DNA from: Xenophilus azovorans DSM 13620
Lineage (GTDB): Bacteria > Pseudomonadota > Gammaproteobacteria > Burkholderiales > Burkholderiaceae_C
DNA length: 59,419 bases
Assembly: GCF_000745855.1 (NCBI RefSeq)
Contig: NZ_JQKD01000038.1
Location: forward strand, 1-59,419
Direction of reading: 5' to 3'
Below, one piece after another: positions 1 through 59,419 of this stretch; position 1 is the stretch's first letter, and every line of letters begins with the position of its first letter. The notes beneath the pieces are model-generated. The model was not told the DNA's origin. It saw only the letters and a list, made by a program, of their open reading frames with translations, and searched no databases. The translations under genes were made by a program, and so were the position numbers.

Positions 1-542
1 CGGTTGCGCGTCAGGTACATCTCGCCGGTGATCTGGTGCAGCAGCAGGATGTTGACGACCGCATGCAGGTCCGGCCGACGCTTGAGTTCCTCGTTCTCGA
101 TGACGATGAAGTCGTTCGAGAAGTCCACGTTGGAGCGCCCCTCGAAGAAGCGTTCGTACTGGCCACCCCGTGCGTACGGGTTGAGCATGATGGCCAGATC
201 TCGGATGCGCTGGTCGCCCCTGACACCGAGCTCCTCGATGGTCCCGGTCTTGAAGGCATCGCGCAGGGCCGTGATCGTGAGGTCCTGGCCGTGCGCCTTC
301 CAGAGCTTGAGCACCATCGCGGACACCGCCTTGTACTGGACCTCCTCCAGCTGGTGCTGCATCGAGCACATCTTGGCGATGCCCGGCACGAGCATGTCGA
401 TGTCCTCATGGATGTCGCGGACGATGCTGAAGGGGTTCAGGCAGATATCGACATCGGGGCGGAACTCCAGGTAGGTGCCGCGCGCTTTGCGGCACAGCTT
501 CTCGAAGCTGCGGCCCAAGGTCCCGGAGAAGGCACTCTTCAC
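1..542 (-). pseudogene. traC: TraC-like conjugation ATPase, 5'-truncated remnant
   Basis: Reading the minus strand from about 520 to the left edge gives an uninterrupted frame with GRSFEKLCR, GTYLEFRPDVDICLNPFS, EDIDMLVPGIAKMCSMQHQ, IRDLAIMLNPYARGGQYER and RRPDLHAVVNILLLHQITG. This is typical of the TraC/VirB4-type ATPases that power type IV conjugative secretion. The alignable part starts just after where the Walker A loop should be, so the N-terminal half and the nucleotide-binding loop are missing. Upstream the frame runs into unrelated sequence and a stop at about 621-623. A GTG at 540-542 could be called a start but has no family support. The rest of the gene lies beyond the left edge. 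I infer that this is the broken edge of a conjugative element. The family call is good; whether any product is made is doubtful. Confidence 0.75.
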
Positions 543-580
543 GCGTGGTACACGCCCGCCGGCGAGGTGGCGAGCTCCAG

Positions 581-595
581 TTCCATTCTGTGGAA
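581..595. promoter_or_regulatory. IclR-type palindrome, site 1 (tctC promoter)
   Basis: TTCCA-TTCTG-TGGAA is a perfect 5+5 bp inverted repeat with a 5-base spacer, 68 bp upstream of the GTG start of the TctC-type gene at 664. The same 15-bp pattern occurs at four other promoters in the window. IclR proteins often bind short palindromes of this kind. The binding protein is inferred. Confidence 0.6.
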
Positions 596-663
596 TGGTG
601 GGATTGTGAAGCGGTGGGTTCTACCCCAGCATCCGAGTAACAAGCACATCCTCTGGAGACAAC

Positions 664-1641
664 GTGAACTCGATCCTGTCGGCACTCGGACGCGGTGCAG
701 CGTTCTTCCTCTCGATAGCCGCTATGGCATGCGCGCATGCCCAAACCTATCCTGGGCGCCCCGTGCGGGTCGTGGTGCCGTTTGCAGCAGGAGGCACCCT
801 CGACGGGCCGGCGCGCATTCTTGCAGTTCAGATGTCCAAGCTGGCCGGGCAACAGTTCATCATCGACAACAAGGCAGGCGCAGGGGGAACCGTTGGGACG
901 GCGGAGGTTGCGAGAGCACCCAGCGACGGATACACCTTGTTGGTGACATCGAGCGCGCTGCCCATCTCCCAGGCCACCTACCGGAGCGTGCCGTTCGATT
1001 CCTCGAAGAGCTTCCGGCACGTCGCGATCTTCGCCAGCCTGCCCTCGGTCATCGCGGTGAACGCGACCCAATCGAAGGTGCAGACGCTGGCGGAACTCGT
1101 CCAGCAGGCGAAGGCACAGCCTGGCCGCCTCAGCTACGCTTCACCCGGCGCTGGGACGGGGGCGCATTTCGCCGCGGAAATGTTCAAGGCGCATGTCGGT
1201 GTGGACCTGCTCCACGTTCCCTACAAGGGGGCGGCGCCGGCGGTCACGGACCTGCTGGGCGGGCAGGTCGACTTGATCGTCGCCGGCCAGTCGTCGGTGA
1301 TCCAGCAGATCAACGCAGGGAAGCTTCGCGCGCTCGCTGTGACGACGACGGAGCGATCGCCTCAACTGCCCAATGTGCCAACCGTAGCGGAGCTGTTCAA
1401 AGGCTACGAATCCATGACGTGGCTGGGCATCGCCGCGCCCGCGCAGACTCCCGATGCTGTCCTGAAGCGGCTCGCCGCACTGATCCGGGAGTCACTGGAC
1501 GATCCCTCGATCCGGCGCCAGCTGGCCGATGGCGGCGTCAATCCGATGCTTCGCGTCGACGCGGCCGCCTCCGACTTGGTCGCTCGGGATCTGCTTTCCT
1601 ACAGCACTCTGGCGCGCAAGGCAAACATTCGCGCCGAGTGA
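664..1641 (+). CDS. Bug/TctC-family periplasmic solute-binding protein
   Basis: A 325-residue secreted protein of the tripartite tricarboxylate transporter receptor (Bug) family, which binds carboxylates in the periplasm. A signal peptide of about 26 residues ends at AHA. It is followed by the family hallmarks YPGRPVRVVVPFAAGG, the IIDNKAGAGGTVGT loop near residue 66, HVPYKGAAPAVTDLLGGQVD near 180 and the late PNVPTVAE motif. Length matches the family. The GTG start at 664 is chosen because GGAGA lies 6-10 bases upstream and the signal peptide begins there. No tctA or tctB membrane genes are in the window, so it is an orphan receptor, which is common in Burkholderiales. A TTCCA-N5-TGGAA palindrome lies just upstream. 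The ligand is unknown. Confidence 0.93.
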   Translation: MNSILSALGRGAAFFLSIAAMACAHAQTYPGRPVRVVVPFAAGGTLDGPARILAVQMSKLAGQQFIIDNKAGAGGTVGTAEVARAPSDGYTLLVTSSALPISQATYRSVPFDSSKSFRHVAIFASLPSVIAVNATQSKVQTLAELVQQAKAQPGRLSYASPGAGTGAHFAAEMFKAHVGVDLLHVPYKGAAPAVTDLLGGQVDLIVAGQSSVIQQINAGKLRALAVTTTERSPQLPNVPTVAELFKGYESMTWLGIAAPAQTPDAVLKRLAALIRESLDDPSIRRQLADGGVNPMLRVDAAASDLVARDLLSYSTLARKANIRAE

Positions 1642-1700
1642 AGTCGATTCATCGCTTTGGGCGTGTGCGGCCTGGTGCCGCGATGACCCTGGAGGAGCCC

Positions 1701-2693
1701 ATGAACATGACGGGAATGCGCTGCGTGTGCACACGCTTGATGGTGGCCCTCGGCATCGGCCTGTCGCTGACGCCGCTCGCGCGAGCTCAGGCGCAGTCGA
1801 CCGAAGCACCCGCCCGGCCGGCTCACGTCCAGACGATCGCCGTAGGCGAGGTGCAGTTGACGAGCATCCTGGATGGCCAGCGTCCCATCTCGGCGAAAGC
1901 GGCGCTCCGGAACATCGGCGAGGCCGATCTGCAGCGACTGCAGGCCAGGCATGGCGAAGCCGACGATGTCGAGACCTCGTTCAACGCCTTCCTGCTGCGG
2001 TTCGGCAGTCGCCTGGTGCTGGTGGATGCTGGAGCAGGACGACTGTTCGGTGCTGAGCTGGGTAAGGCGGTCGACAACTTGCGCGCTGCCGGGATCGATC
2101 CGTCGCAGATCAGCAGCATTCTCTTGACCCACATGCACGTCGATCATGTGGGCGGACTTGTCGCAGAGGGTAGGGCTGTCTTTCCGAATGCGACCGTGTT
2201 CGCCAGCAAGGCGGAGGGCGATTTCTGGCTCTCGGAATCCGCCATGCAGGCGGCCCCATCGGCGATGCAACCCTTCTTCCGGAATGCGATGGCAGCGCTG
2301 GCGCCGTACCGCTCCGACGGCCGGTTCAAGACGTTCCTGCCCGGCGAGGAAGTTGTGCCGGGCGTCCGGTCGTTGCCTCTCCCAGGGCACAGCCCGGGAC
2401 ACAGTGGGTACCTGGTCGAATCCCAGGGCCAGACCTTGCTCCTGTGGGGCGATATCGTGCATCTGGGGGGCGTCCAACTGGCACGTCCAGCCACGGGCTT
2501 TCGCGCGGACGTCGACGTCGACGGTGCCGCAAAGACGCGGATGGATTTGTTGGCGAAGCTGGTGCAGTCGAACGCCCTTGTGGCCGGTGCACACCTGCCC
2601 TTCCCGGGCGTCGGCCGGCTTGCAACTGAAGAAGGCGGCTACGCATGGCGGCCGCTGCGCACCGACGAGACAGCTCGGCAGACTTCGAAGTAG
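1701..2693 (+). CDS. Exported MBL-fold metallo-hydrolase
   Basis: A 330-residue metallo-beta-lactamase-fold protein. The zinc motif THMHVDH is at residues 143-149 (His144, His146, Asp148, His149). Later metal ligands are suggested by LPLPGHSPGHSGY and by WGDIVHL. Residues 1 to about 32 form a signal peptide ending in ARAQA, so it probably acts in the periplasm. The ATG at 1701 has a strong GGAGGAG site at 1691-1697. The open frame runs much further 5' but that part is only antisense to the TraC remnant. It is probably co-transcribed with the TctC gene 59 bp upstream. It resembles the lactonase/quorum-quenching-like exported MBL group, but substrate is unknown. Confidence 0.9.
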   Translation: MNMTGMRCVCTRLMVALGIGLSLTPLARAQAQSTEAPARPAHVQTIAVGEVQLTSILDGQRPISAKAALRNIGEADLQRLQARHGEADDVETSFNAFLLRFGSRLVLVDAGAGRLFGAELGKAVDNLRAAGIDPSQISSILLTHMHVDHVGGLVAEGRAVFPNATVFASKAEGDFWLSESAMQAAPSAMQPFFRNAMAALAPYRSDGRFKTFLPGEEVVPGVRSLPLPGHSPGHSGYLVESQGQTLLLWGDIVHLGGVQLARPATGFRADVDVDGAAKTRMDLLAKLVQSNALVAGAHLPFPGVGRLATEEGGYAWRPLRTDETARQTSK

Positions 2694-2821
2694 CGGGTCG
2701 GCCCTGCGGCGGACAGGGGAGGACGGGGAAGGGTACGGTGCTCCCGAGATGCGCCAAACCCTCTCGGCGCCGGGGCGTTTTCCGGTGGCGGCACGCGGAC
2801 GGGCGGATCTTCGGGCGCATA

Positions 2822-3631
2822 TCACGAGTTCCGCAACCCCGCATCGATCCGCTCCGTGAGCTGTCCCAATGTCTGCGCCAGTTCCTCGACCAGGTCGCCC
2901 ATCGGCCGACCGCCGATCAGGACGCTGACGTTGCAGGCATGTCCGACAGCCAGCCGCAGCGGTGCTGCGACTGAGACGATACCGGTCTGCCAGACTGCGG
3001 CGCAATAGCCTTGAGTGCGGCACATCGTGATGGCGGCGAGGATCTCCTGGCATCGTGCAGGCCACAGCGCCGGGTGCCTGGCCTGCAGCTGACACAGGGC
3101 TTGCTCCAGATCAGAGGCACCTAGCGTGGACAGGTAGGCGCGGCCGAGCGCAGTGAGCGCCATCGGGATGCGCGAGCCCGCAGTGACATGGCGGAATACC
3201 TCGCTGCGACTCCCGCGGATCGAGTCGAGGTAGACCATGTCTGTGCCGTCCGGCACTGCGATCCCGACGTTGATACGTCTGCCCTCGGCGACGCCACGCA
3301 TCAGCGGCCGCGCGAGGCGGGACACCTCGGAGCCCTGCTGCATCGCCAGGCCAAGGCTGAGCAACGGCGCTCCAAGCCGGTACACGCCTTCCTCGGGAAG
3401 CCACTCGAGAAAGCGCTCCTGCACCAGTGTCTGCGTGAGCCGACTCACGGTAGAGCGCGGTAGTCCGACACGTTCGGCAAGCTCGCTGTTGCTGAGGACG
3501 GCCACGCCGGGGACGAACGCGCGCAGCAGGTGCAAGCCCCGCACGAGTGATCGATTGTTGTGTTGCTGGCGCCTAGGGCCTTCCAGGCCATCGCTGGCAG
3601 AGGTGCCCGAGGATCGTGGAAGGCGGGCCAT
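2822..3631 (-). CDS. IclR-family transcriptional regulator (copy 1)
   Basis: A 269-residue IclR-family protein. The N-terminal winged helix-turn-helix (about residues 28-85) contains NSELAERVGLPRSTVSRLTQ. The C-terminal effector domain has DMVYLDSIRGSRSEVFRHVT, GRAYLSTL and QGYCAAVWQTGIVSVAAPL. It converges on the MBL gene and lies between the tctC/MBL pair and the aldo/keto reductase/aldehyde dehydrogenase pair. Its recognition helix (RSTVSRLTQTLV) is identical to that of the second IclR protein near 38 kb, so both may bind the TTCCA-N5-TGGAA sites. The start at 3631 (MARLPRSS) is the first in the frame; no strong ribosome site decides it. The effector is unknown. Confidence 0.92.
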   Translation of the reverse strand: MARLPRSSGTSASDGLEGPRRQQHNNRSLVRGLHLLRAFVPGVAVLSNSELAERVGLPRSTVSRLTQTLVQERFLEWLPEEGVYRLGAPLLSLGLAMQQGSEVSRLARPLMRGVAEGRRINVGIAVPDGTDMVYLDSIRGSRSEVFRHVTAGSRIPMALTALGRAYLSTLGASDLEQALCQLQARHPALWPARCQEILAAITMCRTQGYCAAVWQTGIVSVAAPLRLAVGHACNVSVLIGGRPMGDLVEELAQTLGQLTERIDAGLRNS

Positions 3632-3751
3632 GTCGGGCTTCCTGACGCCTGTGACGCTGCGGCGCGTCGGGGGCTCGGCTGGGTGTGCGGATCGGGTGCC
3701 TCCGCGCTACGTGCACCTGTGCCTGCGCTGCTGAACCAGGCACCCCTCCAG

Positions 3752-4738
3752 TCAGGCGGCCGCCGCTACGGGACGGCGCAGCGAAGGGTCCAGGCGTCTC
3801 ATCGCGGACTCTGGATATCGCTCGCCAGCGGGCAGGATGCGCTCCAGTGTCTGAAGGAGTTCGTCGCCCAACTGTAGCGACAACGCGCCGAGGTTCTCCC
3901 GCACCTGCGCAGGGGTAGTTGCGCCCACGATCGGCACGGCCTGGCGCGTGCGCAGGATCCAGGCGATTGCGAGTTGGGCGGGAGTGGCGCCGAGTGTGGC
4001 GGCTTGGGCGCGAACCTCGTCCACTAACTGCAGGTTCTTTTGGAAGTTCTCGCCCATGAAGCGCGGGTACTCCTTGCGCTGGTCGCCATCGGGAATGTCG
4101 GCCGGAGACTTGATCTGGCCGGTGAGGAAGCCGCGGCCCAGCGGTGCATAGCCGAAGAAACGGATCCCGTGCTCACGGCAGGCAGAGAGCGTGTCGTACT
4201 CCGGGTCGCGGCTCCAGAGCGAGTATTCGCACTGGATCGCGCTGATCGGGTGTACGTCCATCGCCGCCTTAAGCGAGGCGCGGCTCACCTCGCACAGACC
4301 GAGCGTGCGGACCTTTCCCTTCTCGACCAGCCGCTTCATCGCGCCCACCGTTTCCGCGACAGGCACCTTGGGATCGACGCGATGCAGATAGTAGAGATCA
4401 ATGTGGTCGATGCCCAGGCGCTTGAGGCTGGCATCGCACGCCGTTTCGATCCGCTCGGGCCTCGCATCGAGACCGCGCTCATCGGAGCGAACACCGAACG
4501 TGAAGCCGACCTTGGTGCACACCTGTACGGCATCGCGACGTCCGCGGATCGCCTCGCCGACCAACACCTCGTTCTCGCCGTCGGCGTAGAGATCGGCCGT
4601 GTCGACCCAGGTCTGTCCGGCGTCGAGGAAGGCCTGAATGGTGGCGATGGCGTCGGCACGCGCCACTGCGCCATAGCAGCCGGTCATAGCCATGGTGCCC
4701 AAGGCTAGCGAATGATCGGCCGGTGTGTGTTCGTTCAT
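3752..4738 (-). CDS. Aldo/keto reductase
   Basis: A 328-residue NADPH-dependent aldo/keto reductase of the AKR13/YakC-like type. Visible motifs are WVDTADLYADGENE (catalytic Asp and Tyr), CTKVGF (Lys), DLYYLHRVDP (His), GLCEVSRA, IQCEYSLWSRDPE, APLGRGFLTGQI and the cofactor loop IPIVGATTPAQV in the form VPIVGATTPAQV. The ATG at 4738 is preferred over an upstream one at 4759 because AAGGAG lies 6-11 bases before it and the family begins there. It follows the aldehyde dehydrogenase gene on the same strand by 48 bp, so the two probably form an operon that reduces or oxidises a carbonyl compound. The substrate cannot be told. Confidence 0.92.
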   Translation of the reverse strand: MNEHTPADHSLALGTMAMTGCYGAVARADAIATIQAFLDAGQTWVDTADLYADGENEVLVGEAIRGRRDAVQVCTKVGFTFGVRSDERGLDARPERIETACDASLKRLGIDHIDLYYLHRVDPKVPVAETVGAMKRLVEKGKVRTLGLCEVSRASLKAAMDVHPISAIQCEYSLWSRDPEYDTLSACREHGIRFFGYAPLGRGFLTGQIKSPADIPDGDQRKEYPRFMGENFQKNLQLVDEVRAQAATLGATPAQLAIAWILRTRQAVPIVGATTPAQVRENLGALSLQLGDELLQTLERILPAGERYPESAMRRLDPSLRRPVAAAA

Positions 4739-4786
4739 GGAGTCTCCTTGAGGATGCAATCGAAGCGGGATGCGTGAGATCCGCGC

Positions 4787-6268
4787 TCAGGTTCGGATCG
4801 AAAACGGGTCGTCGTCGGTCTCTGCGGTGTCGACCATCACGTTCTGCACAGTGAGGTAGGCGCGCAGACCTTCGGAGCCGCGCTCGCGGCCGAAGCCACT
4901 TGCTTTTCGTCCGCCAAACGGTGCCTGCACCGCGCCCACGCGGTAGGTGTTGATCCAGACATTGCCGCATTCAAGGCGGCCTGCCACGCGGTGACCGCGA
5001 GCGATATCGCGCGTCCAGATCCCGCCAGCCAGGCCGAATTCCGAATCGTTGGCAATGCGGATCGCTTCGTCCTCGTCCTCGAAAGGCAGCACTGCGAGCA
5101 CCGGGCCGAAGACCTCGTGCCGGGCGATGTCCATGTCGTTGCGCACGTCGGCGAACACCGTAGCCGGCACGAACAGGCCGCGGCCCGGCACCGTCTGGCC
5201 CTCGATGCCGGGCCCTGCGACCATGCGCGCTCCACCGCCCCGCGCCTGCTCGATCAGGCCGAGAATGCGCGCGTGCTGTGGCGCGTTGGCCACCGGACCC
5301 ATCTGTGTGTCGGGCTGCATGGGATCGCCCTGGCGGATGAGTCGGGCGCGCCGCCCCAGTTCGTCAACAATCTGCTCGTAGACCGGCCTCTGCACCAGCA
5401 GCCGCGAGCCAGCGATGCAGGTCTGCCCGCCAGCGGCGAAGATCCCGGCGATCGCACCATTGACCGCGCGCGAGAGATCGGCGTCGGCGAACACGATGTT
5501 GGGCGACTTGCCACCGAGCTCCAGAGTGACCGGAACCTGCCGCTGCGCGGCCTGTTCCATCACCTTGCGTCCCCCTGCGTTGCCGCCGGTGAAGCTGATC
5601 TTGCGAACCTTCGGATGGTTGACCAACGCCGCACCGGTATCGCCGGCACCAGTGACCACGTTGACCACGCCGGCCGGAAAGCCGGCCTCCTTGAAGAGCT
5701 GCGCGAACTCCAGCGTGGTGACGGGCGCAAACTCCGAAGGCTTGACCACCGCGCAATTGCCGGCCGCCAGTGCCGGCGCGAGCTTGTTCGACAGGATCGC
5801 CATCGGGCTGTTCCACGGTGTGATAAGCGCGACCACGCCGAAGGGCCGGTAGACGGTGAAGTCAACGATGCGGGGGTTGTCCAGCGGCAGGTACTCGCCA
5901 TGGATCTTGTCGGCATAGCCCGCGTAGTAGCGGTAGCTGCGCGCGGCGAATCGCATCTGCGTCAGCGTTTCCTTGTAGAGCTTGCCGTTGTTGCGCGTCT
6001 CCAGCTCGGCGAAACGCTCGGCTTGCGCGTCGAGCAGGTCCGCCAGTCGGTTGAGCAGGCGGCCTCGCTGGTAGCCGCTGGTTGTCGACCATGCGGTTTC
6101 GACGCATTGTTGCGCCGACAGAACGGCCCGATCCACATCGGACGCGTCGGCCTGGGCCACGCTGCCCCATTGTTCCTGCGTGTATGGATTCATCACTGGC
6201 AAGCGCGGCAGCGTGCTCTGCGCTGCGATCTCTTCATGGCCGATCCACAGGCCTCGATCAAAATTCAT
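4787..6268 (-). CDS. NAD(P)-dependent aldehyde dehydrogenase (copy 1)
   Basis: A 493-residue aldehyde dehydrogenase of full family length. ITPWNSPMAIL (about residues 149-159) and VVKPSEFAP bind the cofactor. The general base is Glu250 in VTLELGGKSPN and the nucleophile is Cys284 in GGQTCIAGSR. The EVFGPVLAVLPFEDEDEAI motif follows. The start at 6268 (MNFDRG) has GAGGAG upstream; the longer frame from 6328 has no family support. It is the first gene of a likely operon with the aldo/keto reductase. The palindrome TTCCG-N5-TGGAA lies 136 bp upstream of the start, so IclR control is likely. It belongs to the broad betaine/aromatic-aldehyde dehydrogenase group. Confidence 0.95.
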   Translation of the reverse strand: MNFDRGLWIGHEEIAAQSTLPRLPVMNPYTQEQWGSVAQADASDVDRAVLSAQQCVETAWSTTSGYQRGRLLNRLADLLDAQAERFAELETRNNGKLYKETLTQMRFAARSYRYYAGYADKIHGEYLPLDNPRIVDFTVYRPFGVVALITPWNSPMAILSNKLAPALAAGNCAVVKPSEFAPVTTLEFAQLFKEAGFPAGVVNVVTGAGDTGAALVNHPKVRKISFTGGNAGGRKVMEQAAQRQVPVTLELGGKSPNIVFADADLSRAVNGAIAGIFAAGGQTCIAGSRLLVQRPVYEQIVDELGRRARLIRQGDPMQPDTQMGPVANAPQHARILGLIEQARGGGARMVAGPGIEGQTVPGRGLFVPATVFADVRNDMDIARHEVFGPVLAVLPFEDEDEAIRIANDSEFGLAGGIWTRDIARGHRVAGRLECGNVWINTYRVGAVQAPFGGRKASGFGRERGSEGLRAYLTVQNVMVDTAETDDDPFSIRT

Positions 6269-6403
6269 GGTGTTGCTCCTCGACGAGTTCGCAAGAATGC
6301 GAAGTTCATAGCGGCTGCTCTTCAGCACGGCAAGGCTTCAGCCCTCAGATGCTTCGGGGCTACGGAATAGTGCTGTAGGTTGCAGGGACGGGCAACCTGT
6401 CAA

Positions 6404-6418
6404 TTCCGATCAGTGGAA
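6404..6418. promoter_or_regulatory. IclR-type palindrome, site 2 (aldehyde dehydrogenase promoter)
   Basis: TTCCG-ATCAG-TGGAA, one mismatch from the perfect form. It is flanked by AA and TT, so the core reads AATTCC-N7-GGAATT. It lies 136 bp upstream of the aldehyde dehydrogenase start at 6268. Confidence 0.5.
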
Positions 6419-6514
6419 TTCGTGCGAGGCCGGCAATGTCTGCCTGCGCGACGCCGGGCAGGATCCGTGCCGTCGCGGCCTGCGTCACGCTGCGTGGGCC
6501 CGGCGGTGCGGCGA

Positions 6515-6546
6515 CGTCGGAAGGTCGGAAGGTCGGAAGGTCGGAA
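6515..6546. repeat. 8-bp tandem repeat, about four copies
   Basis: The unit GGTCGGAA is repeated almost four times with no mismatch in the gene-free stretch before the tetR-type gene. It may vary in copy number by slippage. No function is evident. Confidence 0.8.
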
Positions 6547-6735
6547 CGCTGCGGCGGTGGTCCAGCATCGCCAGCGGCACCGTCCAGCCACCCGGCGGAG
6601 CGTCCGCTCAAGTCTTCTGACGGGCGATGTCGATGATGCGGCGTCACCCGGCAGGCAAACGATGGTGGTGCGCCGGCTCGCGCCGAAGGGCAGGGGCCCA
6701 GAGTGTCGGGCCGAGAGACGTTTCGGGTTTTCGGG

Positions 6736-7419
6736 CTACGGAGGCGAGACCGACACTGTCCGCAGCACGGAGTCGATCATGAACTCCTGCCAGTGCTTGG
6801 TGGTCTCCGGGGCCTCGAGATCCTCCCCCAGGAAGGCAGACAGGGTGAACCTGTTCGACTGGTAGAAGTAGCTCATGGAGACGATCATGAGATAGATGTC
6901 TCTTGCCACAATATTCTTGCGAAAGACACCGGACGCCGCGCCGCTCTTGAGCAGGCCGTCGAGGATGGAGATCCCGCGGTACGAGTACTCCCGCGCTCGG
7001 GACTTCGATACGTGCTTGCCGCGGTACATGTTCTCCGTGTTGAGAAGGGTGATGAACTCGCTGTTCTGCCGGTGGTAGGAGAACATGAAGCCGATCACTG
7101 CCTTGAGGGATTCAACCGGCTTGTCCGTGGGGAGATCGATCTTGAGTTCCGCCTCGTCGAACTGGCGATATGTCTCCTCCAAGACCGCGATGAACAGCCC
7201 CTCCTTGCTGCCGAAGTAGTACGGGATCATGCGCTCGTAGGAGCCGGCCGCCCGTGCGATCTTCTCCAGGCTGCCGCCGTCGAAGCCATGCTTGGCGAAC
7301 ACCTTCGTTGCGGCGCGGATGATCTTCTCCCGCGTGGCCTGGGCCGCCGCTTCTCGCGTGCTCGAACGTCCCGTGGATATGCGCTTGGGCGTGGTACTCG
7401 ATGAAGACCTGTTGACCAT
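6736..7419 (-). CDS. TetR-family transcriptional regulator
   Basis: A 227-residue TetR-type repressor. After a basic tail, residues 30-77 hold the DNA-binding domain: REKIIRAATKVFAKHGFDGG, then SLEKIARAAGSYERMIPYYF and GSKEGLFIAVLEE. The C-terminal all-helical domain (PVESLKAVIGFMFSYHRQNS and after) would bind the ligand. It is divergent from the PF06684/Liv operon, and a perfect 26-bp inverted repeat lies in the gap, 71 bp before the first gene of that operon. I infer that it represses that operon in response to the imported substrate or a derivative. The start at 7419 gives a serine/threonine/arginine-rich tail of about 25 residues; a later start is possible. Confidence 0.92.
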   Translation of the reverse strand: MVNRSSSSTTPKRISTGRSSTREAAAQATREKIIRAATKVFAKHGFDGGSLEKIARAAGSYERMIPYYFGSKEGLFIAVLEETYRQFDEAELKIDLPTDKPVESLKAVIGFMFSYHRQNSEFITLLNTENMYRGKHVSKSRAREYSYRGISILDGLLKSGAASGVFRKNIVARDIYLMIVSMSYFYQSNRFTLSAFLGEDLEAPETTKHWQEFMIDSVLRTVSVSPP

Positions 7420-7812
7420 CTTGTTTTCTCTGTGCTGGAGGCCAGCGTGCCGGCAGAAGAGATGCTAAGCGATGTCCTCCTGCCGCTCGGTGCCGGCGAC
7501 ATTCAGGCGGTGCCGGCCAAAGCGCGAAGGCAGCGAGCTGGGCCGGTGAACGCGGCAGCTCGAGCGCCTTTGGCAGTTGCCACCGGCCGCCCTGGACATT
7601 GCCGGCACAGTGGCGACGGGTCTGGTTGACGGAGCTGCGCGCGTCTCCTGGACCAGGCAGCGCCCGCCGCCCCGTGTTTACCCTGATCGCAAGGACGGGC
7701 GAGGTCCATACACTTTATTCATGTTTTATTTAAAACATGAATTAAATAGCCAAATTGAGGCTGCCTGTCCCGCAGGCTCGTCTGAGCGGGCCAGGCAAGA
7801 AGGAGACTGCAA
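7420..7812. other. Divergent promoter region tetR / PF06684-Liv operon
   Basis: No credible coding frame. The last 100 bases are clearly AT-richer than the surroundings and contain the 26-bp inverted repeat. They end in a strong AAGGAG ribosome site for the gene at 7813. Confidence 0.6.
7717..7742. promoter_or_regulatory. Perfect 12+12 bp inverted repeat, probable TetR operator
   Basis: Left arm ATTCATGTTTTA (7717-7728), two-base spacer, right arm TAAAACATGAAT (7731-7742), all 12 pairs matching. It lies in an AT-rich patch 71 bp upstream of the first operon gene, where a promoter is expected. Size and symmetry suit a TetR-family dimer, and a TetR gene is the divergent neighbour. Confidence 0.75.
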
Positions 7813-8457
7813 ATGAATATCGAAATACGCCGGGTGCTCACCCACGTGGAGGACATCCGTCACGAGTTCGGCCCGCTCGCCGCCCAGCCGCTGCGAAAGG
7901 GCTACGTGGCGGCCGTGCTCACCAATCCGTTTGCCGGGCGCTATGAGCCCGACATTCTTCCGATGATGGAGGCGCTCAACGAGGTCGGCGTGGCCATGGC
8001 GCGGACGCTGCGAAGCGCGCTGGCGGTGTCGGTGGACCGTATCGAGGGGCACGGAAAGGGAGCCATCGTGGGTGCTGCGGGGGAGCTGGAGCACGGTGCG
8101 CTGTGGCATGTCCCCGGCGGCTATGCGATGCGCGAGCTGCTGGGATGGAAAGGCAGCCGCGCTGCCTACACGCAGGGCACGGAGGATGGGCAGAAGGGGC
8201 AGCCGGGAAACGGTCTCTCCATCGTGCCCTCGACCAAGAAGGTGGGCCCGCCGGGAGCGACGCTGGACGTCCCGCTCACGCACATCAACGCCAGCTATGT
8301 GCGAAGTCACTTCGATGCCATCGAGGCCAGTGTGCCGGATGGTCCGCAGGAAGACGAACTCGTGGTCATCCTGGCCATGAGCACCGGGCCACGCATCCAT
8401 GCGCGCGTGGGTGGCCTCAGGGCTGAGGACATCTCCAAGTGGGACGGCCTGCGCTAG
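7813..8457 (+). CDS. PF06684 (DUF1185, 'amino acid synthesis') protein, copy 1
   Basis: A 214-residue protein of PF06684. Solved members have a variant chorismate-mutase-like fold and no proven reaction. The family look is clear in EIRRVLTHVEDIRHEFGP, NPFAGRYEPDI, the glycine-rich GHGKGAIVGAAGELEHGALW, the TKKVGPPGATLDVPLTH stretch and DELVVILAMSTGPRIHARVG. The ATG has AAGGAGAC upstream. It opens the operon and is followed 28 bp later by a shorter paralogue. The fixed pairing with a Liv-type importer and an enoyl-CoA hydratase suggests a catabolic role for a small imported compound. This is inference. Confidence 0.88.
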   Translation: MNIEIRRVLTHVEDIRHEFGPLAAQPLRKGYVAAVLTNPFAGRYEPDILPMMEALNEVGVAMARTLRSALAVSVDRIEGHGKGAIVGAAGELEHGALWHVPGGYAMRELLGWKGSRAAYTQGTEDGQKGQPGNGLSIVPSTKKVGPPGATLDVPLTHINASYVRSHFDAIEASVPDGPQEDELVVILAMSTGPRIHARVGGLRAEDISKWDGLR

Positions 8458-8485
8458 AGCTTCCATGTACTCCGAAGGCAAGAAC

Positions 8486-8977
8486 ATGAAATCAGAGATC
8501 CGAAAGCTCGTCGTCGAGGTCGAGGACCTGCGCATCCATGGCGGGGTGGCCCTTGTGGCGCCGAGGCGGCGCGCGCTTGCCATCGCGGTCGTGGCCGCCC
8601 CTGCGGGCGGCACCGACCTGGAGGCGCTGCGCGCCATCGGCTCCGAGATCGGCGAGGTGCTCCACCATCGATGCGCAGAGGCGCTGGGACTCAAGCCATC
8701 CCGAGTGCTCGGTGATGGAGGTGCCGTCCTGATGGGCGAGGGTGTTCGGCCAGAGCTGGCTCAGGCCGTGCTGCATGGGCTGGCTGGAGCTGCCGCCGCG
8801 GTGTCGGATGTTAACTCGGTCTCCGCGGCCGGTACGCTCGGATCGACGCTCGAGGTCCCGCTGTATCGCCTGGCGCCCACCACGGGGGACCTGGAGGTGA
8901 TGGATGCGCGGGTGAACGATGCGCCGAGGCGCGGTGAGCTGATAGTGGCCCTGATGCGCGCCGAAGCGCGGCAATGA
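8486..8977 (+). CDS. PF06684 (DUF1185) protein, copy 2
   Basis: A 163-residue paralogue of the preceding gene, clearly shorter. It shares the EIRKLVVEVEDLRIHGG opening, the GDGGAVLMGEGVRPELAQAV glycine-rich stretch, GTLGSTLEVPLYRL (compare GATLDVPLTH in copy 1) and the closing GELIVALMRAEAR. It lacks most of the insert around residues 110-150 of copy 1. The two may form a heteromer. The start at 8486 (MKSEIRK) fits the family; an ATG at 8465 is the alternative, and neither has a strong ribosome site. It is followed 15 bp later by the permease gene. Confidence 0.82.
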   Translation: MKSEIRKLVVEVEDLRIHGGVALVAPRRRALAIAVVAAPAGGTDLEALRAIGSEIGEVLHHRCAEALGLKPSRVLGDGGAVLMGEGVRPELAQAVLHGLAGAAAAVSDVNSVSAAGTLGSTLEVPLYRLAPTTGDLEVMDARVNDAPRRGELIVALMRAEARQ

Positions 8978-8992
8978 GTCCGGCGTGAACCC

Positions 8993-10882
8993 ATGAGCTT
9001 CTCCAGCTTCATTGTCCAACTGCTCAATGGCCTCGCCGGAGCATCCTCCCTCTTCCTCGTCGGGGCCGGGCTGTCGCTCGCGTTCGGAGTCCTGCGGATC
9101 GTGAACTTCGCGCACGGATCCTTCTACATGCTGGGCATCTACATCGCGTACTCCGTCACGGACGCAATGGGAGGCGGGGCATGGTTCTGGCCCTCCCTGC
9201 TCGTGTCCTCGCTCATCGTTGGGTTACTCGGAGCGGTGGTCGAGATCGTGCTCCTGCGAAGGATCTATCGCGCGCCCGAGCTGTTTCAACTGCTGGCAAC
9301 CTTTGCCGTGGCCCTGGTGATCAAGGACGCAGCGCTGTGGCTGTGGGGGCCCGAAGATCTCTTGGGCCCGCGGGCGCCCGGATTGTCCGGCTCGGTCGCC
9401 ATCCTGGGGCACCAGTTCCCGACCTACGACCTGATGCTCATCGCCGTGGGGCCGATCATGCTTGCGTTGCTCTGGCTGTTGCTCACGCGAACCCGCTTCG
9501 GCACCCTGATCCGTGCAGCGACCCAAGACAGGGAGATGGTCGGCGCACTGGGCGTGAACCAGACATGGCTGTTCACCGCCGTCTTCTCCCTGGCCGCCGT
9601 GCTGGCGGGGCTGGGTGGCGCCCTTCAACTGCCGCGCGAGCCGGCCAGTCTGGCGCTCGACCTGCTGACCATCGGGGACGCTTTCGTCGTCGTGGTCGTG
9701 GGTGGCATGGGCTCCATTCCGGGCGCCTATGTCGCGGCCCTGATCATTGCCGAGATCAAGGCGATCTGCGTCGGCATCGGGTCCGTCGAGCTGTGGGGTC
9801 TTACACTCCAGTTCTCCAAGTTCACGCTGGTCGCCGAGTTCGTGGTGATGGCCTGCGTGCTGGTGGTGCGGCCTTGGGGACTGTTCGGGCGGCCGCAGCC
9901 CCTGAGCCGCCGCGGCGGCGTGGCGGAGCGACCCCTGGTCCCGGCGGACCGCCTTGTCAAGGCTGGCGGGCTCGCGCTGCTGGCGGCGCTGGTCACGCTG
10001 CCGCTGCTCGCCTCCGAGTCGCCCTACGCGGTCGTGCTCGGCATCGATCTGCTCACAGCGGCCCTGTTTGCTGCCAGCCTGCACTTCATCATGGGCCCCG
10101 GCGGCATGTCCTCCTTCGGGCATGCGGCGTACTTCGGGCTGGGAGCCTACGGTGCCGCGGCGCTCGTGCGCTACCTGTCCGTGCCGATGGAGGCCGCGCT
10201 GATCCTGGCACCGCTGACGGCCCTGGCGGGCTCGGCGATCTTCGGGTGGTTCTGCGTGCGGCTGTCGGGCGTGTACCTTGCCATGCTCACGCTCGCATTC
10301 GCGCAGATCGTCTGGTCCGTTGTGTTCCAGTGGGACGACTTCACCGGCGGCAGCAACGGGTTGACGGGCGTGTGGCCAGCGAGTTGGCTGGCCGACAAGA
10401 CGCGCTACTACTTCCTGACACTGGCATTCGTCGCCGGATCGCTGCTGGCGATGCGCAGGATTCTCTTCTCGCCCTTCGGCTATGCGCTGCGAGCCGGTCG
10501 GGACTCCCTGCTGCGCGCGGATGCGGGCGGGATCGACGTGAAGACGATGCAATGGGCAGCGTTCGTGGTCGCTGCGGTATTCGCCGGACTGGCGGGTGCG
10601 CTGTTCGCGTTCTCGAAGGGAAGTATCTCGCCCGAGACCCTGGCCGTGGGCCGCTCTTTCGATGGACTTTTCATGGTCCTCTTGGGCGGCGTGCAGACCC
10701 TGTCGGGGCCCGTGGTCGGCGCCGTCGTCTTCACCTGGCTGCAGGATGTCGTGGCCCGGAGCACGGACTACTGGCGCGCTGTGCTCGGTGCCGCGGTGCT
10801 GCTCTTGGTGCTGGTGTTCCCAGAGGGCATCGTCGGCTACCTCCGGCGGCGCTTGCAGTGGCTTGGGCGGAGGCCGGCATGA
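8993..10882 (+). CDS. Fused LivH-LivM branched-chain-type ABC permease
   Basis: A 629-residue membrane protein that joins the two permeases of a HAAT/Liv importer in one chain. The LivH half (about 1-300) has FGVLRIVNFAHGSFYMLG, the GxxxRA loop RFGTLIRAATQDREMVGALG and VVVVGGMGSIPGAYVA. A linker of about 25 residues (RPQPLSRRGG) leads to the LivM half with GPGGMSSFGHAAYFGLGAYG, LSGVYLAMLTLAFAQIVW, PFGYALRAGRDSLLRADAGG and LLGGVQTLSGPVVGAVVF. Normally these are two proteins of about 290 and 330 residues, as in the second Liv set at 54-56 kb. It overlaps livG by four bases (ATGA). It acts with the ATPases downstream and the binding protein at 13342. Confidence 0.94.
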   Translation: MSFSSFIVQLLNGLAGASSLFLVGAGLSLAFGVLRIVNFAHGSFYMLGIYIAYSVTDAMGGGAWFWPSLLVSSLIVGLLGAVVEIVLLRRIYRAPELFQLLATFAVALVIKDAALWLWGPEDLLGPRAPGLSGSVAILGHQFPTYDLMLIAVGPIMLALLWLLLTRTRFGTLIRAATQDREMVGALGVNQTWLFTAVFSLAAVLAGLGGALQLPREPASLALDLLTIGDAFVVVVVGGMGSIPGAYVAALIIAEIKAICVGIGSVELWGLTLQFSKFTLVAEFVVMACVLVVRPWGLFGRPQPLSRRGGVAERPLVPADRLVKAGGLALLAALVTLPLLASESPYAVVLGIDLLTAALFAASLHFIMGPGGMSSFGHAAYFGLGAYGAAALVRYLSVPMEAALILAPLTALAGSAIFGWFCVRLSGVYLAMLTLAFAQIVWSVVFQWDDFTGGSNGLTGVWPASWLADKTRYYFLTLAFVAGSLLAMRRILFSPFGYALRAGRDSLLRADAGGIDVKTMQWAAFVVAAVFAGLAGALFAFSKGSISPETLAVGRSFDGLFMVLLGGVQTLSGPVVGAVVFTWLQDVVARSTDYWRAVLGAAVLLLVLVFPEGIVGYLRRRLQWLGRRPA

Positions 10883-11673
10883 GCTTGCTCACAGTCAAGG
10901 GGCTGGGAAAGTCCTTCGGTGGCGTCAGGGCGGTCGACGGCATCCACTTCGAGTTGCAGTCCGGAGAGTTGCTGGCACTGATCGGCCCGAACGGCGCGGG
11001 CAAGTCGACCACGTTCAACATGGTGAACGGGCAGATCTGCGCCGACTCCGGCTCGATCACGCTGGACGGCCGCGAGTTGGTAGGCATGCGTCCGCGAGAC
11101 ATCTGCAGAGCCGGCGTTGGTCGCACCTTCCAGGTCGCGGAGACCTTCGCATCACTGACCGTGGTGGAGAACGTCCAGATGATGCTGCTGTCCGCCGATC
11201 GCGCCCAGTGGTCGATTTGGCGCCGCGCGGCGGACCACCGACGTGTCGACGCCCTGCAACTGCTCGGCATGGTCGGCATGGCCGAGCATGCCGAACGGCC
11301 CTGCAGCGAATTGGCCTACGGCGACGTCAAGCGTGTGGAACTCGCCATGGCACTCGCGAGCCGACCGAGGCTGCTGCTGATGGATGAGCCGACCGCCGGC
11401 ATGGCGCCGAAGGAGCGGGTTGGGCTCATGGCGCTGACCAAGAAGCTCGTCGTCGAGTCCGGCATCGCCGTCCTGTTCACCGAGCACAGCATGGACGTGG
11501 TCTTCGCCTATGCCGACCGGGTGATCGTCCTCGCGCGCGGACGCCTAATCGCAGCTGGCACGCCCGCGCAGATCAGGGAGCATCCCAAGGTCCAGGAGGT
11601 GTATTTCGGAAGCGGGAAGACGTTCGAACATACGAGCGCCACCGCGGCGCCGGAGCTGGAGGGGGCGCTGTGA
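10879..11673 (+). CDS. livG: Branched-chain-type ABC transporter ATP-binding protein (LivG type)
   Basis: A 264-residue ATPase. Walker A is GPNGAGKSTTFN (about residues 37-48), Q-loop region GVGRTFQVAETFASLT, a diverged signature ELAYGDVKRVELAMAL in place of LSGGQ (usual for LivG), Walker B LLLMDEPTAGMAP, and the switch region FTEHSMDVV. The ATG at 10879 overlaps the stop of the permease gene, which indicates translational coupling; the long frame upstream is not coding. It powers the fused permease together with the LivF-type protein that starts within its stop codon. Confidence 0.94.
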   Translation: MSLLTVKGLGKSFGGVRAVDGIHFELQSGELLALIGPNGAGKSTTFNMVNGQICADSGSITLDGRELVGMRPRDICRAGVGRTFQVAETFASLTVVENVQMMLLSADRAQWSIWRRAADHRRVDALQLLGMVGMAEHAERPCSELAYGDVKRVELAMALASRPRLLLMDEPTAGMAPKERVGLMALTKKLVVESGIAVLFTEHSMDVVFAYADRVIVLARGRLIAAGTPAQIREHPKVQEVYFGSGKTFEHTSATAAPELEGAL

Positions 11674-12413
11674 TGACTAATGGTCCTGGGGAGGTTCTCC
11701 TGACTTCGCGGAGCCTCAGCGCATGGTATGGCGCCGCGCAGGTCCTGTTCGACGTCGAGATAGAGGTGGGCCGGGGCGAGGTCGTGGCGCTGATGGGGCG
11801 CAACGGGGCAGGGAAGTCGACCACCCTCAAGGCACTCATGGGCATGCTGGCAAAGCGAAAGGGGACGGTCCGCTTTCTGAAAGAGGACATCTCACGGCAC
11901 CGGCCTTTTCAGGTCGCACGCATGGGCCTGGGCTTCGTGCCCGAGGACCGGCGCGTCTTCAGCGACTTGACGGTGCTCGAAAACCTCCAGGTCGGCCGTC
12001 AGCCGGCGCGCCAGTGGGCCGACGGGAGCCCCGCGCCGCACTGGACCCTCGAGGAGCTGTTCAAGCTCTTCCCCAATCTTGGCGAGATGCCGGCGCGCCC
12101 CGGTGGAAGGATGAGCGGTGGCGAACAGCAGATGCTCACGGTCGCCCGCACGCTGATGGGCAATCCCCTCCTGGTGCTGCTCGACGAACCGTCCGAAGGC
12201 GTCGCCCCCGTGATCGTCGACCAGATGGTCACCATGATCCTGCGGCTCAAGTCCGCCGGCGTCAGCATTCTTCTCTCGGAACAGAACATTCACTTCGCCC
12301 AGCTGGTGGCGGATAGGGCGTATGTGCTCGAGAAGGGGCATATCCGGTATAGCGGGACGATGCATGAGCTGCAGCGCGACGAGGATGTTCGGTGCGCCTA
12401 CCTGAGCATCTGA
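11673..12413 (+). CDS. livF: Branched-chain-type ABC transporter ATP-binding protein (LivF type)
   Basis: A 246-residue ATPase. Walker A GRNGAGKSTTLKALMG, Q-loop segment MGLGFVPEDRRVFSDLTVLE, signature MSGGEQQMLTVARTLMG, Walker B LLVLLDEPSEGVAP and switch LLSEQNIHF are all intact. These are the marks of LivF rather than LivG. The ATG at 11673 shares one base with the stop of livG (TGATG); a GTG at 11670 is possible. It is the partner ATPase of the fused LivHM permease. Confidence 0.94.
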   Translation: MTNGPGEVLLTSRSLSAWYGAAQVLFDVEIEVGRGEVVALMGRNGAGKSTTLKALMGMLAKRKGTVRFLKEDISRHRPFQVARMGLGFVPEDRRVFSDLTVLENLQVGRQPARQWADGSPAPHWTLEELFKLFPNLGEMPARPGGRMSGGEQQMLTVARTLMGNPLLVLLDEPSEGVAPVIVDQMVTMILRLKSAGVSILLSEQNIHFAQLVADRAYVLEKGHIRYSGTMHELQRDEDVRCAYLSI

Positions 12414-12450
12414 TCGCATCCCAACAGATTGAAGGAGAAGTGGAAAGTCT

Positions 12451-13290
12451 ATGGACACAGTGGTAGCGCAGAGCGTCGCGTCGGACCGCACCGGAGCCGG
12501 TGGTCATGGCGAGCACGACATTGAACTGTCGATCGATGGGCCGATCGCACGGGTGGTGATTGCGCGGGAGCACGACGCGAATCGCCTGACGCCCGCTTCC
12601 CTCGCCAGATTGAAGGACATCGCCGCGGAACTGTCCTCCAGTACTTCCGTGCAGGTCCTGGTGATCACGGGCGAGGGAGATGCGTGCTTCTCGATGGGGC
12701 TCCTGACGCCCGAGCTGAAGTCGAAGATGGCGAAGGACGAGATCCTGTCGCTCATCCGGCTCGCCAACGAGACATACGACGCCATCGAGGCATTGCCGCA
12801 GATCGTGGTCGCGGCAGTGCGCGGGTTCGCTTGGGCCGGCGCCGCCGAGCTGATGCTCGCCTGCGACATTAGACTTGCTGCATCCAGTGCCCGGTTTCGC
12901 ATGCCCGAAGCTCTCTGGGGCGGGTTCCCGGGCGTCGGCGGGCCGGTACGGCTGCCGCAGATCGTCGGCTACGGGCGAGCCCTCGAGCTGGTTGCGAGCG
13001 GACGTGAGTTCGACGCGGAGGAGGCCTACCGAATGGGCCTCCTCGAACGCGTGGTTCCCGCGGAACGCTTCGACCAGGAGGTCGGCACCTTCCTTAATGG
13101 CGTTGCACGGAGCGGCCCGCTCGCGTTGCGAGGAGCCAAGCGTGTGATGCGGGTGCGGCAGGAGCCGGGCTTTCGCGCCGCGCGCGAGCTGTCGGACGCG
13201 CTCCGCCACGCGTTCGAATGGACCGCGGATGCGGATGAGGGCATGGCTGCGCATCTGGAGCACCGTACTCCCCGGTTCGCAGGTCGATAG
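12451..13290 (+). CDS. Enoyl-CoA hydratase/isomerase family protein (copy 1)
   Basis: A 279-residue crotonase-fold protein. The oxyanion-hole segment is GEGDACFSMGL, and the two catalytic glutamates of true hydratases are conserved, in GAAELMLACDIRLA and in MPEALWGGFPGVGGPVRLP. So hydratase chemistry on an acyl-CoA is plausible. The N-terminus carries about 25 extra residues before the fold. It lies 37 bp after livF in the same operon, so it probably acts on the CoA ester of the imported compound. No acyl-CoA ligase is in this operon; the nearest is in the 40-46 kb block. Confidence 0.9.
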   Translation: MDTVVAQSVASDRTGAGGHGEHDIELSIDGPIARVVIAREHDANRLTPASLARLKDIAAELSSSTSVQVLVITGEGDACFSMGLLTPELKSKMAKDEILSLIRLANETYDAIEALPQIVVAAVRGFAWAGAAELMLACDIRLAASSARFRMPEALWGGFPGVGGPVRLPQIVGYGRALELVASGREFDAEEAYRMGLLERVVPAERFDQEVGTFLNGVARSGPLALRGAKRVMRVRQEPGFRAARELSDALRHAFEWTADADEGMAAHLEHRTPRFAGR

Positions 13291-13341
13291 TCGAATCGGC
13301 CAGCTCATCCTTGGATCAACAAATCATCAGGAGACATACAC

Positions 13342-14550
13342 ATGAAGTCCATCGTCATTGCTGCCTCGCGGGTCTTGGCGGGTGCCTCGCTTGCTACGCT
13401 GGCGTTCGCCGCGCACAGCCAGGGTGTGATCCGATTCGGAGAGGTCAATAGCTATAAGGCCCAGCCCGCGTTCCTCGAGCCTTACCGCAAGGGACTGGAG
13501 CTTGCCGTCGAGCAGATCAACGCCTCGGGAGGATTGCTCGGGAAGCGGGTCGAGCTGGCGATTCGGGACGACAACGGCAACCCCGGTGATGCTGTTCGAG
13601 CAGCCGAGGAACTCATCACCCGCGAACGGGTGGACCTGCTGACCGGCACCTTTCTATCGCACATCGGCTTGGCCGTGACCGACTTCGCCAAGCAAAGGAG
13701 GATCTTCTTTCTTGGCGGGTATCCCCTCACGGACAAGATCGTGTGGCAGAACGGCAACCGCTACACCTACCGGCTCGGCCCCTCGACATACATGCAGGTC
13801 GCGATGCTGGTGCCCGAGGCCCTGAGCCTCAAGAAGAAGCGCTGGGCCATTGTCTATCCGAACTACGAGTACGGTCAGTCGGCTGCCGCGACGTTCAAGA
13901 AGCTCATGAAGGCCGCGCAGCCCGACATCGAGTTCGTGGCCGAGCAGGCACCCGCCCTGGGGAAGATCGAAGCAGGTGCCGTGGTGCAGGCGCTGGCGGA
14001 TGCGAAGCCCGACGCGATTTTCAACGTCCTGTTCGCCACCGACCTAGCCAAGTTCGTGCGGGAAGGGACGACGCGCGGCCTGTTCGGCGGCCGCGAGGTC
14101 GTTAGCCTGTTGACCGGACAGCCGGAGTACCTCGATCCCCTTCGGGCAGAAAGCCCGGTGGGATGGATCGTGACGGGCTACCCGTGGTATGGCATCCAGG
14201 GAGCGGAGCACCAGGCGTTCCTTTCGGCCTACCAGAAGAAGTTCAGCGACCACCCGCGCTACAGCTCGGTGCAGGGCTATGCGGCCATCATGTCGCTGGC
14301 CGCAGGCATCAGGAAGGCCGGCTCGACGGAGAGCGAAAAGCTTGTCGAGGCCTTCAAGGGATTGGAGGTCGATACCCCGCTCGGCCGCATCCACTATCGG
14401 GCGCAGGACAACCAGTCGACCATGGGAACCTTCGTCGGGCGCATCGCCGTGCGAGACGGAAAGGGCGTGATGGTCGACTACCAGTACCGCGACGGTGGCA
14501 GCTTCCAGCCGACAGATGCTGAGGTCAGGGCAATGCGTTCCCAGGACTGA
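13342..14550 (+). CDS. Liv-type ABC transporter substrate-binding protein (copy 1)
   Basis: A 402-residue periplasmic binding protein of the Peripla_BP_6 (LivJ/LivK) class. A signal peptide of about 25 residues ends at AFAAHS. Then come IRFGEVNSYKAQPAFLEPYR, EQINASGGLLGKRVELAIRD (the usual ligand loop) and LSLKKKRWAIVYPNYEYGQS. The ATG is preceded by CAGGAGAC at good spacing. Its place in the operon with the fused LivHM and LivG/F shows that it is the receptor of that importer. The ligand is unknown; such receptors take amino acids, amides or aromatic acids. Confidence 0.94.
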   Translation: MKSIVIAASRVLAGASLATLAFAAHSQGVIRFGEVNSYKAQPAFLEPYRKGLELAVEQINASGGLLGKRVELAIRDDNGNPGDAVRAAEELITRERVDLLTGTFLSHIGLAVTDFAKQRRIFFLGGYPLTDKIVWQNGNRYTYRLGPSTYMQVAMLVPEALSLKKKRWAIVYPNYEYGQSAAATFKKLMKAAQPDIEFVAEQAPALGKIEAGAVVQALADAKPDAIFNVLFATDLAKFVREGTTRGLFGGREVVSLLTGQPEYLDPLRAESPVGWIVTGYPWYGIQGAEHQAFLSAYQKKFSDHPRYSSVQGYAAIMSLAAGIRKAGSTESEKLVEAFKGLEVDTPLGRIHYRAQDNQSTMGTFVGRIAVRDGKGVMVDYQYRDGGSFQPTDAEVRAMRSQD

Positions 14551-14596
14551 TACAGCGTCCGATCCTCGATTCGTTTCCCATTTCTTGGAGAATTCA

Positions 14597-15577
14597 ATGC
14601 AGGCGTATGTGATGAGAGCCGACGGCAATCAGTCGGTTGTGGATCTCGTGGAAAAGGAAGTCCCCGAGCCCGGAGAGGCGCAGGTACTGATCCGCGTGCG
14701 TGCAGCAGCGCTGAACCGCGGTGAGTTCATTCCGGGTCCCGGCCTGCACGGCCAATCGGCCACTCCCAAGGCCCTGGGCATCGAGGGCGCTGGCGAGGTG
14801 GTCAAGCTGGGCGCTGGCGTGACGGAGGTTGCCATCGGCGCGCGGGTGATGGCCAGATTCCCAGCGGCCTTCGCGGACTACGCCATCGTCGATCTACGCG
14901 AACTCATCGAGGTGCCTGACAGCCTGTCCTGGGAGGAGGCGGCTTCGGTCCCCCTGACCTTCATGGTCGTCTACGACATGCTGGTTAGCCGTGGGCACTT
15001 GGCGGCCGGCGAATGGGTGCTGGTCACAGGTGCCTCGTCGGGCGTGGGAGTTGCCACGCTGCTGACGGCCAAGGCGCTGGGCGCAAAGGTCATCGGAATC
15101 TCCGGATCGGCGGAAAAGATCGCCCGACTGAAGAGCATTGGGCTCGACGTTGGCCTGCAAAGCCGCGCTGATTTCCATGCACAGGTGCTGGCGGCCACCG
15201 ATGGAAAGGGCGCCGACTTGGCGATCAACGCGGTGGGTGGGTCACAGTTCGGTGAATGCTTGAAGTCACTGGCGTTCCAGGGGCGGATGGCCATCGTGGG
15301 GTACGTCGACGGGGTTCTGAAGAGCGAGATCGACATCGAGGCAGTGCACGCCAAGCGCCTGAATCTATTCGGCGTTTCGAACAAGCACCGCTCGCCCGTC
15401 CAGCGGGCGGAGCAGGTGCCGGGATTCAGGGCGGATGTGCTGCCCCACATCGCCGCCGGCAGGATCCGACCGACTGTGGACCGCGCATTCGACTTCGAGC
15501 ATCTTGCGCAAGCGAAGGCCTACATGGAGTCGAACCAGCATCTGGGAAAGATCGTCCTGCGCGGGCGAACCTTCTAG
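14597..15577 (+). CDS. Zinc-free MDR oxidoreductase (NADPH:quinone reductase-like)
   Basis: A 326-residue medium-chain dehydrogenase/reductase. The GroES-like N-terminal domain has AAALNRGEFIPGPG and GIEGAGEVVKLGAGV but lacks the structural and catalytic zinc cysteines, as in quinone reductases. The Rossmann loop VLVTGASSGVGVATLLTAKA (about 136-155) and GADLAINAVGGSQFGECLKS follow. It ends in KIVLRG. The ATG at 14597 has TTGGAG at good spacing and lies 46 bp after the binding-protein gene, so it is probably the last gene of the PF06684/Liv operon. It may reduce an enone or enoyl intermediate; the substrate is unknown. Confidence 0.92.
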   Translation: MQAYVMRADGNQSVVDLVEKEVPEPGEAQVLIRVRAAALNRGEFIPGPGLHGQSATPKALGIEGAGEVVKLGAGVTEVAIGARVMARFPAAFADYAIVDLRELIEVPDSLSWEEAASVPLTFMVVYDMLVSRGHLAAGEWVLVTGASSGVGVATLLTAKALGAKVIGISGSAEKIARLKSIGLDVGLQSRADFHAQVLAATDGKGADLAINAVGGSQFGECLKSLAFQGRMAIVGYVDGVLKSEIDIEAVHAKRLNLFGVSNKHRSPVQRAEQVPGFRADVLPHIAAGRIRPTVDRAFDFEHLAQAKAYMESNQHLGKIVLRGRTF

Positions 15578-15971
15578 GCCAAATTGGCACTCAAGCAGCC
15601 CCGAGCGCTAGGGAGGCATGGTGAGAGGGCTCGCATGCTGGCGGCTTGCGGTCGTGAGGACGCGGGGCACTGCTGGGTGCCGATTATGCTCTGAACCCGC
15701 CTCTGAATGTCGAGCGTGCGCGGGAGTTCCGGAGGGGATATCGTGGTGAGTCGCTCAGGTAGTTTCGTCGCACTGCTGACGGTCGAAGCGTGAGCGATCG
15801 AAGCTGCCGGCGAGGGAGGGTGCATCGGTCCGTTCGGGTGAGGTCGATCGGACCTTCTCACACGAGGCTTGGTGTCTGTGGCTGGCATTGCGCGAGACTC
15901 CGGACTGGAGATGAATCGGATAGGATGTACATCTCTATTTCTTGGCAGTACCCAGCATCTGATTCAGAGCA
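15578..15971. other. Gene-free stretch before the crp/fnr-type gene
   Basis: I see no convincing coding frame, RNA gene or repeat. It contains the end of the Liv operon and the promoter of the regulator at 15972. Confidence 0.5.
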
Positions 15972-16658
15972 ATGTATCCTGCTCGTTGCATTGCAGAGTT
16001 ACTGCAGCAGTCGGCTTTCTACAGCTCGCTGACAGACGTGCAGCGCGACCGGATAAGTGCCGATCTCAGCTATCGCGAACTCGAGGTCGGTGCCCATGCC
16101 TGCACCCGAGGCTTGCTGGCAGCCCATTGGATTGGTGTTGCTTCGGGAGTCATCAAGATCGCCAATGTCTCGCGCGATGGCCGGCCGACGACCCTGACGA
16201 ATTTCAGTGCCGGATGCTGGTTCGGTGAGGGATCCCTGCTGAAGGGTGGGGCGTGGCCGTACGACGCCGTCGCGGTGGAGGGCAGCGCGATTGCGCTGAT
16301 GCCACTAGCGACCTTCGACTGGCTCCTGGCATCGAGCTTCAGTTTCAATCGATTCCTCCTCGACCAACTCAACGCCCGGTTGGGTCAGTTCGTGGAGCGC
16401 TGCGAACACATCCGGCTGCATGACATTGATCGGCACGTTGCACATTGCCTGGCCGAATTGGTTGATCCCCGCTTCAACCCTCGCGTTCAGGGAACGATAG
16501 CGATGTCCCAGGAGAGTCTCGCGCGCCTGGCTGGCGTCTCGCGCTCAGTGGTCAACCGGGTGTTGCAGCAGCTGGAGCGTGATGGCCTAGTGGAAGTCGC
16601 ATACGGATCCATCACCCTCTTGGATGTGGATGGCCTGCGCCGCTTCAGCGACGAATAA
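15972..16658 (+). CDS. Crp/Fnr-family transcriptional regulator
   Basis: A 228-residue Crp/Fnr-type protein. The N-terminal cyclic-nucleotide-like beta-barrel (about 20-120) has GVIKIANVSRDGRPTTLTNF and GCWFGEGSLLKGGAWPYDAV. A dimer helix follows, then the C-terminal winged helix with SQESLARLAGVSRSVVNRVL and QQLERDGLVEVAYGSITLLD. There is no N-terminal cysteine cluster, so it is not an Fnr-type oxygen sensor. It converges on the lipoprotein gene, with a shared hairpin terminator between. Its targets are unknown. Confidence 0.92.
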   Translation: MYPARCIAELLQQSAFYSSLTDVQRDRISADLSYRELEVGAHACTRGLLAAHWIGVASGVIKIANVSRDGRPTTLTNFSAGCWFGEGSLLKGGAWPYDAVAVEGSAIALMPLATFDWLLASSFSFNRFLLDQLNARLGQFVERCEHIRLHDIDRHVAHCLAELVDPRFNPRVQGTIAMSQESLARLAGVSRSVVNRVLQQLERDGLVEVAYGSITLLDVDGLRRFSDE

Positions 16659-16690
16659 TGTGCTGCAACGCGGGCTTGCCGCTATCGACG

Positions 16691-16739
16691 CTCCGGCACT
16701 CCCCCAGGGGCGGTTGCAATCCGCTGTGGGGTGCCGGAG
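16691..16739. terminator. Probable bidirectional terminator hairpin
   Basis: CTCCGGCAC (16691-16699) and GTGCCGGAG (16731-16739) pair perfectly over 9 bp, with a smaller GCGG/CCGC stem in the loop. It sits between two convergent genes. There is no clear T-run, as is common at high GC. Confidence 0.6.
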
Positions 16740-16751
16740 ATCAGCAGTATC

Positions 16752-18935
16752 TCAGTAGCGTTGCCAAGTGCCGGCGGCCGCTTCTTGCCCGACGCCCGGC
16801 TTTGTCCAATCGCATACGCCCTGCGCGAAGATTCCTCGCAGGCGATCTGCCTGCGCCTGGCTGAAGGGAACGTGGTAGTCGGCGATGTCGACAGGTTTGA
16901 GCTGGCACTTGAGGGCATCTGACGCAACGCTCGCTCCCGCCTCGATCCTGACGGTCGAGTAGATCGGAAACAAGGAATTGCACACGCTGCTCGCACTGCG
17001 CGTCGCTGGCTCGTGGTGCTCCGTGCCGTCGGCTTCCCAGCAGCTGTCGACCAGCGATGCGGGCTTGTTCTTGATGACCTTTGAGGCGTAGCTCTCTGCA
17101 GAGGAGTCGGCGTACATCCTCTCCAGCCATTCGTTGTGTGCGATCAATGCCTTGCGAGTCAGGTTCGTCGTTCCGCTGTATCCCGACGCTCCCTTGCGGG
17201 CGGTGATCCAGTTGACCTGGTTCGCTGCCGTGCCGTTGGTGACGACCAGGCGATCGATCATGGAAAAGGTCCGGATCCGCGTGTGGATGTCGATGGCATC
17301 GTCGGTATACACCCTCGCGTCAATCACAGGGAGGGTCATGTTGGCGCCTGACGAGAGCACGCCGGATCTGTATGCATTCTTGATCCCTTCAAGGTCGCCG
17401 GAGGTTCGACTCGGAATGTAGTTGCCGTCGACGTCCAGTCCGCCGATGTTCTGGTTGATGTCGAGAAACTCATCCACGGAGATGGTGCCCCGCTGGAGTG
17501 CGTTGAGCCCATACTGCACCCCGACGTTGTCGTAGACCATCCGCGCGAAGCCGGTGTTCGGATCGATTCCGAAGACATTGACCATCCCGGCGGTGAAGCC
17601 ACCGCGCAGACCCGTTGGGTTCGTCGACGCGTTGTAGATGGCGCTCGCGGGAACCGCGGGGTCGAAGCCGGTCGTCGGGGTGACCCATTGATGGGCATAC
17701 TTGTCCCAGCTCGCGCAGGTCGTGGCGGTGCCGGCGGCATTTGCCAAGTATCCGTCCACTTGGCTGCGGCGCGAGGCGGGCCAGTTGGCACCGGCGGTGT
17801 TGAAGTAGTGCGTCAAAAGGCCGCAGTCGGTCACGTCTGGAATGATGGAGACGAGGTCCGGAAATGAGAGGGTAGCGGTGATCGCATCCAGCAGGCCCGG
17901 GTAGTTCTGCGCGATGAAGTGCTGCTGCATAGAGCCGCCGGAGCCACCGGTGCCGATCGTGAACTTCGGCAGCCCGTATTGCTCGACGAAGTATTCCTTC
18001 AACATCGCGCTGGTCTCGGCGGAGATGACCAGGTCGCATCCGTTGCCCAAGGTCATCCGTGAGGCGAATGCGACGGCAAAGCCGAGGCCGAGAGGGTCGA
18101 TGCCGAACTCGGTGCCGGCCGGAAACATGTTGAGAATGTCAGTGAGGTTGTTCCGCCCGGACCTGTACCCCACGTTGCACGAGCCACCGTAGGTTAGATT
18201 GAGCTTTCCGTTCCAGCCGGCTCCCGGCTTCTTGCCCTGGGCGGACCAGGGATCCGAAATCGGCTTGGTGGGGTCGTCGATGATCGCGATCCGATAGATG
18301 GACTGGTCGATCGTTCCCGATTCCACCCGGACGATGAAGTCGACAACCTTGCCGTCGATCGTCGTGGTCTGCGTCAGGTCGGCGGGGTAGGGCCGCGACA
18401 GGGATGGAAGCGGCTTGAAGGTCGAGTCGCTCGCGTAGTAGAACCAATCGAAACGCTTGGCCACGGTACAGTGCGCATCCGACGACGGTCCCAGCCCCGA
18501 TGCCTCCGTTTCGCATACCCAAGGAACCTGGTGCGGGCCCGCGAAAATCGGTCCATGGGTGGGATGGTTGGTGATTTGCAGTTCCCGCTGTGCTCCGGTC
18601 GTCGCGTCCACCGCGCTCAAGGTGTTCCTGCCTTCGGCCAGGCCCGTGATCCGCCCTCTCAGCCGATCCGGCTGATCCGCGACGAGGGAGGACGTAATGT
18701 CGATGCCATTGAGCTTGACTGAGGTCTTGGCCGTGCCGCCGGGAACCTTGACCTCGATGACCGCATCGCCGCCACTGGCCATGTCCTCGCGCGAGGAGAG
18801 CGTTCGCATCTGTATCTCGGTAGGGGAAGCTCCCCCTGGCGGTGGCAAGACTCCACCATCGTTCCCGCCACCACAGGCGAGCAGCAGCGAGACGGACGCC
18901 ACGGCGCAGGCAGTGCCTGCAAGTATTCGCTTCAT
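16752..18935 (-). CDS. DUF6351-like exported lipoprotein, putative alpha/beta hydrolase
   Basis: A 727-residue exported lipoprotein. Residues 1-18 form a signal peptide with a lipobox ending LLLAC, followed by a Gly/Pro-rich linker. An N-terminal beta domain (KLNGIDITSSLVADQPDRLR, GRITGLAEGRNTLSAVD) precedes the main domain. That domain has FIVRVESGTIDQSIYRIAI, KLNLTYGGSCNVGYRSG and a nucleophile-elbow-like FTIGTGGSGGSMQQH. This layout matches the DUF6351 proteins of Burkholderiales, thought to be hydrolases of polyesters or similar; the reaction is not proven. The ATG at 18935 has AAAGGAGA upstream; the frame 5' of it is not coding. It stands alone next to the ICE-type genes. Confidence 0.85.
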   Translation of the reverse strand: MKRILAGTACAVASVSLLLACGGGNDGGVLPPPGGASPTEIQMRTLSSREDMASGGDAVIEVKVPGGTAKTSVKLNGIDITSSLVADQPDRLRGRITGLAEGRNTLSAVDATTGAQRELQITNHPTHGPIFAGPHQVPWVCETEASGLGPSSDAHCTVAKRFDWFYYASDSTFKPLPSLSRPYPADLTQTTTIDGKVVDFIVRVESGTIDQSIYRIAIIDDPTKPISDPWSAQGKKPGAGWNGKLNLTYGGSCNVGYRSGRNNLTDILNMFPAGTEFGIDPLGLGFAVAFASRMTLGNGCDLVISAETSAMLKEYFVEQYGLPKFTIGTGGSGGSMQQHFIAQNYPGLLDAITATLSFPDLVSIIPDVTDCGLLTHYFNTAGANWPASRRSQVDGYLANAAGTATTCASWDKYAHQWVTPTTGFDPAVPASAIYNASTNPTGLRGGFTAGMVNVFGIDPNTGFARMVYDNVGVQYGLNALQRGTISVDEFLDINQNIGGLDVDGNYIPSRTSGDLEGIKNAYRSGVLSSGANMTLPVIDARVYTDDAIDIHTRIRTFSMIDRLVVTNGTAANQVNWITARKGASGYSGTTNLTRKALIAHNEWLERMYADSSAESYASKVIKNKPASLVDSCWEADGTEHHEPATRSASSVCNSLFPIYSTVRIEAGASVASDALKCQLKPVDIADYHVPFSQAQADRLRGIFAQGVCDWTKPGVGQEAAAGTWQRY

Positions 18936-19185
18936 GATTTGTCTCCTTTGGAATGGCTTTTCTTCGGATCTTGGTCCGTGATCGTCGATCTGACTGTGCA
19001 TGCGTGAACAATGTCGGATTAGGAGTAACCCGCGTCTCCCATCCGCTCAGGATTGGTTTCTCCAGCGTGATCTCCAATGGCACCCGTCACTCGGCCATCC
19101 GGCAGCATGGGAGTCGCCGATCCCGAAGGTCAGGCGCAGCGTCAGGACCACGCGGGCGTGCAGCGAGATCGGGGCAGGTCCCGAA

Positions 19186-19428
19186 TCACGAGCGCGGCTC
19201 CGCGATCCAGCGATGAATGTCCTCGGCGCGCCATGCCGTGATACCGGCGGACAGGCGGACCGGCTTGGGGAACAATCCGGCGTTGACCCGTCGCCAGAGT
19301 GTCGACTTCGAGAAGGGCACAAATCGCAGCAAAAGGCTCTGCCGAACAAAGCCGGTGCTCGGCAGGATCAACGGAGCGGGGTCCTGGCGTGTGGGGAGAG
19401 AGGGTTGAGGTGCGCTGGCCGCCTGCAT
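19186..19428 (-). CDS. AlpA-family excisionase-like regulator
   Basis: An 80-residue small DNA-binding protein. After a proline-rich start it has LILPSTGFVRQSLLLRF, VPFSKSTLWRRVNAGLFPKP, VRLSAGITAWRAEDIHRWI, which is the AlpA/MerR-like winged helix of prophages and ICEs. AlpA proteins activate integrase or excision genes. The ATG at 19428 is chosen because AAAGGA lies 7-12 bases upstream; earlier ATGs at 19443 and 19455 have no ribosome site. With the DUF1845-like gene 424 bp upstream it forms a small ICE-type module between metabolic genes. No intact integrase is next to it. Confidence 0.88.
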   Translation of the reverse strand: MQAASAPQPSLPTRQDPAPLILPSTGFVRQSLLLRFVPFSKSTLWRRVNAGLFPKPVRLSAGITAWRAEDIHRWIAEPRS

Positions 19429-19852
19429 GACTAGTCCTTTCATGGCATTTGCCATTGGGAGGAGGGCACGACCGGCTCTGTCGCGGCGGATAGGGTCTGA
19501 TGGCATCGGCCGCCAAGGAACGCAATGCTGCTGCCCCTCGGCACGCGTTCCGGGTGCAGAGGTGGAGGTGTTGTGGACTGGTAGGCGCGCGGGAGGTCAA
19601 CGCGCCGCGGGCGGGACCTCTGAGTGGTTCACAGGCAAGTTGGCCTGCAGCGCAACAGGCAGCGGCTGAGGCGCTGCCATAGGCAGGTGACGACTGCGAC
19701 GCGCCCGCTGCCGGGCGGATTTGGGGCGGAGACTGCTCTGCGGCCCTTCCGTGTCACTCTACCGTGCTGCGGGACCGTGGATGGCATGCGCTTGCACGGG
19801 CCTCGACAAAGGGCAGTAGTGGCGTCCGGTGTCGCGTGGCGATATCAGGCAG
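19429..19852. other. Gap between alpA-type and DUF1845-like genes
   Basis: No credible coding frame. In ICEs this space often holds small genes, but I cannot support one here. It carries the alpA promoter. Confidence 0.45.
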
Positions 19853-20641
19853 CTAGGCTGCGGCCCGTGGTGTTGCACTGGCCTCTGGCCGTTCGTGTGG
19901 CGGGAGCGAGGCGTCTTCAACATCCTCCTTGGCGCCCGCGTCCTCCAGTCCTGCCTGGATCGCTTCCGCCGGTTCACTCTGGCCCGTCGCGGAGGAGCCG
20001 GGGTCTTGGGGGACGGCGGTCGAACCGGATTCACCAGGTGCCTGGCGCGCGTCGAGGGTGTTCATCTCGCGCCGCATGCGGGTCGCTAGGTTGCGCGCGG
20101 TGTTCGCCACGTCCCGGACCTTCCGTTTGAACGCCGCCCGCTCGATGTCGACAGCCTGGGCGGTAATGACTTCGTGGATCTCCAGCGTCTGCAGAACGGG
20201 CATCAACTGGTCGAGTTTGCCCAGGATCTCGAGATACCGACGGCTGCTCGACGACAGCACGCCCACCTCGAGCTCCAGCGGCACGGTGTCGTACGTGGCG
20301 GCACTCGAGATTCCGTTGGCTTTGAACAGCGCCTCGGCGCCATCGAGTGCGCGGTTCAGTTCTTCCGCCACCCGTTCCATCTGGGTGCGGATGTGCCCTT
20401 CGACCTTGGCCACGTCGTCATGGCTGAGTCGGGTTCGCGCGATGACCGAGATGAAGTGAATGCCCAGCTGAAAGGTGTTGAAGTACCGGATAAAGAGGCG
20501 TTTGCCTTCTGCGCTCGCGAAGCTCGCCTTGAGCTTGAGGCTGGCGGCCTCGACCCGGCGGAAGTCGGCCTTGCTCTCCCTGGCGAGGATGCGCGCGTTG
20601 ACGCCGCCCTGATCGTGTTTGACGAAATCCGAGTCGGCCAT
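19853..20641 (-). CDS. DUF1845/AcaB-like ICE protein (PFL_4669 family-like)
   Basis: A 262-residue protein. The first 190 residues are helical and well conserved with the ICE-encoded DUF1845 (PFL_4669) family: DFVKHDQGGVNARILARESK, GKRLFIRYFNTFQLGIHFIS, RTQMERVAEELNRALDGAEA, DTVPLELEVGVLSSSSRRYL, NTARNLATRMRREMN. The last 70 residues are a low-complexity acidic Pro/Ala/Ser tail, probably disordered. The family is found in conjugative element backbones; an AcaB-like regulatory role has been proposed for relatives. The start is the ATG at 20641 with AAGGAG upstream. That ribosome site sits in one arm of a perfect 10-bp inverted repeat, so translation may be controlled by a hairpin. Confidence 0.75.
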   Translation of the reverse strand: MADSDFVKHDQGGVNARILARESKADFRRVEAASLKLKASFASAEGKRLFIRYFNTFQLGIHFISVIARTRLSHDDVAKVEGHIRTQMERVAEELNRALDGAEALFKANGISSAATYDTVPLELEVGVLSSSSRRYLEILGKLDQLMPVLQTLEIHEVITAQAVDIERAAFKRKVRDVANTARNLATRMRREMNTLDARQAPGESGSTAVPQDPGSSATGQSEPAEAIQAGLEDAGAKEDVEDASLPPHERPEASATPRAAA

Positions 20642-20648
20642 GATCAAT

Positions 20649-20677
20649 TCTCCTTGGGACGTTCAACCCCAAGGAGA
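20649..20677 (-). promoter_or_regulatory. Hairpin covering the ribosome site of the DUF1845-like gene
   Basis: TCTCCTTGGG (20649-20658) and CCCAAGGAGA (20668-20677) are perfect 10-bp inverted repeats with a 9-base loop. On the mRNA (minus strand) the 3' arm contains the AAGGAGA ribosome site, so the folded form would hide it. Confidence 0.6.
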
Positions 20678-20831
20678 TGATCAAGAAGTTCAGCCCGCGT
20701 TGCCAAACGAAACGCCCACAAACTCAGGCCGCTTTCGCCATTGGCAGGTGTACCCGGGGTCGCGGCACCGCGGCCCGTGAAGCGCACGCATGCAGAGCGA
20801 CCGGAGGGCGGCGCACGAAACTACGATAGGC

Positions 20832-22082
20832 TCACTGGGCGCCTGAGAGTATGCCGGCGGCCTCTGACTCGGCCGGCGGCGGTGCCCTGTGTACGCTGAA
20901 CCAGAAGACCGCCAGGCCGGCCACCGTAAGCGCAAATCCGGCCCAAACTGTCGAGAGCAGGCCGAGGCCGCTCCCAATCGCCGCGCCGCCGGCCCATGCG
21001 CCGATGGCGTTGGCAACGTTCAGCGCGGCCATGTTCATCGCGCCCATCAGTGTTGGAGCCGAGGGGGCCAGTTTGGTCAGTCGGACCTGGATGGTGGGAA
21101 TCGCCGTCATCGTGGTCAGCCCGACACCGAACAGCGATGGCATCAGGATCCACCGGTCACTGCCGCCAAGGCCGAGTACGGCGAGTACCGCCAGCGCCAG
21201 TCCAAAGCCGACGACCAAGCCGCGGTGGCGGTAGCGATCTGCCAGCCGGCCGCCGACGATGTTGCCGGTCGACATGCCGATGCCAAACAGCGCAAGGGCG
21301 ACCGGCACCTGGGCCGGCGGGAGTAGCGCCGCGTCCGTCACGAAAGGTCCGATAAAGGTGTAGACGGCGAAGATGCTGGAGACCGCCAGGGCAGCGACGG
21401 CCATCATCGTCCACACCCGCGGCTGGGCCAGGGCAGCCAGCTCTTGCCGGACCGGGCTGCCGCGCAGTGCCTCCGAGCGTGGCGTCCAGGCCCAGAGCGC
21501 CGCCAGCGCGAGAGCGCCCAGACCAGCGACTGCCAGATAGGTGTTGCGCCAGCCCAGGTGCTGCCGCAGAAAGGTCGCCAAGGGAGAGCCGACGATCATC
21601 GCGACGGTCAGTCCCGACACCACCAGCGAAAAGGCCTTGCCCGCGCGGGCCGCACCGACGATATGCGTGGCCACCACCGCGCCGGCGCCGAAATAGGAAC
21701 CCTGCGCCAGTCCGCTCACGAAGCGGGCCGCCGCTAGCGAGGCAATGCCTGCCGCCATCGAGGACAGCAGGTTCCCAGCCACGAACAGCGCCATCAAGCC
21801 GAGCAGCAGGGCGCGCCGGTTGAGGCGGGCTGCGGCCAGGGTGATGACCGGAGCGCCGACGACCACGCCCAGCGCGTAGGCCGTGATCGCGTTCGTCGCG
21901 ACCGGCACGTCGATGCGCAGCGCTTCGGCGAACAGCTGCAGTATCCCCATGCTGGCGAATTCGGACGTGCCGATGGCGAAGCTGCCGAGCGCCAGCGCAA
22001 GAAGTGCAAGGCCGTTGCTGCGCGAGCCGGTCTCACCGGGCTCCAAGGTCGACGTTTCGGACATTTCCGCGGCACCCATCAT
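20832..22082 (-). CDS. MFS transporter (DHA1, AraJ/YdhP-like sugar or drug efflux type)
   Basis: A 416-residue major facilitator protein with about 12 membrane segments. LALGSFAIGTSEFASMGILQ in TM1 and the TM2-3 loop (GAPVITLAAARLNRRALLLG) mark the DHA1 AraJ/PbuE-like group. GLAQGSYFGAGAVVATHIVG and LVVSGLTVAMIVGSPLATFL give motif C-like glycine patterns. The ATG at 22082 overlaps the stop of the upstream SDR gene (ATGA), so the two are translationally coupled. It probably exports a small molecule linked to the SDR product; substrate unknown. Confidence 0.92.
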   Translation of the reverse strand: MMGAAEMSETSTLEPGETGSRSNGLALLALALGSFAIGTSEFASMGILQLFAEALRIDVPVATNAITAYALGVVVGAPVITLAAARLNRRALLLGLMALFVAGNLLSSMAAGIASLAAARFVSGLAQGSYFGAGAVVATHIVGAARAGKAFSLVVSGLTVAMIVGSPLATFLRQHLGWRNTYLAVAGLGALALAALWAWTPRSEALRGSPVRQELAALAQPRVWTMMAVAALAVSSIFAVYTFIGPFVTDAALLPPAQVPVALALFGIGMSTGNIVGGRLADRYRHRGLVVGFGLALAVLAVLGLGGSDRWILMPSLFGVGLTTMTAIPTIQVRLTKLAPSAPTLMGAMNMAALNVANAIGAWAGGAAIGSGLGLLSTVWAGFALTVAGLAVFWFSVHRAPPPAESEAAGILSGAQ

Positions 22083-22906
22083 GCGAAGTCGGTGCTGAGC
22101 GCCAGCTTGCGCCACGTTGCGAGCTCCTGGGCGACCTTCGCGTTCTTGGCTTCCACATGGGCGACCGTGTCGCTGCCGAACTGGATGCGCAGCGGGGGGG
22201 TCGACGCTTTGACCACGGCCACCACGCCCTCGGCCAGCTTCTCCGGGTTGCCAGGTTGCGCATGGTTGGCGCCGGCCGCGAAGTCGCGCATGGCGCCTGC
22301 CGTTGCCGCGTAGTCGGCGATGCTGTTGGGGCTGAGCGCCAGCGAGCTGGCATCCAGGAAGTCCGTACGGAAGAAGCCGGGTTCGACGACGGTGACCCTG
22401 ACGCCCAGCGGGGCGAGCTCGAGGGCCAGCGCTTCAGACAGACCCTCCACGGCGAACTTGGTCGAGGAGTAGACACCCCAACCCTGGAACGCGCCGTAGC
22501 CGCCAATCGAGGAGAGGTTGAGCACGTGGCCCGAGCGCTGAGCGCGCATCTGCGGCAGCACCGCGCGGGTCACCTTCAGCAGGCCGAAGACGTTGGTGGC
22601 ATAGAGCCGCTCGATCTCCTCGGCCGTGGCCTCCTCGACGGCGCCCAGAAGGCCGTAGCCGGCGTTGTTCACCAGCACGTCGATGCGGCCGAACCGCTCC
22701 ACGGCCGCGGCAACCGCACGTCGGGCCTGATCTTCGTCCGTGACGTCCAGGGCAACCGCGAGTAGCTTGGGATGGCCCTTGAGGTGCCCGGGGAGCTGCT
22801 GGGGATTCCGTGCCGCCGCGACGACGTTGTCGCCTGCCGCAAGCGCCTTCTCAGCGATCAGCGCGCCGAACCCGCGGGAGGCGCCAGTGATGAACCAGGT
22901 ATGCAT
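22079..22906 (-). CDS. Short-chain dehydrogenase/reductase (copy 1)
   Basis: A 275-residue SDR of the classical type. TGASRGFG (cofactor loop, residues 7-14), LDVTDEDQA, NNAGYG, NLSSIGGYGAFQGWGVYSST with the catalytic Ser and the YSSTK Tyr-Lys pair, and VEPGFFRTDF are all present. The start at 22906 (MHTWFITG) has CGGAGA upstream. It leads the SDR-MFS operon and is divergent from the aldehyde dehydrogenase gene at 23338. The gap between them holds a motif shared with the promoter region near 26.8 kb, so the AraC protein may control both. Confidence 0.93.
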   Translation of the reverse strand: MHTWFITGASRGFGALIAEKALAAGDNVVAAARNPQQLPGHLKGHPKLLAVALDVTDEDQARRAVAAAVERFGRIDVLVNNAGYGLLGAVEEATAEEIERLYATNVFGLLKVTRAVLPQMRAQRSGHVLNLSSIGGYGAFQGWGVYSSTKFAVEGLSEALALELAPLGVRVTVVEPGFFRTDFLDASSLALSPNSIADYAATAGAMRDFAAGANHAQPGNPEKLAEGVVAVVKASTPPLRIQFGSDTVAHVEAKNAKVAQELATWRKLALSTDFA

Positions 22907-23337
22907 TTCGTTCTCCGGAAGTTGTCGGCACTGCATGCGCCTTTGACCTGGGTGAATCTACGTGCGAACCGACGGTTCGATAAGCGGCTGAAGTCGACAA
23001 GCCCTTTGCTGGGTTGCTTCAGAAACCGGTGCGGAGGGGACTTATGGAGAGGGTGGGCCACGCCGCACGCGAACGCGGAGCAGCACGCAGGACGCGGCCG
23101 CTGCCGCCGCCGCCGCCCCTGTGCCCGAAGCGGAGCGACATCGAGCAGGCGACAGGAGCTCCGCAGCCGGCAGGACCTGAATCTCGGGCCTCAGAGGATC
23201 AGGCAAGATTTAGACAGGATCGGACTCACGCGCCGGCGCCGCTCGATCGCATCATCGGTGCCACAGGAGGCCTCCCTGCAGTGAAGCCTCATCGGGGACC
23301 CAGGTCCCTTTCAACGGCCTCGCAAACAGGAGCGCAC
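22907..23337. other. Divergent promoter region SDR-MFS / aldehyde dehydrogenase
   Basis: No credible gene, although the aldehyde dehydrogenase frame stays open through it. It contains the shared AraC-type motif (23188-23226). Confidence 0.55.
23188..23226 (+). promoter_or_regulatory. Candidate AraC-regulator site, copy 1
   Basis: The first 20 bases (GCCTCAGAGGATCAGGCAAG) match the element at 26774 in 19 of 20 positions, and the 39-base span matches in about 30. It lies 112 bp upstream of the aldehyde dehydrogenase gene. The AraC-type gene between the two copies is the natural candidate binder. Confidence 0.5.
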
Positions 23338-24828
23338 ATGAGCAGCAACCCGATCAATCAGCACATTTCCCATCCCGGCGAGTTCTTCGTCGGAGGCGAC
23401 TGGATCGCGCCGTCCTCGGGCGCCAGGATCGATGTCATCCAGCCTGGCACAGAAGAGCTCTACCTGTCGGTCGCCGAGGCGAAGGCCGCCGACGTCGACA
23501 GCGCGGTGCTTGCGGCGCGGCGGGCGTTCGATCTCGGCCCGTGGCCTCGCATGTCACCGTCGGAGCGTACTGTCTACCTGCGGCGGATTGCCCAGGCGAT
23601 GGCGAAGCACAACGACGCGTTCGCCACGCTCTGGAGCGCGCAGACCGGCCTGGTGCACTCGCTGTCGAAGGCCATCATCCCGTCTGCAGCGCAGACCTTC
23701 GAGTACTACGCCGGCTTGGGCGACAGCTATCCATTCATCGAGCGCCACGCACCACGAGCCGGTGGCAATTTCGGTCTGCTCGTGCGCGAGCCGGTGGGCG
23801 TCGTCGCTGCAATCGTTCCCTGGAACGCGCCACTGCCTTTGCTCTGCTTCAAGGTCGCGCCTGCGCTGATCGCGGGGTGCACCGTGATCGTGAAGGCGTC
23901 GCCGGAGGCGCCCGGCGAGGCGCTGTTGTTCGCCGAGGCGGTGAGGGAAGCTGGGCTGCCCGAGGGCGTGGTCAACATCATCACCGCGGACCGCGAGGTC
24001 TCGGAGCTCCTCGTGCGCAATCCCGCCGTGGACAAGGTGACCTTCACGGGGTCCACGGCCGCCGGCAAGAAGATCGCGGGCATCCTCACCGACCGCGTGG
24101 CACGCGTCTCGCTCGAGCTGGGCGGCAAGAATGCCGCAGTCATCCTGGACGACTATGACCTGACCGCCGCGGCGCAGACGCTTTCGGCGACGGCGCTGTA
24201 CCTGAGCGGGCAAGCATGCGGCGCGCTCACGCGTGTCATCGTCGAGCGGTCGCGCCACCACGCCTTGGTGGAGGCCCTGAGCGGCGTGTTCTCAGCCCTC
24301 AAGGTGGGTGACCAGTTCGACCCCGACACCCAGGTCGGGCCGCTCGCGACCGCGCGACAGCGCCAGCGCGTGGAGGGCTACATCGCAAAGGGCAAAGCGG
24401 AAGGCGCGGTCCTCGCGGCCGGCGGCGGCCGCCCGCGGCACCTGGAGCGCGGCTTCTTCGTCGAGCCGACGGTCTTCGGCAACGTGGACAACAGCATGGT
24501 GATCGCGCGCGAGGAGATCTTCGGACCGGTGATCTGCGTCATCCCGTCGGACAGCGATGCGGACTCGATCCGCATCGCCAACGACTCCGACTTCGGCCTG
24601 AACGCCACCGTCTACACGAACGATTTCGACCGGGCCTATCAGGTGGCCAGGCAGATCCGTTCAGGGACGGTCGGACACAATGCCATGCGTGGCGACTTTG
24701 CCATCGGATGGGGTGGCTTCAAGCAGTCCGGCATCGGCCGGGAGGGCTCCATTCCCGGGTTGCAGCCGTTCCTCGAGTCGAAGACCATCATCCTGGATGG
24801 TGAGCCGCCGCAACTGTCGAAGAGTTGA
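23338..24828 (+). CDS. NAD(P)-dependent aldehyde dehydrogenase (copy 2)
   Basis: A 496-residue aldehyde dehydrogenase. EPVGVVAAIVPWNAPLPLL (about 151-169), VTFTGSTAAGKKIAGIL, general base Glu260 in VSLELGGKNAA and nucleophile Cys294 in SGQACGALTR are visible, then EEIFGPVICVIPSD. The Cys context (QACGALTR rather than QTCxAGSR) and GGKNAA separate it from the other two copies, so it serves a different substrate. The ATG at 23338 has CAGGAG upstream; about 108 upstream codons in frame are not coding. It precedes the AraC gene on the same strand. Confidence 0.95.
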   Translation: MSSNPINQHISHPGEFFVGGDWIAPSSGARIDVIQPGTEELYLSVAEAKAADVDSAVLAARRAFDLGPWPRMSPSERTVYLRRIAQAMAKHNDAFATLWSAQTGLVHSLSKAIIPSAAQTFEYYAGLGDSYPFIERHAPRAGGNFGLLVREPVGVVAAIVPWNAPLPLLCFKVAPALIAGCTVIVKASPEAPGEALLFAEAVREAGLPEGVVNIITADREVSELLVRNPAVDKVTFTGSTAAGKKIAGILTDRVARVSLELGGKNAAVILDDYDLTAAAQTLSATALYLSGQACGALTRVIVERSRHHALVEALSGVFSALKVGDQFDPDTQVGPLATARQRQRVEGYIAKGKAEGAVLAAGGGRPRHLERGFFVEPTVFGNVDNSMVIAREEIFGPVICVIPSDSDADSIRIANDSDFGLNATVYTNDFDRAYQVARQIRSGTVGHNAMRGDFAIGWGGFKQSGIGREGSIPGLQPFLESKTIILDGEPPQLSKS

Positions 24829-24946
24829 GTCCGCGCTGCGCGCCAGGGACCGAACTGCAGGTCAGGCGCTGTCGGCAACTGCCGGGCTGGCGGCTGGGTT
24901 GTTCTACCCCCCTGGCCCCACCACTATGCATTGATGAGACCGCGTG

Positions 24947-25924
24947 ATGTTGGCGAAGAATGAAGAGATCGACCGTTCGGAGGAGATCCGCCTCGCGAGG
25001 GCGGAAATCGCGCGCATCGTCGATCGTTACTGCGCGACGCAGGGCGATGGACCGACGCCCGTTCCCGGTCTCGCGGTGGGGCGTGCAACGGCCCCCATCC
25101 CGCCGACCTCGTACGTCTTCGAGCCGAGCCTGTGCATCAGCGCACGCGGGAGCAAGCGCGTCCGCCTGGGACAGGAGACCTTCGTGTACGACGAAGACAA
25201 CTTCCTGCTCACCACCTTCGGCTTGCCCAGCATCATCGAGGTGAGCCAGGCCAGCGACGCGACACCCTATACGGCGCTCCAGATCGAACTGGACCTGCCA
25301 ATGGCGCGGCAGGTCATCTCGGACCTGGATGTGCGGGGCATCGTGTCCCACCCGGGCGGGCCCGGCATGGCGACCGGACCGGTCGACGCCGACTTGTTGG
25401 ATGCCGTGGTGCGTCTGGTCCGCCTGCTGGAGAGGCCCGGGGACATCCCCTTTCTTCAGGCCCTTGTCCATCGCGAGATCCTCTACCGCATCCTCCTAGG
25501 GCCGACAGCGGCGCGGCTGCGCCAACTGGTCCAGATCGGCACGCAGACTAGCCGCGTCGCCAGAGCCATCGAGCGCCTCCGACGGGACTTCACCAAGCGC
25601 CTGAGCGTGGACGAACTGGCCGAAGAAAGCGGCATGGGCGTGTCGACGCTGCATCACCACTTCCGCGAGCTCACGACGATGAGCCCGCTGCAGTTCCAGA
25701 AGCAACTGCGGCTGCACGAGGCCCGACGGCTGATGCTGAACGAGGACGCAGATGCCGCCTCGGCCGCGTTCCAGGTCGGGTACGAGAGCGTGACCCAGTT
25801 CAGTCGAGAGTACCGGCGGCAGTTCGGTGCACCTCCTGCGCGCGACATCAAGGCCATGCGCAGCGCCGTCGCGGCGGACCAGCAGAGCCGCACAGCCCGC
25901 GAGGGGCGCACGGGACTGCACTGA
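24947..25924 (+). CDS. AraC-family regulator with AraC_N cupin-like domain
   Basis: A regulator of about 325 residues. The N-terminal domain matches the AraC_N type (PF06719): VPGLAVGRATAPIPPTSYVF, EPSLCISARGSKRVRLGQE, LLTTFGLPSIIEVSQAS, LPFLQALVHREILYRILLG in the form PFLQALVHREILYRILLG. The two AraC helix-turn-helices follow: LSVDELAEESGMGVSTLHHH and AASAAFQVGYESVTQFSREY. This subfamily often sits beside aldehyde-handling genes. Here it follows an aldehyde dehydrogenase. ATG at 24947 or GTG at 24944 are both possible starts. I infer that it controls the aldehyde dehydrogenase, the SDR-MFS operon and the genes near 26.8 kb. Confidence 0.92.
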   Translation: MLAKNEEIDRSEEIRLARAEIARIVDRYCATQGDGPTPVPGLAVGRATAPIPPTSYVFEPSLCISARGSKRVRLGQETFVYDEDNFLLTTFGLPSIIEVSQASDATPYTALQIELDLPMARQVISDLDVRGIVSHPGGPGMATGPVDADLLDAVVRLVRLLERPGDIPFLQALVHREILYRILLGPTAARLRQLVQIGTQTSRVARAIERLRRDFTKRLSVDELAEESGMGVSTLHHHFRELTTMSPLQFQKQLRLHEARRLMLNEDADAASAAFQVGYESVTQFSREYRRQFGAPPARDIKAMRSAVAADQQSRTAREGRTGLH

Positions 25925-25959
25925 GCCATCCCTGCCCCAGGTCAGCAACAAGGCCGCCG

Positions 25960-26589
25960 CTACTGCTGTGAGATGGCCAGTTTGATCGCGAGTGCTAGGA
26001 ACACCAGGCCGGCCGACCAGTTGAGCGCCCGCTGCAATCGGGGTGAACGCATGAAGTTCGTGCCGAACGCACCCGAGAACCAAGCGATGGCCGTGAAAGA
26101 CACGAACGTCGCGGCGGTGAAGGCCAGTCCGAGCACCAGCAGCTGCACCGCCGGGCTGGTCCCGCTGCGCGCCACGACGAACTGAGGCAGGAAGGCCAGG
26201 AAGAAGATCACGACCTTCGGATTCATCAGGTTCATCAGCACGCCCCTGACATAGGCGCGCCGCGCCGGCTCTCTCTCGGAGGCGGAGCCGACCTGGGAAC
26301 CCACGGGCGCCCGGAACGCCTTCCACGCAAGGTAGGCCAGGTACAGCGCGCCCGCGATCTTCAGGATTGTGAACGCGAGGGTGGACGCGGCCAGGACCGC
26401 TCCGAGGCCCACGGCGACCACGGTGGTGTGGACCAGGAGGCCTGTGCACAGCCCGAGAACGATCACCGCCCCGGCGCGAGCGCCGTGCATCGCCGACTGC
26501 AGCAGAACGAACACATTGTCTGGTCCCGGCGTCAGGGCCAGCAGCAGGGAGATGCCGAGAAAAGGAATGAGCGTTTCGATGGCAGGCAT
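25960..26589 (-). CDS. LysE/RhtB-family exporter
   Basis: A 209-residue inner-membrane protein with about six membrane segments. The family signature LALTPGPDNVFVLLQSAMHG is at residues 16-35. GLCTGLLVHTTVVAVGLGAV, LKIAGALYLAYLAWKAFRAP and NLMNPKVVIFFLAFLPQFV follow. LysE/RhtB proteins export amino acids and related metabolites. The start at 26589 (MPAIETL) fits the family; 59 codons upstream in frame are not supported. It converges on the araC gene with 35 bp between. A motif shared with the 23.2 kb promoter lies 185 bp upstream. Confidence 0.93.
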   Translation of the reverse strand: MPAIETLIPFLGISLLLALTPGPDNVFVLLQSAMHGARAGAVIVLGLCTGLLVHTTVVAVGLGAVLAASTLAFTILKIAGALYLAYLAWKAFRAPVGSQVGSASEREPARRAYVRGVLMNLMNPKVVIFFLAFLPQFVVARSGTSPAVQLLVLGLAFTAATFVSFTAIAWFSGAFGTNFMRSPRLQRALNWSAGLVFLALAIKLAISQQ

Positions 26590-26773
26590 GGCTTGTTGTT
26601 TGAGCTCTGATCTATCCTGGCTTGCGTCTAACGAGTGATACGATGGTCGCAAGCACCAGTGGCCGCACCTCACGATTGTCCTCGCTGCAGGCCCTCGCCG
26701 CACAGGCCTTCGAGGGCCTACGGGGCCTGAATGGCTTGATCTCCCAATGCTCAGAAAAGACGGCATTGCTTGC

Positions 26774-26812
26774 GCCTCAGAAGATCAGGCAAGTATTCAA
26801 GCGAATCGTGCT
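26774..26812 (+). promoter_or_regulatory. Candidate AraC-regulator site, copy 2
   Basis: GCCTCAGAAGATCAGGCAAG followed by a looser match to the element at 23188. It lies between the lysE-type gene and the broken reductase gene, in the same orientation and at a similar distance (60 bp) from the latter as copy 1 is from the aldehyde dehydrogenase gene. Confidence 0.5.
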
Positions 26813-26871
26813 AACGGAGCCATGCGGTGCCGCCCTATGCTCGAGACACTGAGCCTACTTTGGAAGCTGGA

Positions 26872-27207
26872 ATGCCGCACCAAACCCCGACCCCATCGAC
26901 GCCGCCGGAACAAGATACCGGCCCGCGTGACCCTTCGGCGTTCCGCGACGCTCCGAGGGTCGCTGTTGTCGGCGCGGGACCCATGGGCGTCGTGACCGGC
27001 TACCACCTTCACCTCGCGGGCGCCTCGGTGAGCTTCGTGGTGCGCCCGGGACGCTCGCGATTCATTCCGCAGCGGTTCACCCTGTACTCCTATGATGACG
27101 CGTCGCTGCAGAACTTCGAGGCGTTCGGCGTGGGGGAAGACGTGTCCGTGCTGGAGACTACCAAGCCCGACGCTGGGCCTCTCCACGCTGGTCACGGCGC
27201 TCAATAA
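26872..27207 (+). pseudogene. Broken ketopantoate-reductase-like (ApbA/PanE) gene, N-terminal part
   Basis: The frame from 26872 has a proline-rich leader and then RVAVVGAGPMGVVTGYHLHL, AGASVSFVVRPGRSRF and LYSYDD, the NADP-binding start of a ketopantoate reductase (PanE/ApbA) family protein. After about 110 residues the frame is lost (VSVLETTKPDAG, then a stop at 27205-27207), where the family needs 300. Neighbouring frames carry short coding-like pieces up to 27420 (for example ALIADWVERPAGPTPD and TPFYTLHFEFILNPIG), which I cannot assign. The gene is dead through frameshift and deletion. Confidence 0.7.
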
Positions 27208-27426
27208 CCGCAAGCCCGCTGGGTGCACGGAAGCGACCGTCTTCGGCCCCCTTTTACGTCGAGGGCTCCCCGCGGTTCGAACTTGGATGCGGTATTCGGC
27301 GTGCGCTCGGCGCTGATCGCGGACTGGGTCGAGCGCCCCGCGGGTCCGACTCCCGACGGTGGAAAAAGCGACACGCCCTTCTACACGCTTCACTTCGAGT
27401 TCATCCTCAATCCGATCGGCCCCGGC

Positions 27427-27522
27427 TCAGGCAGCAGCTTGCGCCCCCGCGGCCGAGAAGCTGCCCTCATCCGCCGCGGCAATGAGCGTGCGCAATTGGT
27501 CGATTGAAAGTGCGTCGAGCAT
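27427..27522 (-). pseudogene. LysR-family regulator, N-terminal stub
   Basis: A 31-codon frame begins LDALSIDQLRTLIAAADEG after the start Met, then SFSAAG, which is the first helix and turn region of a LysR-type DNA-binding domain. It ends at a stop after GAQAAA, where the recognition helix should follow. An intact gene would be about 300 codons. It overlaps the remains near 27.4 kb, so a deletion joined two broken genes here. Confidence 0.65.
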
Positions 27523-27690
27523 CTATCGGTCCTGAAGATGGAATTCTCAAGGACCTATAGCTTACTGAGAAAATTGCCGGGACCGGAGGGGCTGCCGCCG
27601 TTTTGCTTTCGCGGCCAGCGCGTCGGGCCGTGCAGACCCGTGGACGCCGGACCAGGCCTGGGCGGCCGCTTGACGGGTGCCCGGCAAGCC

Positions 27691-29007
27691 TCACGATGCC
27701 GTGCTGACCGGCAGCCGCGCGGACGTCTCGCAGTCCGCGCTCGCTCCGTTCGTGGCCGCGGCCGCCTGCCGTCGTCCGATGACTTCGACCAGGTACTGTG
27801 CGTCGTCGGCGACTCCCAGGAACCGGCCCGACCCCCAGGTGTTGAGCCAGGGCAGGCCCACGAAGTACAGGCCGGGCACCGCCGACACGCCGCGCTCGAA
27901 GCGCGGGTGTCCGCGCCCGTCGAAGGCGGGCAGGTCGATCCAGCGGTAGTCGGCGCGGAAGCCGATGGCCCACACCACGCTGGTGATGCCGGCAGCGGCA
28001 AGATCCAGGGAGGTCGGATCGCTCCCGGGGGCCCACGCCTTGTGGAAGGGCGGTTCGGCCGGCGCATCGATGCCGGCCTTGGCGATGTAGTTGTCGATGT
28101 CGCGGCGGATGCTGCAGTACACCTCGTCCGCTTCGTCCAGGTTCCTGGCGAGGTCGGGCCGGAAGCTGACTTCGGTGCCGCGGATGTCGTCGAGCGTGCC
28201 GTACAGCCGCACGCCCTCCAGGGCGAAGCGGCGCAGGTCGATCTCGTGGCCGCCGTCGCGCCCGGTCATGTAGTGGTTGGTCTTGTGGCGCGCCTCGTCG
28301 CCCAGCGGATGGCGGTCCACGGTCAGGTTGTAGAAGCCCATCTCGTGCAGCCATTCCGTCGATTCGCGTCCGCGGTACATGCGCGGCGACCGCGGCGCCG
28401 AGCCGACCGCCAGGTGCACCTTGCGGCCCGCCAGGTGAAGGTCTTCCATGATCTGCACGCCGGACTGGCCGGAGCCGACCACCAGCACTTCGCCTTCGGG
28501 CAGTTGCTGTGGATTGCGATAGGCCACGGAGTGCACCTGGGTGACCGAGGGCGGCAGGCTGTGCGCGCAGGGCGGCACGATCGGGATGTCGTAGCCGCCG
28601 GTGGCGACCACCACGTGGTCGGCCAGGCAGGTGCCGAGGGTGGTGTCCACTTCCAGCGCGCCGCTCACGTGGCGGCTGACGCGCCGGACGCTCACGCCTT
28701 CGATCACGGGCGGCTGGGTCTTGCGGGCAAAGGCTTCCAGATAGTCCACGATCTCGTCGCGCAGCATGAAGCCCTTGGGGTCGCCGCCCTGGTAGGGGAA
28801 GTCCGGCAGGCGGCATTGCCAGTTGGGCGTGACCAGGCAGAACGTGTCCCATCGCTGGTGGCGCCAGGCGTGGCCGATCTCGCGCTTCTCCAGCATGACG
28901 TGGGCGATGCCGGCCTTCTTCAGGCAGTGGCTGGTGGACAGACCGGCCTGTCCGCCGCCGATGACGACGACGGGGTAGCGGGGCGCAAGGGGGGTGGGGG
29001 TGCTCAT
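27691..29007 (-). CDS. MSMEG_0569-family flavin-dependent oxidoreductase (Nit1C cluster)
   Basis: A 438-residue FAD/NAD(P)-dependent monooxygenase-like enzyme. The FAD loop [20 protein letters not shown] (13-32) and the NADPH loop [20 protein letters not shown] are complete. [36 protein letters not shown] and [19 protein letters not shown] follow. This is the flavoprotein of the Nit1C nitrilase cluster (MSMEG_0569 type). It is the last gene of the cluster, 42 bp after the small MSMEG_0570-type gene. Its reaction in nitrile or cyanide use is not established. Confidence 0.93.
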
Positions 29008-29049
29008 GGGAGTCTCGCTGGGTGGATGTGGATGGAAAGGGGCGGGGCG

Positions 29050-29334
29050 TCAATCGGCCGGGCCGAAGCCCAGGACCTCCACGCGCGCGCCGGGCAGGGA
29101 CGAGAAGCGGGCGGCCAGGGCCTCCAGGCTGCGCAGTTGATCGCCTGCGCGCGAGCACGCGAAGCCGAACTTGGCCCGCACCCGCTCGTTGGCGATGTCC
29201 GTGGCTTCGCGCAGCCTCGACAGGAATTCGTCGAGCGCGTAGGACTGCCCGGGCTGGAAGTAGTCCTGGATCACCAGCGAGGGCGAGTAGGCGGCGGTCT
29301 GGCTGGCATCGGGCCAGCGCAGGGTGTAGGTCAT
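29050..29334 (-). CDS. MSMEG_0570-family small protein (Nit1C cluster)
   Basis: A 94-residue protein, MTYTLRWPDASQTAAYSPSL, VIQDYFQPGQSYALDEFLSR, LREATDIANERVRAKFGFAC. It matches the small MSMEG_0570-type proteins found only in Nit1C nitrilase clusters. Function unknown. The start at 29334 overlaps the stop of the glycosyltransferase gene by four bases (ATGA). An ATG at 29343 (MPAMTYT) is the alternative. The longer frame to 29526 is only antisense overlap. Confidence 0.85.
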   Translation of the reverse strand: MTYTLRWPDASQTAAYSPSLVIQDYFQPGQSYALDEFLSRLREATDIANERVRAKFGFACSRAGDQLRSLEALAARFSSLPGARVEVLGFGPAD

Positions 29335-30554
29335 GGCAGGCATGGCAGGGGTCTTTCGGAGGTGGGGTGCGTCGCCAGCACGCCCTGGTAGATGTGCAGG
29401 TGCGCCCTGGCGCTGCGCGGCCAACTGTGCGCGTGGCACACCTCGGGCGCGGCCGGCAGGCGCGGCCGGGCCCAGGCATGGGCCAAGCCGAGCGCGATGC
29501 TGGCGTCGTCCAGCGGCTCGCACCACGTCACGCCGGCTACGCCTTGCAGGTGTTCGGTGAAGGGGGCCCGGCGCGAGACCAGGACGGGCGTGCCGCAGGC
29601 CAGTGCTTCCAGGGCCACCAGGCCGAAGCCTTCGTTCAGCGAGGGCAGGGCCAGCAGCCGGGCGCGGCGCATGAGGGCGGGGATGGCCGGGTCGGGCAGG
29701 GCGCCGGTGCGCCAGACGCTCGCGCCGGCACCTTCGCTCAGGCCCGTCTCGCGCAGCACGGCTCGCCAGTGCTGCTGCTCCGCCCCGTGCTGCAGCAGGC
29801 TGGCGCCGCCGGCCACGACCAGCCGGGCCCGCGCCGCCGCCGGCACCTCGTGGCGCAGCCGGGCGAAGGCGCGCAGCAGCCGCGCGCTGTTCTTGCGCTC
29901 TTCGACGCCGCCCACGGCGAGCACGATCGGCGCGTCGTCCAGGCCCGCGGCGCGCAGCGGGGCCAGGGCGCCTTCGTCATCTGCGCCACGGCCCGGATGA
30001 AAGCGTTGCAGGTCCACGCCGTTGAAGACGCGGAAGATCGGCGGCACATCGACGTTGGCGCGCAGATGGCCGAGCCACAGGTCGCTCACGCAGCACACGG
30101 CGCGGGCCGAGCGCCAGCCCGTGTCCTGCCAGCGGGCCAGCCGCGGGTCGGCGAAGGCGTCCAGGTGATGCACGGTGCGCAGCCAGGGCACGGCGGGCGA
30201 GAGCTGCGCGAGGGCTGCGCCGTTGAGGCTGTCCTGGGCATGCAGGACATCGACGCCCGAGGCCCGGATCGCCGCGGGCAGCGCGCGCATCAAGGCGCCG
30301 ATGCGCTGGCCCACCTGGTCGCCCAGGTCTTCGCCCTGCGGGCGCGGCATCGCCAGCGGATGGAAGCGCAGGGGCAGTCCGGCGGGCAGGGCGCGAAAGA
30401 GCGACTGGCTGGGCTCCACGGGCGCCATCACCGTCACCCGCGTGCCGGCGCGGGCCAGCGCGATTGCCAGCTCCAGGGTGTGGACCACGCCGCCGCGCGG
30501 CAGCACGCTGTGCATCAGCAGGCCGACGTGCGGGCCGGAGGCTTCTTCATGCAT
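29331..30554 (-). CDS. MSMEG_0565-family glycosyltransferase (Nit1C cluster)
   Basis: A 407-residue GT-B, GT4-type glycosyltransferase. HVGLLMHSVLPRGGVVHTLE near the N-terminus, VDVLHAQDSLNGAAL, the central FNGVDLQRFHPG and the donor-binding LLALPSLNEGFGLVALEALA (E-x7-E motif) are present. It matches the MSMEG_0565 glycosyltransferase of Nit1C clusters, whose acceptor is unknown. The start at 30554 overlaps the stop of the AIR-synthase-like gene by eight bases. Confidence 0.9.
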   Translation of the reverse strand: MHEEASGPHVGLLMHSVLPRGGVVHTLELAIALARAGTRVTVMAPVEPSQSLFRALPAGLPLRFHPLAMPRPQGEDLGDQVGQRIGALMRALPAAIRASGVDVLHAQDSLNGAALAQLSPAVPWLRTVHHLDAFADPRLARWQDTGWRSARAVCCVSDLWLGHLRANVDVPPIFRVFNGVDLQRFHPGRGADDEGALAPLRAAGLDDAPIVLAVGGVEERKNSARLLRAFARLRHEVPAAARARLVVAGGASLLQHGAEQQHWRAVLRETGLSEGAGASVWRTGALPDPAIPALMRRARLLALPSLNEGFGLVALEALACGTPVLVSRRAPFTEHLQGVAGVTWCEPLDDASIALGLAHAWARPRLPAAPEVCHAHSWPRSARAHLHIYQGVLATHPTSERPLPCLP

Positions 30555-31602
30555 GGCACGGCTCCGCGGCGCGGGTATCGCGCGCCAGGATGAAGCCCTC
30601 GTCGGCCAGGTCCCAGAGCGTGGCCTGCGCATCGCCCAGGCTTACCCGCAGCCGGGTGCCGCGCTCGACCTCGCCGACGTCGGCGCAGGCGATGTCGTGC
30701 GCGGCGAAGCGCCGGAGCACTTCGCCGGCATGGGCCGGCCGCACCGCCAGCACATGGCCGTAGCTCGGGAAGGCGCTCAGCCAGCGCAGCCGCGCGGCCT
30801 GCGCCTCGGGGGCCGGGTCGTGCCAGCCGCGCCAGCCGGCCTCGGCATCGGGCACGGGCAGCGATTCCAGCCGAACCTGCGCGCCCTGGCCGGAGCATTC
30901 CAGCAGCATGAGCAGCGTGCCCAGCACGCCGGCCATGCTGATGTCCTTGCCGGCGTCGCACAGGCCGTCCTCGGCCAGTTCCGCCATCAGCGCCAGGTCG
31001 GCCTGCAGCCGCGCGGCGGGTGCACGGGTGCTGGCGTTCCAGAAGGGCGCGGCGCCTTCCCATTGGCCGCGCAGGTCCACCGCCACCAGCAGCCGGTCGC
31101 CAGGCCGGGCGCCGAAGCTGGAGATCAGCCGCCGCGCGTGGCCCAGCACCGCGACGGCGAGCTGCGCGCCGTCGCTGCGCAGGTTGGTGTGGCCGCCCAC
31201 CAGCGGCACGCCGTACTGGCGGCAGGCCGCCTGCATGCCGCGGATCACCTCGCCGGCCGAGTCGGCGTCGGCGCTCCACAGCGCATCGACCACCGCCGTC
31301 GGCCGGCCGCCCATGGCGGCCACGTCGCTGAGGTTCACCATCACCGCGCTGTAGCCGGCGAACCAGGGCATCTGCTGCACGAAGTCCGGCATCAGGCCCT
31401 CGATCGCCAGCAGTTGATAGCCGCCGCCGGGCAGGGGCAGGGCGGCGCAGTCGTCGCCGTTGGGGACGGCCGTGCGCGCGGCGCCGCTGTCGTCGGCCTG
31501 CAACTGCTCCATGACGCGGGCGATGTCGCGCTTGTGCGCGAAGCCACGGCCCGCGCGCAGCGCATCGGCCAGCGAGGCCAGGATGTCCGGCGCCGCGCTC
31601 AT
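30547..31602 (-). CDS. sll0787-family AIR-synthase-related protein (Nit1C cluster)
   Basis: A 351-residue PurM-like ATP-binding protein. VPNGDDCAALPLPGGGYQLL (48-67), MVNLSDVAAMGGRPTAVVDA, VPLVGGHTNLRSDGAQLAVA and CDAGKDISMAGVLGTLLMLL are the phosphate-binding and catalytic stretches of the AIR-synthase/ThiL fold. It is the sll0787-type member of Nit1C clusters; substrate unknown. Its ATG (31602-31600) is the last base triplet before the inserted IS110 element, which has cut it off from the upstream genes of the cluster. The reading frame is intact. Transcription may now depend on read-through or on a promoter in the IS. Confidence 0.92.
   Translation of the reverse strand: MSAAPDILASLADALRAGRGFAHKRDIARVMEQLQADDSGAARTAVPNGDDCAALPLPGGGYQLLAIEGLMPDFVQQMPWFAGYSAVMVNLSDVAAMGGRPTAVVDALWSADADSAGEVIRGMQAACRQYGVPLVGGHTNLRSDGAQLAVAVLGHARRLISSFGARPGDRLLVAVDLRGQWEGAAPFWNASTRAPAARLQADLALMAELAEDGLCDAGKDISMAGVLGTLLMLLECSGQGAQVRLESLPVPDAEAGWRGWHDPAPEAQAARLRWLSAFPSYGHVLAVRPAHAGEVLRRFAAHDIACADVGEVERGTRLRVSLGDAQATLWDLADEGFILARDTRAAEPCHA
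31597..31602. repeat. Direct repeat GCTCAT, left border of the IS110 element
   Basis: GCTCAT occurs at 31597-31602 and again at 32811-32816, the two borders of the inserted element. One copy must have been present before insertion. It includes a CT dinucleotide, the type of core used by IS110 elements. Confidence 0.7.
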
Positions 31603-32744
<1,142 letters not shown>

Positions 32745-32810
32745 CAACCAAGACGGTTGCTCCGTGCTTCGCACTGCGGTGCGAGCCCCCTTCGGAACGG
32801 CCGGGCGGGG

Positions 32811-32816
32811 GCTCAT
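32811..32816. repeat. Direct repeat GCTCAT, right border of the IS110 element
   Basis: Second copy of the border hexamer. It overlaps the stop codon of the GNAT gene on the minus strand. Confidence 0.7.
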
Positions 32817-33394
32817 GCCGCGCGCCCTCCGGCCAGCACGAAACCCGACTCCGGGTGGCGGCAGGGCGGGTAGTGCCGCAGGTCCGCGCGCATCAGCGCG
32901 TGGGGCATGCCGGCCAGTTCGGCCACGCTCTCCTGCTGCCAGTGCAGCCGCTCGAACAGCGGCACGTTCTGCATCTGCACATGGGCCAGGAACTCGCGGC
33001 AGCCGCGCGCATGCGCGCTGCCCACGGCCAGGCGGATCAGGCCGGTGCCGAGCTGCGCATGGCGGCGCCAATGCGCGGCCACCGCCAGCCGCGAGCCCCA
33101 CCACTGGCCCGGCGCGCCCTCGTGGATGCGCACCGTGCCGACCACCTCGTCCGGCAGGCCGGCCAGCGTGGAGCAGGCCACCAGCAGCCGGGTCTGCGGC
33201 GCGTCGTCGATGGCATCGCGGTCGTCGCGGTCGAACAGGCGCTGCTCCTCGCAGAAGACCTGCCGGCGCAGCGCCAGCGCCTCGCGCTGCATCCACGGGA
33301 TGCCGGCCCACTGGATGCGGAAGGCGCTGGTCGCCGCGGGGGCGGGCAGCGCCGCGGCATCGGGCCAGGGCAGGGCGTCGAGCAGGATGTTCAT
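32813..33394 (-). CDS. MSMEG_0567/sll0786-family GNAT N-acetyltransferase (Nit1C cluster)
   Basis: A 193-residue GNAT protein. IQWAGIPWMQREALALRRQV, FCEEQRLFDRDDRDAIDDAP, EVVGTVRIHEGAPGQWWGSR and the acyl-CoA region LGTGLIRLAVGSAHARGCRE followed by VQMQNVPLFERLHW are typical of the GNAT member of Nit1C clusters. The acceptor is unknown. It follows the radical SAM gene by 18 bp. Its stop codon lies in the target site of the IS110 element, which spared the coding sequence. Confidence 0.92.
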   Translation of the reverse strand: MNILLDALPWPDAAALPAPAATSAFRIQWAGIPWMQREALALRRQVFCEEQRLFDRDDRDAIDDAPQTRLLVACSTLAGLPDEVVGTVRIHEGAPGQWWGSRLAVAAHWRRHAQLGTGLIRLAVGSAHARGCREFLAHVQMQNVPLFERLHWQQESVAELAGMPHALMRADLRHYPPCRHPESGFVLAGGRAA

Positions 33395-33412
33395 GGGACG
33401 GGCTCCTCGCGT

Positions 33413-34531
33413 TCAGGCGATTTCGGCGGGCGCCTCGGCGCCCTCGAACACGGACAACGTCGAACAGGCGGCGCACTTGCCGCAGCCGGCCTTGATGTCG
33501 CTGGCGCGCAGCCCCGCCTCGCGCACCATCGCGCCCAGCGGCTGCAGCACCGACTGCATGAAGCCGGCGCCGGGCGGCGGGTGGTCTTCCAGCGGCGTGC
33601 CACTGATGGGCACGAAGGGCACCACGAAGGGATACACGCCCAGCGCCAGCAGGCGCTCGCTGGTCGCCAGCAGCGTCTCGCGGCTGTCGCCCAGGCCGGC
33701 CAGCAGGTAGGTGCTCACCTGGCCGCGGCCGAACACGGCCACCGCGGCCTCGAAGGCCTCCCAGTAGCGCGCCATCGGCACCTCGGTCTTGCCGGGCAGG
33801 ATCTGTTGGCGCAGTTCGTCGCCGATCACCTCGATGTGCATGCCCAGCGTGTCGGCGCCGGCGTCCTTCAGGCGCTGGAACCAGGCGTCGGTGTCGGGCG
33901 GCTCGCACTGCACCTGCAGCGGCAGGTCCACCGCCGCCTTGACCGCCTCGGCGCTGTCGCACAGCACCTGGGCGCCGCGGTCGCGCGTGGGCGGCGTGCC
34001 GGTGGTCATGACCATGTGGCGCACGCCGTCGAGTTCGACGGCGGCCCTGGCGACTTCGGCCAGTTGCGCGGGCGTCTTGTGGGCGATGGTGCGTCCGGCC
34101 GCCAGCGACTGGCCGATGGCGCAGAAGCGGCAGGCCTTGCGGCGGCTCTCGTAGCGGATGCAGGTCTGAAGCACCGTGGTGGCCAGCACGTCGGTGCCGT
34201 GCAGCGTGGCGATCTGCTGGTAGGGAATGCCGTCCGCCGTCTGCCGCGCATAGAACTTCGGCGTGCGCGGAAAGCTGATCTGCGCGATGGGGATGGTGCC
34301 GTGGCGCAGCGTCGCCAGGCCGTCGGCGCCGGGCGCGTCGGCCACGAAGGGCGAGTCGAAGGCGCCGTGCGTGTGCACCGGCACCATCAGCGTCACGCCG
34401 TCCACCGTCACGGCCTTGTGGTCGGAGGGGCCGGCGCCGCCGCGCCGGCTGGCGGCGCCGGCCTGCGGCGCCTGCAGGCGCAGGCCGCGCGTCTGCAGCT
34501 CGGTCATCAGCTCGCGGGTGCCGGCGTTCAT
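33413..34531 (-). CDS. MSMEG_0568-family radical SAM protein (Nit1C cluster)
   Basis: A 372-residue radical SAM enzyme of the biotin-synthase-like type. The cluster ligands are Cys124, Cys134 and Cys137 in [14 protein letters not shown], a CX9CX2C spacing typical of this family instead of CX3CX2[40 protein letters not shown] and [15 protein letters not shown] follow, and a C-terminal Cys motif GCGKCAACS may bind a second cluster or metal. The start at 34531 overlaps the nitrilase stop by four bases. The reaction is unknown, but the gene is part of every Nit1C cluster. Confidence 0.94.
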
Positions 34532-35529
34532 GCGGCCTCCGTGACCTGGGGAAGGTCGTTCGCCGCGGGCGCGGGCGCCGCGTCGGCGGGTTCCAGCGCG
34601 CGCGTGGTGGATGCGGCGTCGCGGCGGATCGCCAGGCTCAGCAGTTCCGGGCGGGCATAGTGGCCGACCGAATCCATCATCCGCTTGCGCTTGTCGATCA
34701 GCGACAGGTCCAGGTCGGCGATGACCAGGCCTTCGCCCTCGGTGAGCGGCTCGGCCAGGTACTTGCCTTCGGGCGACACGATGGCGCTGTGGCAGCCGCC
34801 GCGCAGGGCGCCCTGCAGGCTCTCGTCGGGCATCAGCCGGCGGATCTGCGCCTCGTGCAGCCAGCCGGTGGCGTTGACGACGAAGCAGCCGGACTCCAGC
34901 GCGTGGTGGCGGATCGTCACGCCCATCTGCTCCGCGAAGATGGGGCCCACCAGCGAGCCCGGGAACTGGGCGCAGTGGATCTCTTCGTGATCCGCCATCA
35001 GCGCGTAGCGCGCCAGCGGGTTGTAGTGCTCCCAGCAGGCGAGGGCGCCGACGCGGCCGACGCGCGTGTCCACCGCCTTCAGGCCGCTGGCGTCGCCCTG
35101 GCCCCAGACCATGCGCTCGTGGTAGGTCGGCGTGATCTTGCGGCGCTTGAGCAGCAGGCGGCCGTCGGCGTCGAACAGCACCTGCGTGTTGTACAGGCTG
35201 CCGTGGTCGCGCTCGTTCACGCCGAGCACCACCACCATGCCGGCCTGGCGCGCCGCGCCGGCCACCGCGTCGGTCAGCGGGCCGGGCACGGTGGGCGCGC
35301 GCTGCATCAGCAGCAGGTGGTCGGCGCCCTGGCGCGCCGGCGGCTGCACGAAGGAGAAGTACGGGTAGTAGGGAACGAAGGTCTCCGGAAAGACGATCAG
35401 CTCCACCCCCTGGCGCGCCGCCTGCCCGATGGTCTCGAGCACGCGCGCCAGCGTGCCGTCGGCGCTGTCGATGTCGGGCGCGATCTGCGCGGCGGCGGCG
35501 CGCACGGTCTTCCTCGTCGTGGTGGCCAT
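34528..35529 (-). CDS. nitC: Nit1-type nitrilase (sll0784/Nit6803 family, Nit1C cluster)
   Basis: A 333-residue nitrilase. The catalytic triad is visible: Glu49 in [17 protein letters not shown], Lys131 in [20 protein letters not shown] and Cys165 in [19 protein letters not shown]. Length and motifs match the Nit6803/sll0784 group, which converts nitriles to acids and ammonia. A member of this group (NitC) is reported to be needed for growth on cyanide as nitrogen source in a Pseudomonas. The C-terminus has an Ala/Pro-rich extension of about 30 residues. It is the second gene of the cluster, 22 bp after the MSMEG_0572-type gene. Confidence 0.95.
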
Positions 35530-35551
35530 GGTCGGTGCTCCGGCGCCGCGT

Positions 35552-36034
<483 letters not shown>

Positions 36035-36408
36035 GGAAACCTCGTTGGTTGCTGGGTTGCGGTAAGGGAGCTGGATGCAATCTCCGCCGATGCGATCAGC
36101 CATCCAGGGAGTGCCTCGCGCGGCGGCGCCAACTGCATTGCGAAGGTCGTACCCGCTGCCCGCGGTCGCGTCCAATCAATGGCCGATCAAGACCGTTCTG
36201 CGTGCGCTGGAGCCCTCCGGCAAGGGCGGCCGTGGCCGCGCGCCGCGACCGCCTGCCGCACCAGAGGCGGCGCGTGCAGATGCGATCAATGCATCCGATC
36301 AATGACGCGATGCACCGAAACAAGGCCCCGCGCGGCTGCCGCGGTAGGCACGGTTTGCGCTTGGCTCCGGGGATCACCGACCCGCTCCCACTGCGCTGTT
36401 TCCCCGCC
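36035..36408. other. Divergent Nit1C / mocR-type promoter region
   Basis: No credible gene. GATCAATG occurs at 36284-36291 and 36297-36304 in direct repeat (13 bp start to start), and ATCAATG again at 36175-36181. Confidence 0.55.
36284..36304 (+). promoter_or_regulatory. Direct repeat GATCAATG, candidate MocR operator
   Basis: Two copies of GATCAATG with a 5-base spacer (CATCC) lie about 105 bp upstream of the MocR-type gene, with a partial third copy at 36175. MocR proteins such as GabR bind short direct repeats. Confidence 0.45.
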
Positions 36409-37797
36409 ATGCCCTTCACGCACTGGATCCCCCGACTGCAGCACAGCGAGCTGCCGGCCTATCAGCTCATTCCCGACCTGCTGGTCGAGGATCTGCAGCG
36501 CGGGCGGCTGGCGCCGCGCGACCGTCTGCCGCCGCTGCGCGACTTGGCTCAGGTGCTCGGCCTGAACTACACGACGGTGGTGCGCGGCTTCGCGCAGGCG
36601 CGTGAGCGCGGCCTGATCGCCTCGCGGCCCGGCCTGGGCTCCTATGTGCGCGGCTCCTTCATCGGCCTGCCGCTGAGGGCTGGCACCGGCGCAGAGATGA
36701 CGATGAACATGCCGCCCGAGCTGGCGGCGGACCACCCGCTCGCGCGCAGACTCCAGGAGGAGGCCGCCGCCCATCTGGCCGAAGCCGCCCTGGGCGACCT
36801 GATGCGCTACCAGGATTTCGGCGGAACGCCCGCCGACCGCGATGCGGCCGCGCGTTGGCTGCGCCAGTGGGTGCCACAGGCCAGCTCAAAGTGCACGCTC
36901 GTGGCGCCGGGCATCCACAGCATCCTGCTGGCGCTGCTGAGTCTGTTGGTCAAGCCGGGACAGGGCCTGGCGGTGGAATCCCTGCTGTACCCCGGGCTCA
37001 AGGCGATCGCCACGCAGCTGGGCACCCGGCTGCAGCCTTTGCAGTGCGATGAGGAGGGCGTCCTGCCGCAATCCTTCGAGCATGTTTGCAAGAGCACGCC
37101 GATCGGTGCACTGTACCTGTGCCCCAATCTGCACAACCCGACCACTGCGACGCTGTCCCTGGCGAGGCGCGAGGAGCTGGCGGACATCGCTTCGCACCAC
37201 AGCGTGCCCATGATCGAGGACGACGCCTACGGGATGCTGCCGCCCGCGATACCGCCGCCGCTGGCGGATTTTGCCCCGGGCCTGACCTACTACGTCAGCG
37301 GCACCTCCAAGTGGCTGGGCGCCGGACTGCGCAACGCTTTCGTCTTGGCTCCTTCGGAAGCGGCCACCCAGCGGCTGGCCGGGGCGCTGCGGGCCACCAC
37401 CGTGATGGCCCCGCCCTGGACCGCGGGGCTGGTCACGCGCTGGCTCGAGTCGGGCTTGGGCGCGCAGGTGCTGGACGCGATGCGCTCCGAATGCACCTGG
37501 CGCAGTGCGCTGGCGCGCGAGCTGTTGGGCGACCTGGGCCTGCGCGCCCATCCGCAGGGCTTCCACTTCTGGCTGCCGCTTGCCGAAGACGAAGGCAGGC
37601 GTTGCGTGAGCGCCGAGCTGTCCCTGCGGCTGCAGGGGCTGGGCGTGGCGGCCGTGGCCAGCCAGGCCTTCTCCACCGACCGCATGCCGCCGGAGGCCCT
37701 CCGCCTGTGCCTGGGCGGTCCACTCACGCGCGAGGACTGTGGGCGCGCCTTGCGCGCGGTCAGGGATGCCGTCGAGCAGCGCCCCTTGTGCACATGA
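36409..37797 (+). CDS. MocR-type regulator (GntR helix-turn-helix fused to aminotransferase-like domain)
   Basis: A 462-residue PLP-dependent regulator. The GntR winged helix is at about 15-85 (LVEDLQRGRLAPRDRLPPLR, DLAQVLGLNYTTVVRGFAQA, GLIASRPGLGSYVRG). The type-I aminotransferase domain follows: CTLVAPGIHSILLALLSLLV, YLCPNLHNPTTATLSLARR, MIEDDAYGMLPPAIPPPLAD and the PLP-lysine site YYVSGTSKWLGAGLRNAFVL. The start at 36409 (MPFTHW) is set by homology; no strong ribosome site is seen. It is divergent from the Nit1C cluster and is its likely regulator, sensing PLP, an amino acid or an adduct. Confidence 0.92.
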   Translation: MPFTHWIPRLQHSELPAYQLIPDLLVEDLQRGRLAPRDRLPPLRDLAQVLGLNYTTVVRGFAQARERGLIASRPGLGSYVRGSFIGLPLRAGTGAEMTMNMPPELAADHPLARRLQEEAAAHLAEAALGDLMRYQDFGGTPADRDAAARWLRQWVPQASSKCTLVAPGIHSILLALLSLLVKPGQGLAVESLLYPGLKAIATQLGTRLQPLQCDEEGVLPQSFEHVCKSTPIGALYLCPNLHNPTTATLSLARREELADIASHHSVPMIEDDAYGMLPPAIPPPLADFAPGLTYYVSGTSKWLGAGLRNAFVLAPSEAATQRLAGALRATTVMAPPWTAGLVTRWLESGLGAQVLDAMRSECTWRSALARELLGDLGLRAHPQGFHFWLPLAEDEGRRCVSAELSLRLQGLGVAAVASQAFSTDRMPPEALRLCLGGPLTREDCGRALRAVRDAVEQRPLCT

Positions 37798-37866
37798 GAC
37801 GGCCTGGGCAGGACGGGCCAGCTGCAGACGGACCCGATAGCGGTCGAAGCCGCCCCGGCGAGCCGC

Positions 37867-38679
37867 TCAAGCCTGTGCGTCGGCACCGTTCGCGTCGGCG
37901 GCGCAAATCGCCTTGTCCAAACGTGCGACAAGGTCGAGGAGGTGCGGTGCAAGCTCGCGCGCTACGCTGGACATCGGTTCCGGCGTGGAAACGCTGACGT
38001 TGACCACGAAGATTGAAGACGCATCGGCCACGATCGGCGCTGCGAGAGCGACGACCTCGGGCTGCCACGAGGCGACGCAATACCCCTTCGCGCCCACGTG
38101 CTCGATGGACCGCTTGATTTCCGCGGACAACGAGGGCCAGTCGGCGCGCCTGCTCTTGAACAAGGACAGCAGCGTCTTGCGCCGGGCCTCGTCCGCCGCT
38201 GCAAGGTAGGCGCGGCCCAGGGAGGTGAGCTCCATCGGCACGCGCTGACCGGAGACGACGTTGCGCAGTGACACGCGGCGGTTGTAGCGGATGGACTCCA
38301 GGTACACCATCTCGTCCCGGTCGGCGGCCGCCAGGCCGACGTTGATCTTCTGCTGTTCCGCCAGCGCGCGCATCATCGGGGCTGCGAGATGAAGCACGGT
38401 CGACCCGCTGCGCATTGCATGTGCCAGGCTCAGGACGGCGGGCGCGAGCCGATAGCGCCGAAGGTGAGGTTCCTGTTGCAGCATCCCGACGCCGACCAGC
38501 GTCTGCGTCAGTCGACTGACCGTCGAACGCGAGAGACCGGTGCGCTCGGCGAGCTCGGCGTTGCCCAGCAATTCGGAGCCCGGACGAAATGCCCGCAGGA
38601 TCTCGACGCCGCGTTCGAGCGATCGGTTCGCCGGCGATATCCCGGGTTTCTCGTCGAGTGAGGGCGTCATTCGGGACAT
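37867..38679 (-). CDS. IclR-family transcriptional regulator (copy 2)
   Basis: A 270-residue IclR-type protein and paralogue of the one at 2822. The helix-turn-helix reads GNAELAERTGLSRSTVSRLT, then LVGVGMLQQ. The effector domain has DEMVYLESIRYNRRVSLRNV, LTSLGRAYLAAADEARRKTL and KGYCVASWQPEVVALAAPIV. The start at 38679 (MSRMTPS) or 38670 fits the family; the open frame upstream is not coding. It is divergent from the TctC/beta-oxidation operon. A perfect TTCCA-N5-TGGAA site lies 30 bp upstream of its start and another upstream of the operon, so it is probably self-regulated and controls the operon. Confidence 0.92.
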   Translation of the reverse strand: MSRMTPSLDEKPGISPANRSLERGVEILRAFRPGSELLGNAELAERTGLSRSTVSRLTQTLVGVGMLQQEPHLRRYRLAPAVLSLAHAMRSGSTVLHLAAPMMRALAEQQKINVGLAAADRDEMVYLESIRYNRRVSLRNVVSGQRVPMELTSLGRAYLAAADEARRKTLLSLFKSRRADWPSLSAEIKRSIEHVGAKGYCVASWQPEVVALAAPIVADASSIFVVNVSVSTPEPMSSVARELAPHLLDLVARLDKAICAADANGADAQA

Positions 38680-38708
38680 CGGCGGCACACTCAAGATAGG
38701 CGCTCTTC

Positions 38709-38723
38709 TTCCATTGCTTGGAA
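38709..38723. promoter_or_regulatory. IclR-type palindrome, site 3 (iclR copy 2 promoter)
   Basis: TTCCA-TTGCT-TGGAA, perfect, 30 bp upstream of the start of the IclR gene itself. The place suits autoregulation. Confidence 0.65.
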
Positions 38724-38996
38724 TTCGAGTGTATCCGGGCGGGTCTCGGCACGCTCGGATCGGCCATGTCCATGCGCCCCTGACAGACGGGTTGTCAGCG
38801 TCGAGCAGTGTCCGTAGCACGTGAGCTTCTAGCCCCATCGCTCGTGAACCGGCACCAGGGCGGCGGGGCTGCGCGCCCTTGTCTTGCCAACTTGCGACGC
38901 CCCGGGGCGCGGATACGCCACTCGAGAAGTGCACACGGGTGCCGGTCCGCGGCGGCTCCAGACGGGCTTGCCGCGCCGCAAAAGGTGGGCGAACGA

Positions 38997-39011
38997 TTCC
39001 ATACATTGGAA
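38997..39011. promoter_or_regulatory. IclR-type palindrome, site 4 (tctC/beta-oxidation promoter)
   Basis: TTCCA-TACAT-TGGAA, perfect, 126 bp upstream of the GTG start of the TctC-type gene that opens the acyl-CoA operon. Confidence 0.65.
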
Positions 39012-39137
39012 TTGAAGAGATGCCTTTCCGGGCGCCGCCATCTATGCTCGGTTCGAAGAGATCGCTGCCTGGCCGGCATATGCCTCCGGCCTCCGATGCC
39101 GATCCGAAGCGTCCTGCAACTTCGTGGAGACAAGAAA

Positions 39138-40139
39138 GTGACCAGCACCATTCCGTCAACAAGAGGTCCGCTCCGCAGAGCGGTGGTCGGACTGCTCCTG
39201 GCGAGCACCATGTGTGGCCTGCAGGTCGCGTCCGCCCAGAGCTTTCCTCTCAAGCAGCCGATCCGCATCGTGGTGCCGTTCGCGGCGGGAGGCGGGACCG
39301 ACCTCATCGCGCGCGTGCTTGGCTCCGGCATGGCCCAGGACTTGGGCCAGACGGTGATCGTCGACAACAAGCCGGGCGCGGGAACGGTGATCGGCACCGA
39401 TGCGGTCGCCAAGAGCGCACCCGATGGCTACACGCTGGTGATCGCGACCTTTGCGCACGCCGTCAATCCGACCCTGCAGGCCAAGCTGCCCTATGCGCAT
39501 GCGACAGCCTTCACGCCGGTCAGCCTGATCGGCCGTTCGCCCAACGTACTCGTCGTCCGCCCGGACCGGTCCTTTCGGACCGTGGCCGACCTGGTCGCAG
39601 AGGCCAAGCGTACGCCGGGCAAGCTCACCTATGGCTCCTTCGGCAACGGCACGTCGGCGCACCTCGCCGCGGAGCTGTTCAAGAGCATGGCCGGGGTCGA
39701 CCTGACCCACGTGCCGTACCGAGGAGCCGGTCCCGCCATCACGGACCTGCTGGGCGGCCAGATCGACATGATGTTCTCCACCGCGGCCAGTGTCGCACCC
39801 TACGTCCACAGCGGGAAACTGCGGGCGATCGCCGTGACGTCGGCGCAGCGCTCGCCCGCCATGCCGACGGTGCCGACGATCGCCGAGAGTGGCGTCGCGG
39901 GCTACGTCGCCGAGAGCTGGTACGGCATCTACGCGCCGGCGGGAACGCCGGCCGACGTGGTGGCCCGCTTGAACGGTGCCATCAGGAAGGCGGCCGCCAG
40001 CGACACGTTCAAGAAGCGGGTCGAGAACGAGGGCCTGGTCATCACCGCCTCGGCGCCAGCCGAATTGACCCGCTACGTCGATGCGGAACAGGCACGCTGG
40101 CAGAAGGTGATCCGGGACGCCCGCATCACGGCGGACTGA
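39138..40139 (+). CDS. Bug/TctC-family periplasmic solute-binding protein (copy 2)
   Basis: A 333-residue secreted receptor of the tripartite tricarboxylate family. A signal peptide (LLLASTMCGLQVASAQ) precedes FPLKQPIRIVVPFAAGGGTD, VIVDNKPGAGTVIGTDAVAK, GSFGNGTSAHLAAELFKSMA and HVPYRGAGPAITDLLGGQID. The GTG at 39138 has GGAGA at good spacing; an ATG at 39096 is less likely. It is the first gene of a five-gene operon with CoA enzymes, so its ligand is probably the carboxylic acid that these degrade. No TctA/TctB genes are in the window. Confidence 0.93.
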   Translation: MTSTIPSTRGPLRRAVVGLLLASTMCGLQVASAQSFPLKQPIRIVVPFAAGGGTDLIARVLGSGMAQDLGQTVIVDNKPGAGTVIGTDAVAKSAPDGYTLVIATFAHAVNPTLQAKLPYAHATAFTPVSLIGRSPNVLVVRPDRSFRTVADLVAEAKRTPGKLTYGSFGNGTSAHLAAELFKSMAGVDLTHVPYRGAGPAITDLLGGQIDMMFSTAASVAPYVHSGKLRAIAVTSAQRSPAMPTVPTIAESGVAGYVAESWYGIYAPAGTPADVVARLNGAIRKAAASDTFKKRVENEGLVITASAPAELTRYVDAEQARWQKVIRDARITAD

Positions 40140-40172
40140 CAGTTGCTGCAACCCCAACGAGTATTCACAACC

Positions 40173-40967
40173 ATGACCTCCACCTACATCGAACTGCGCG
40201 TCGACGACGGCGTCGGCATCCTGACCCTCAACCGCCCGGACGTGCGCAACGCAATCAACGACGACATGCGCGCCGAACTGATGGACGCGCTGGATCAGCT
40301 CGGCCGCGACAACGCGGTGCGCGCCGTGGTACTCACGGGCAACGGCAAGGCCTTCTGCGCCGGTGGCGACATCCGCGCCATGCAGCAGCGCATGCAGGCG
40401 CCTGCCGGCGAAGTGGCCTTCAACGGCTGGTCGCGCCAGCAGCGCACCCATCACGCGCTCACGGCCCTGCACACCCTGGCCAAGCCGACCATCGCCGCGG
40501 TCAACGGCGCGTCCACCGGCCTCGGCACGGACCTCGCGATGGCCTGCGACTTCGTGATCGCCAGCGAGCCGCACGCCAGCTTCGCCTGGAACTACGTGCT
40601 GCGCGGGCTCATTCCGGACGGTGGGGGCATGTACTTCCTTCCGCGCCGCGTGGGGCTGGTCAAGGCCAAGGAACTCATCTTCACGGGGCGGACCGTGCGG
40701 GCGCCCGAGGCGCGCGAACTCGGCATCGCCGATCGGCTGAGCGCGCCCGAGTCCCTGCTCGCCGATGCCGTCGCGTGGGCGCGTGAGCTCACCGTCGGAT
40801 CGCGCACCGCCCTGGCGCTGGGCAAGACCATCCTCAACCAGAGCTTCGAGCTGCAGTCCGAGCAGGTCTTCGGCATGGGAAGCCAGGCGCAGGCCATCTG
40901 CTACAGCTCGCAAGAGCACCGCGAGGCGGTCAACGCCTTCCTCGACAAGTCCGCCAAGAAGGAATGA
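40173..40967 (+). CDS. Enoyl-CoA hydratase/isomerase family protein (copy 2)
   Basis: A 264-residue crotonase-fold protein. ILTLNRPDVRNAINDDMRAE, LTGNGKAFCAGGDIRAMQQR (oxyanion hole) and IAAVNGASTGLGTDLAMACD are well conserved. The two catalytic glutamates of hydratases are not: the first is Asp in GLGTDLAMACD and the second Asn in FAWNYVLRGLIPDGGG. So it is more likely an isomerase or another crotonase activity than a hydratase. It overlaps the start of the synthetase gene by four bases (ATGA). Confidence 0.9.
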   Translation: MTSTYIELRVDDGVGILTLNRPDVRNAINDDMRAELMDALDQLGRDNAVRAVVLTGNGKAFCAGGDIRAMQQRMQAPAGEVAFNGWSRQQRTHHALTALHTLAKPTIAAVNGASTGLGTDLAMACDFVIASEPHASFAWNYVLRGLIPDGGGMYFLPRRVGLVKAKELIFTGRTVRAPEARELGIADRLSAPESLLADAVAWARELTVGSRTALALGKTILNQSFELQSEQVFGMGSQAQAICYSSQEHREAVNAFLDKSAKKE

Positions 40968-43147
40968 ACGCCATGACCGCCATCCACTCCACGAGCGCCG
41001 CGACCGGCCCGGACCGGGTCGCCCGTCTGCTGAACCCGCGCAGCGTGGCCATCATCGGCGCCTCGGCGGACCTGAACAAGACCTCGGGGCGCCCGGTGAC
41101 CTATCTGCAGAAGCACGGCTTTCAGGGCCGGATCTATCCGGTCAACCCGAAGGTGCAAAGCATCGCCGGACTGACCTGCTACCCCGACGTGGGCGCGCTG
41201 CCCGAGGCACCGGATGTCGCCATCGTCCTGCTGGGCGCAGAGCGTGCCCACCTTGCGGTGCGGGATCTGGCCCAGCGCGGCACCAGCGCAGCGATCATCC
41301 TGGCCAGCGGCTACGCCGAGACCGGCCCAGAGGGCCAGGCGCGCCAGGCGCAATTGCTTGAGGCGGCCGGCCCGATGCGCCTGCTCGGCCCCAACACCAT
41401 CGGGCTCGTGAACCTGACCGACCACATCACCTTGTCGGCCAGCGGCGCGCTGGAAATTGATCAACTCGCCAGGGGGTCGATCGCGGTGGTCTCGCAAAGC
41501 GGTGGCATTCTGGGTTCGCTGCTGTCCCGCGGCGCGGCGCGCGGGATCGGTTTCTCCAAGCTCATCTCGACCAGCAACGAGGTGGACCTGGACATGGCGG
41601 ACTTCATCGACCATCTCGCCGACGATGACGCGACTCAGGTGATCGCGCTGTACATGGAAGGCGTGCGCGATGTCGCCAAGTTCCGTGCCGCGGCCCTGAA
41701 GGCCGCGCGCGCAGGCAAACCCCTCGTCGTCTTTAAGATCGGCCGTTCCGAGTCGGGCGCCAGCGCCGCGGCGTCGCATACGGGGGCGCTTGCTGGCGCG
41801 GACCGCATGTACGACGCCCTGTTCCGCGAGGTCGGTGCCATCCGGGCCGGGACGTTCGCCGACCTGTTGGACATTCCCGCTGCTCTGGCATCGGGGCGCC
41901 GCCTGCGCGGCCGCCGCGTGGCCATCCTCACCTCCACGGGCGGTGCCGGCACGCTGGTCGCCGACAGCCTGGGGGTCGCCGGCTTCGAAGCCCCCCCGCC
42001 GGATGCGGCGACCGCACAGCTGCTGCGCGAGCTGCAAGCGGGCGGCCCTTCCGTGCTGGACCGCAATCCCATCGACGTGACGCTCGCGGGCCTGCAGCCC
42101 GACCTGTTGCGCGCCGCGATCCGGGCGCTGCTGGCCAGTCCAACCTACGACGCCGTGGTCGTGATCGTGGGTTCCTCGGCGCTGGCGATGCCCGATCTGA
42201 TGGCCGATGCCATCCACGACTGCCTGCCGGGGTCGGACAAGCCGGTGCTGGCATACGTGAGCCCGCATGCGCCAGAGGTGGCCGCGCTGCTCAACCAGCG
42301 CGGCGTGCCGGCCTTCGCGGCGCCCGAGAGCTGCACGACCGCGCTGGTGGCCTTGCTCGACAGCGGCGCCAACGTGCAGCAGGTCGACGATGAGGCGGGT
42401 GCGCCCGTCGACATCGGTGATCTGCCGGCCGGCTCGCTCGACGAGGCCGAGGCGAAGTCCCTGTTCGCCCGCTTCGGGGTTCCCGGGGTGCGCGAGGTGT
42501 CCGTGGCCGATGGCGACGAGGCACAGCGCGCCGCGCAGTCGCTCGGCGACAAGGTCGTCCTGAAGATCCGCTCGCGCGCGATCACGCACAAGACCGAGGT
42601 CGGCGGCGTCGCCGTGGCGGTCCCGGCGGACCAGGTGCGCCAGCGCTTGGCGGCGATGCGCGACGAGGTGCGCGAGAAGGCCGGTGCCGCTCCGAACGCC
42701 TACCTCGTGCAGGAGATGGTGTCCAGCGGCACGGAGCTGATCCTGGGCATGCACCGTGATGCCCTGGGCACGGCCGTGCTGCTGGGCATGGGTGGCGTGA
42801 CCGCCGAACTGATCAACGACACCGTGCTGCGGATGGTGCCTGCGGGCGGCGCGCTGACCCGCGAGGGCGCGCGTGCCATGGTGCAGGCGCTCAAGACCTA
42901 CCCCTTGCTCGACGGCTACCGCGGACGGCCCAAGGCCGACGTTGAGGCGTTGATCGACGCGGTCGTCGCGTTCTCCCGCATGGCCGGGCATCTCGGTGCA
43001 CGGCTGGAGACGGCCGAGATCAATCCGCTCTTCGTGCTCCCGGAAGGGAAGGGGGTCCGCGCAGCCGACGGCGTCGTGGTGCTGGCGCCCGCCGAGACGG
43101 GGGAGGCCAGCGGCTCCGTCCCCTCGGCACAGCCGGCGTTCGCCTGA
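40964..43147 (+). CDS. NDP-forming acyl-CoA synthetase (acetate--CoA ligase family)
   Basis: A 727-residue ACD-type ligase with alpha and beta parts fused. The N-terminal CoA-binding domain starts LLNPRSVAIIGASADLNKTS and PVTYLQKHGFQGRIYPVNPK. The succinyl-CoA-ligase-like middle has VVSQSGGILGSLLSRGAARG and the phospho-histidine motif AAASHTGALAGADRMYDALF (His near 268). The C-terminal ATP-grasp part has VLKIRSRAITHKTEVGGVAV and LGMGGVTAELINDTVLRM. It makes an acyl-CoA from a free acid with NTP, giving NDP and phosphate. It provides the activation step for the beta-oxidation enzymes that follow. Confidence 0.94.
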   Translation: MNAMTAIHSTSAATGPDRVARLLNPRSVAIIGASADLNKTSGRPVTYLQKHGFQGRIYPVNPKVQSIAGLTCYPDVGALPEAPDVAIVLLGAERAHLAVRDLAQRGTSAAIILASGYAETGPEGQARQAQLLEAAGPMRLLGPNTIGLVNLTDHITLSASGALEIDQLARGSIAVVSQSGGILGSLLSRGAARGIGFSKLISTSNEVDLDMADFIDHLADDDATQVIALYMEGVRDVAKFRAAALKAARAGKPLVVFKIGRSESGASAAASHTGALAGADRMYDALFREVGAIRAGTFADLLDIPAALASGRRLRGRRVAILTSTGGAGTLVADSLGVAGFEAPPPDAATAQLLRELQAGGPSVLDRNPIDVTLAGLQPDLLRAAIRALLASPTYDAVVVIVGSSALAMPDLMADAIHDCLPGSDKPVLAYVSPHAPEVAALLNQRGVPAFAAPESCTTALVALLDSGANVQQVDDEAGAPVDIGDLPAGSLDEAEAKSLFARFGVPGVREVSVADGDEAQRAAQSLGDKVVLKIRSRAITHKTEVGGVAVAVPADQVRQRLAAMRDEVREKAGAAPNAYLVQEMVSSGTELILGMHRDALGTAVLLGMGGVTAELINDTVLRMVPAGGALTREGARAMVQALKTYPLLDGYRGRPKADVEALIDAVVAFSRMAGHLGARLETAEINPLFVLPEGKGVRAADGVVVLAPAETGEASGSVPSAQPAFA

Positions 43148-43159
43148 AGGCAGGCCGCG

Positions 43160-45220
43160 ATGAGCCAATCCCCGGTGGTGCGCTGCGAGCGCGAGGGTGA
43201 GGTCCTGCTGATCCTGATCGACAACCCTCCGATCAACGCCGGGTCGGCACCCGTGCGGGCCGGCCTGGTGGACGCCGTCGCGCAGGCGGAAGCCGACAGC
43301 GAGATCCGCGCGGCGGTGATCATGGGCGCCGGCAATACCTTTGTCGCAGGCTCCGACCTGCGGGAGTTCGGCCAGCCCCTGCAGGATCCACAGCTGCCGG
43401 CCGTGATCGAGGCGATCGAGCGGTGCGGCAAGCCCATCGTCGCGGCGTTGCACGGTGCGGCGCTCGGCGGTGGCTTCGAGTTGGCGCTGGGCTGCGATGC
43501 GCGCGTCGCGCTGCGAGGGACCGTCGTGGGGCTGCCGGAGGTCACGCTGGGGATCATCCCGGGGGCGGGCGGCACGCAACGCCTGCCGCGCCTGGTGGGC
43601 CGACCCCGCGCTCTGAAAATGATCTGTAGTGGCGAGCGTGTCGGCGCCGCGGAGGCGTTGGTCTCGGGAATCATTGACGCGGTCGTTGACGCCGACCTGC
43701 GCACAGCAGCCCTGCGCTACGCGAGCGAGATGGGCGCCAAGCGCCGGGTGCGCGATCTGCCGGTGCCGGCCGATGACGCGGCGGCCTTCGAGGAGGCGGC
43801 CACCAGGGCCCTGAAGGCCGGGAGGAACCGGCCGAACGTCGCCGCAGCCATCGTGGCGGTCCGCTCGACGGGCGCGAGGGACTTCGATGAGGGGCTGTAC
43901 CAGGAGCGGGAGGCCTTCCAAGCCCTGCGCGTGGCGCCCGATGCGTTCGCTCTTCGCCACCTCTTCTTCGCCGAGCGGCAGTCTGCCCGGCCCGCACCCC
44001 TCGAGGGCACGGACCCGAAGGCCGTGCACAGCGTGGCCGTCATCGGCGCGGGCACCATGGGCTCCGGCATCGCGATCGCCGCGCTCGACGCCGGCTGCCA
44101 GGTGCTGCTGGTGGAGCAGGACGCCGATGCCCTGCAGCGCGGTACCGATCGTGTGAACAAGCACTACGCATCGCGCGTGGCCGCCGGCAAGCTCGCGAAG
44201 GAGCGGGCGGCCGATTGTGAGCAGCGGATGGCGCCGACCCTGGACTGGGCGCGGATCAGGGAGGCCGACCTGATCATCGAGGCCGTGTTCGAAGACTTGG
44301 CCATCAAGCGCACGGTCTTCGAGCGACTCGACGGCGTGGCGCGACCTGGCGCTGTGCTGGCTTCGAACACGTCCTACCTCGATCTGGATGCCATCGCCGC
44401 GGCCACGGGGCGTCCGCAGGACGTCATCGGATTGCACTTCTTCAGTCCTGCCCAGGTGATGCGCCTGGTCGAGGTCGTGGGCGGCGCGAAATCCTCCGCG
44501 CAGGCGCTGGCGACCGGCGTACAGCTGACCAAACGGATGGGCAAGCTGCCGGTGCTCACGCGCAACGCGTTCGGTTTCATCGGCAACCGGATCTATGCGG
44601 CCTACCGGCGGCAGTGCGAGTTCATGCTGGAGGAGGGTGCCTACCCGCGTGATGTGGACGCGGCGCTCGAGGCCTGGGGCTTCGCGATGGGGCCCTTCGC
44701 CGTCGCCGACATGTCCGGCCTGGACATCGCCTGGCGGATGCGCCAGGCGCAGGCCGCGCGCCGCGATCCGGCAGCACGCTACGTGGAGATTCCGGATCGG
44801 TTGTGCGAGCGGGGCCGCCTGGGGCGCAAGACAGGTCTGGGCTACTACGCGTATCCCGAAGGCGGTGCGCGTCCGCAGGTCGACGCGGCGGTGCACGCGC
44901 TGATCGACGAGGCAAGCCGCGCGAAAGGCCTTGTGCGCCGAAGCCTAGCCGCGGAGGAGGTCCAGCGCCGAGCGCTGCTGTCGATGGTCAACGAGGCGGC
45001 ATTGCTCGTGGCCGAGGGGGTGGCCTTCCAGACGGCCGACGTCGACCTGGTGCTGGTCAACGGCTATGGCTTCCCGCGCTGGCAGGGCGGCCCCGTCTGG
45101 TGGGCACGTCAGCGAGGGCGCGAAGCGCTGCGCCAAGAGCTTGTCTGGCTGGCGGGGCTCAGCGGGTCAGGCTTCAAGGCCGGCGACCCCGACGTACTTC
45201 TGGACCCCAAGCAGGGATGA
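43160..45220 (+). CDS. FadB-like enoyl-CoA hydratase / 3-hydroxyacyl-CoA dehydrogenase fusion
   Basis: A 686-residue bifunctional enzyme. The N-terminal crotonase domain (about 1-190) keeps the oxyanion loop MGAGNTFVAGSDLREFG and both glutamates, in GAALGGGFELALGCDARVAL and VGLPEVTLGIIPGAGG. The NAD-binding domain starts near 290 with VAVIGAGTMGSGIAIAALDA. ASNTSYLDLDAIAAATGRPQ and GLHFFSPAQVMRLVEVVGG give the dehydrogenase active-site region with the catalytic His. Two C-terminal dehydrogenase domains complete it. It carries out hydration and oxidation in beta-oxidation. Confidence 0.95.
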   Translation: MSQSPVVRCEREGEVLLILIDNPPINAGSAPVRAGLVDAVAQAEADSEIRAAVIMGAGNTFVAGSDLREFGQPLQDPQLPAVIEAIERCGKPIVAALHGAALGGGFELALGCDARVALRGTVVGLPEVTLGIIPGAGGTQRLPRLVGRPRALKMICSGERVGAAEALVSGIIDAVVDADLRTAALRYASEMGAKRRVRDLPVPADDAAAFEEAATRALKAGRNRPNVAAAIVAVRSTGARDFDEGLYQEREAFQALRVAPDAFALRHLFFAERQSARPAPLEGTDPKAVHSVAVIGAGTMGSGIAIAALDAGCQVLLVEQDADALQRGTDRVNKHYASRVAAGKLAKERAADCEQRMAPTLDWARIREADLIIEAVFEDLAIKRTVFERLDGVARPGAVLASNTSYLDLDAIAAATGRPQDVIGLHFFSPAQVMRLVEVVGGAKSSAQALATGVQLTKRMGKLPVLTRNAFGFIGNRIYAAYRRQCEFMLEEGAYPRDVDAALEAWGFAMGPFAVADMSGLDIAWRMRQAQAARRDPAARYVEIPDRLCERGRLGRKTGLGYYAYPEGGARPQVDAAVHALIDEASRAKGLVRRSLAAEEVQRRALLSMVNEAALLVAEGVAFQTADVDLVLVNGYGFPRWQGGPVWWARQRGREALRQELVWLAGLSGSGFKAGDPDVLLDPKQG

Positions 45221-46431
45221 ACACGATGACCCGACATGCTTTCATTTGCGATGCCATTCGCACCCCCTTCGGCCGCTACGGCGGTAGCCTGGCGTCGGTT
45301 CGTGCCGACGATCTCGCCGCAGTGCCGCTACGCGCCTTGCGGGAACGCAACCCAGCGGTGGACTGGCAGGCAGTCAGCGATGTGATTCTCGGGTGCGCCA
45401 ACCAGGCCGGCGAAGACAACCGCAATGTCGCGCGCATGGCCGCGCTGCTCGCCGGCTGGCCGGTCGAGGTGCCCGGCAGCACGGTGAACCGCCTGTGTGG
45501 CTCGGGCCTGGACGCTGTCGGAACGGCTGCGCGCGCGATCCGCAGCGGCGACGCCGGCCTGATGGTAGCGGGCGGCGTCGAGAGCATGAGCCGTGCGCCA
45601 TTCGTGATGGGCAAGGCCGAGCAGGCGTTCGCGCGAACGGCCAGTCTGGAAGACACCACCATCGGCTGGCGTTTCATCAATCCGGCGATGAGGGCGGCTC
45701 ACGGCGTGGATTCGATGCCTCAGACGGCGGAGAACGTGGCGGTCGACTACCGCATCTCCCGCGAGGACCAGGATCGCTTCGCGGCGGCCAGCCAGGCCAA
45801 GGCGCTCGCGGCGCAGGCGAGCGGGCGCCTGGCCCGGGAGATCGTGCCGGTCGCGGTCCCGCAGCGAAAGGGCGAACCCGTTCTCGTCGCCCAGGACGAG
45901 CACCCGCGCGCCACCACGATCGAAGCGCTGGCGAAGCTCAGGGGCGTGGTCCGTCCGGACGGCACCGTGACCGCGGGCAATGCGTCCGGAGTGAACGACG
46001 GCGCCTGCGCGCTGCTGCTTGCCGACGAGGCTACCGCCGCGCGCCATGGCCTCACGCCGCGCGCGCGTGTCCTGGGCATGGCAGCCGCCGGCGTGCCGCC
46101 GCGCATCATGGGCATTGGACCCGCGCCGGCGACCCGCAAGGTGTTGGCGTTGACGGGCCTCAGCCTGGACCAGATGGACGTGATTGAACTCAACGAGGCA
46201 TTTGCTTCGCAGGCGCTGGCCGTGCTGCGCGAGCTGGGCGTTCGCGACGACGATCCACGCGTCAATCCCAACGGCGGAGCCATCGCGCTCGGCCATCCGC
46301 TGGGGGCGAGCGGCGCGCGCCTCGTCACCACGGCGGTCGAGCAGCTGGGGCAGTCCGGTGGGCGCTACGCCCTGTGCACCATGTGCATCGGGGTCGGACA
46401 GGGCATCGCGCTGGTCATCGAGCGCTGCTGA
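45217..46431 (+). CDS. Acyl-CoA thiolase (3-oxoadipyl-CoA thiolase-like)
   Basis: A 404-residue degradative thiolase. The acyl-binding Cys94 lies in GSTVNRLCGSGLDAVGTAAR, the catalytic His in NPNGGAIALGHPLGASGARL, and the second Cys in CTMCIGVGQGIALVIE. DAIRTPFGRYGG near the start and FINPAMRAAHGVDSMPQTAE resemble PcaF-type thiolases that cleave 3-oxoadipyl-CoA. The ATG at 45217 overlaps the preceding stop (GGATGA); 45226 is a possible alternative. It closes the beta-oxidation operon and is followed by two strong hairpins. Confidence 0.95.
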   Translation: MNTMTRHAFICDAIRTPFGRYGGSLASVRADDLAAVPLRALRERNPAVDWQAVSDVILGCANQAGEDNRNVARMAALLAGWPVEVPGSTVNRLCGSGLDAVGTAARAIRSGDAGLMVAGGVESMSRAPFVMGKAEQAFARTASLEDTTIGWRFINPAMRAAHGVDSMPQTAENVAVDYRISREDQDRFAAASQAKALAAQASGRLAREIVPVAVPQRKGEPVLVAQDEHPRATTIEALAKLRGVVRPDGTVTAGNASGVNDGACALLLADEATAARHGLTPRARVLGMAAAGVPPRIMGIGPAPATRKVLALTGLSLDQMDVIELNEAFASQALAVLRELGVRDDDPRVNPNGGAIALGHPLGASGARLVTTAVEQLGQSGGRYALCTMCIGVGQGIALVIERC

Positions 46432-46441
46432 GGGTCATCTG

Positions 46442-46498
46442 GCGCCACCGCATCGGTGGCGCGGACAACCGCCACGCGTCCGCGGCGTGACGCGTGGC
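46442..46498 (+). terminator. Tandem hairpins after the beta-oxidation operon
   Basis: GCGCCACC (46442-46449) pairs with GGTGGCGC (46455-46462), and GCCACGCGTC (46471-46480) pairs with GACGCGTGGC (46489-46498), both without mismatch. They begin 11 bases after the thiolase stop. No T-run follows. Confidence 0.65.
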
Positions 46499-46688
46499 AC
46501 CGCTGCCCGCCATTGATAAGGTTGCCTTCATAGCCTTTGCGGCGAATAGGCCTTGGCAAAGGGGCGACGCACCGCGAGCATCGACAGCCAGCAGGCCCCT
46601 CTCAGGGCGGGCGCTCCCGCTCCGCACTGCGGCTTGCCACCCATTCCTCCACCGATCGTTCCTGTGCGTGAGCGCGGGCCCATCAAGG

Positions 46689-47858
46689 ATGTGCGTGCAG
46701 TCCTCTCGTCTTCCGATCAGCCGCAGGGCCGCGATCGCCGCGGTAGCGCTCCTGGCGGCCGGCAGCCAGATGCCTGCCACCGCGCAGCAGAACGCCGGCT
46801 CCCGTGCGCCCAACCCGACCAAGCCGTTCGTCGAGTCGGCGGTCGCGACCTTCGATTCGCCCTGGGCGCTGGCCTTCCTGCCCGACGGTCGGATGCTCGT
46901 GACCGAGAAGGCCGGGCGGCTCTTCCTGGTGACGCAGTCCGGTGCGAAGCGCCAGGTGGACGGTGTGCCACAGGTTGCGAACGTGGGCCAGAACGGCTTG
47001 CTGGATGTTGCCGTCTCGCCGCAGTTCGATCGCGATCGATCAGTCTATCTGACGTATGCAGAACCTGGTACCCAAGGCAGCGGCCTGGCACTCGCGCTGG
47101 CACGCCTGGGCGAGAATAGCGGCAGGGTCGGGCTCGACAGCTTGCGCGTGATCTGGCGCCAGTTGCCCAAGGGCTCAGGCGGCCAGCCGGGCGGCATCAT
47201 CGCCTTCTCCCCGGACGGGAGGCACCTCTTCCTGACGTCTGGCGACAGGATGCGGCCCGCCACGGCCCAGGATCCCGACCAGGCACTCGGCAAAGTGCTT
47301 CGGCTGAATCTCGATGGCAGCGTGCCCAACGACAACCCTTTGGCCAGTCAAGGCGGCGTGCGGGCCCAGACATGGACCACGGGCCACCGCAACCCCTATG
47401 GACTTGCGTTCGCACCCGATGGGCGCCTGTGGCTGCACGAGATGGGCCCCTTGGGCGGAGACGAACTCAATCTCATTCGGCCGGGCCTCAACTATGGCTG
47501 GCCCTTGGTCTCGAACGGGGACAACTACGACGGCACGCCCATCCCAAACCACAGCACCCGGCCGGAGTTCGAGGCGCCGCGCATCTACTGGAACCCGGTG
47601 ATTGCGCCGGCAGGCCTCGCCTTCTATGCCGGACAGGCATTTCCCGACTTCAACGGCTCGGCCCTCATCGGCGGCCTTCGCGCCCAGGCGCTCGTGCGCA
47701 TCGCGTTCGATGATGACGGCCGGGCGCGCGAGGCCGATCGCTGGGACATGGGGCACCGCATCCGCGATGTCGCGGTGGCCCGCGACGGTGCCATCTGGCT
47801 CCTCGAGGACTCGAACGAGGCGCGGCTGCTGCGCTTGACGCCGCGATCGCGGCCGTGA
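46689..47858 (+). CDS. PQQ-dependent sugar dehydrogenase-like protein (Asd/YliI type)
   Basis: A 389-residue exported beta-propeller protein. A twin-arginine-like start (PISRRAAIAAVALLAAGSQ) precedes the propeller. SPWALAFLPDGRMLVTEKAG, NGLLDVAVSPQFDRDRSVYL, WTTGHRNPYGLAFAPDGRLW, EMGPLGGDELNLIRPGLNYG and NPVIAPAGLAFYAGQAFP are family hallmarks, including the catalytic His-Arg region and PQQ/calcium sites. It would oxidise aldose sugars in the periplasm. It stands alone between two operons; the ATG at 46689 has AAGG only four bases before it. Confidence 0.9.
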   Translation: MCVQSSRLPISRRAAIAAVALLAAGSQMPATAQQNAGSRAPNPTKPFVESAVATFDSPWALAFLPDGRMLVTEKAGRLFLVTQSGAKRQVDGVPQVANVGQNGLLDVAVSPQFDRDRSVYLTYAEPGTQGSGLALALARLGENSGRVGLDSLRVIWRQLPKGSGGQPGGIIAFSPDGRHLFLTSGDRMRPATAQDPDQALGKVLRLNLDGSVPNDNPLASQGGVRAQTWTTGHRNPYGLAFAPDGRLWLHEMGPLGGDELNLIRPGLNYGWPLVSNGDNYDGTPIPNHSTRPEFEAPRIYWNPVIAPAGLAFYAGQAFPDFNGSALIGGLRAQALVRIAFDDDGRAREADRWDMGHRIRDVAVARDGAIWLLEDSNEARLLRLTPRSRP

Positions 47859-48000
47859 GAGGCCATGAGCCTTCCATTGGACGGCGTGCGGCTTCTTCCT
47901 CACGGCATTGAGTCGCCGGCAAAGGCAGGCCGACGTGCATCCGCTCCATGGGGCGCCTCCAGGGCCCGGATGTCCCGCCGGGCGGGTACTCCGGAAGGTG

Positions 48001-48015
48001 TTCCATGCAATGGAA
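48001..48015. promoter_or_regulatory. IclR-type palindrome, site 5 (second Liv/catabolic operon promoter)
   Basis: TTCCA-TGCAA-TGGAA, perfect, 74 bp upstream of the binding-protein gene that opens the 48-56 kb operon. Confidence 0.65.
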
Positions 48016-48089
48016 TTGCTGCCTTGTGAAGACGAGTTACAGGTAGCAATACTCGATGCCACCTAACAAGACCTACAGAAGGAGACGAC

Positions 48090-49340
48090 ATGAAAGACAA
48101 GCTGCTGACCGCTCCCTTTGCGGCACTCATGGCCCTTGCGGCGCTGACGGCGAATCTCGTGCTCGCGCCGGCGGCGCGCGCGGACATCACGGGTGATGGC
48201 GTGAAGATCGGCGTCCTCACCGACATGTCCGGTCCATTCGCGGACTCCACGGGCAAAGGCTCGGTCGAGGCCGCCAGGATGGCGGTCGAGGACTTCGGCG
48301 GCAAGGTGCGGGGCAAGCCCGTCACGGTGGTGGTGGCGGACCACCAGAACAAGCCCGACATCGCCGCGGCGGCTGCCCGGCGCTGGTTCGACGAGGACGG
48401 CGTGGACGTGGTGACAGACCTGGTGGGCTCCTCGGTCGCGTTGGCGGTGAATGAGGTGGCCCGACGCGCCAACAAGGCAACGCTCGTGACCTCCTCCGGC
48501 AGCCCGGCACTGGTCGGCGCCTCGTGCTCTCCCAATTCGGTCCTGTGGACCTTCAACACGCGCGCCCAGGCCGGCGCGCTGACCAAGGCGCTGGTCGACC
48601 AGGGGGCGAAGAAGTGGTTCTTCATCACCGTCGACTATGCCTTCGGCCATGCGCTGGAGGCCGACACAACCGCACTCGTGCAGAAGTTCGGCGGCCAGGT
48701 GATGGGGCGGGTTCGCCATCCGCTCAACACCACCGACTTCTCGGCGCTGCTGCTGCGCGCACAGGCGTCCGGTGCCGACGTCATCGCGCTGGCGAACACC
48801 GGTGCCGACACGGTGAACGCGACGAAGCAGGCCCAGGAGTTCGGTATCGGCCGCCAGGGCAAGCAGCGCCTCGCGACGCTCATCCTGCACTCCAACGAAA
48901 TCCATTCGCTGGGCCAGGAGAACGTCGAGGGCCTCCTCAAGGGCTCCGCGTTCGAATGGAGCCTGGGCAAGGAGCGCACGGACTGGTCGCGGCGCTTCTA
49001 CAAGCGCGTCGGGCTGATGCCCTCCCAGAACCATGCAGGAACCTATTCCGCCGTTCTGTCGTACCTCAAGGCAGCCGAAGCCGCCAACGCAGACACCGGC
49101 ACTGCCGTGATCGACCAGATGAAGCGTATGCCGGTCAACGACATGTTCGCGCGGGATGGCCATGTGCGTGCCGATGGCCTTCACGTGCACGAGATGTACC
49201 TGGTGCGCATCAAGCCGAAGGCGCAGGCGAAGGAGGAGTGGGACTACTACGACCTCCTCGCGACCATTCCCGGGATCGAGGCCTACGGTGCGCCCGAAAC
49301 GTCGGAGTGTCCCGCCGTCGCCGGCCAAAAGCGCAGCTGA
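48090..49340 (+). CDS. Liv-type ABC transporter substrate-binding protein (copy 2)
   Basis: A 416-residue Peripla_BP_6-class receptor. The signal peptide ends near APAARA. GVKIGVLTDMSGPFADSTGK, DEDGVDVVTDLVGSSVALAV, KWFFITVDYAFGHALEADTT and MPVNDMFARDGHVRADGLHV are typical of receptors for aromatic or branched acids in Burkholderiales. AAGGAGAC precedes the ATG. It opens an operon with three dehydrogenases and a complete Liv importer, and an IclR-type site lies 74 bp upstream. Ligand unknown. Confidence 0.94.
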   Translation: MKDKLLTAPFAALMALAALTANLVLAPAARADITGDGVKIGVLTDMSGPFADSTGKGSVEAARMAVEDFGGKVRGKPVTVVVADHQNKPDIAAAAARRWFDEDGVDVVTDLVGSSVALAVNEVARRANKATLVTSSGSPALVGASCSPNSVLWTFNTRAQAGALTKALVDQGAKKWFFITVDYAFGHALEADTTALVQKFGGQVMGRVRHPLNTTDFSALLLRAQASGADVIALANTGADTVNATKQAQEFGIGRQGKQRLATLILHSNEIHSLGQENVEGLLKGSAFEWSLGKERTDWSRRFYKRVGLMPSQNHAGTYSAVLSYLKAAEAANADTGTAVIDQMKRMPVNDMFARDGHVRADGLHVHEMYLVRIKPKAQAKEEWDYYDLLATIPGIEAYGAPETSECPAVAGQKRS

Positions 49341-49402
49341 ATGCCGAGGCCTGACCAGTCAACGAAGGGCTGCGCGCCGATGGCGGCAGCTTGCAAGGAC
49401 GC

Positions 49403-50887
49403 ATGATGCAGCGCTACCAGCTTTACATCAACGGCGAGTGGGTCGATCCCGCAAGCGGCGCATGGCTCGACAGCACCGACCCATTCAGCGGTGACGCCTG
49501 GTGTCAGATTCCGCGCGGCGGGGCTGCCGACGTCGACGCTGCGGTCGAGGCCGCCCACCAGGCGTTCGCCAGCGGGCCGTGGCCGCGCATGTCGGCCACG
49601 CAGCGCGGCGCGATCCTGCGGCAGCTGGCGGCGCTGCTGGAGGCCAACGCCGAGCACATCGGACGCATCGAGCAGCGCGACAACGGCAAGCTGATCACCG
49701 AAGTGCTCAACCAGGCGCGTGGCGCGGCGCAATGGTTCTACTACTACGCGGGACTGGCGGACAAGGTGACGGGCCAGGTCGTTCCGATGCCGAATCCGGA
49801 GACCCTCAACCTCGTGAAGTACGAGCCACTGGGCGTCATCGCCGCGATCACGCCCTGGAACTCGCCACTGACCTTGACGTCTTGGAAGGTGGCGCCCGCG
49901 CTGGCTGCGGGCAACGTCGTCGTCATCAAGCCCTCCGAGTTCACGTCGGCGTCGCTGCTGGAGTTCGCGCGGCTCTGTGGCGAGGCCGGCCTGCCGCCCG
50001 GTGTGGTGAACGTGGTCACGGGCTACGGCGCGGAGGTCGGCGAGCCCTTGGTGCGCCACCGCCGCGTGGCCAAGGTGGCCTTCACCGGAGGGGACGCGGC
50101 GGGCCAGAGGATCAACGAGATCGTCGCCTCAGACCTCAAGAAGGTCACGCTCGAACTCGGGGGCAAGTCGGCCAACATCGTCTACGACGACGCGGACATG
50201 GAGCAGGCGGTGATGGGCGCGGTCGCCGGCATCTTCTCCGCAGCGGGGCAGACCTGCATGGCGGGCTCCAGGCTGCTGCTCCAGGACAGCATCCATGACG
50301 CGTTCGTGGCCCGGTTGCGCGCCGTGGTGGAGGATGCCCGCATCGGCGATCCCCGCGATGCGCAGACGCAGATCGGGCCGATCGCGACGCGCCCGCAGTT
50401 CGACAAGATCCTCTCGTACATCGACATTGCGACTTCGGAGGGTGCACGCTGCATCGCCGGCGGCGGCGCGCTGACCGGCGAAGGCTTCGGCCAGGGGCAG
50501 TTCGTCGCGCCTACGATCTTCGTCGACGTGCTGCCGTCGATGCGGATCGCGCAGGAAGAGGTATTCGGCCCGGTGCTGTCGGTGCTGCGGTTCAAGGACG
50601 AAGAGGAGGCGGTGCGCATCGCCAACGACGTGCAGTTCGGCCTGGCCGGCGCGGTCTGGACGCGCGATCTCCATCGGGCGATGTGGACTGCGGACCGGCT
50701 GCAGGCCGGCACCGTGTGGGTCAACAACTACCGGGCGACCAGCTTCACCACGCCGTTCGGCGGCTACAAGCGCAGCGGCATCGGGCGCGAGGGCGGTATC
50801 GACGCGATCAAGGAATACCTGCAGACCAAAAGCATCTGGGTCACGACCCAACCCAAGCGGAAGAACCCCTTCGTGATGGGCGGGTAG
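49403..50887 (+). CDS. NAD(P)-dependent aldehyde dehydrogenase (copy 3)
   Basis: A 494-residue enzyme close in sequence to copy 1. ITPWNSPLTLTSWKVAPAL (149-167), VVIKPSEFTSASLLEFARL, general base Glu251 in VTLELGGKSANIVYDDAD and nucleophile Cys285 in AGQTCMAGSRLLLQ are intact. EEVFGPVLSVLRFKDEEEAV follows. The start at 49403 (MMQRYQ) or 49406 has AAGGAC upstream. It follows the receptor gene by 62 bp. It probably oxidises an aldehyde derived from the imported compound. Confidence 0.95.
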   Translation: MMQRYQLYINGEWVDPASGAWLDSTDPFSGDAWCQIPRGGAADVDAAVEAAHQAFASGPWPRMSATQRGAILRQLAALLEANAEHIGRIEQRDNGKLITEVLNQARGAAQWFYYYAGLADKVTGQVVPMPNPETLNLVKYEPLGVIAAITPWNSPLTLTSWKVAPALAAGNVVVIKPSEFTSASLLEFARLCGEAGLPPGVVNVVTGYGAEVGEPLVRHRRVAKVAFTGGDAAGQRINEIVASDLKKVTLELGGKSANIVYDDADMEQAVMGAVAGIFSAAGQTCMAGSRLLLQDSIHDAFVARLRAVVEDARIGDPRDAQTQIGPIATRPQFDKILSYIDIATSEGARCIAGGGALTGEGFGQGQFVAPTIFVDVLPSMRIAQEEVFGPVLSVLRFKDEEEAVRIANDVQFGLAGAVWTRDLHRAMWTADRLQAGTVWVNNYRATSFTTPFGGYKRSGIGREGGIDAIKEYLQTKSIWVTTQPKRKNPFVMGG

Positions 50888-50933
50888 CGGGACGCGCCGC
50901 GCAGGACATGCCAACTTTCTCACAGAGGTAAAC

Positions 50934-51665
50934 GTGAACGTCTCGGTCCAGGACAAAGTCTTTCTCATTACCGGCGCGGCCGACGGCATCGGCCACGCGA
51001 TCGCGCGCCGTATGGTCGCGGAGGGCGCCCGCGTCGTGTGCGCGGACATCAACAGCGACAAGCTGCACGCCGCCGTGGCCGCGTTGGGGCCGAACGCGCG
51101 AGCGGTGCCGTGCGATGTGAGCCGAGAGGACCAGGTCGATGCGATGGTCGCCTTCGCGGACGCCGAGTTCGGCCGCGTTGACGTGCTGATCAACAACGCG
51201 GTTTGGAACATCGCGGGCCATCTCGTGGACATCGCGGCGGACGACTGGCGCCGCATGCTCGACGTCAACCTCACCGGGGTGTTCCTTTCCACCCGCGCCG
51301 TGCTGAAGGGCATGATCGCGCGCGGCGAGGGCATCGTGATCAACATGACTTCCGGCATGGCGGTGCGGGGCGTCGCGAACCAGGTGCCGTACTGCGCCAT
51401 CAAGGCCGCGATCAACAGCATCACGAACACGCTCCATCAGGAGGTGTGCCCGCTGGGGGTGCATGTGCACGCCGTGTCTCCGGGCGTGGTCGATACCGCG
51501 CACGCGCGCCGCTCGGTCTCGCAGGAGCACATGCAGCGGGCGGCGCAGGGCTACCCCGGTGGCAAGCTGGGCGAGCCCGAGGACATCGCCGACCTCGTGC
51601 AGTTCCTGGCCAGCCCGGCCGGACGCAACATGGCCGGCGGGACGGCCATCTACATGAAGCCCTGA
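50934..51665 (+). CDS. Short-chain dehydrogenase/reductase (copy 2)
   Basis: A 243-residue classical SDR. FLITGAADGIGHAIARRMVA holds the cofactor loop. The usual NNAG motif reads NNAVWN. INMTSGMAVRGVANQVPYCA and the YCAIK Tyr-Lys pair give the active site, and VSPGVVDTAHARRSVSQEHM follows. The GTG start at 50934 has AGAGGT upstream. It lies 46 bp after the aldehyde dehydrogenase gene in the same operon, so an alcohol-aldehyde-acid series is plausible. Confidence 0.93.
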   Translation: MNVSVQDKVFLITGAADGIGHAIARRMVAEGARVVCADINSDKLHAAVAALGPNARAVPCDVSREDQVDAMVAFADAEFGRVDVLINNAVWNIAGHLVDIAADDWRRMLDVNLTGVFLSTRAVLKGMIARGEGIVINMTSGMAVRGVANQVPYCAIKAAINSITNTLHQEVCPLGVHVHAVSPGVVDTAHARRSVSQEHMQRAAQGYPGGKLGEPEDIADLVQFLASPAGRNMAGGTAIYMKP

Positions 51666-51669
51666 CCCG

Positions 51670-52638
51670 ATGGCAACCCCTACCTCCGGACGGCCGCGGA
51701 TCGCGGTGCTTGACGACTTTCACGGCGTGGCGGGCGAGCTCGCCGATTGGGGGGCAGTCAGAGACCGCGCGGACGTCGACTTCTACGGCGACCATGTGGA
51801 GGGCGAAGCAGTCGCCGAGCGCCTCGCTTCCTACGATGCCGTGGTGCTGATGCGCGAGCGCACCGCCCTGGGACGGGCGCTGATCGAGCGTCTGCCCAAG
51901 CTCAGGGCCGTCTTCACGACCGGTGTTCGCAACCTTGCGATCGACCTCGAGGCGGCGCGCGAGCGCGGCATCGTGGTCTGCGGGACGGATTCGGCGAGTT
52001 CCACGGCCGAGCTGGCTCTGGGGCTCATGATCGCCCTGTCGCGCCAGATCGTCGCCGAGGACCGAGCGGTGCGTGCCGGGCGGTGGCAGACCGTGGTTGG
52101 CAGTTCGCTCCAGGGCAAGACGCTGGGCATCGTCGGGCTCGGCAAGCTCGGCGCGCAGGTCGCCGGCTACGGCCGGATGCTGGGCATGCACACCATCGCC
52201 TGGAGCGAGAACCTCACGCAGGAGCGTGCGGTCGGCCTCCATTGCGAGCGCGTCGACAAGCGAGCGCTGTTCACTCGCGCCGACGTGGTCAGCCTGCACC
52301 TGGTGCTGTCCGAGCGCACGCGCGGTGTCGTCGGCGCCAGAGAGCTGTCTTGGATGAAGCGCGATGCCCTCTTGATCAACACCGCGCGCGCTGGCCTCGT
52401 CGACATGGATGCGCTGGTGTCGGCCCTGCATGACGGCCGGATCGGCGGTGCGGCGATCGACGTCTTCGAGCGCGAGCCGCTGCCGCCGGATGCGCCGATC
52501 CTGAAAGCGCCTCGCACGATCTTGACGCCCCACCTCGGATACGCCACGCGCGACGCCTTCGGCGTCTATTTCCCCCAAGTGGTCGAGGCCATCGACGCGT
52601 GGCTGGGGGGCCGCATGATCCGTCCGCTGCAGGGGTGA
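51670..52638 (+). CDS. D-2-hydroxyacid dehydrogenase
   Basis: A 322-residue D-isomer-specific dehydrogenase. The NAD loop is LGIVGLGKLGAQVAGYGRML (near 153-172). The catalytic residues are Arg in LLINTARAGLVDMDAL, Glu in IDVFEREPLPPDAPI and His in TILTPHLGYATRDAF. The N-terminal part is the usual flavodoxin-like catalytic domain. It begins four bases after the SDR stop. It interconverts a 2-hydroxy acid and a 2-oxo acid; substrate unknown. Confidence 0.94.
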   Translation: MATPTSGRPRIAVLDDFHGVAGELADWGAVRDRADVDFYGDHVEGEAVAERLASYDAVVLMRERTALGRALIERLPKLRAVFTTGVRNLAIDLEAARERGIVVCGTDSASSTAELALGLMIALSRQIVAEDRAVRAGRWQTVVGSSLQGKTLGIVGLGKLGAQVAGYGRMLGMHTIAWSENLTQERAVGLHCERVDKRALFTRADVVSLHLVLSERTRGVVGARELSWMKRDALLINTARAGLVDMDALVSALHDGRIGGAAIDVFEREPLPPDAPILKAPRTILTPHLGYATRDAFGVYFPQVVEAIDAWLGGRMIRPLQG

Positions 52639-52699
52639 GCGAACGCAAGACGAACGCACAGGCGCTTCGGGGACACGGAGCCAACAGAAAGGAGACAGC

Positions 52700-53509
52700 T
52701 TGCTTCCAGAAGCACCAACAGCCTCAGCGCAACACGCCGGGGTCCAACAGGCCGAGCCGGCCTACGCGATCCGCGCCGAGGGCCTTTGCAAGTCCTTCGG
52801 CCTGATCTCGGCCGTCCATGAAGTGAACCTGTCGGTGAAGGGGGAGACCATCCACGGCCTGATCGGTCCCAACGGTGCGGGAAAGACGACCGTCTTCAAC
52901 CTGCTCACGAAGACCTTGCTGCCGACGAAGGGCCGCATCTTCTTCCACGGGCGGGATATCACCACCCTGAGCCCGGCGGACGTTGCCAGGCTCGGCATCG
53001 TGCGCTCATTCCAGATCTCGGCGCTGTTTCCCCACATGACGGTGCGCGACAACCTGCGCATCGCGCTGCAGCGGCGCGCCGGCCTGGCGACGCAGTTCTG
53101 GCTGCCGATGCGGTCGTTGAACCGCTTGGACGATCGCGCCGACGAACTGATCGCGACCGTCGGCTTGGGCAAGTTCGCTGAGCGCCAGGCGGTGGAGCTG
53201 CCGTACGGCCGCAAGCGTGCGCTCGAACTGGCCACGACCTTCGCGCTGGACCCGGCCGTGATGCTGCTCGACGAGCCGATGGCCGGCCTGGCGCACGAGG
53301 ACATCGAGCCGATCGGCTCGCTCATCAAGACGATGGCAGCCGGCCGCACCGTCGTGATGATCGAGCACAACCTCAATGTCGTGGCGCGGATCTGCGACCG
53401 CATCTCGGTGCTGCAGCGCGGCGAGATCATCGCCGAGGGCAGCTACGACGCCGTCAGCGCCGATCCGCAGGTTCGCCTGGCCTACATGGGGAACGAAGAT
53501 GACGAGTGA
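52700..53509 (+). CDS. livG: Branched-chain-type ABC transporter ATP-binding protein (LivG type, set 2)
   Basis: A 269-residue ATPase. Walker A GPNGAGKTTVFNLLTKTLL, Q-loop region LGIVRSFQISALFPHMTVRD, diverged signature ELPYGRKRALELATTFALD, Walker B VMLLDEPMAGLAHEDIEP and switch VVMIEHNLNVVARICDR are present. The start is TTG at 52700, with a textbook AAAGGAGA six bases before it; no ATG fits. It follows the hydroxyacid dehydrogenase gene by 61 bp and overlaps the livF-type gene by 11 bases. Confidence 0.93.
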   Translation: MLPEAPTASAQHAGVQQAEPAYAIRAEGLCKSFGLISAVHEVNLSVKGETIHGLIGPNGAGKTTVFNLLTKTLLPTKGRIFFHGRDITTLSPADVARLGIVRSFQISALFPHMTVRDNLRIALQRRAGLATQFWLPMRSLNRLDDRADELIATVGLGKFAERQAVELPYGRKRALELATTFALDPAVMLLDEPMAGLAHEDIEPIGSLIKTMAAGRTVVMIEHNLNVVARICDRISVLQRGEIIAEGSYDAVSADPQVRLAYMGNEDDE

Positions 53510-54206
53510 CGCGGCCATCGAGATCGCCGAGCTCGACGCCTGGTACGGCGAAAGCAAGGTCTTGCACGGCGTGGGGTTGCGGGTCCCTCCGGGGGCCACC
53601 GTGGCGCTGCTCGGACGCAACGGCGCCGGCAAGACGACGACACTGCGCGCCATCATGGGGATCGTGCGCCGGCGCAGCGGCGCGATCCGTGTGCGCGGAC
53701 GCGACGTCATGCGGATGCCGCTGCACCACATGGCATCGCTGGGCATCGGCTACGTGCCGGAGGAGCGAGGGATCTTCGCGGGGCTCACGGTCCAGGAGAA
53801 CTTGCGGCTTCCCCCGAAGGTCGGGGGCGGCGGAATGTCGGATGCCGACATCCATGCGCTGTTTCCGAACCTCGCCGAGCGGCTCACGAGCGAGGGAACC
53901 AAGCTCTCGGGTGGCGAACAGCAGATGCTCGCGATCGCGCGTGCGCTGGGCTCGGGCGCCGACATCCTGCTGATGGACGAGCTCACCGAGGGACTCGCGC
54001 CGGTCATCGTGCAACGCATCAGGGCGCTGATCCAGGAGCTGAAGTCCCGCGGGAAGACGATCGTCCTCGTCGAGCAGAACTTTCGCTTTGTCAGCAAGCT
54101 CGCGGACCACTTCTACGTCATGGAGGAGGGGCGGGTCATCGACGAGTTTCCGCAGTCCGCCGTGGCTGCGCGCAAAGAGCAGCTGAACCGGCTGCTGAGC
54201 CTCTGA
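53499..54206 (+). CDS. livF: Branched-chain-type ABC transporter ATP-binding protein (LivF type, set 2)
   Basis: A 235-residue ATPase. Walker A GRNGAGKTTTLRAIMGIVR, LGIGYVPEERGIFAGLTVQE, signature LSGGEQQMLAIARALGSGAD, Walker B ILLMDELTEGLAPVIV (Asp-Glu-Leu in place of Asp-Glu-Pro, as is usual in some LivF) and VLVEQNFRF are visible. The ATG at 53499 lies inside the end of livG. The upstream open frame is antisense or out-of-frame and not coding. Confidence 0.94.
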   Translation: MTSDAAIEIAELDAWYGESKVLHGVGLRVPPGATVALLGRNGAGKTTTLRAIMGIVRRRSGAIRVRGRDVMRMPLHHMASLGIGYVPEERGIFAGLTVQENLRLPPKVGGGGMSDADIHALFPNLAERLTSEGTKLSGGEQQMLAIARALGSGADILLMDELTEGLAPVIVQRIRALIQELKSRGKTIVLVEQNFRFVSKLADHFYVMEEGRVIDEFPQSAVAARKEQLNRLLSL

Positions 54207-54215
54207 GGTCGACGT

Positions 54216-55097
54216 ATGAACGTGTTTGAACTGACGCCCCAGATGGTCTCCGGTCAGCTGCTGGTCGGGCTCATCAACGGCTCCTTCTACGCCCTGCTGA
54301 GCCTCGGCCTGGCGCTGATCTTCGGCATGTTGCGGGTGATCAACTTCGCCCACGGCGCGCTCTACATGCTCGGCGCCTTCGTGGCGTGGTGGCTGCTGAC
54401 GGAGCTGGGTGTCCCCTACGGGATCGCCTTGGTTCTCTCACCGTTGATCGTCGGCGCCTTCGGGGTGCTGCTGGAACGCGTGTTCTTGGCGCGCTTGCAG
54501 GGCAAGGACCCGCTCTACGGGTTGCTGCTCACCTTCGGGCTGGCACTGATCGTGGAGGGCTCCTTCCGGCATTTCTACGGCACCTCGGGCAAGCCCTATC
54601 CGATGCCCGAGGCCTTCCGCGGCGCCTTCGACCTGGGCTTCATGGTGCTGCCCTACTACCGCGCCTGGGTCGTGGTCGCCTCGCTGGCCGTGTGCATCGG
54701 CACCTGGTCCATGATCGAGAAGACCACGTTCGGTGCCAAGCTCCGCGCCGCCAACGCGAACCCGACATTGGTACAGGCGATCGGGATTAACGTGCCGCTG
54801 CTCATCACCTTCACCTACACGCTGGGGGCCGGGCTCGCGGCCCTGGCGGGGACGCTGGCCGCGCCGATCTACCAGGTCAGCCCCCTGATGGGGCAGCACA
54901 TGATCATCGTGGTCTTCGCCATCGTCGTGATCGGTGGCATGGGTTCGATGCTCGGCGCGATCGCCGCCGGGTATCTGCTTGGCCTGTGCGAGGGCGTGGC
55001 CAGGATCTTCTATCCAGAGGCGGCCGGGGTGGTGGTGTTCCTGATCATGGCACTGGTCCTGCTGCTGCGGCCGACCGGCCTGTTCGGCCGCCAGTGA
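54216..55097 (+). CDS. livH: Branched-chain-type ABC permease (LivH type)
   Basis: A 293-residue permease with about eight membrane segments. GLINGSFYALLSLGLALIFG, MLRVINFAHGALYMLGAFVA, TFGAKLRAANANPTLVQAIG and VIGGMGSMLGAIAAGYLLGL are LivH hallmarks. It begins 10 bases after livF. In contrast to the first Liv set, LivH and LivM are separate genes here, 91 bp apart. Confidence 0.95.
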   Translation: MNVFELTPQMVSGQLLVGLINGSFYALLSLGLALIFGMLRVINFAHGALYMLGAFVAWWLLTELGVPYGIALVLSPLIVGAFGVLLERVFLARLQGKDPLYGLLLTFGLALIVEGSFRHFYGTSGKPYPMPEAFRGAFDLGFMVLPYYRAWVVVASLAVCIGTWSMIEKTTFGAKLRAANANPTLVQAIGINVPLLITFTYTLGAGLAALAGTLAAPIYQVSPLMGQHMIIVVFAIVVIGGMGSMLGAIAAGYLLGLCEGVARIFYPEAAGVVVFLIMALVLLLRPTGLFGRQ

Positions 55098-55188
55098 GGC
55101 GGCATCGTAGGTTCAAAGGCGTGGCCCGGCCGACAGATCGACCGCCGGCCGCTCCGTTCGAATAGGCAATCATTTCCTGGGGTGCTCG

Positions 55189-56178
55189 ATGACTTCCAAC
55201 AAGACCTTCCTGCTGAGCGTGGCGCTCGCGATCGTGGCACTGGCGGTGCTGCCGGCCTTCGTGTACCCGGTGTTCCTGATGAAGGTCATGTGCTTCGCGG
55301 TCTACGCCCTCTCCGTCAACCTCCTGCTGGGGTACGTCGGTCTGCTGTCGTTCGGACACGCGATGTTCTTTGGCGGCGCCGCCTACATCTTCGGCTGGCT
55401 GACCAAGGAGCAGGGATTGACACCCGAGCTGGGCCTCGTGGCTTCGGTGCTGTTCGCGAGCGGCCTCGGAGCCATCGTTGGACTGTTGGCGATCCGCCGG
55501 CTGGGGATCTATTTCTCCATGATCACCTTGGCGCTCTCGCAGCTCGTGTACTTCTTCTTCGTGCAGGCGCCGTTCACCGGAGGCGAGGACGGGCTGCAGG
55601 CCATCCCGCGCGGCGCGCTGTTCGGTCTGATCTCACTGGAGGAGACCGGCAGCCTCTACGTCTTCGTGGCAACGGTCTGCATGCTAGCGTTCCTGCTGGT
55701 CTGGAAGATCGTCTACTCGCCTTTCGGGAACATCTTGATGGCCATCCGGGAGAACGAGGTCCGGGCGGTTTCGCTCGGCTACCGTGCCGAGCGCTACAAG
55801 CTCGGCGCGTTCATCGCCTCCGCGGGTTTCGCCGGGCTGGCGGGCGCACTGAAGGCGATGGTGTTCCAACTCGCGTCGCTGACCGACGTGACCTGGCAGA
55901 TGTCGGGTGAGCCCATCCTGATGATCGTGCTGGGTGGCGTGGGCACGATGCTGGGGCCCATCGTTGGCGCCGCCGTGGTGACCAGCCTAGAGCAGTACCT
56001 GGCCAGTTCGTCGCTTCCCATCCCGGTGGTGATCGGGACGATCTTCGTGGCCTGCGTCATGGCCTTTCAACGGGGACTGGTGGGCGAGGTCAAGGCTGCG
56101 GCCGAGGCCGCCAGGCGCTGGAGGCCCTCCGTGCGCGGTGGCCGCGGGGAGGGGTTGAGGCATGGAGATGGCGCATAG
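55189..56178 (+). CDS. livM: Branched-chain-type ABC permease (LivM type)
   Basis: A 329-residue permease. LLGYVGLLSFGHAMFFGGAA, IRRLGIYFSMITLALSQLVY, PFGNILMAIRENEVRAVSLG, AGFAGLAGALKAMVFQLASL and LGGVGTMLGPIVGAAVVTSL are typical. The C-terminus is a basic tail of about 25 residues after the last membrane segment. It is the last gene of the operon from 48090. Confidence 0.95.
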   Translation: MTSNKTFLLSVALAIVALAVLPAFVYPVFLMKVMCFAVYALSVNLLLGYVGLLSFGHAMFFGGAAYIFGWLTKEQGLTPELGLVASVLFASGLGAIVGLLAIRRLGIYFSMITLALSQLVYFFFVQAPFTGGEDGLQAIPRGALFGLISLEETGSLYVFVATVCMLAFLLVWKIVYSPFGNILMAIRENEVRAVSLGYRAERYKLGAFIASAGFAGLAGALKAMVFQLASLTDVTWQMSGEPILMIVLGGVGTMLGPIVGAAVVTSLEQYLASSSLPIPVVIGTIFVACVMAFQRGLVGEVKAAAEAARRWRPSVRGGRGEGLRHGDGA

Positions 56179-56732
56179 CAGGCGAGAGGTTCCGGTCTCG
56201 GCCGCCCCATCCTCCCAAGCCTAAGCGACGTCCGCAGGGCTCAAGTCGGCACTAGGCACCCGGTCCGCCGCTGGAATTTATCAGCCGATCGGATGGATGT
56301 CATCGAAGAAAACTGGCTTCCGAGGACGAGCCTCAGCGAGTATGGTCAGGTGACGCCAACGCCTCTCAGCGCCCGAGCCTTGCCTCCGTGTTCTCGTCCT
56401 CTCAGATCGATGGGGGGCGCGCGCGTCGAGGTCAAACCGCGGGTCATGACGCGTCTTCTGGCCGGAGGATTCGGAAGGGGCGAGCGGGCCCGGTGGTCAT
56501 GCGGCGATGGCGCCTGCAGCTCGGCGCTTCACGGCCATCGAACAAGCGATTGCAGCACGCGCGCGACGGCATGTCGCACGGCTCCTGTATCAAGCGATAG
56601 CGATCGCCCCGCGTTGCATCGGATGCGATGCCGAAATGCCCCCAAATCCAATGCGATTTCGGCTGGCGCGGACATGGGAGTTCCTACAGCATGCGCACAT
56701 GCCATGACTCGCAATGAAAGGGGCGCGCGGAC
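56179..56732. other. Gene-free stretch between the Liv operon and the ICE-type genes
   Basis: No credible coding frame, RNA gene or long repeat. This is where the metabolic cargo gives way to element-type genes, so an old junction may lie here, but no direct repeat or tRNA end is visible. Confidence 0.5.
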
Positions 56733-57683
56733 GTGCAAGAGCAAGGACTCTCCGACGATCCTAGATGCGCGCTGCCGTCCTGGGATGTGTCTGTGGCAAT
56801 GCTCCGCGCTGTATTGGACGGTGCGACGTACGACGTCGTGGCCGCCGCTCACGATGTCACGCGCACGGCTGTCGAGCGGCGCATCAAGACGGTGGCCATC
56901 CACCTTGCCGGCATTGCCAGCGTCGATGGTCTGAACATCAATGGGGCTGCATTCGTGCGGAGGCTGCGCCTCCATCGCGAAGCGCTGCACACTGCGCTTG
57001 AAAGTCTGGAACCTCCCGCCGCAGCCACCGCACGGAGCATCCGCATCCTGAACGAGGACGAAATCGCCGCGGGTGCGCAGCGGATCCGGCGGCGCAGCCA
57101 GCAGCCGCTGGAGGATCTCGCCCTGTACTACATGCTCTTCGCGATCGGCGCCCGGCCGCTGGAGATCGCGCGGCTCGAGGTGCAGGACTACCTGGACGTC
57201 ACCGGCAGCGTGCGCCGTCTCTCGCTGATGCGCGCAGAGGTGGCCATCACCTGCCGCGCGCGCCCGCTCTACTTCCGAAGTGGCAGGCTGGACGACGCGC
57301 TGGATGCGTATCTGGCAGAGCGGGTTCGGCGCCGGGCGGGGCTGGGTGTGGAGGGCCAGTTCCGTGGCCTGGACCCTTCGAGCCGGCTGTTCCTATCGAG
57401 CAGCGGCAGGGGCTTCGAGATCGTGCCCTATGGGGAGGCCGGTCAGCGACGGTTTCGCTGCAGGGGAATCCAGGAAACGTACCGCAAGCTGCTACGGTAC
57501 GCGGAGCTCGACAGCGTCACCGCGCTCACGGCACGGCACACCGTGGCCGATCGGCTGTACACCCGGGGGGCGGACGAACTGCAGGTCGGCTTGCTCCTGG
57601 GTATTGCGGAGCGCAGCGCCGTGCGAGAGCAATTCCCCCGCCGCCAGCCCACACTGGATGAGCTGACACGCGATCTGGTATAG
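56733..57683 (+). CDS. Tyrosine-recombinase-like protein lacking key catalytic residues
   Basis: A 316-residue protein with a small N-terminal helical domain (WDVSVAMLRAVLDGATYDVV, AAAHDVTRTAVERRIKTVAI) and a tyrosine-recombinase-like C-terminal domain. Box I Arg is kept (Arg141 in LFAIGARPLEIARLEVQDYL). Box II reads TALTARHTVADRLYTRGADE, so Arg268 and His269 are kept but the first His of HxxR is Leu265. LLGH is LLGI (Ile291), and the nucleophile position has Phe301 (VREQFPRR) in place of Tyr. So it is probably not an active recombinase. The GTG at 56733 has AAAGGGG upstream. The DUF1173 gene starts six bases after its stop, so they are co-expressed. Confidence 0.75.
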   Translation: MQEQGLSDDPRCALPSWDVSVAMLRAVLDGATYDVVAAAHDVTRTAVERRIKTVAIHLAGIASVDGLNINGAAFVRRLRLHREALHTALESLEPPAAATARSIRILNEDEIAAGAQRIRRRSQQPLEDLALYYMLFAIGARPLEIARLEVQDYLDVTGSVRRLSLMRAEVAITCRARPLYFRSGRLDDALDAYLAERVRRRAGLGVEGQFRGLDPSSRLFLSSSGRGFEIVPYGEAGQRRFRCRGIQETYRKLLRYAELDSVTALTARHTVADRLYTRGADELQVGLLLGIAERSAVREQFPRRQPTLDELTRDLV

Positions 57684-57688
57684 CGGCG

Positions 57689-58912
57689 ATGAGCGAAGAC
57701 GTCTACGAGACCGAGTCCGAGGGGCAGCGCTTCGCCATCCGAGGCGGCGTCTTCATGGCCAGTGATCCCGGCCTGCAGGAGTTGCTTGCCGCGATCCACG
57801 ATACCGCGGAGCGGCCGCGTTGCCTGTGCGTGCCGGGCGGCGTCGAGATGTATGTCGCCCGGCATCGACGATACGTGGTCAAGCGCATGCCGGAGACCGG
57901 CGGAGACCACCATCCGTCCTGCCCGTCGTACGAGCCCGAGGGTGCCTTCTCGGGGCTGGGGGAGTTGGTTGGTGACGCGGTGCTGGAGCCCGAGCCCGGT
58001 CGGACCGAGCTGCGTGTGAACTTTCCGTGGACTCGCATGGCGGGGCCATCCGTCGCTCGCGGAGAAGCAGCCCCTTCATCGGAGATCGCGGTGCCGCGCC
58101 GGCGCATGTCGCTGCGCGCAGTGATGCACTTTCTCTTTGAGCGCGCCGGCTTCAATCGCTGGACGCCGGCGATGGCAGGTCGCCGCAACCAGGGGGTATT
58201 GCACAAGTATCTTGTCGCCGCAGCCTCGGAGATCGAGGTCAAGGGGATTCCTCTGGCCGACCGACTCTATGTCCCGGAGCCGTTCAGTGAAGGCGCGAAG
58301 GCCGACATCGCAAAGCGCCGCAGAGAGAAGCTTGCGATCCTGCAACCCCATGACGGACAGGCACCCTTGGCCCTGGTCGTGGGGGAGTTCAAGGCATGCG
58401 ATCGGACCGACCATGCGTGTCGCATCTGGATTCGGCACATGCCCGACACACCCCTGTTGATGCCGGCACGGAGCTGGGAGCAGATGGCCCGCGTGCACGC
58501 GCCAATGCTCGAGGCTCGCGATGCCGACAGCGGGCATCGCGTCCGTCTCATGATGGCCGCCTTGATTCGCGCGCGCCGCGAGTTCACCTACGAGATCGAT
58601 ACGGCCAGCCTGATGCTGGTCAGCGCGAACTGGATTCCGCTGGAGGGCATCCACGAGTCGCCCTTGCTGGATGAACTGGTGTCGCGACAGCGGAGGTTTC
58701 TCAAGCCTCTGCGCTACGACGCCTTGCACACCGCAGTGTTTCCGAGCGTCCTGCTGCTGGATGCTGGCCCGCAACCCATCCCCCTGCACATCCTCAGTCC
58801 GTTCGCTGGCGCGAAGGAGCGGGCAGCCAAGGAGAGGGCGATTGCGACTGCGGGTGCCTGGGCGTGGCGGATGGACCAGCCCATGCCCGAGCTGCCGGCT
58901 TTGGCTTCCTGA
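57689..58912 (+). CDS. DUF1173-family protein (ICE-associated)
   Basis: A 407-residue protein. The N-terminal region RPRCLCVPGGVEMYVARHRR, then RMPETGGDHHPSCPSYEPEG, has Cys and His in a spacing that may bind zinc. The middle has MSLRAVMHFLFERAGFNRWT, NQGVLHKYLVAAASEIEVKG and the C-terminal part RPLRYDALHTAVFPSVLLLD in the form KPLRYDALHTAVFPSVLLLD. This matches DUF1173 proteins, which occur in integrative conjugative elements. Function unknown. It is coupled to the recombinase-like gene. Confidence 0.85.
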   Translation: MSEDVYETESEGQRFAIRGGVFMASDPGLQELLAAIHDTAERPRCLCVPGGVEMYVARHRRYVVKRMPETGGDHHPSCPSYEPEGAFSGLGELVGDAVLEPEPGRTELRVNFPWTRMAGPSVARGEAAPSSEIAVPRRRMSLRAVMHFLFERAGFNRWTPAMAGRRNQGVLHKYLVAAASEIEVKGIPLADRLYVPEPFSEGAKADIAKRRREKLAILQPHDGQAPLALVVGEFKACDRTDHACRIWIRHMPDTPLLMPARSWEQMARVHAPMLEARDADSGHRVRLMMAALIRARREFTYEIDTASLMLVSANWIPLEGIHESPLLDELVSRQRRFLKPLRYDALHTAVFPSVLLLDAGPQPIPLHILSPFAGAKERAAKERAIATAGAWAWRMDQPMPELPALAS

Positions 58913-59073
58913 TCCATTGGCGCGAACTGCGGGTGGGCGCTGAAACGGGCGGGCTGCCCGAGCCGGCCGGGGAGGTCCTGCACCGTGGTACGCGCAGCGA
59001 CCAAGGGCTTGAACGCGTCTGATGCTGCGCGACCATGAATCGTCGATTTGGACTGTTCATGAAGGAGCGCCAC

Positions 59074-59197
59074 ATGACGAATGCTGTCGTTTCGGTGCAA
59101 GGCGGACCGCTCGCTTTGCCCTCGCTGTTGGGCCAATCCTCGGCCCGTATTCCCACGGGAGGCAAGATCCGGCCCGGCATCATGGTCTTGACTCGCA
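59074..59197 (+). pseudogene. ICE-type conserved gene, N-terminal part cut by IS3 element
   Basis: A frame from the ATG at 59074, with a strong GAAGGAG eight bases before it, reads MTNAVVSVQGGPLALPSLLG then QSSARIPTGGKIRPGIMVLT. Similar openings (IPTGGKIRxGIKVLT) are recalled from conserved ICE proteins annotated as hydrolase or metal-binding. After about 41 residues the frame enters sequence belonging to the IS3-type element. So the gene seems truncated. The family call rests on memory of this short motif only. Confidence 0.5.
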
Positions 59198-59419
59198 TGA
59201 CCCTGCCTAGATTTCACGTACAGCAAGAAGTTGGAAACTTCAAAGGTACGGAGAATCGAGATGAAAGAAGGCAGGCTGCCCAAGAGGCAGTACACAGAGG
59301 AATTCAAGGCCGAGGCCGTCAGGCTGGCGGCCTCGGTGGGCGGCCACGAGGCAGCGCGGCGCCTGGGCGTGCCGGTGGCCACGGTGGGAAACTGGTCCAG
59401 GCGCGGTGTTGCCTCGGCC
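59198..59419 (+). mobile_element. IS3-family insertion sequence, left part
   Basis: The element begins near TGACCCTGCC (about 59198), which suits an IS3-type left end, and contains the start of orfA at 59261. It runs off the right edge. The exact end is uncertain by several bases because the right end is not in the window. Confidence 0.65.
59261..59419 (+). CDS. IS3-family transposase OrfA (partial)
   Basis: The first 53 codons read MKEGRLPKRQYTEEFKAEAV, RLAASVGGHEAARRLGVPVA, TVGNWSRRG, the N-terminal helix-turn-helix of an IS3/IS911-type OrfA. ACGGAGA precedes the ATG. The rest is beyond the right edge. Confidence 0.85.
   Translation, partial: MKEGRLPKRQYTEEFKAEAVRLAASVGGHEAARRLGVPVATVGNWSRRGVASA

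Follow-up and report, generated by a model that had tools for sequence, protein, structure and literature searches.

A conserved TTCCA-N5-TGGAA palindrome predicted to place dispersed transport and catabolic genes under one IclR-type regulator

Results

The 59,419-nt stretch of DNA analysed here (the window) carries the palindrome TTCCA-N5-TGGAA in front of genes that lie far apart within a mobile catabolic block, together with genes for two IclR-type proteins, and so raises the question whether these copies mark one regulon, and which of the two proteins reads them. Four perfect copies and one with a single mismatch are present, all intergenic, exactly where the original prediction had placed them. 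No others occur in the window at zero or one mismatch, which gives n = 5 against a mean of 0.54 and a maximum of 3 in 100 shuffles; at two mismatches the pattern becomes loose, with 27 matches against 10.1 expected.

The first perfect operator, O1 (581..595), lies 68 bases before the GTG start at 664 of TctC1, a TctC-type solute-binding protein (664..1641, plus strand, PF03401); we take the TctC family to be COG3181. The mismatched copy, O2 (6404..6418), combines a TTCCG half with a TTCCA half and precedes a minus-strand run of three genes, being located 135 bases from the ATG at 6268 of the aldehyde dehydrogenase ALDH1 (4787..6268, PF00171; a GTG start at 6328 is also possible), which is followed by the aldo/keto reductase AKR (3752..4759, PF00248) and, as the last gene, by IclR1 (2822..3631, placed by domains and tree). 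O3 (38709..38723, perfect) is found 29 bases before the ATG at 38679 of IclR2 (37867..38679, minus strand; domains, translation and orthologues), the likely reader of the palindrome. Both IclR1 and IclR2 score above cut-off for PF09339 and PF01614, and thus belong to the IclR family with both of its domains. On the plus strand, the perfect O4 (38997..39011) lies 126 bases before the GTG at 39138 of TctC2, and the perfect O5 (48001..48015) lies 74 bases before the ATG at 48090 of the binding protein that opens the second Liv operon (48090..56178, assigned by Pfam), which further contains ALDH3, an SDR, a 2-hydroxyacid dehydrogenase, two ATPases and two permeases. These assignments of site to gene, with 29-135 bases between site and start codon, bear out those made originally, as does the lack of internal copies in the large operons, seen by both window scan and weight matrix. 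The same two scans found no palindrome in the first Liv operon (7.8-15.6 kb), in the MFS/SDR/ALDH2 genes (20.8-24.8 kb) or in the block at 27.7-35.5 kb.

Downstream of O4, all on the plus strand, follow TctC2 (39138..40139, a TctC-type solute-binding protein with PF03401 on the longer frame 38808-40139), the enoyl-CoA hydratase family protein ECH2 (40143..40967, PF00378), the ADP-forming type acyl-CoA ligase AcsADP (40964..43147; PF13549, PF13607, PF13380 and PDB relatives), a FadB-like hydratase/3-hydroxyacyl-CoA dehydrogenase (43160..45220; PF02737, PF00378, PF00725) and the 3-oxoadipyl-CoA thiolase PcaF (45217..46431, start approximate), which reaches 712.4 bits against the TIGR02430 equivalog cut-off of 597. 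The last gene of this operon encodes a PcaF-type thiolase, which would suggest that the substrate is a C6 dicarboxylic or aromatic-derived CoA ester. The PDB relatives of AcsADP include 3-hydroxypropionate and 4-hydroxybutyrate CoA ligases and DMSP lyase, none of them decisive for the substrate. For the hydratase-ligase pair, a degradation of the feruloyl-CoA type was weighed and set aside, as no NCBIfam model names either protein above cut-off.

Across the 6.5 Mb genome, the perfect palindrome occurs eight times against once for the reversed control pattern, and four of these eight copies fall within the 59 kb of the window (Poisson P = 7e-8, from the density outside it). Three of the four remaining copies are located within coding sequences that we read, from their translations, as pyrB-like, ribD-like and rsmH-like, and the fourth, on contig C11, has a further IclR gene on one side and a TctC gene on the other. 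This last copy was rejected as a member of the regulon, the adjacent IclR being 21% identical to IclR2 and a -10 at +31/32 being absent. The genome-wide scan originally proposed, which allowed one mismatch, is less clear than that for perfect copies: its 135 sites against 74 for the control (1.8x) mean that this pattern alone cannot tell sites from chance. Searches with 19-base forms gave 57 against 30 and 17 against 10 in the control, and the 19-base TTCCA form with at most two mismatches is found at eight places, five of which are the window sites. Being so close to their controls, the one-mismatch and 19-base searches do not extend the regulon beyond the window. A one-mismatch pair on contig C4 (202767, 202893) was likewise dropped, its flanks not being conserved and a promoter of the expected type being absent. 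A weight matrix, on the other hand, does separate sites from chance: derived from 85 different perfect copies at orthologous loci, it scores the five window sites at 23.7-31.2 and the next best at 5.4.

Comparison of loci indicates that the IclR2 clade most likely uses the palindrome as its operator. A perfect site is present between -500 and +60 of the IclR match start in 55 of 80 IclR2 orthologue loci, and anywhere in the locus in 70; in 10 it is absent altogether. When only divergent loci are considered, 6 of 59 lack a perfect site in this interval. Where the gene order of orthologous loci is altered and iclR is found elsewhere, the palindrome is still at the TctC-hydratase-ligase promoter, and in the weight matrix the flanks beyond the core are conserved, although they were not a criterion in selecting the sites. 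In the gene-order comparison, as in those of the Variovorax and IclR1-group loci, TctC genes were recognised by their match to TctC1. Furthermore, among 299 genomes of the family, with counts tallied by hand, WTTCCA-N5-TGGAAW is present in 27 of 33 with an IclR2 orthologue and in 93 of 266 without (Fisher P = 3e-7); it should be noted that these 93 genomes count against reading the pattern as an IclR2 operator.

The IclR1 clade, in contrast, occurs with AATTCCG-N5-CGGAATT. TTCCG-N5-CGGAA is found in all five IclR1-group loci other than that of the window, whereas the 80 IclR2 loci contain 90 TTCCA-TGGAA sites, one TTCCG-CGGAA and one hybrid. Since the TTCCG half of O2 matches the palindrome of the IclR1 clade, IclR1 and IclR2 probably differ in site preference. 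The original prediction proposed both proteins for trial on all five sites; IclR2 is the likely reader, and it seems unlikely that both read them alike. Similarly, the mismatched copy is present as described, but is probably more than a weak copy: as a hybrid of half-sites, it is a place where two related regulators may meet.

The operators are also tied to promoters. Among orthologous loci, 48 of 49 divergent promoters have a TAnnnT that begins 31-32 bases past the operator; of the other sites, 23 of 33 do so, against a background of 0.7%. In the window, the predicted -10 hexamer begins 32 bases past O1, O2, O4 and O5, the predicted -35 and -10 elements being TTGTGA (604-609) and CAGCAT (627-632) for O1, TTGCCC (6395-6390) and CACTAT (6372-6367) on the minus strand for O2, a -10 TATGCT (39043-39048) for O4, and TTGTGA (48024-48029) and CAATAC (48047-48052) for O5. 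At this common offset, -35 and -10 match at 7, 7, 6 and 7 of 12 positions, which is the best of 49 offsets and was unmatched in 5000 shuffles. A simple promoter scan of these four regions found no sigma-70 promoter, and the full TAnnnT is present only in the TctC2 promoter. Operator and promoter form one unit. The common spacing puts the operator centre near -51, a position that suggests activation of the four operons. O3, at the start of IclR2 itself, comes after TACACT on the minus strand and lacks a -10 at +32; being off this spacing, it probably serves autoregulation. As such, the five sites share a palindrome, as first proposed, but are not of one kind.

Discussion

From the sites, their conservation and their spacing, all of which can be read off the sequence, we infer binding, activation, an inducer and a history as follows, and consider this explanation as a whole likely. 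AATTCCA-N5-TGGAATT would be the operator of the IclR2 clade, and at O1, O2, O4 and O5 it would lie shortly before the -35 region of a weak promoter of sigma-70-like type. IclR2, probably with an inducer derived from the pathway, would most likely activate the TctC1 and ALDH1-AKR-IclR1 promoters, and likewise those of the TctC2-hydratase-ligase-FadB-thiolase and second Liv operons, and would most likely repress its own gene at O3. At the hybrid O2, IclR1 may share the site. Both blocks are adjacent in one Variovorax genome, so a single module is the probable origin of the dispersed sites; the core module probably derives from a Variovorax-like donor, with later spread across the cargo. The original proposal of an IclR-type operator uniting distant blocks in one predicted regulon thus agrees with the orthologue loci, the matrix and the promoter spacing.

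Could IclR2 instead be a repressor everywhere, bound beside the -35 box and blocking RNA polymerase until an inducer frees the promoter? Many proteins of the IclR family act as repressors (PMC8222616, PMC13273656), and no more than some 8 bases separate the operator edge from the predicted -35. However, repression from outside the core promoter needs no fixed distance to the -10, such as that seen in nearly all divergent promoters, and the -35 and -10 words are weak; we regard repression at all sites as unlikely. A uniform reading of the five sites by both IclR1 and IclR2, the G in O2 being a harmless mismatch, is about equally doubtful: the recognition helix is identical in both from RSTVSRLTQTL on, but their loci carry different palindromes. 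A further reading, somewhat less improbable but still tentative, is that related IclRs with nearly the same helix split one operator into TTCCA and TTCCG codes through residues outside it. The hybrid O2 would then be occupied by mixed dimers, or alternately by one protein and the other, such that the IclR2 signal also raises IclR1, and genes would join by acquiring a ready-made operator-promoter cassette, whatever they encode. Lastly, the sites could be due to chance, or be used by an unrelated protein. One-mismatch copies are indeed frequent in the genome, and of the perfect copies three are inside coding regions and a fourth adjoins an unrelated IclR. Set against this are the enrichment, the footprint at orthologous loci, the conserved flanks and the constant spacing to the promoter, which together make such an explanation scarcely credible.

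How does the predicted IclR2 operator relate to known systems? In the accessible text of Suvorova and Gelfand (2021, PMC8222616), group 1 of the IclR-family motifs contains a subgroup WTT-11-AAW, with consensus WTTYCRYW3RYGRAAW, that like the window sites is an odd palindrome with equally spaced TTCC...GGAA arms, and is often found close to iclR itself and to one or two neighbouring operons. The same text links COG3181 to aromatic catabolism (PMC8222616). At several inner positions the window sites depart from this consensus, and among the orthologue sites 88% have C or G at position 7. The spacing to the -10 reported here has no counterpart given for the subgroup in that text (PMC8222616). 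The E. coli IclR operator listed there, TGGAAATNATTTCCA (Table 1, PMC8222616), has in common with the window the words TGGAA and TTCCA and the protein family; as listed, its arms are in opposite order, which makes it a separate arrangement. The core of all five window sites fits TTCC(A/G)-N5-(T/C)GGAA. PcaU, PobR and MhpR-type proteins are IclR activators of aromatic catabolism. They resemble the window in a regulator divergent from its target operon, in aromatic or CoA-ester pathways and in activation, which is predicted here. Their motif group, in contrast, is GTNCG-N5-6-CGNAC in the accessible text (PMC8222616). IclR1 reaches 92.2 bits against a cut-off of 284.75 for the PcaR/PcaU/PobR subfamily (TIGR02431), and is thus below it; for IclR2, no NCBIfam model matches at 1e-40. 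The motif type and the protein family are already known; we found no description of this regulon.

As such, loosely related cargo becomes a predicted co-regulated set of transporters and enzymes, which names the genes expected to answer one inducer. Moreover, with the -10 at a constant distance from it, the operator becomes part of a composite pattern by which the regulon can be sought elsewhere with greater specificity than by the palindrome, and the TTCCA/TTCCG split would offer a small, testable example of how sites change between paralogous regulators.

Results

The original prediction had placed perfect copies of TTCCA-N5-TGGAA at 581 (ahead of the solute-binding protein gene TctC1), 38709 (IclR2), 38997 (TctC2) and 48001 (the second Liv operon), with a one-mismatch copy at 6404 before ALDH1-AKR-IclR1, and all five are found there. 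None lies inside a gene, and 0.54 sites would be expected in the window at one mismatch versus the five present. In the whole genome (6.5 Mb, 132 contigs, the window being all of contig 34) the perfect palindrome occurs eight times, versus once for the reversed control pattern. Of the four copies beyond the window, three are in coding sequence and one (L001:1501-1515, contig C11) separates a distant IclR gene from a TctC gene and does not show the fixed promoter spacing described below. The proposed genome scan at one mismatch does return an excess (135 sites versus 74 for the control), but copies are so common at this stringency that the scan is not decisive.

The genes around the sites include two IclR-type regulators, IclR1 (2822-3631, minus strand), which ends the run ALDH1-AKR-IclR1 and has TctC1 (664-1641) to its left, and IclR2 (37867-38679, minus strand). 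Divergent from the latter are TctC2, an enoyl-CoA hydratase, an acyl-CoA ligase of the ADP-forming type, a FadB-like protein and a thiolase scoring above the PcaF cut-off (712.4 versus 597 bits). The second Liv operon (48.1-56.2 kb) encodes a binding protein, ALDH3, an SDR, a 2-hydroxyacid dehydrogenase and Liv-type ABC parts. IclR1 and IclR2 are 46% identical and have RSTVSRLTQTL in the recognition helix in common.

Elsewhere in the window, the first half of one reading frame (8993-10882) matches a UrtB-type permease and the second half a UrtC-type permease, and the predicted product of this frame is a fused LivH-LivM-like protein. Two adjacent, slightly overlapping frames at 7813-8977 both match PF06684 (AA_synth), and 16752-19001 (minus strand) encodes a 749-residue protein of the tannase-like DUF6351 family. 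A block of higher GC3 (27691-35529), which we take to resemble the Nit1C nitrilase cluster, carries flavoprotein, glycosyltransferase, AIR synthase-like, radical SAM and nitrilase-like genes, with an IS110-type transposase at 31776-32744.

Among the best 80 of 105 IclR2 relatives, each with as much as 10 kb of flanking sequence on either side, a perfect palindrome lies from -500 to +60 of the IclR match start in 55 loci, and anywhere in the locus in 70. Where iclR has been relocated, the palindrome remains at the TctC-hydratase-ligase promoter: it is found there, 4.2-7.1 kb before iclR, in five Cupriavidus loci, and eight Paraburkholderia, Burkholderia and Caballeronia loci carry two copies, separated by 44-46 bp, that lie 2.2 kb beyond the iclR start. 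AA precedes the core at 68% for each position and TT follows it likewise (both strands counted), and these flanking bases played no part in site selection. Within the family set of 299 genomes (own genome included), the flanked pattern occurs in 27/33 genomes with an IclR2 orthologue (threshold 1e-50), versus 93/266 without. Among the 23 IclR-like matches listed in the genome of the window, only IclR2 and the distant gene on C11 have a perfect site within 1.5 kb.

The spacing between operator and promoter is nearly invariant. From 59 divergent loci, nine (six siteless, three with two sites in the interval) and one repeat were removed; in 43 of the 49 used, base 32 after the operator is the first base of the -10-like word TAnnnT, and in five it is base 31, together 48/49. 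The three positions that stand out most correspond to the T, A and final T of the -10 hexamer. Shuffled sequences gave a mean of 0.47 at offset 32, and at most 3. A further 33 distinct perfect sites of the 80 loci show the word at this spacing on one side in 23 cases (background 0.7%); the other ten are eight distal copies of tandem pairs, one L106 site and one L123 site. Tandem operators 44-46 bp apart occur in L119, L120, L121, L125, L126, L127, L128 and L132, with a -10 at +32 for the proximal operator and none for the distal (the proximal copy of L128 was left out as a repeat).

A generic sigma-70 scan of four promoter regions of the window found no promoter. At the conserved offset, their -35/-10 matches reach 7/12 (TctC2, TctC1 and ALDH1) and 6/12 (Liv), and this offset is the best of 49, with a mean of 6.75 versus 2.88 over all offsets (sd 0.98), equalled by 0/5000 shuffles. 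Only TctC2 has the full TAnnnT; the remaining three read CAGCAT, CAATAC and CACTAT. The fixed -10 spacing thus puts the operator centre near -51, upstream of the -35 box, a position that would be compatible with activation. The site 29 bases before IclR2 lacks the spacing on either side and follows TACACT on the minus strand, a placement that would fit autorepression of IclR2. A single site is common to both genes in 50/59 divergent loci; the window has two, 288 bp apart.

Discussion

These findings provide good support for a predicted regulon, of a kind already known, with fixed promoter geometry. Its motif resembles the WTT-11-AAW subgroup of Suvorova and Gelfand 2021 (PMC8222616), in which this group may be included. 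Searches by IclR plus genes, by motif and by operator position, over titles and abstract openings of open-licence literature, returned no description of this regulon.

Would IclR1 read the palindrome that is predicted for IclR2? Upstream of ALDH1-AKR-IclR1 the site reads AATTCCG-ATCAG-TGGAATT. The closest IclR1 relative among those found (72% identity) is from Variovorax sp. J22P271, where TTCCG-ATAGA-CGGAA (L185:13230) precedes a run with ALDH1-AKR-IclR1. In another genus, AATTCCG-N5-CGGAATT lies 4-5 kb from four IclR1-like genes (L188, L189, L216, L218), with AACAAT at offset 32-37, and the L188 copy stands at the head of a gene run comprising SDR, acyl-CoA dehydrogenase and TctC. IclR1 and five TTCCG-associated relatives form one tree group (support 98/76, with a long-branch warning); five further IclR1-like loci (L190, L191, L215, L219, L220), where neither motif occurs within some 10 kb, fall in a separate group. 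The 80 IclR2 loci hold 90 TTCCA-TGGAA sites in 1.49 Mb, one TTCCG-CGGAA and one hybrid. All six proteins of the IclR1 group have LSN, versus LGN in the IclR2 orthologues shown, and one further aligned row has Ser at this column yet a TTCCA site. By our own count this Ser would correspond to TtgV Ser35, which is described as touching the DNA backbone (PMC8222616). A sample of five loci is too small to establish a half-site code, and the site at 6404 may possibly be a crossing point of the two regulators.

A history for this arrangement is suggested by L058 of Variovorax sp. J22P271, where ALDH1, AKR, IclR1, TctC1, ligase, hydratase, TctC and IclR2 all lie within 11 kb, a set split in the window into two blocks about 31 kb apart. 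In the tree, IclR2 of the window groups with three Variovorax sequences and a V. paradoxus plasmid (96/83), apart from four Pseudacidovorax orthologues, and ALDH1 has no match at 1e-180 in the other genomes of the family set. Close to the two ends of the window lie a traC-like gene (TraG P-loop domain; 1-542, minus strand), whose front portion is missing at about 542, and a DUF1173 gene (57689-58912, plus strand); they suggest that the window was carried as cargo on a conjugative plasmid or an integrative element. The Liv operon was probably recruited later, since none of the 12 genomes searched has a relative of its binding protein above 50%. Taken together, the L058 arrangement, the placement of IclR2, the rarity of ALDH1 and the conjugative genes indicate that the common operator probably reflects origin from a single module.
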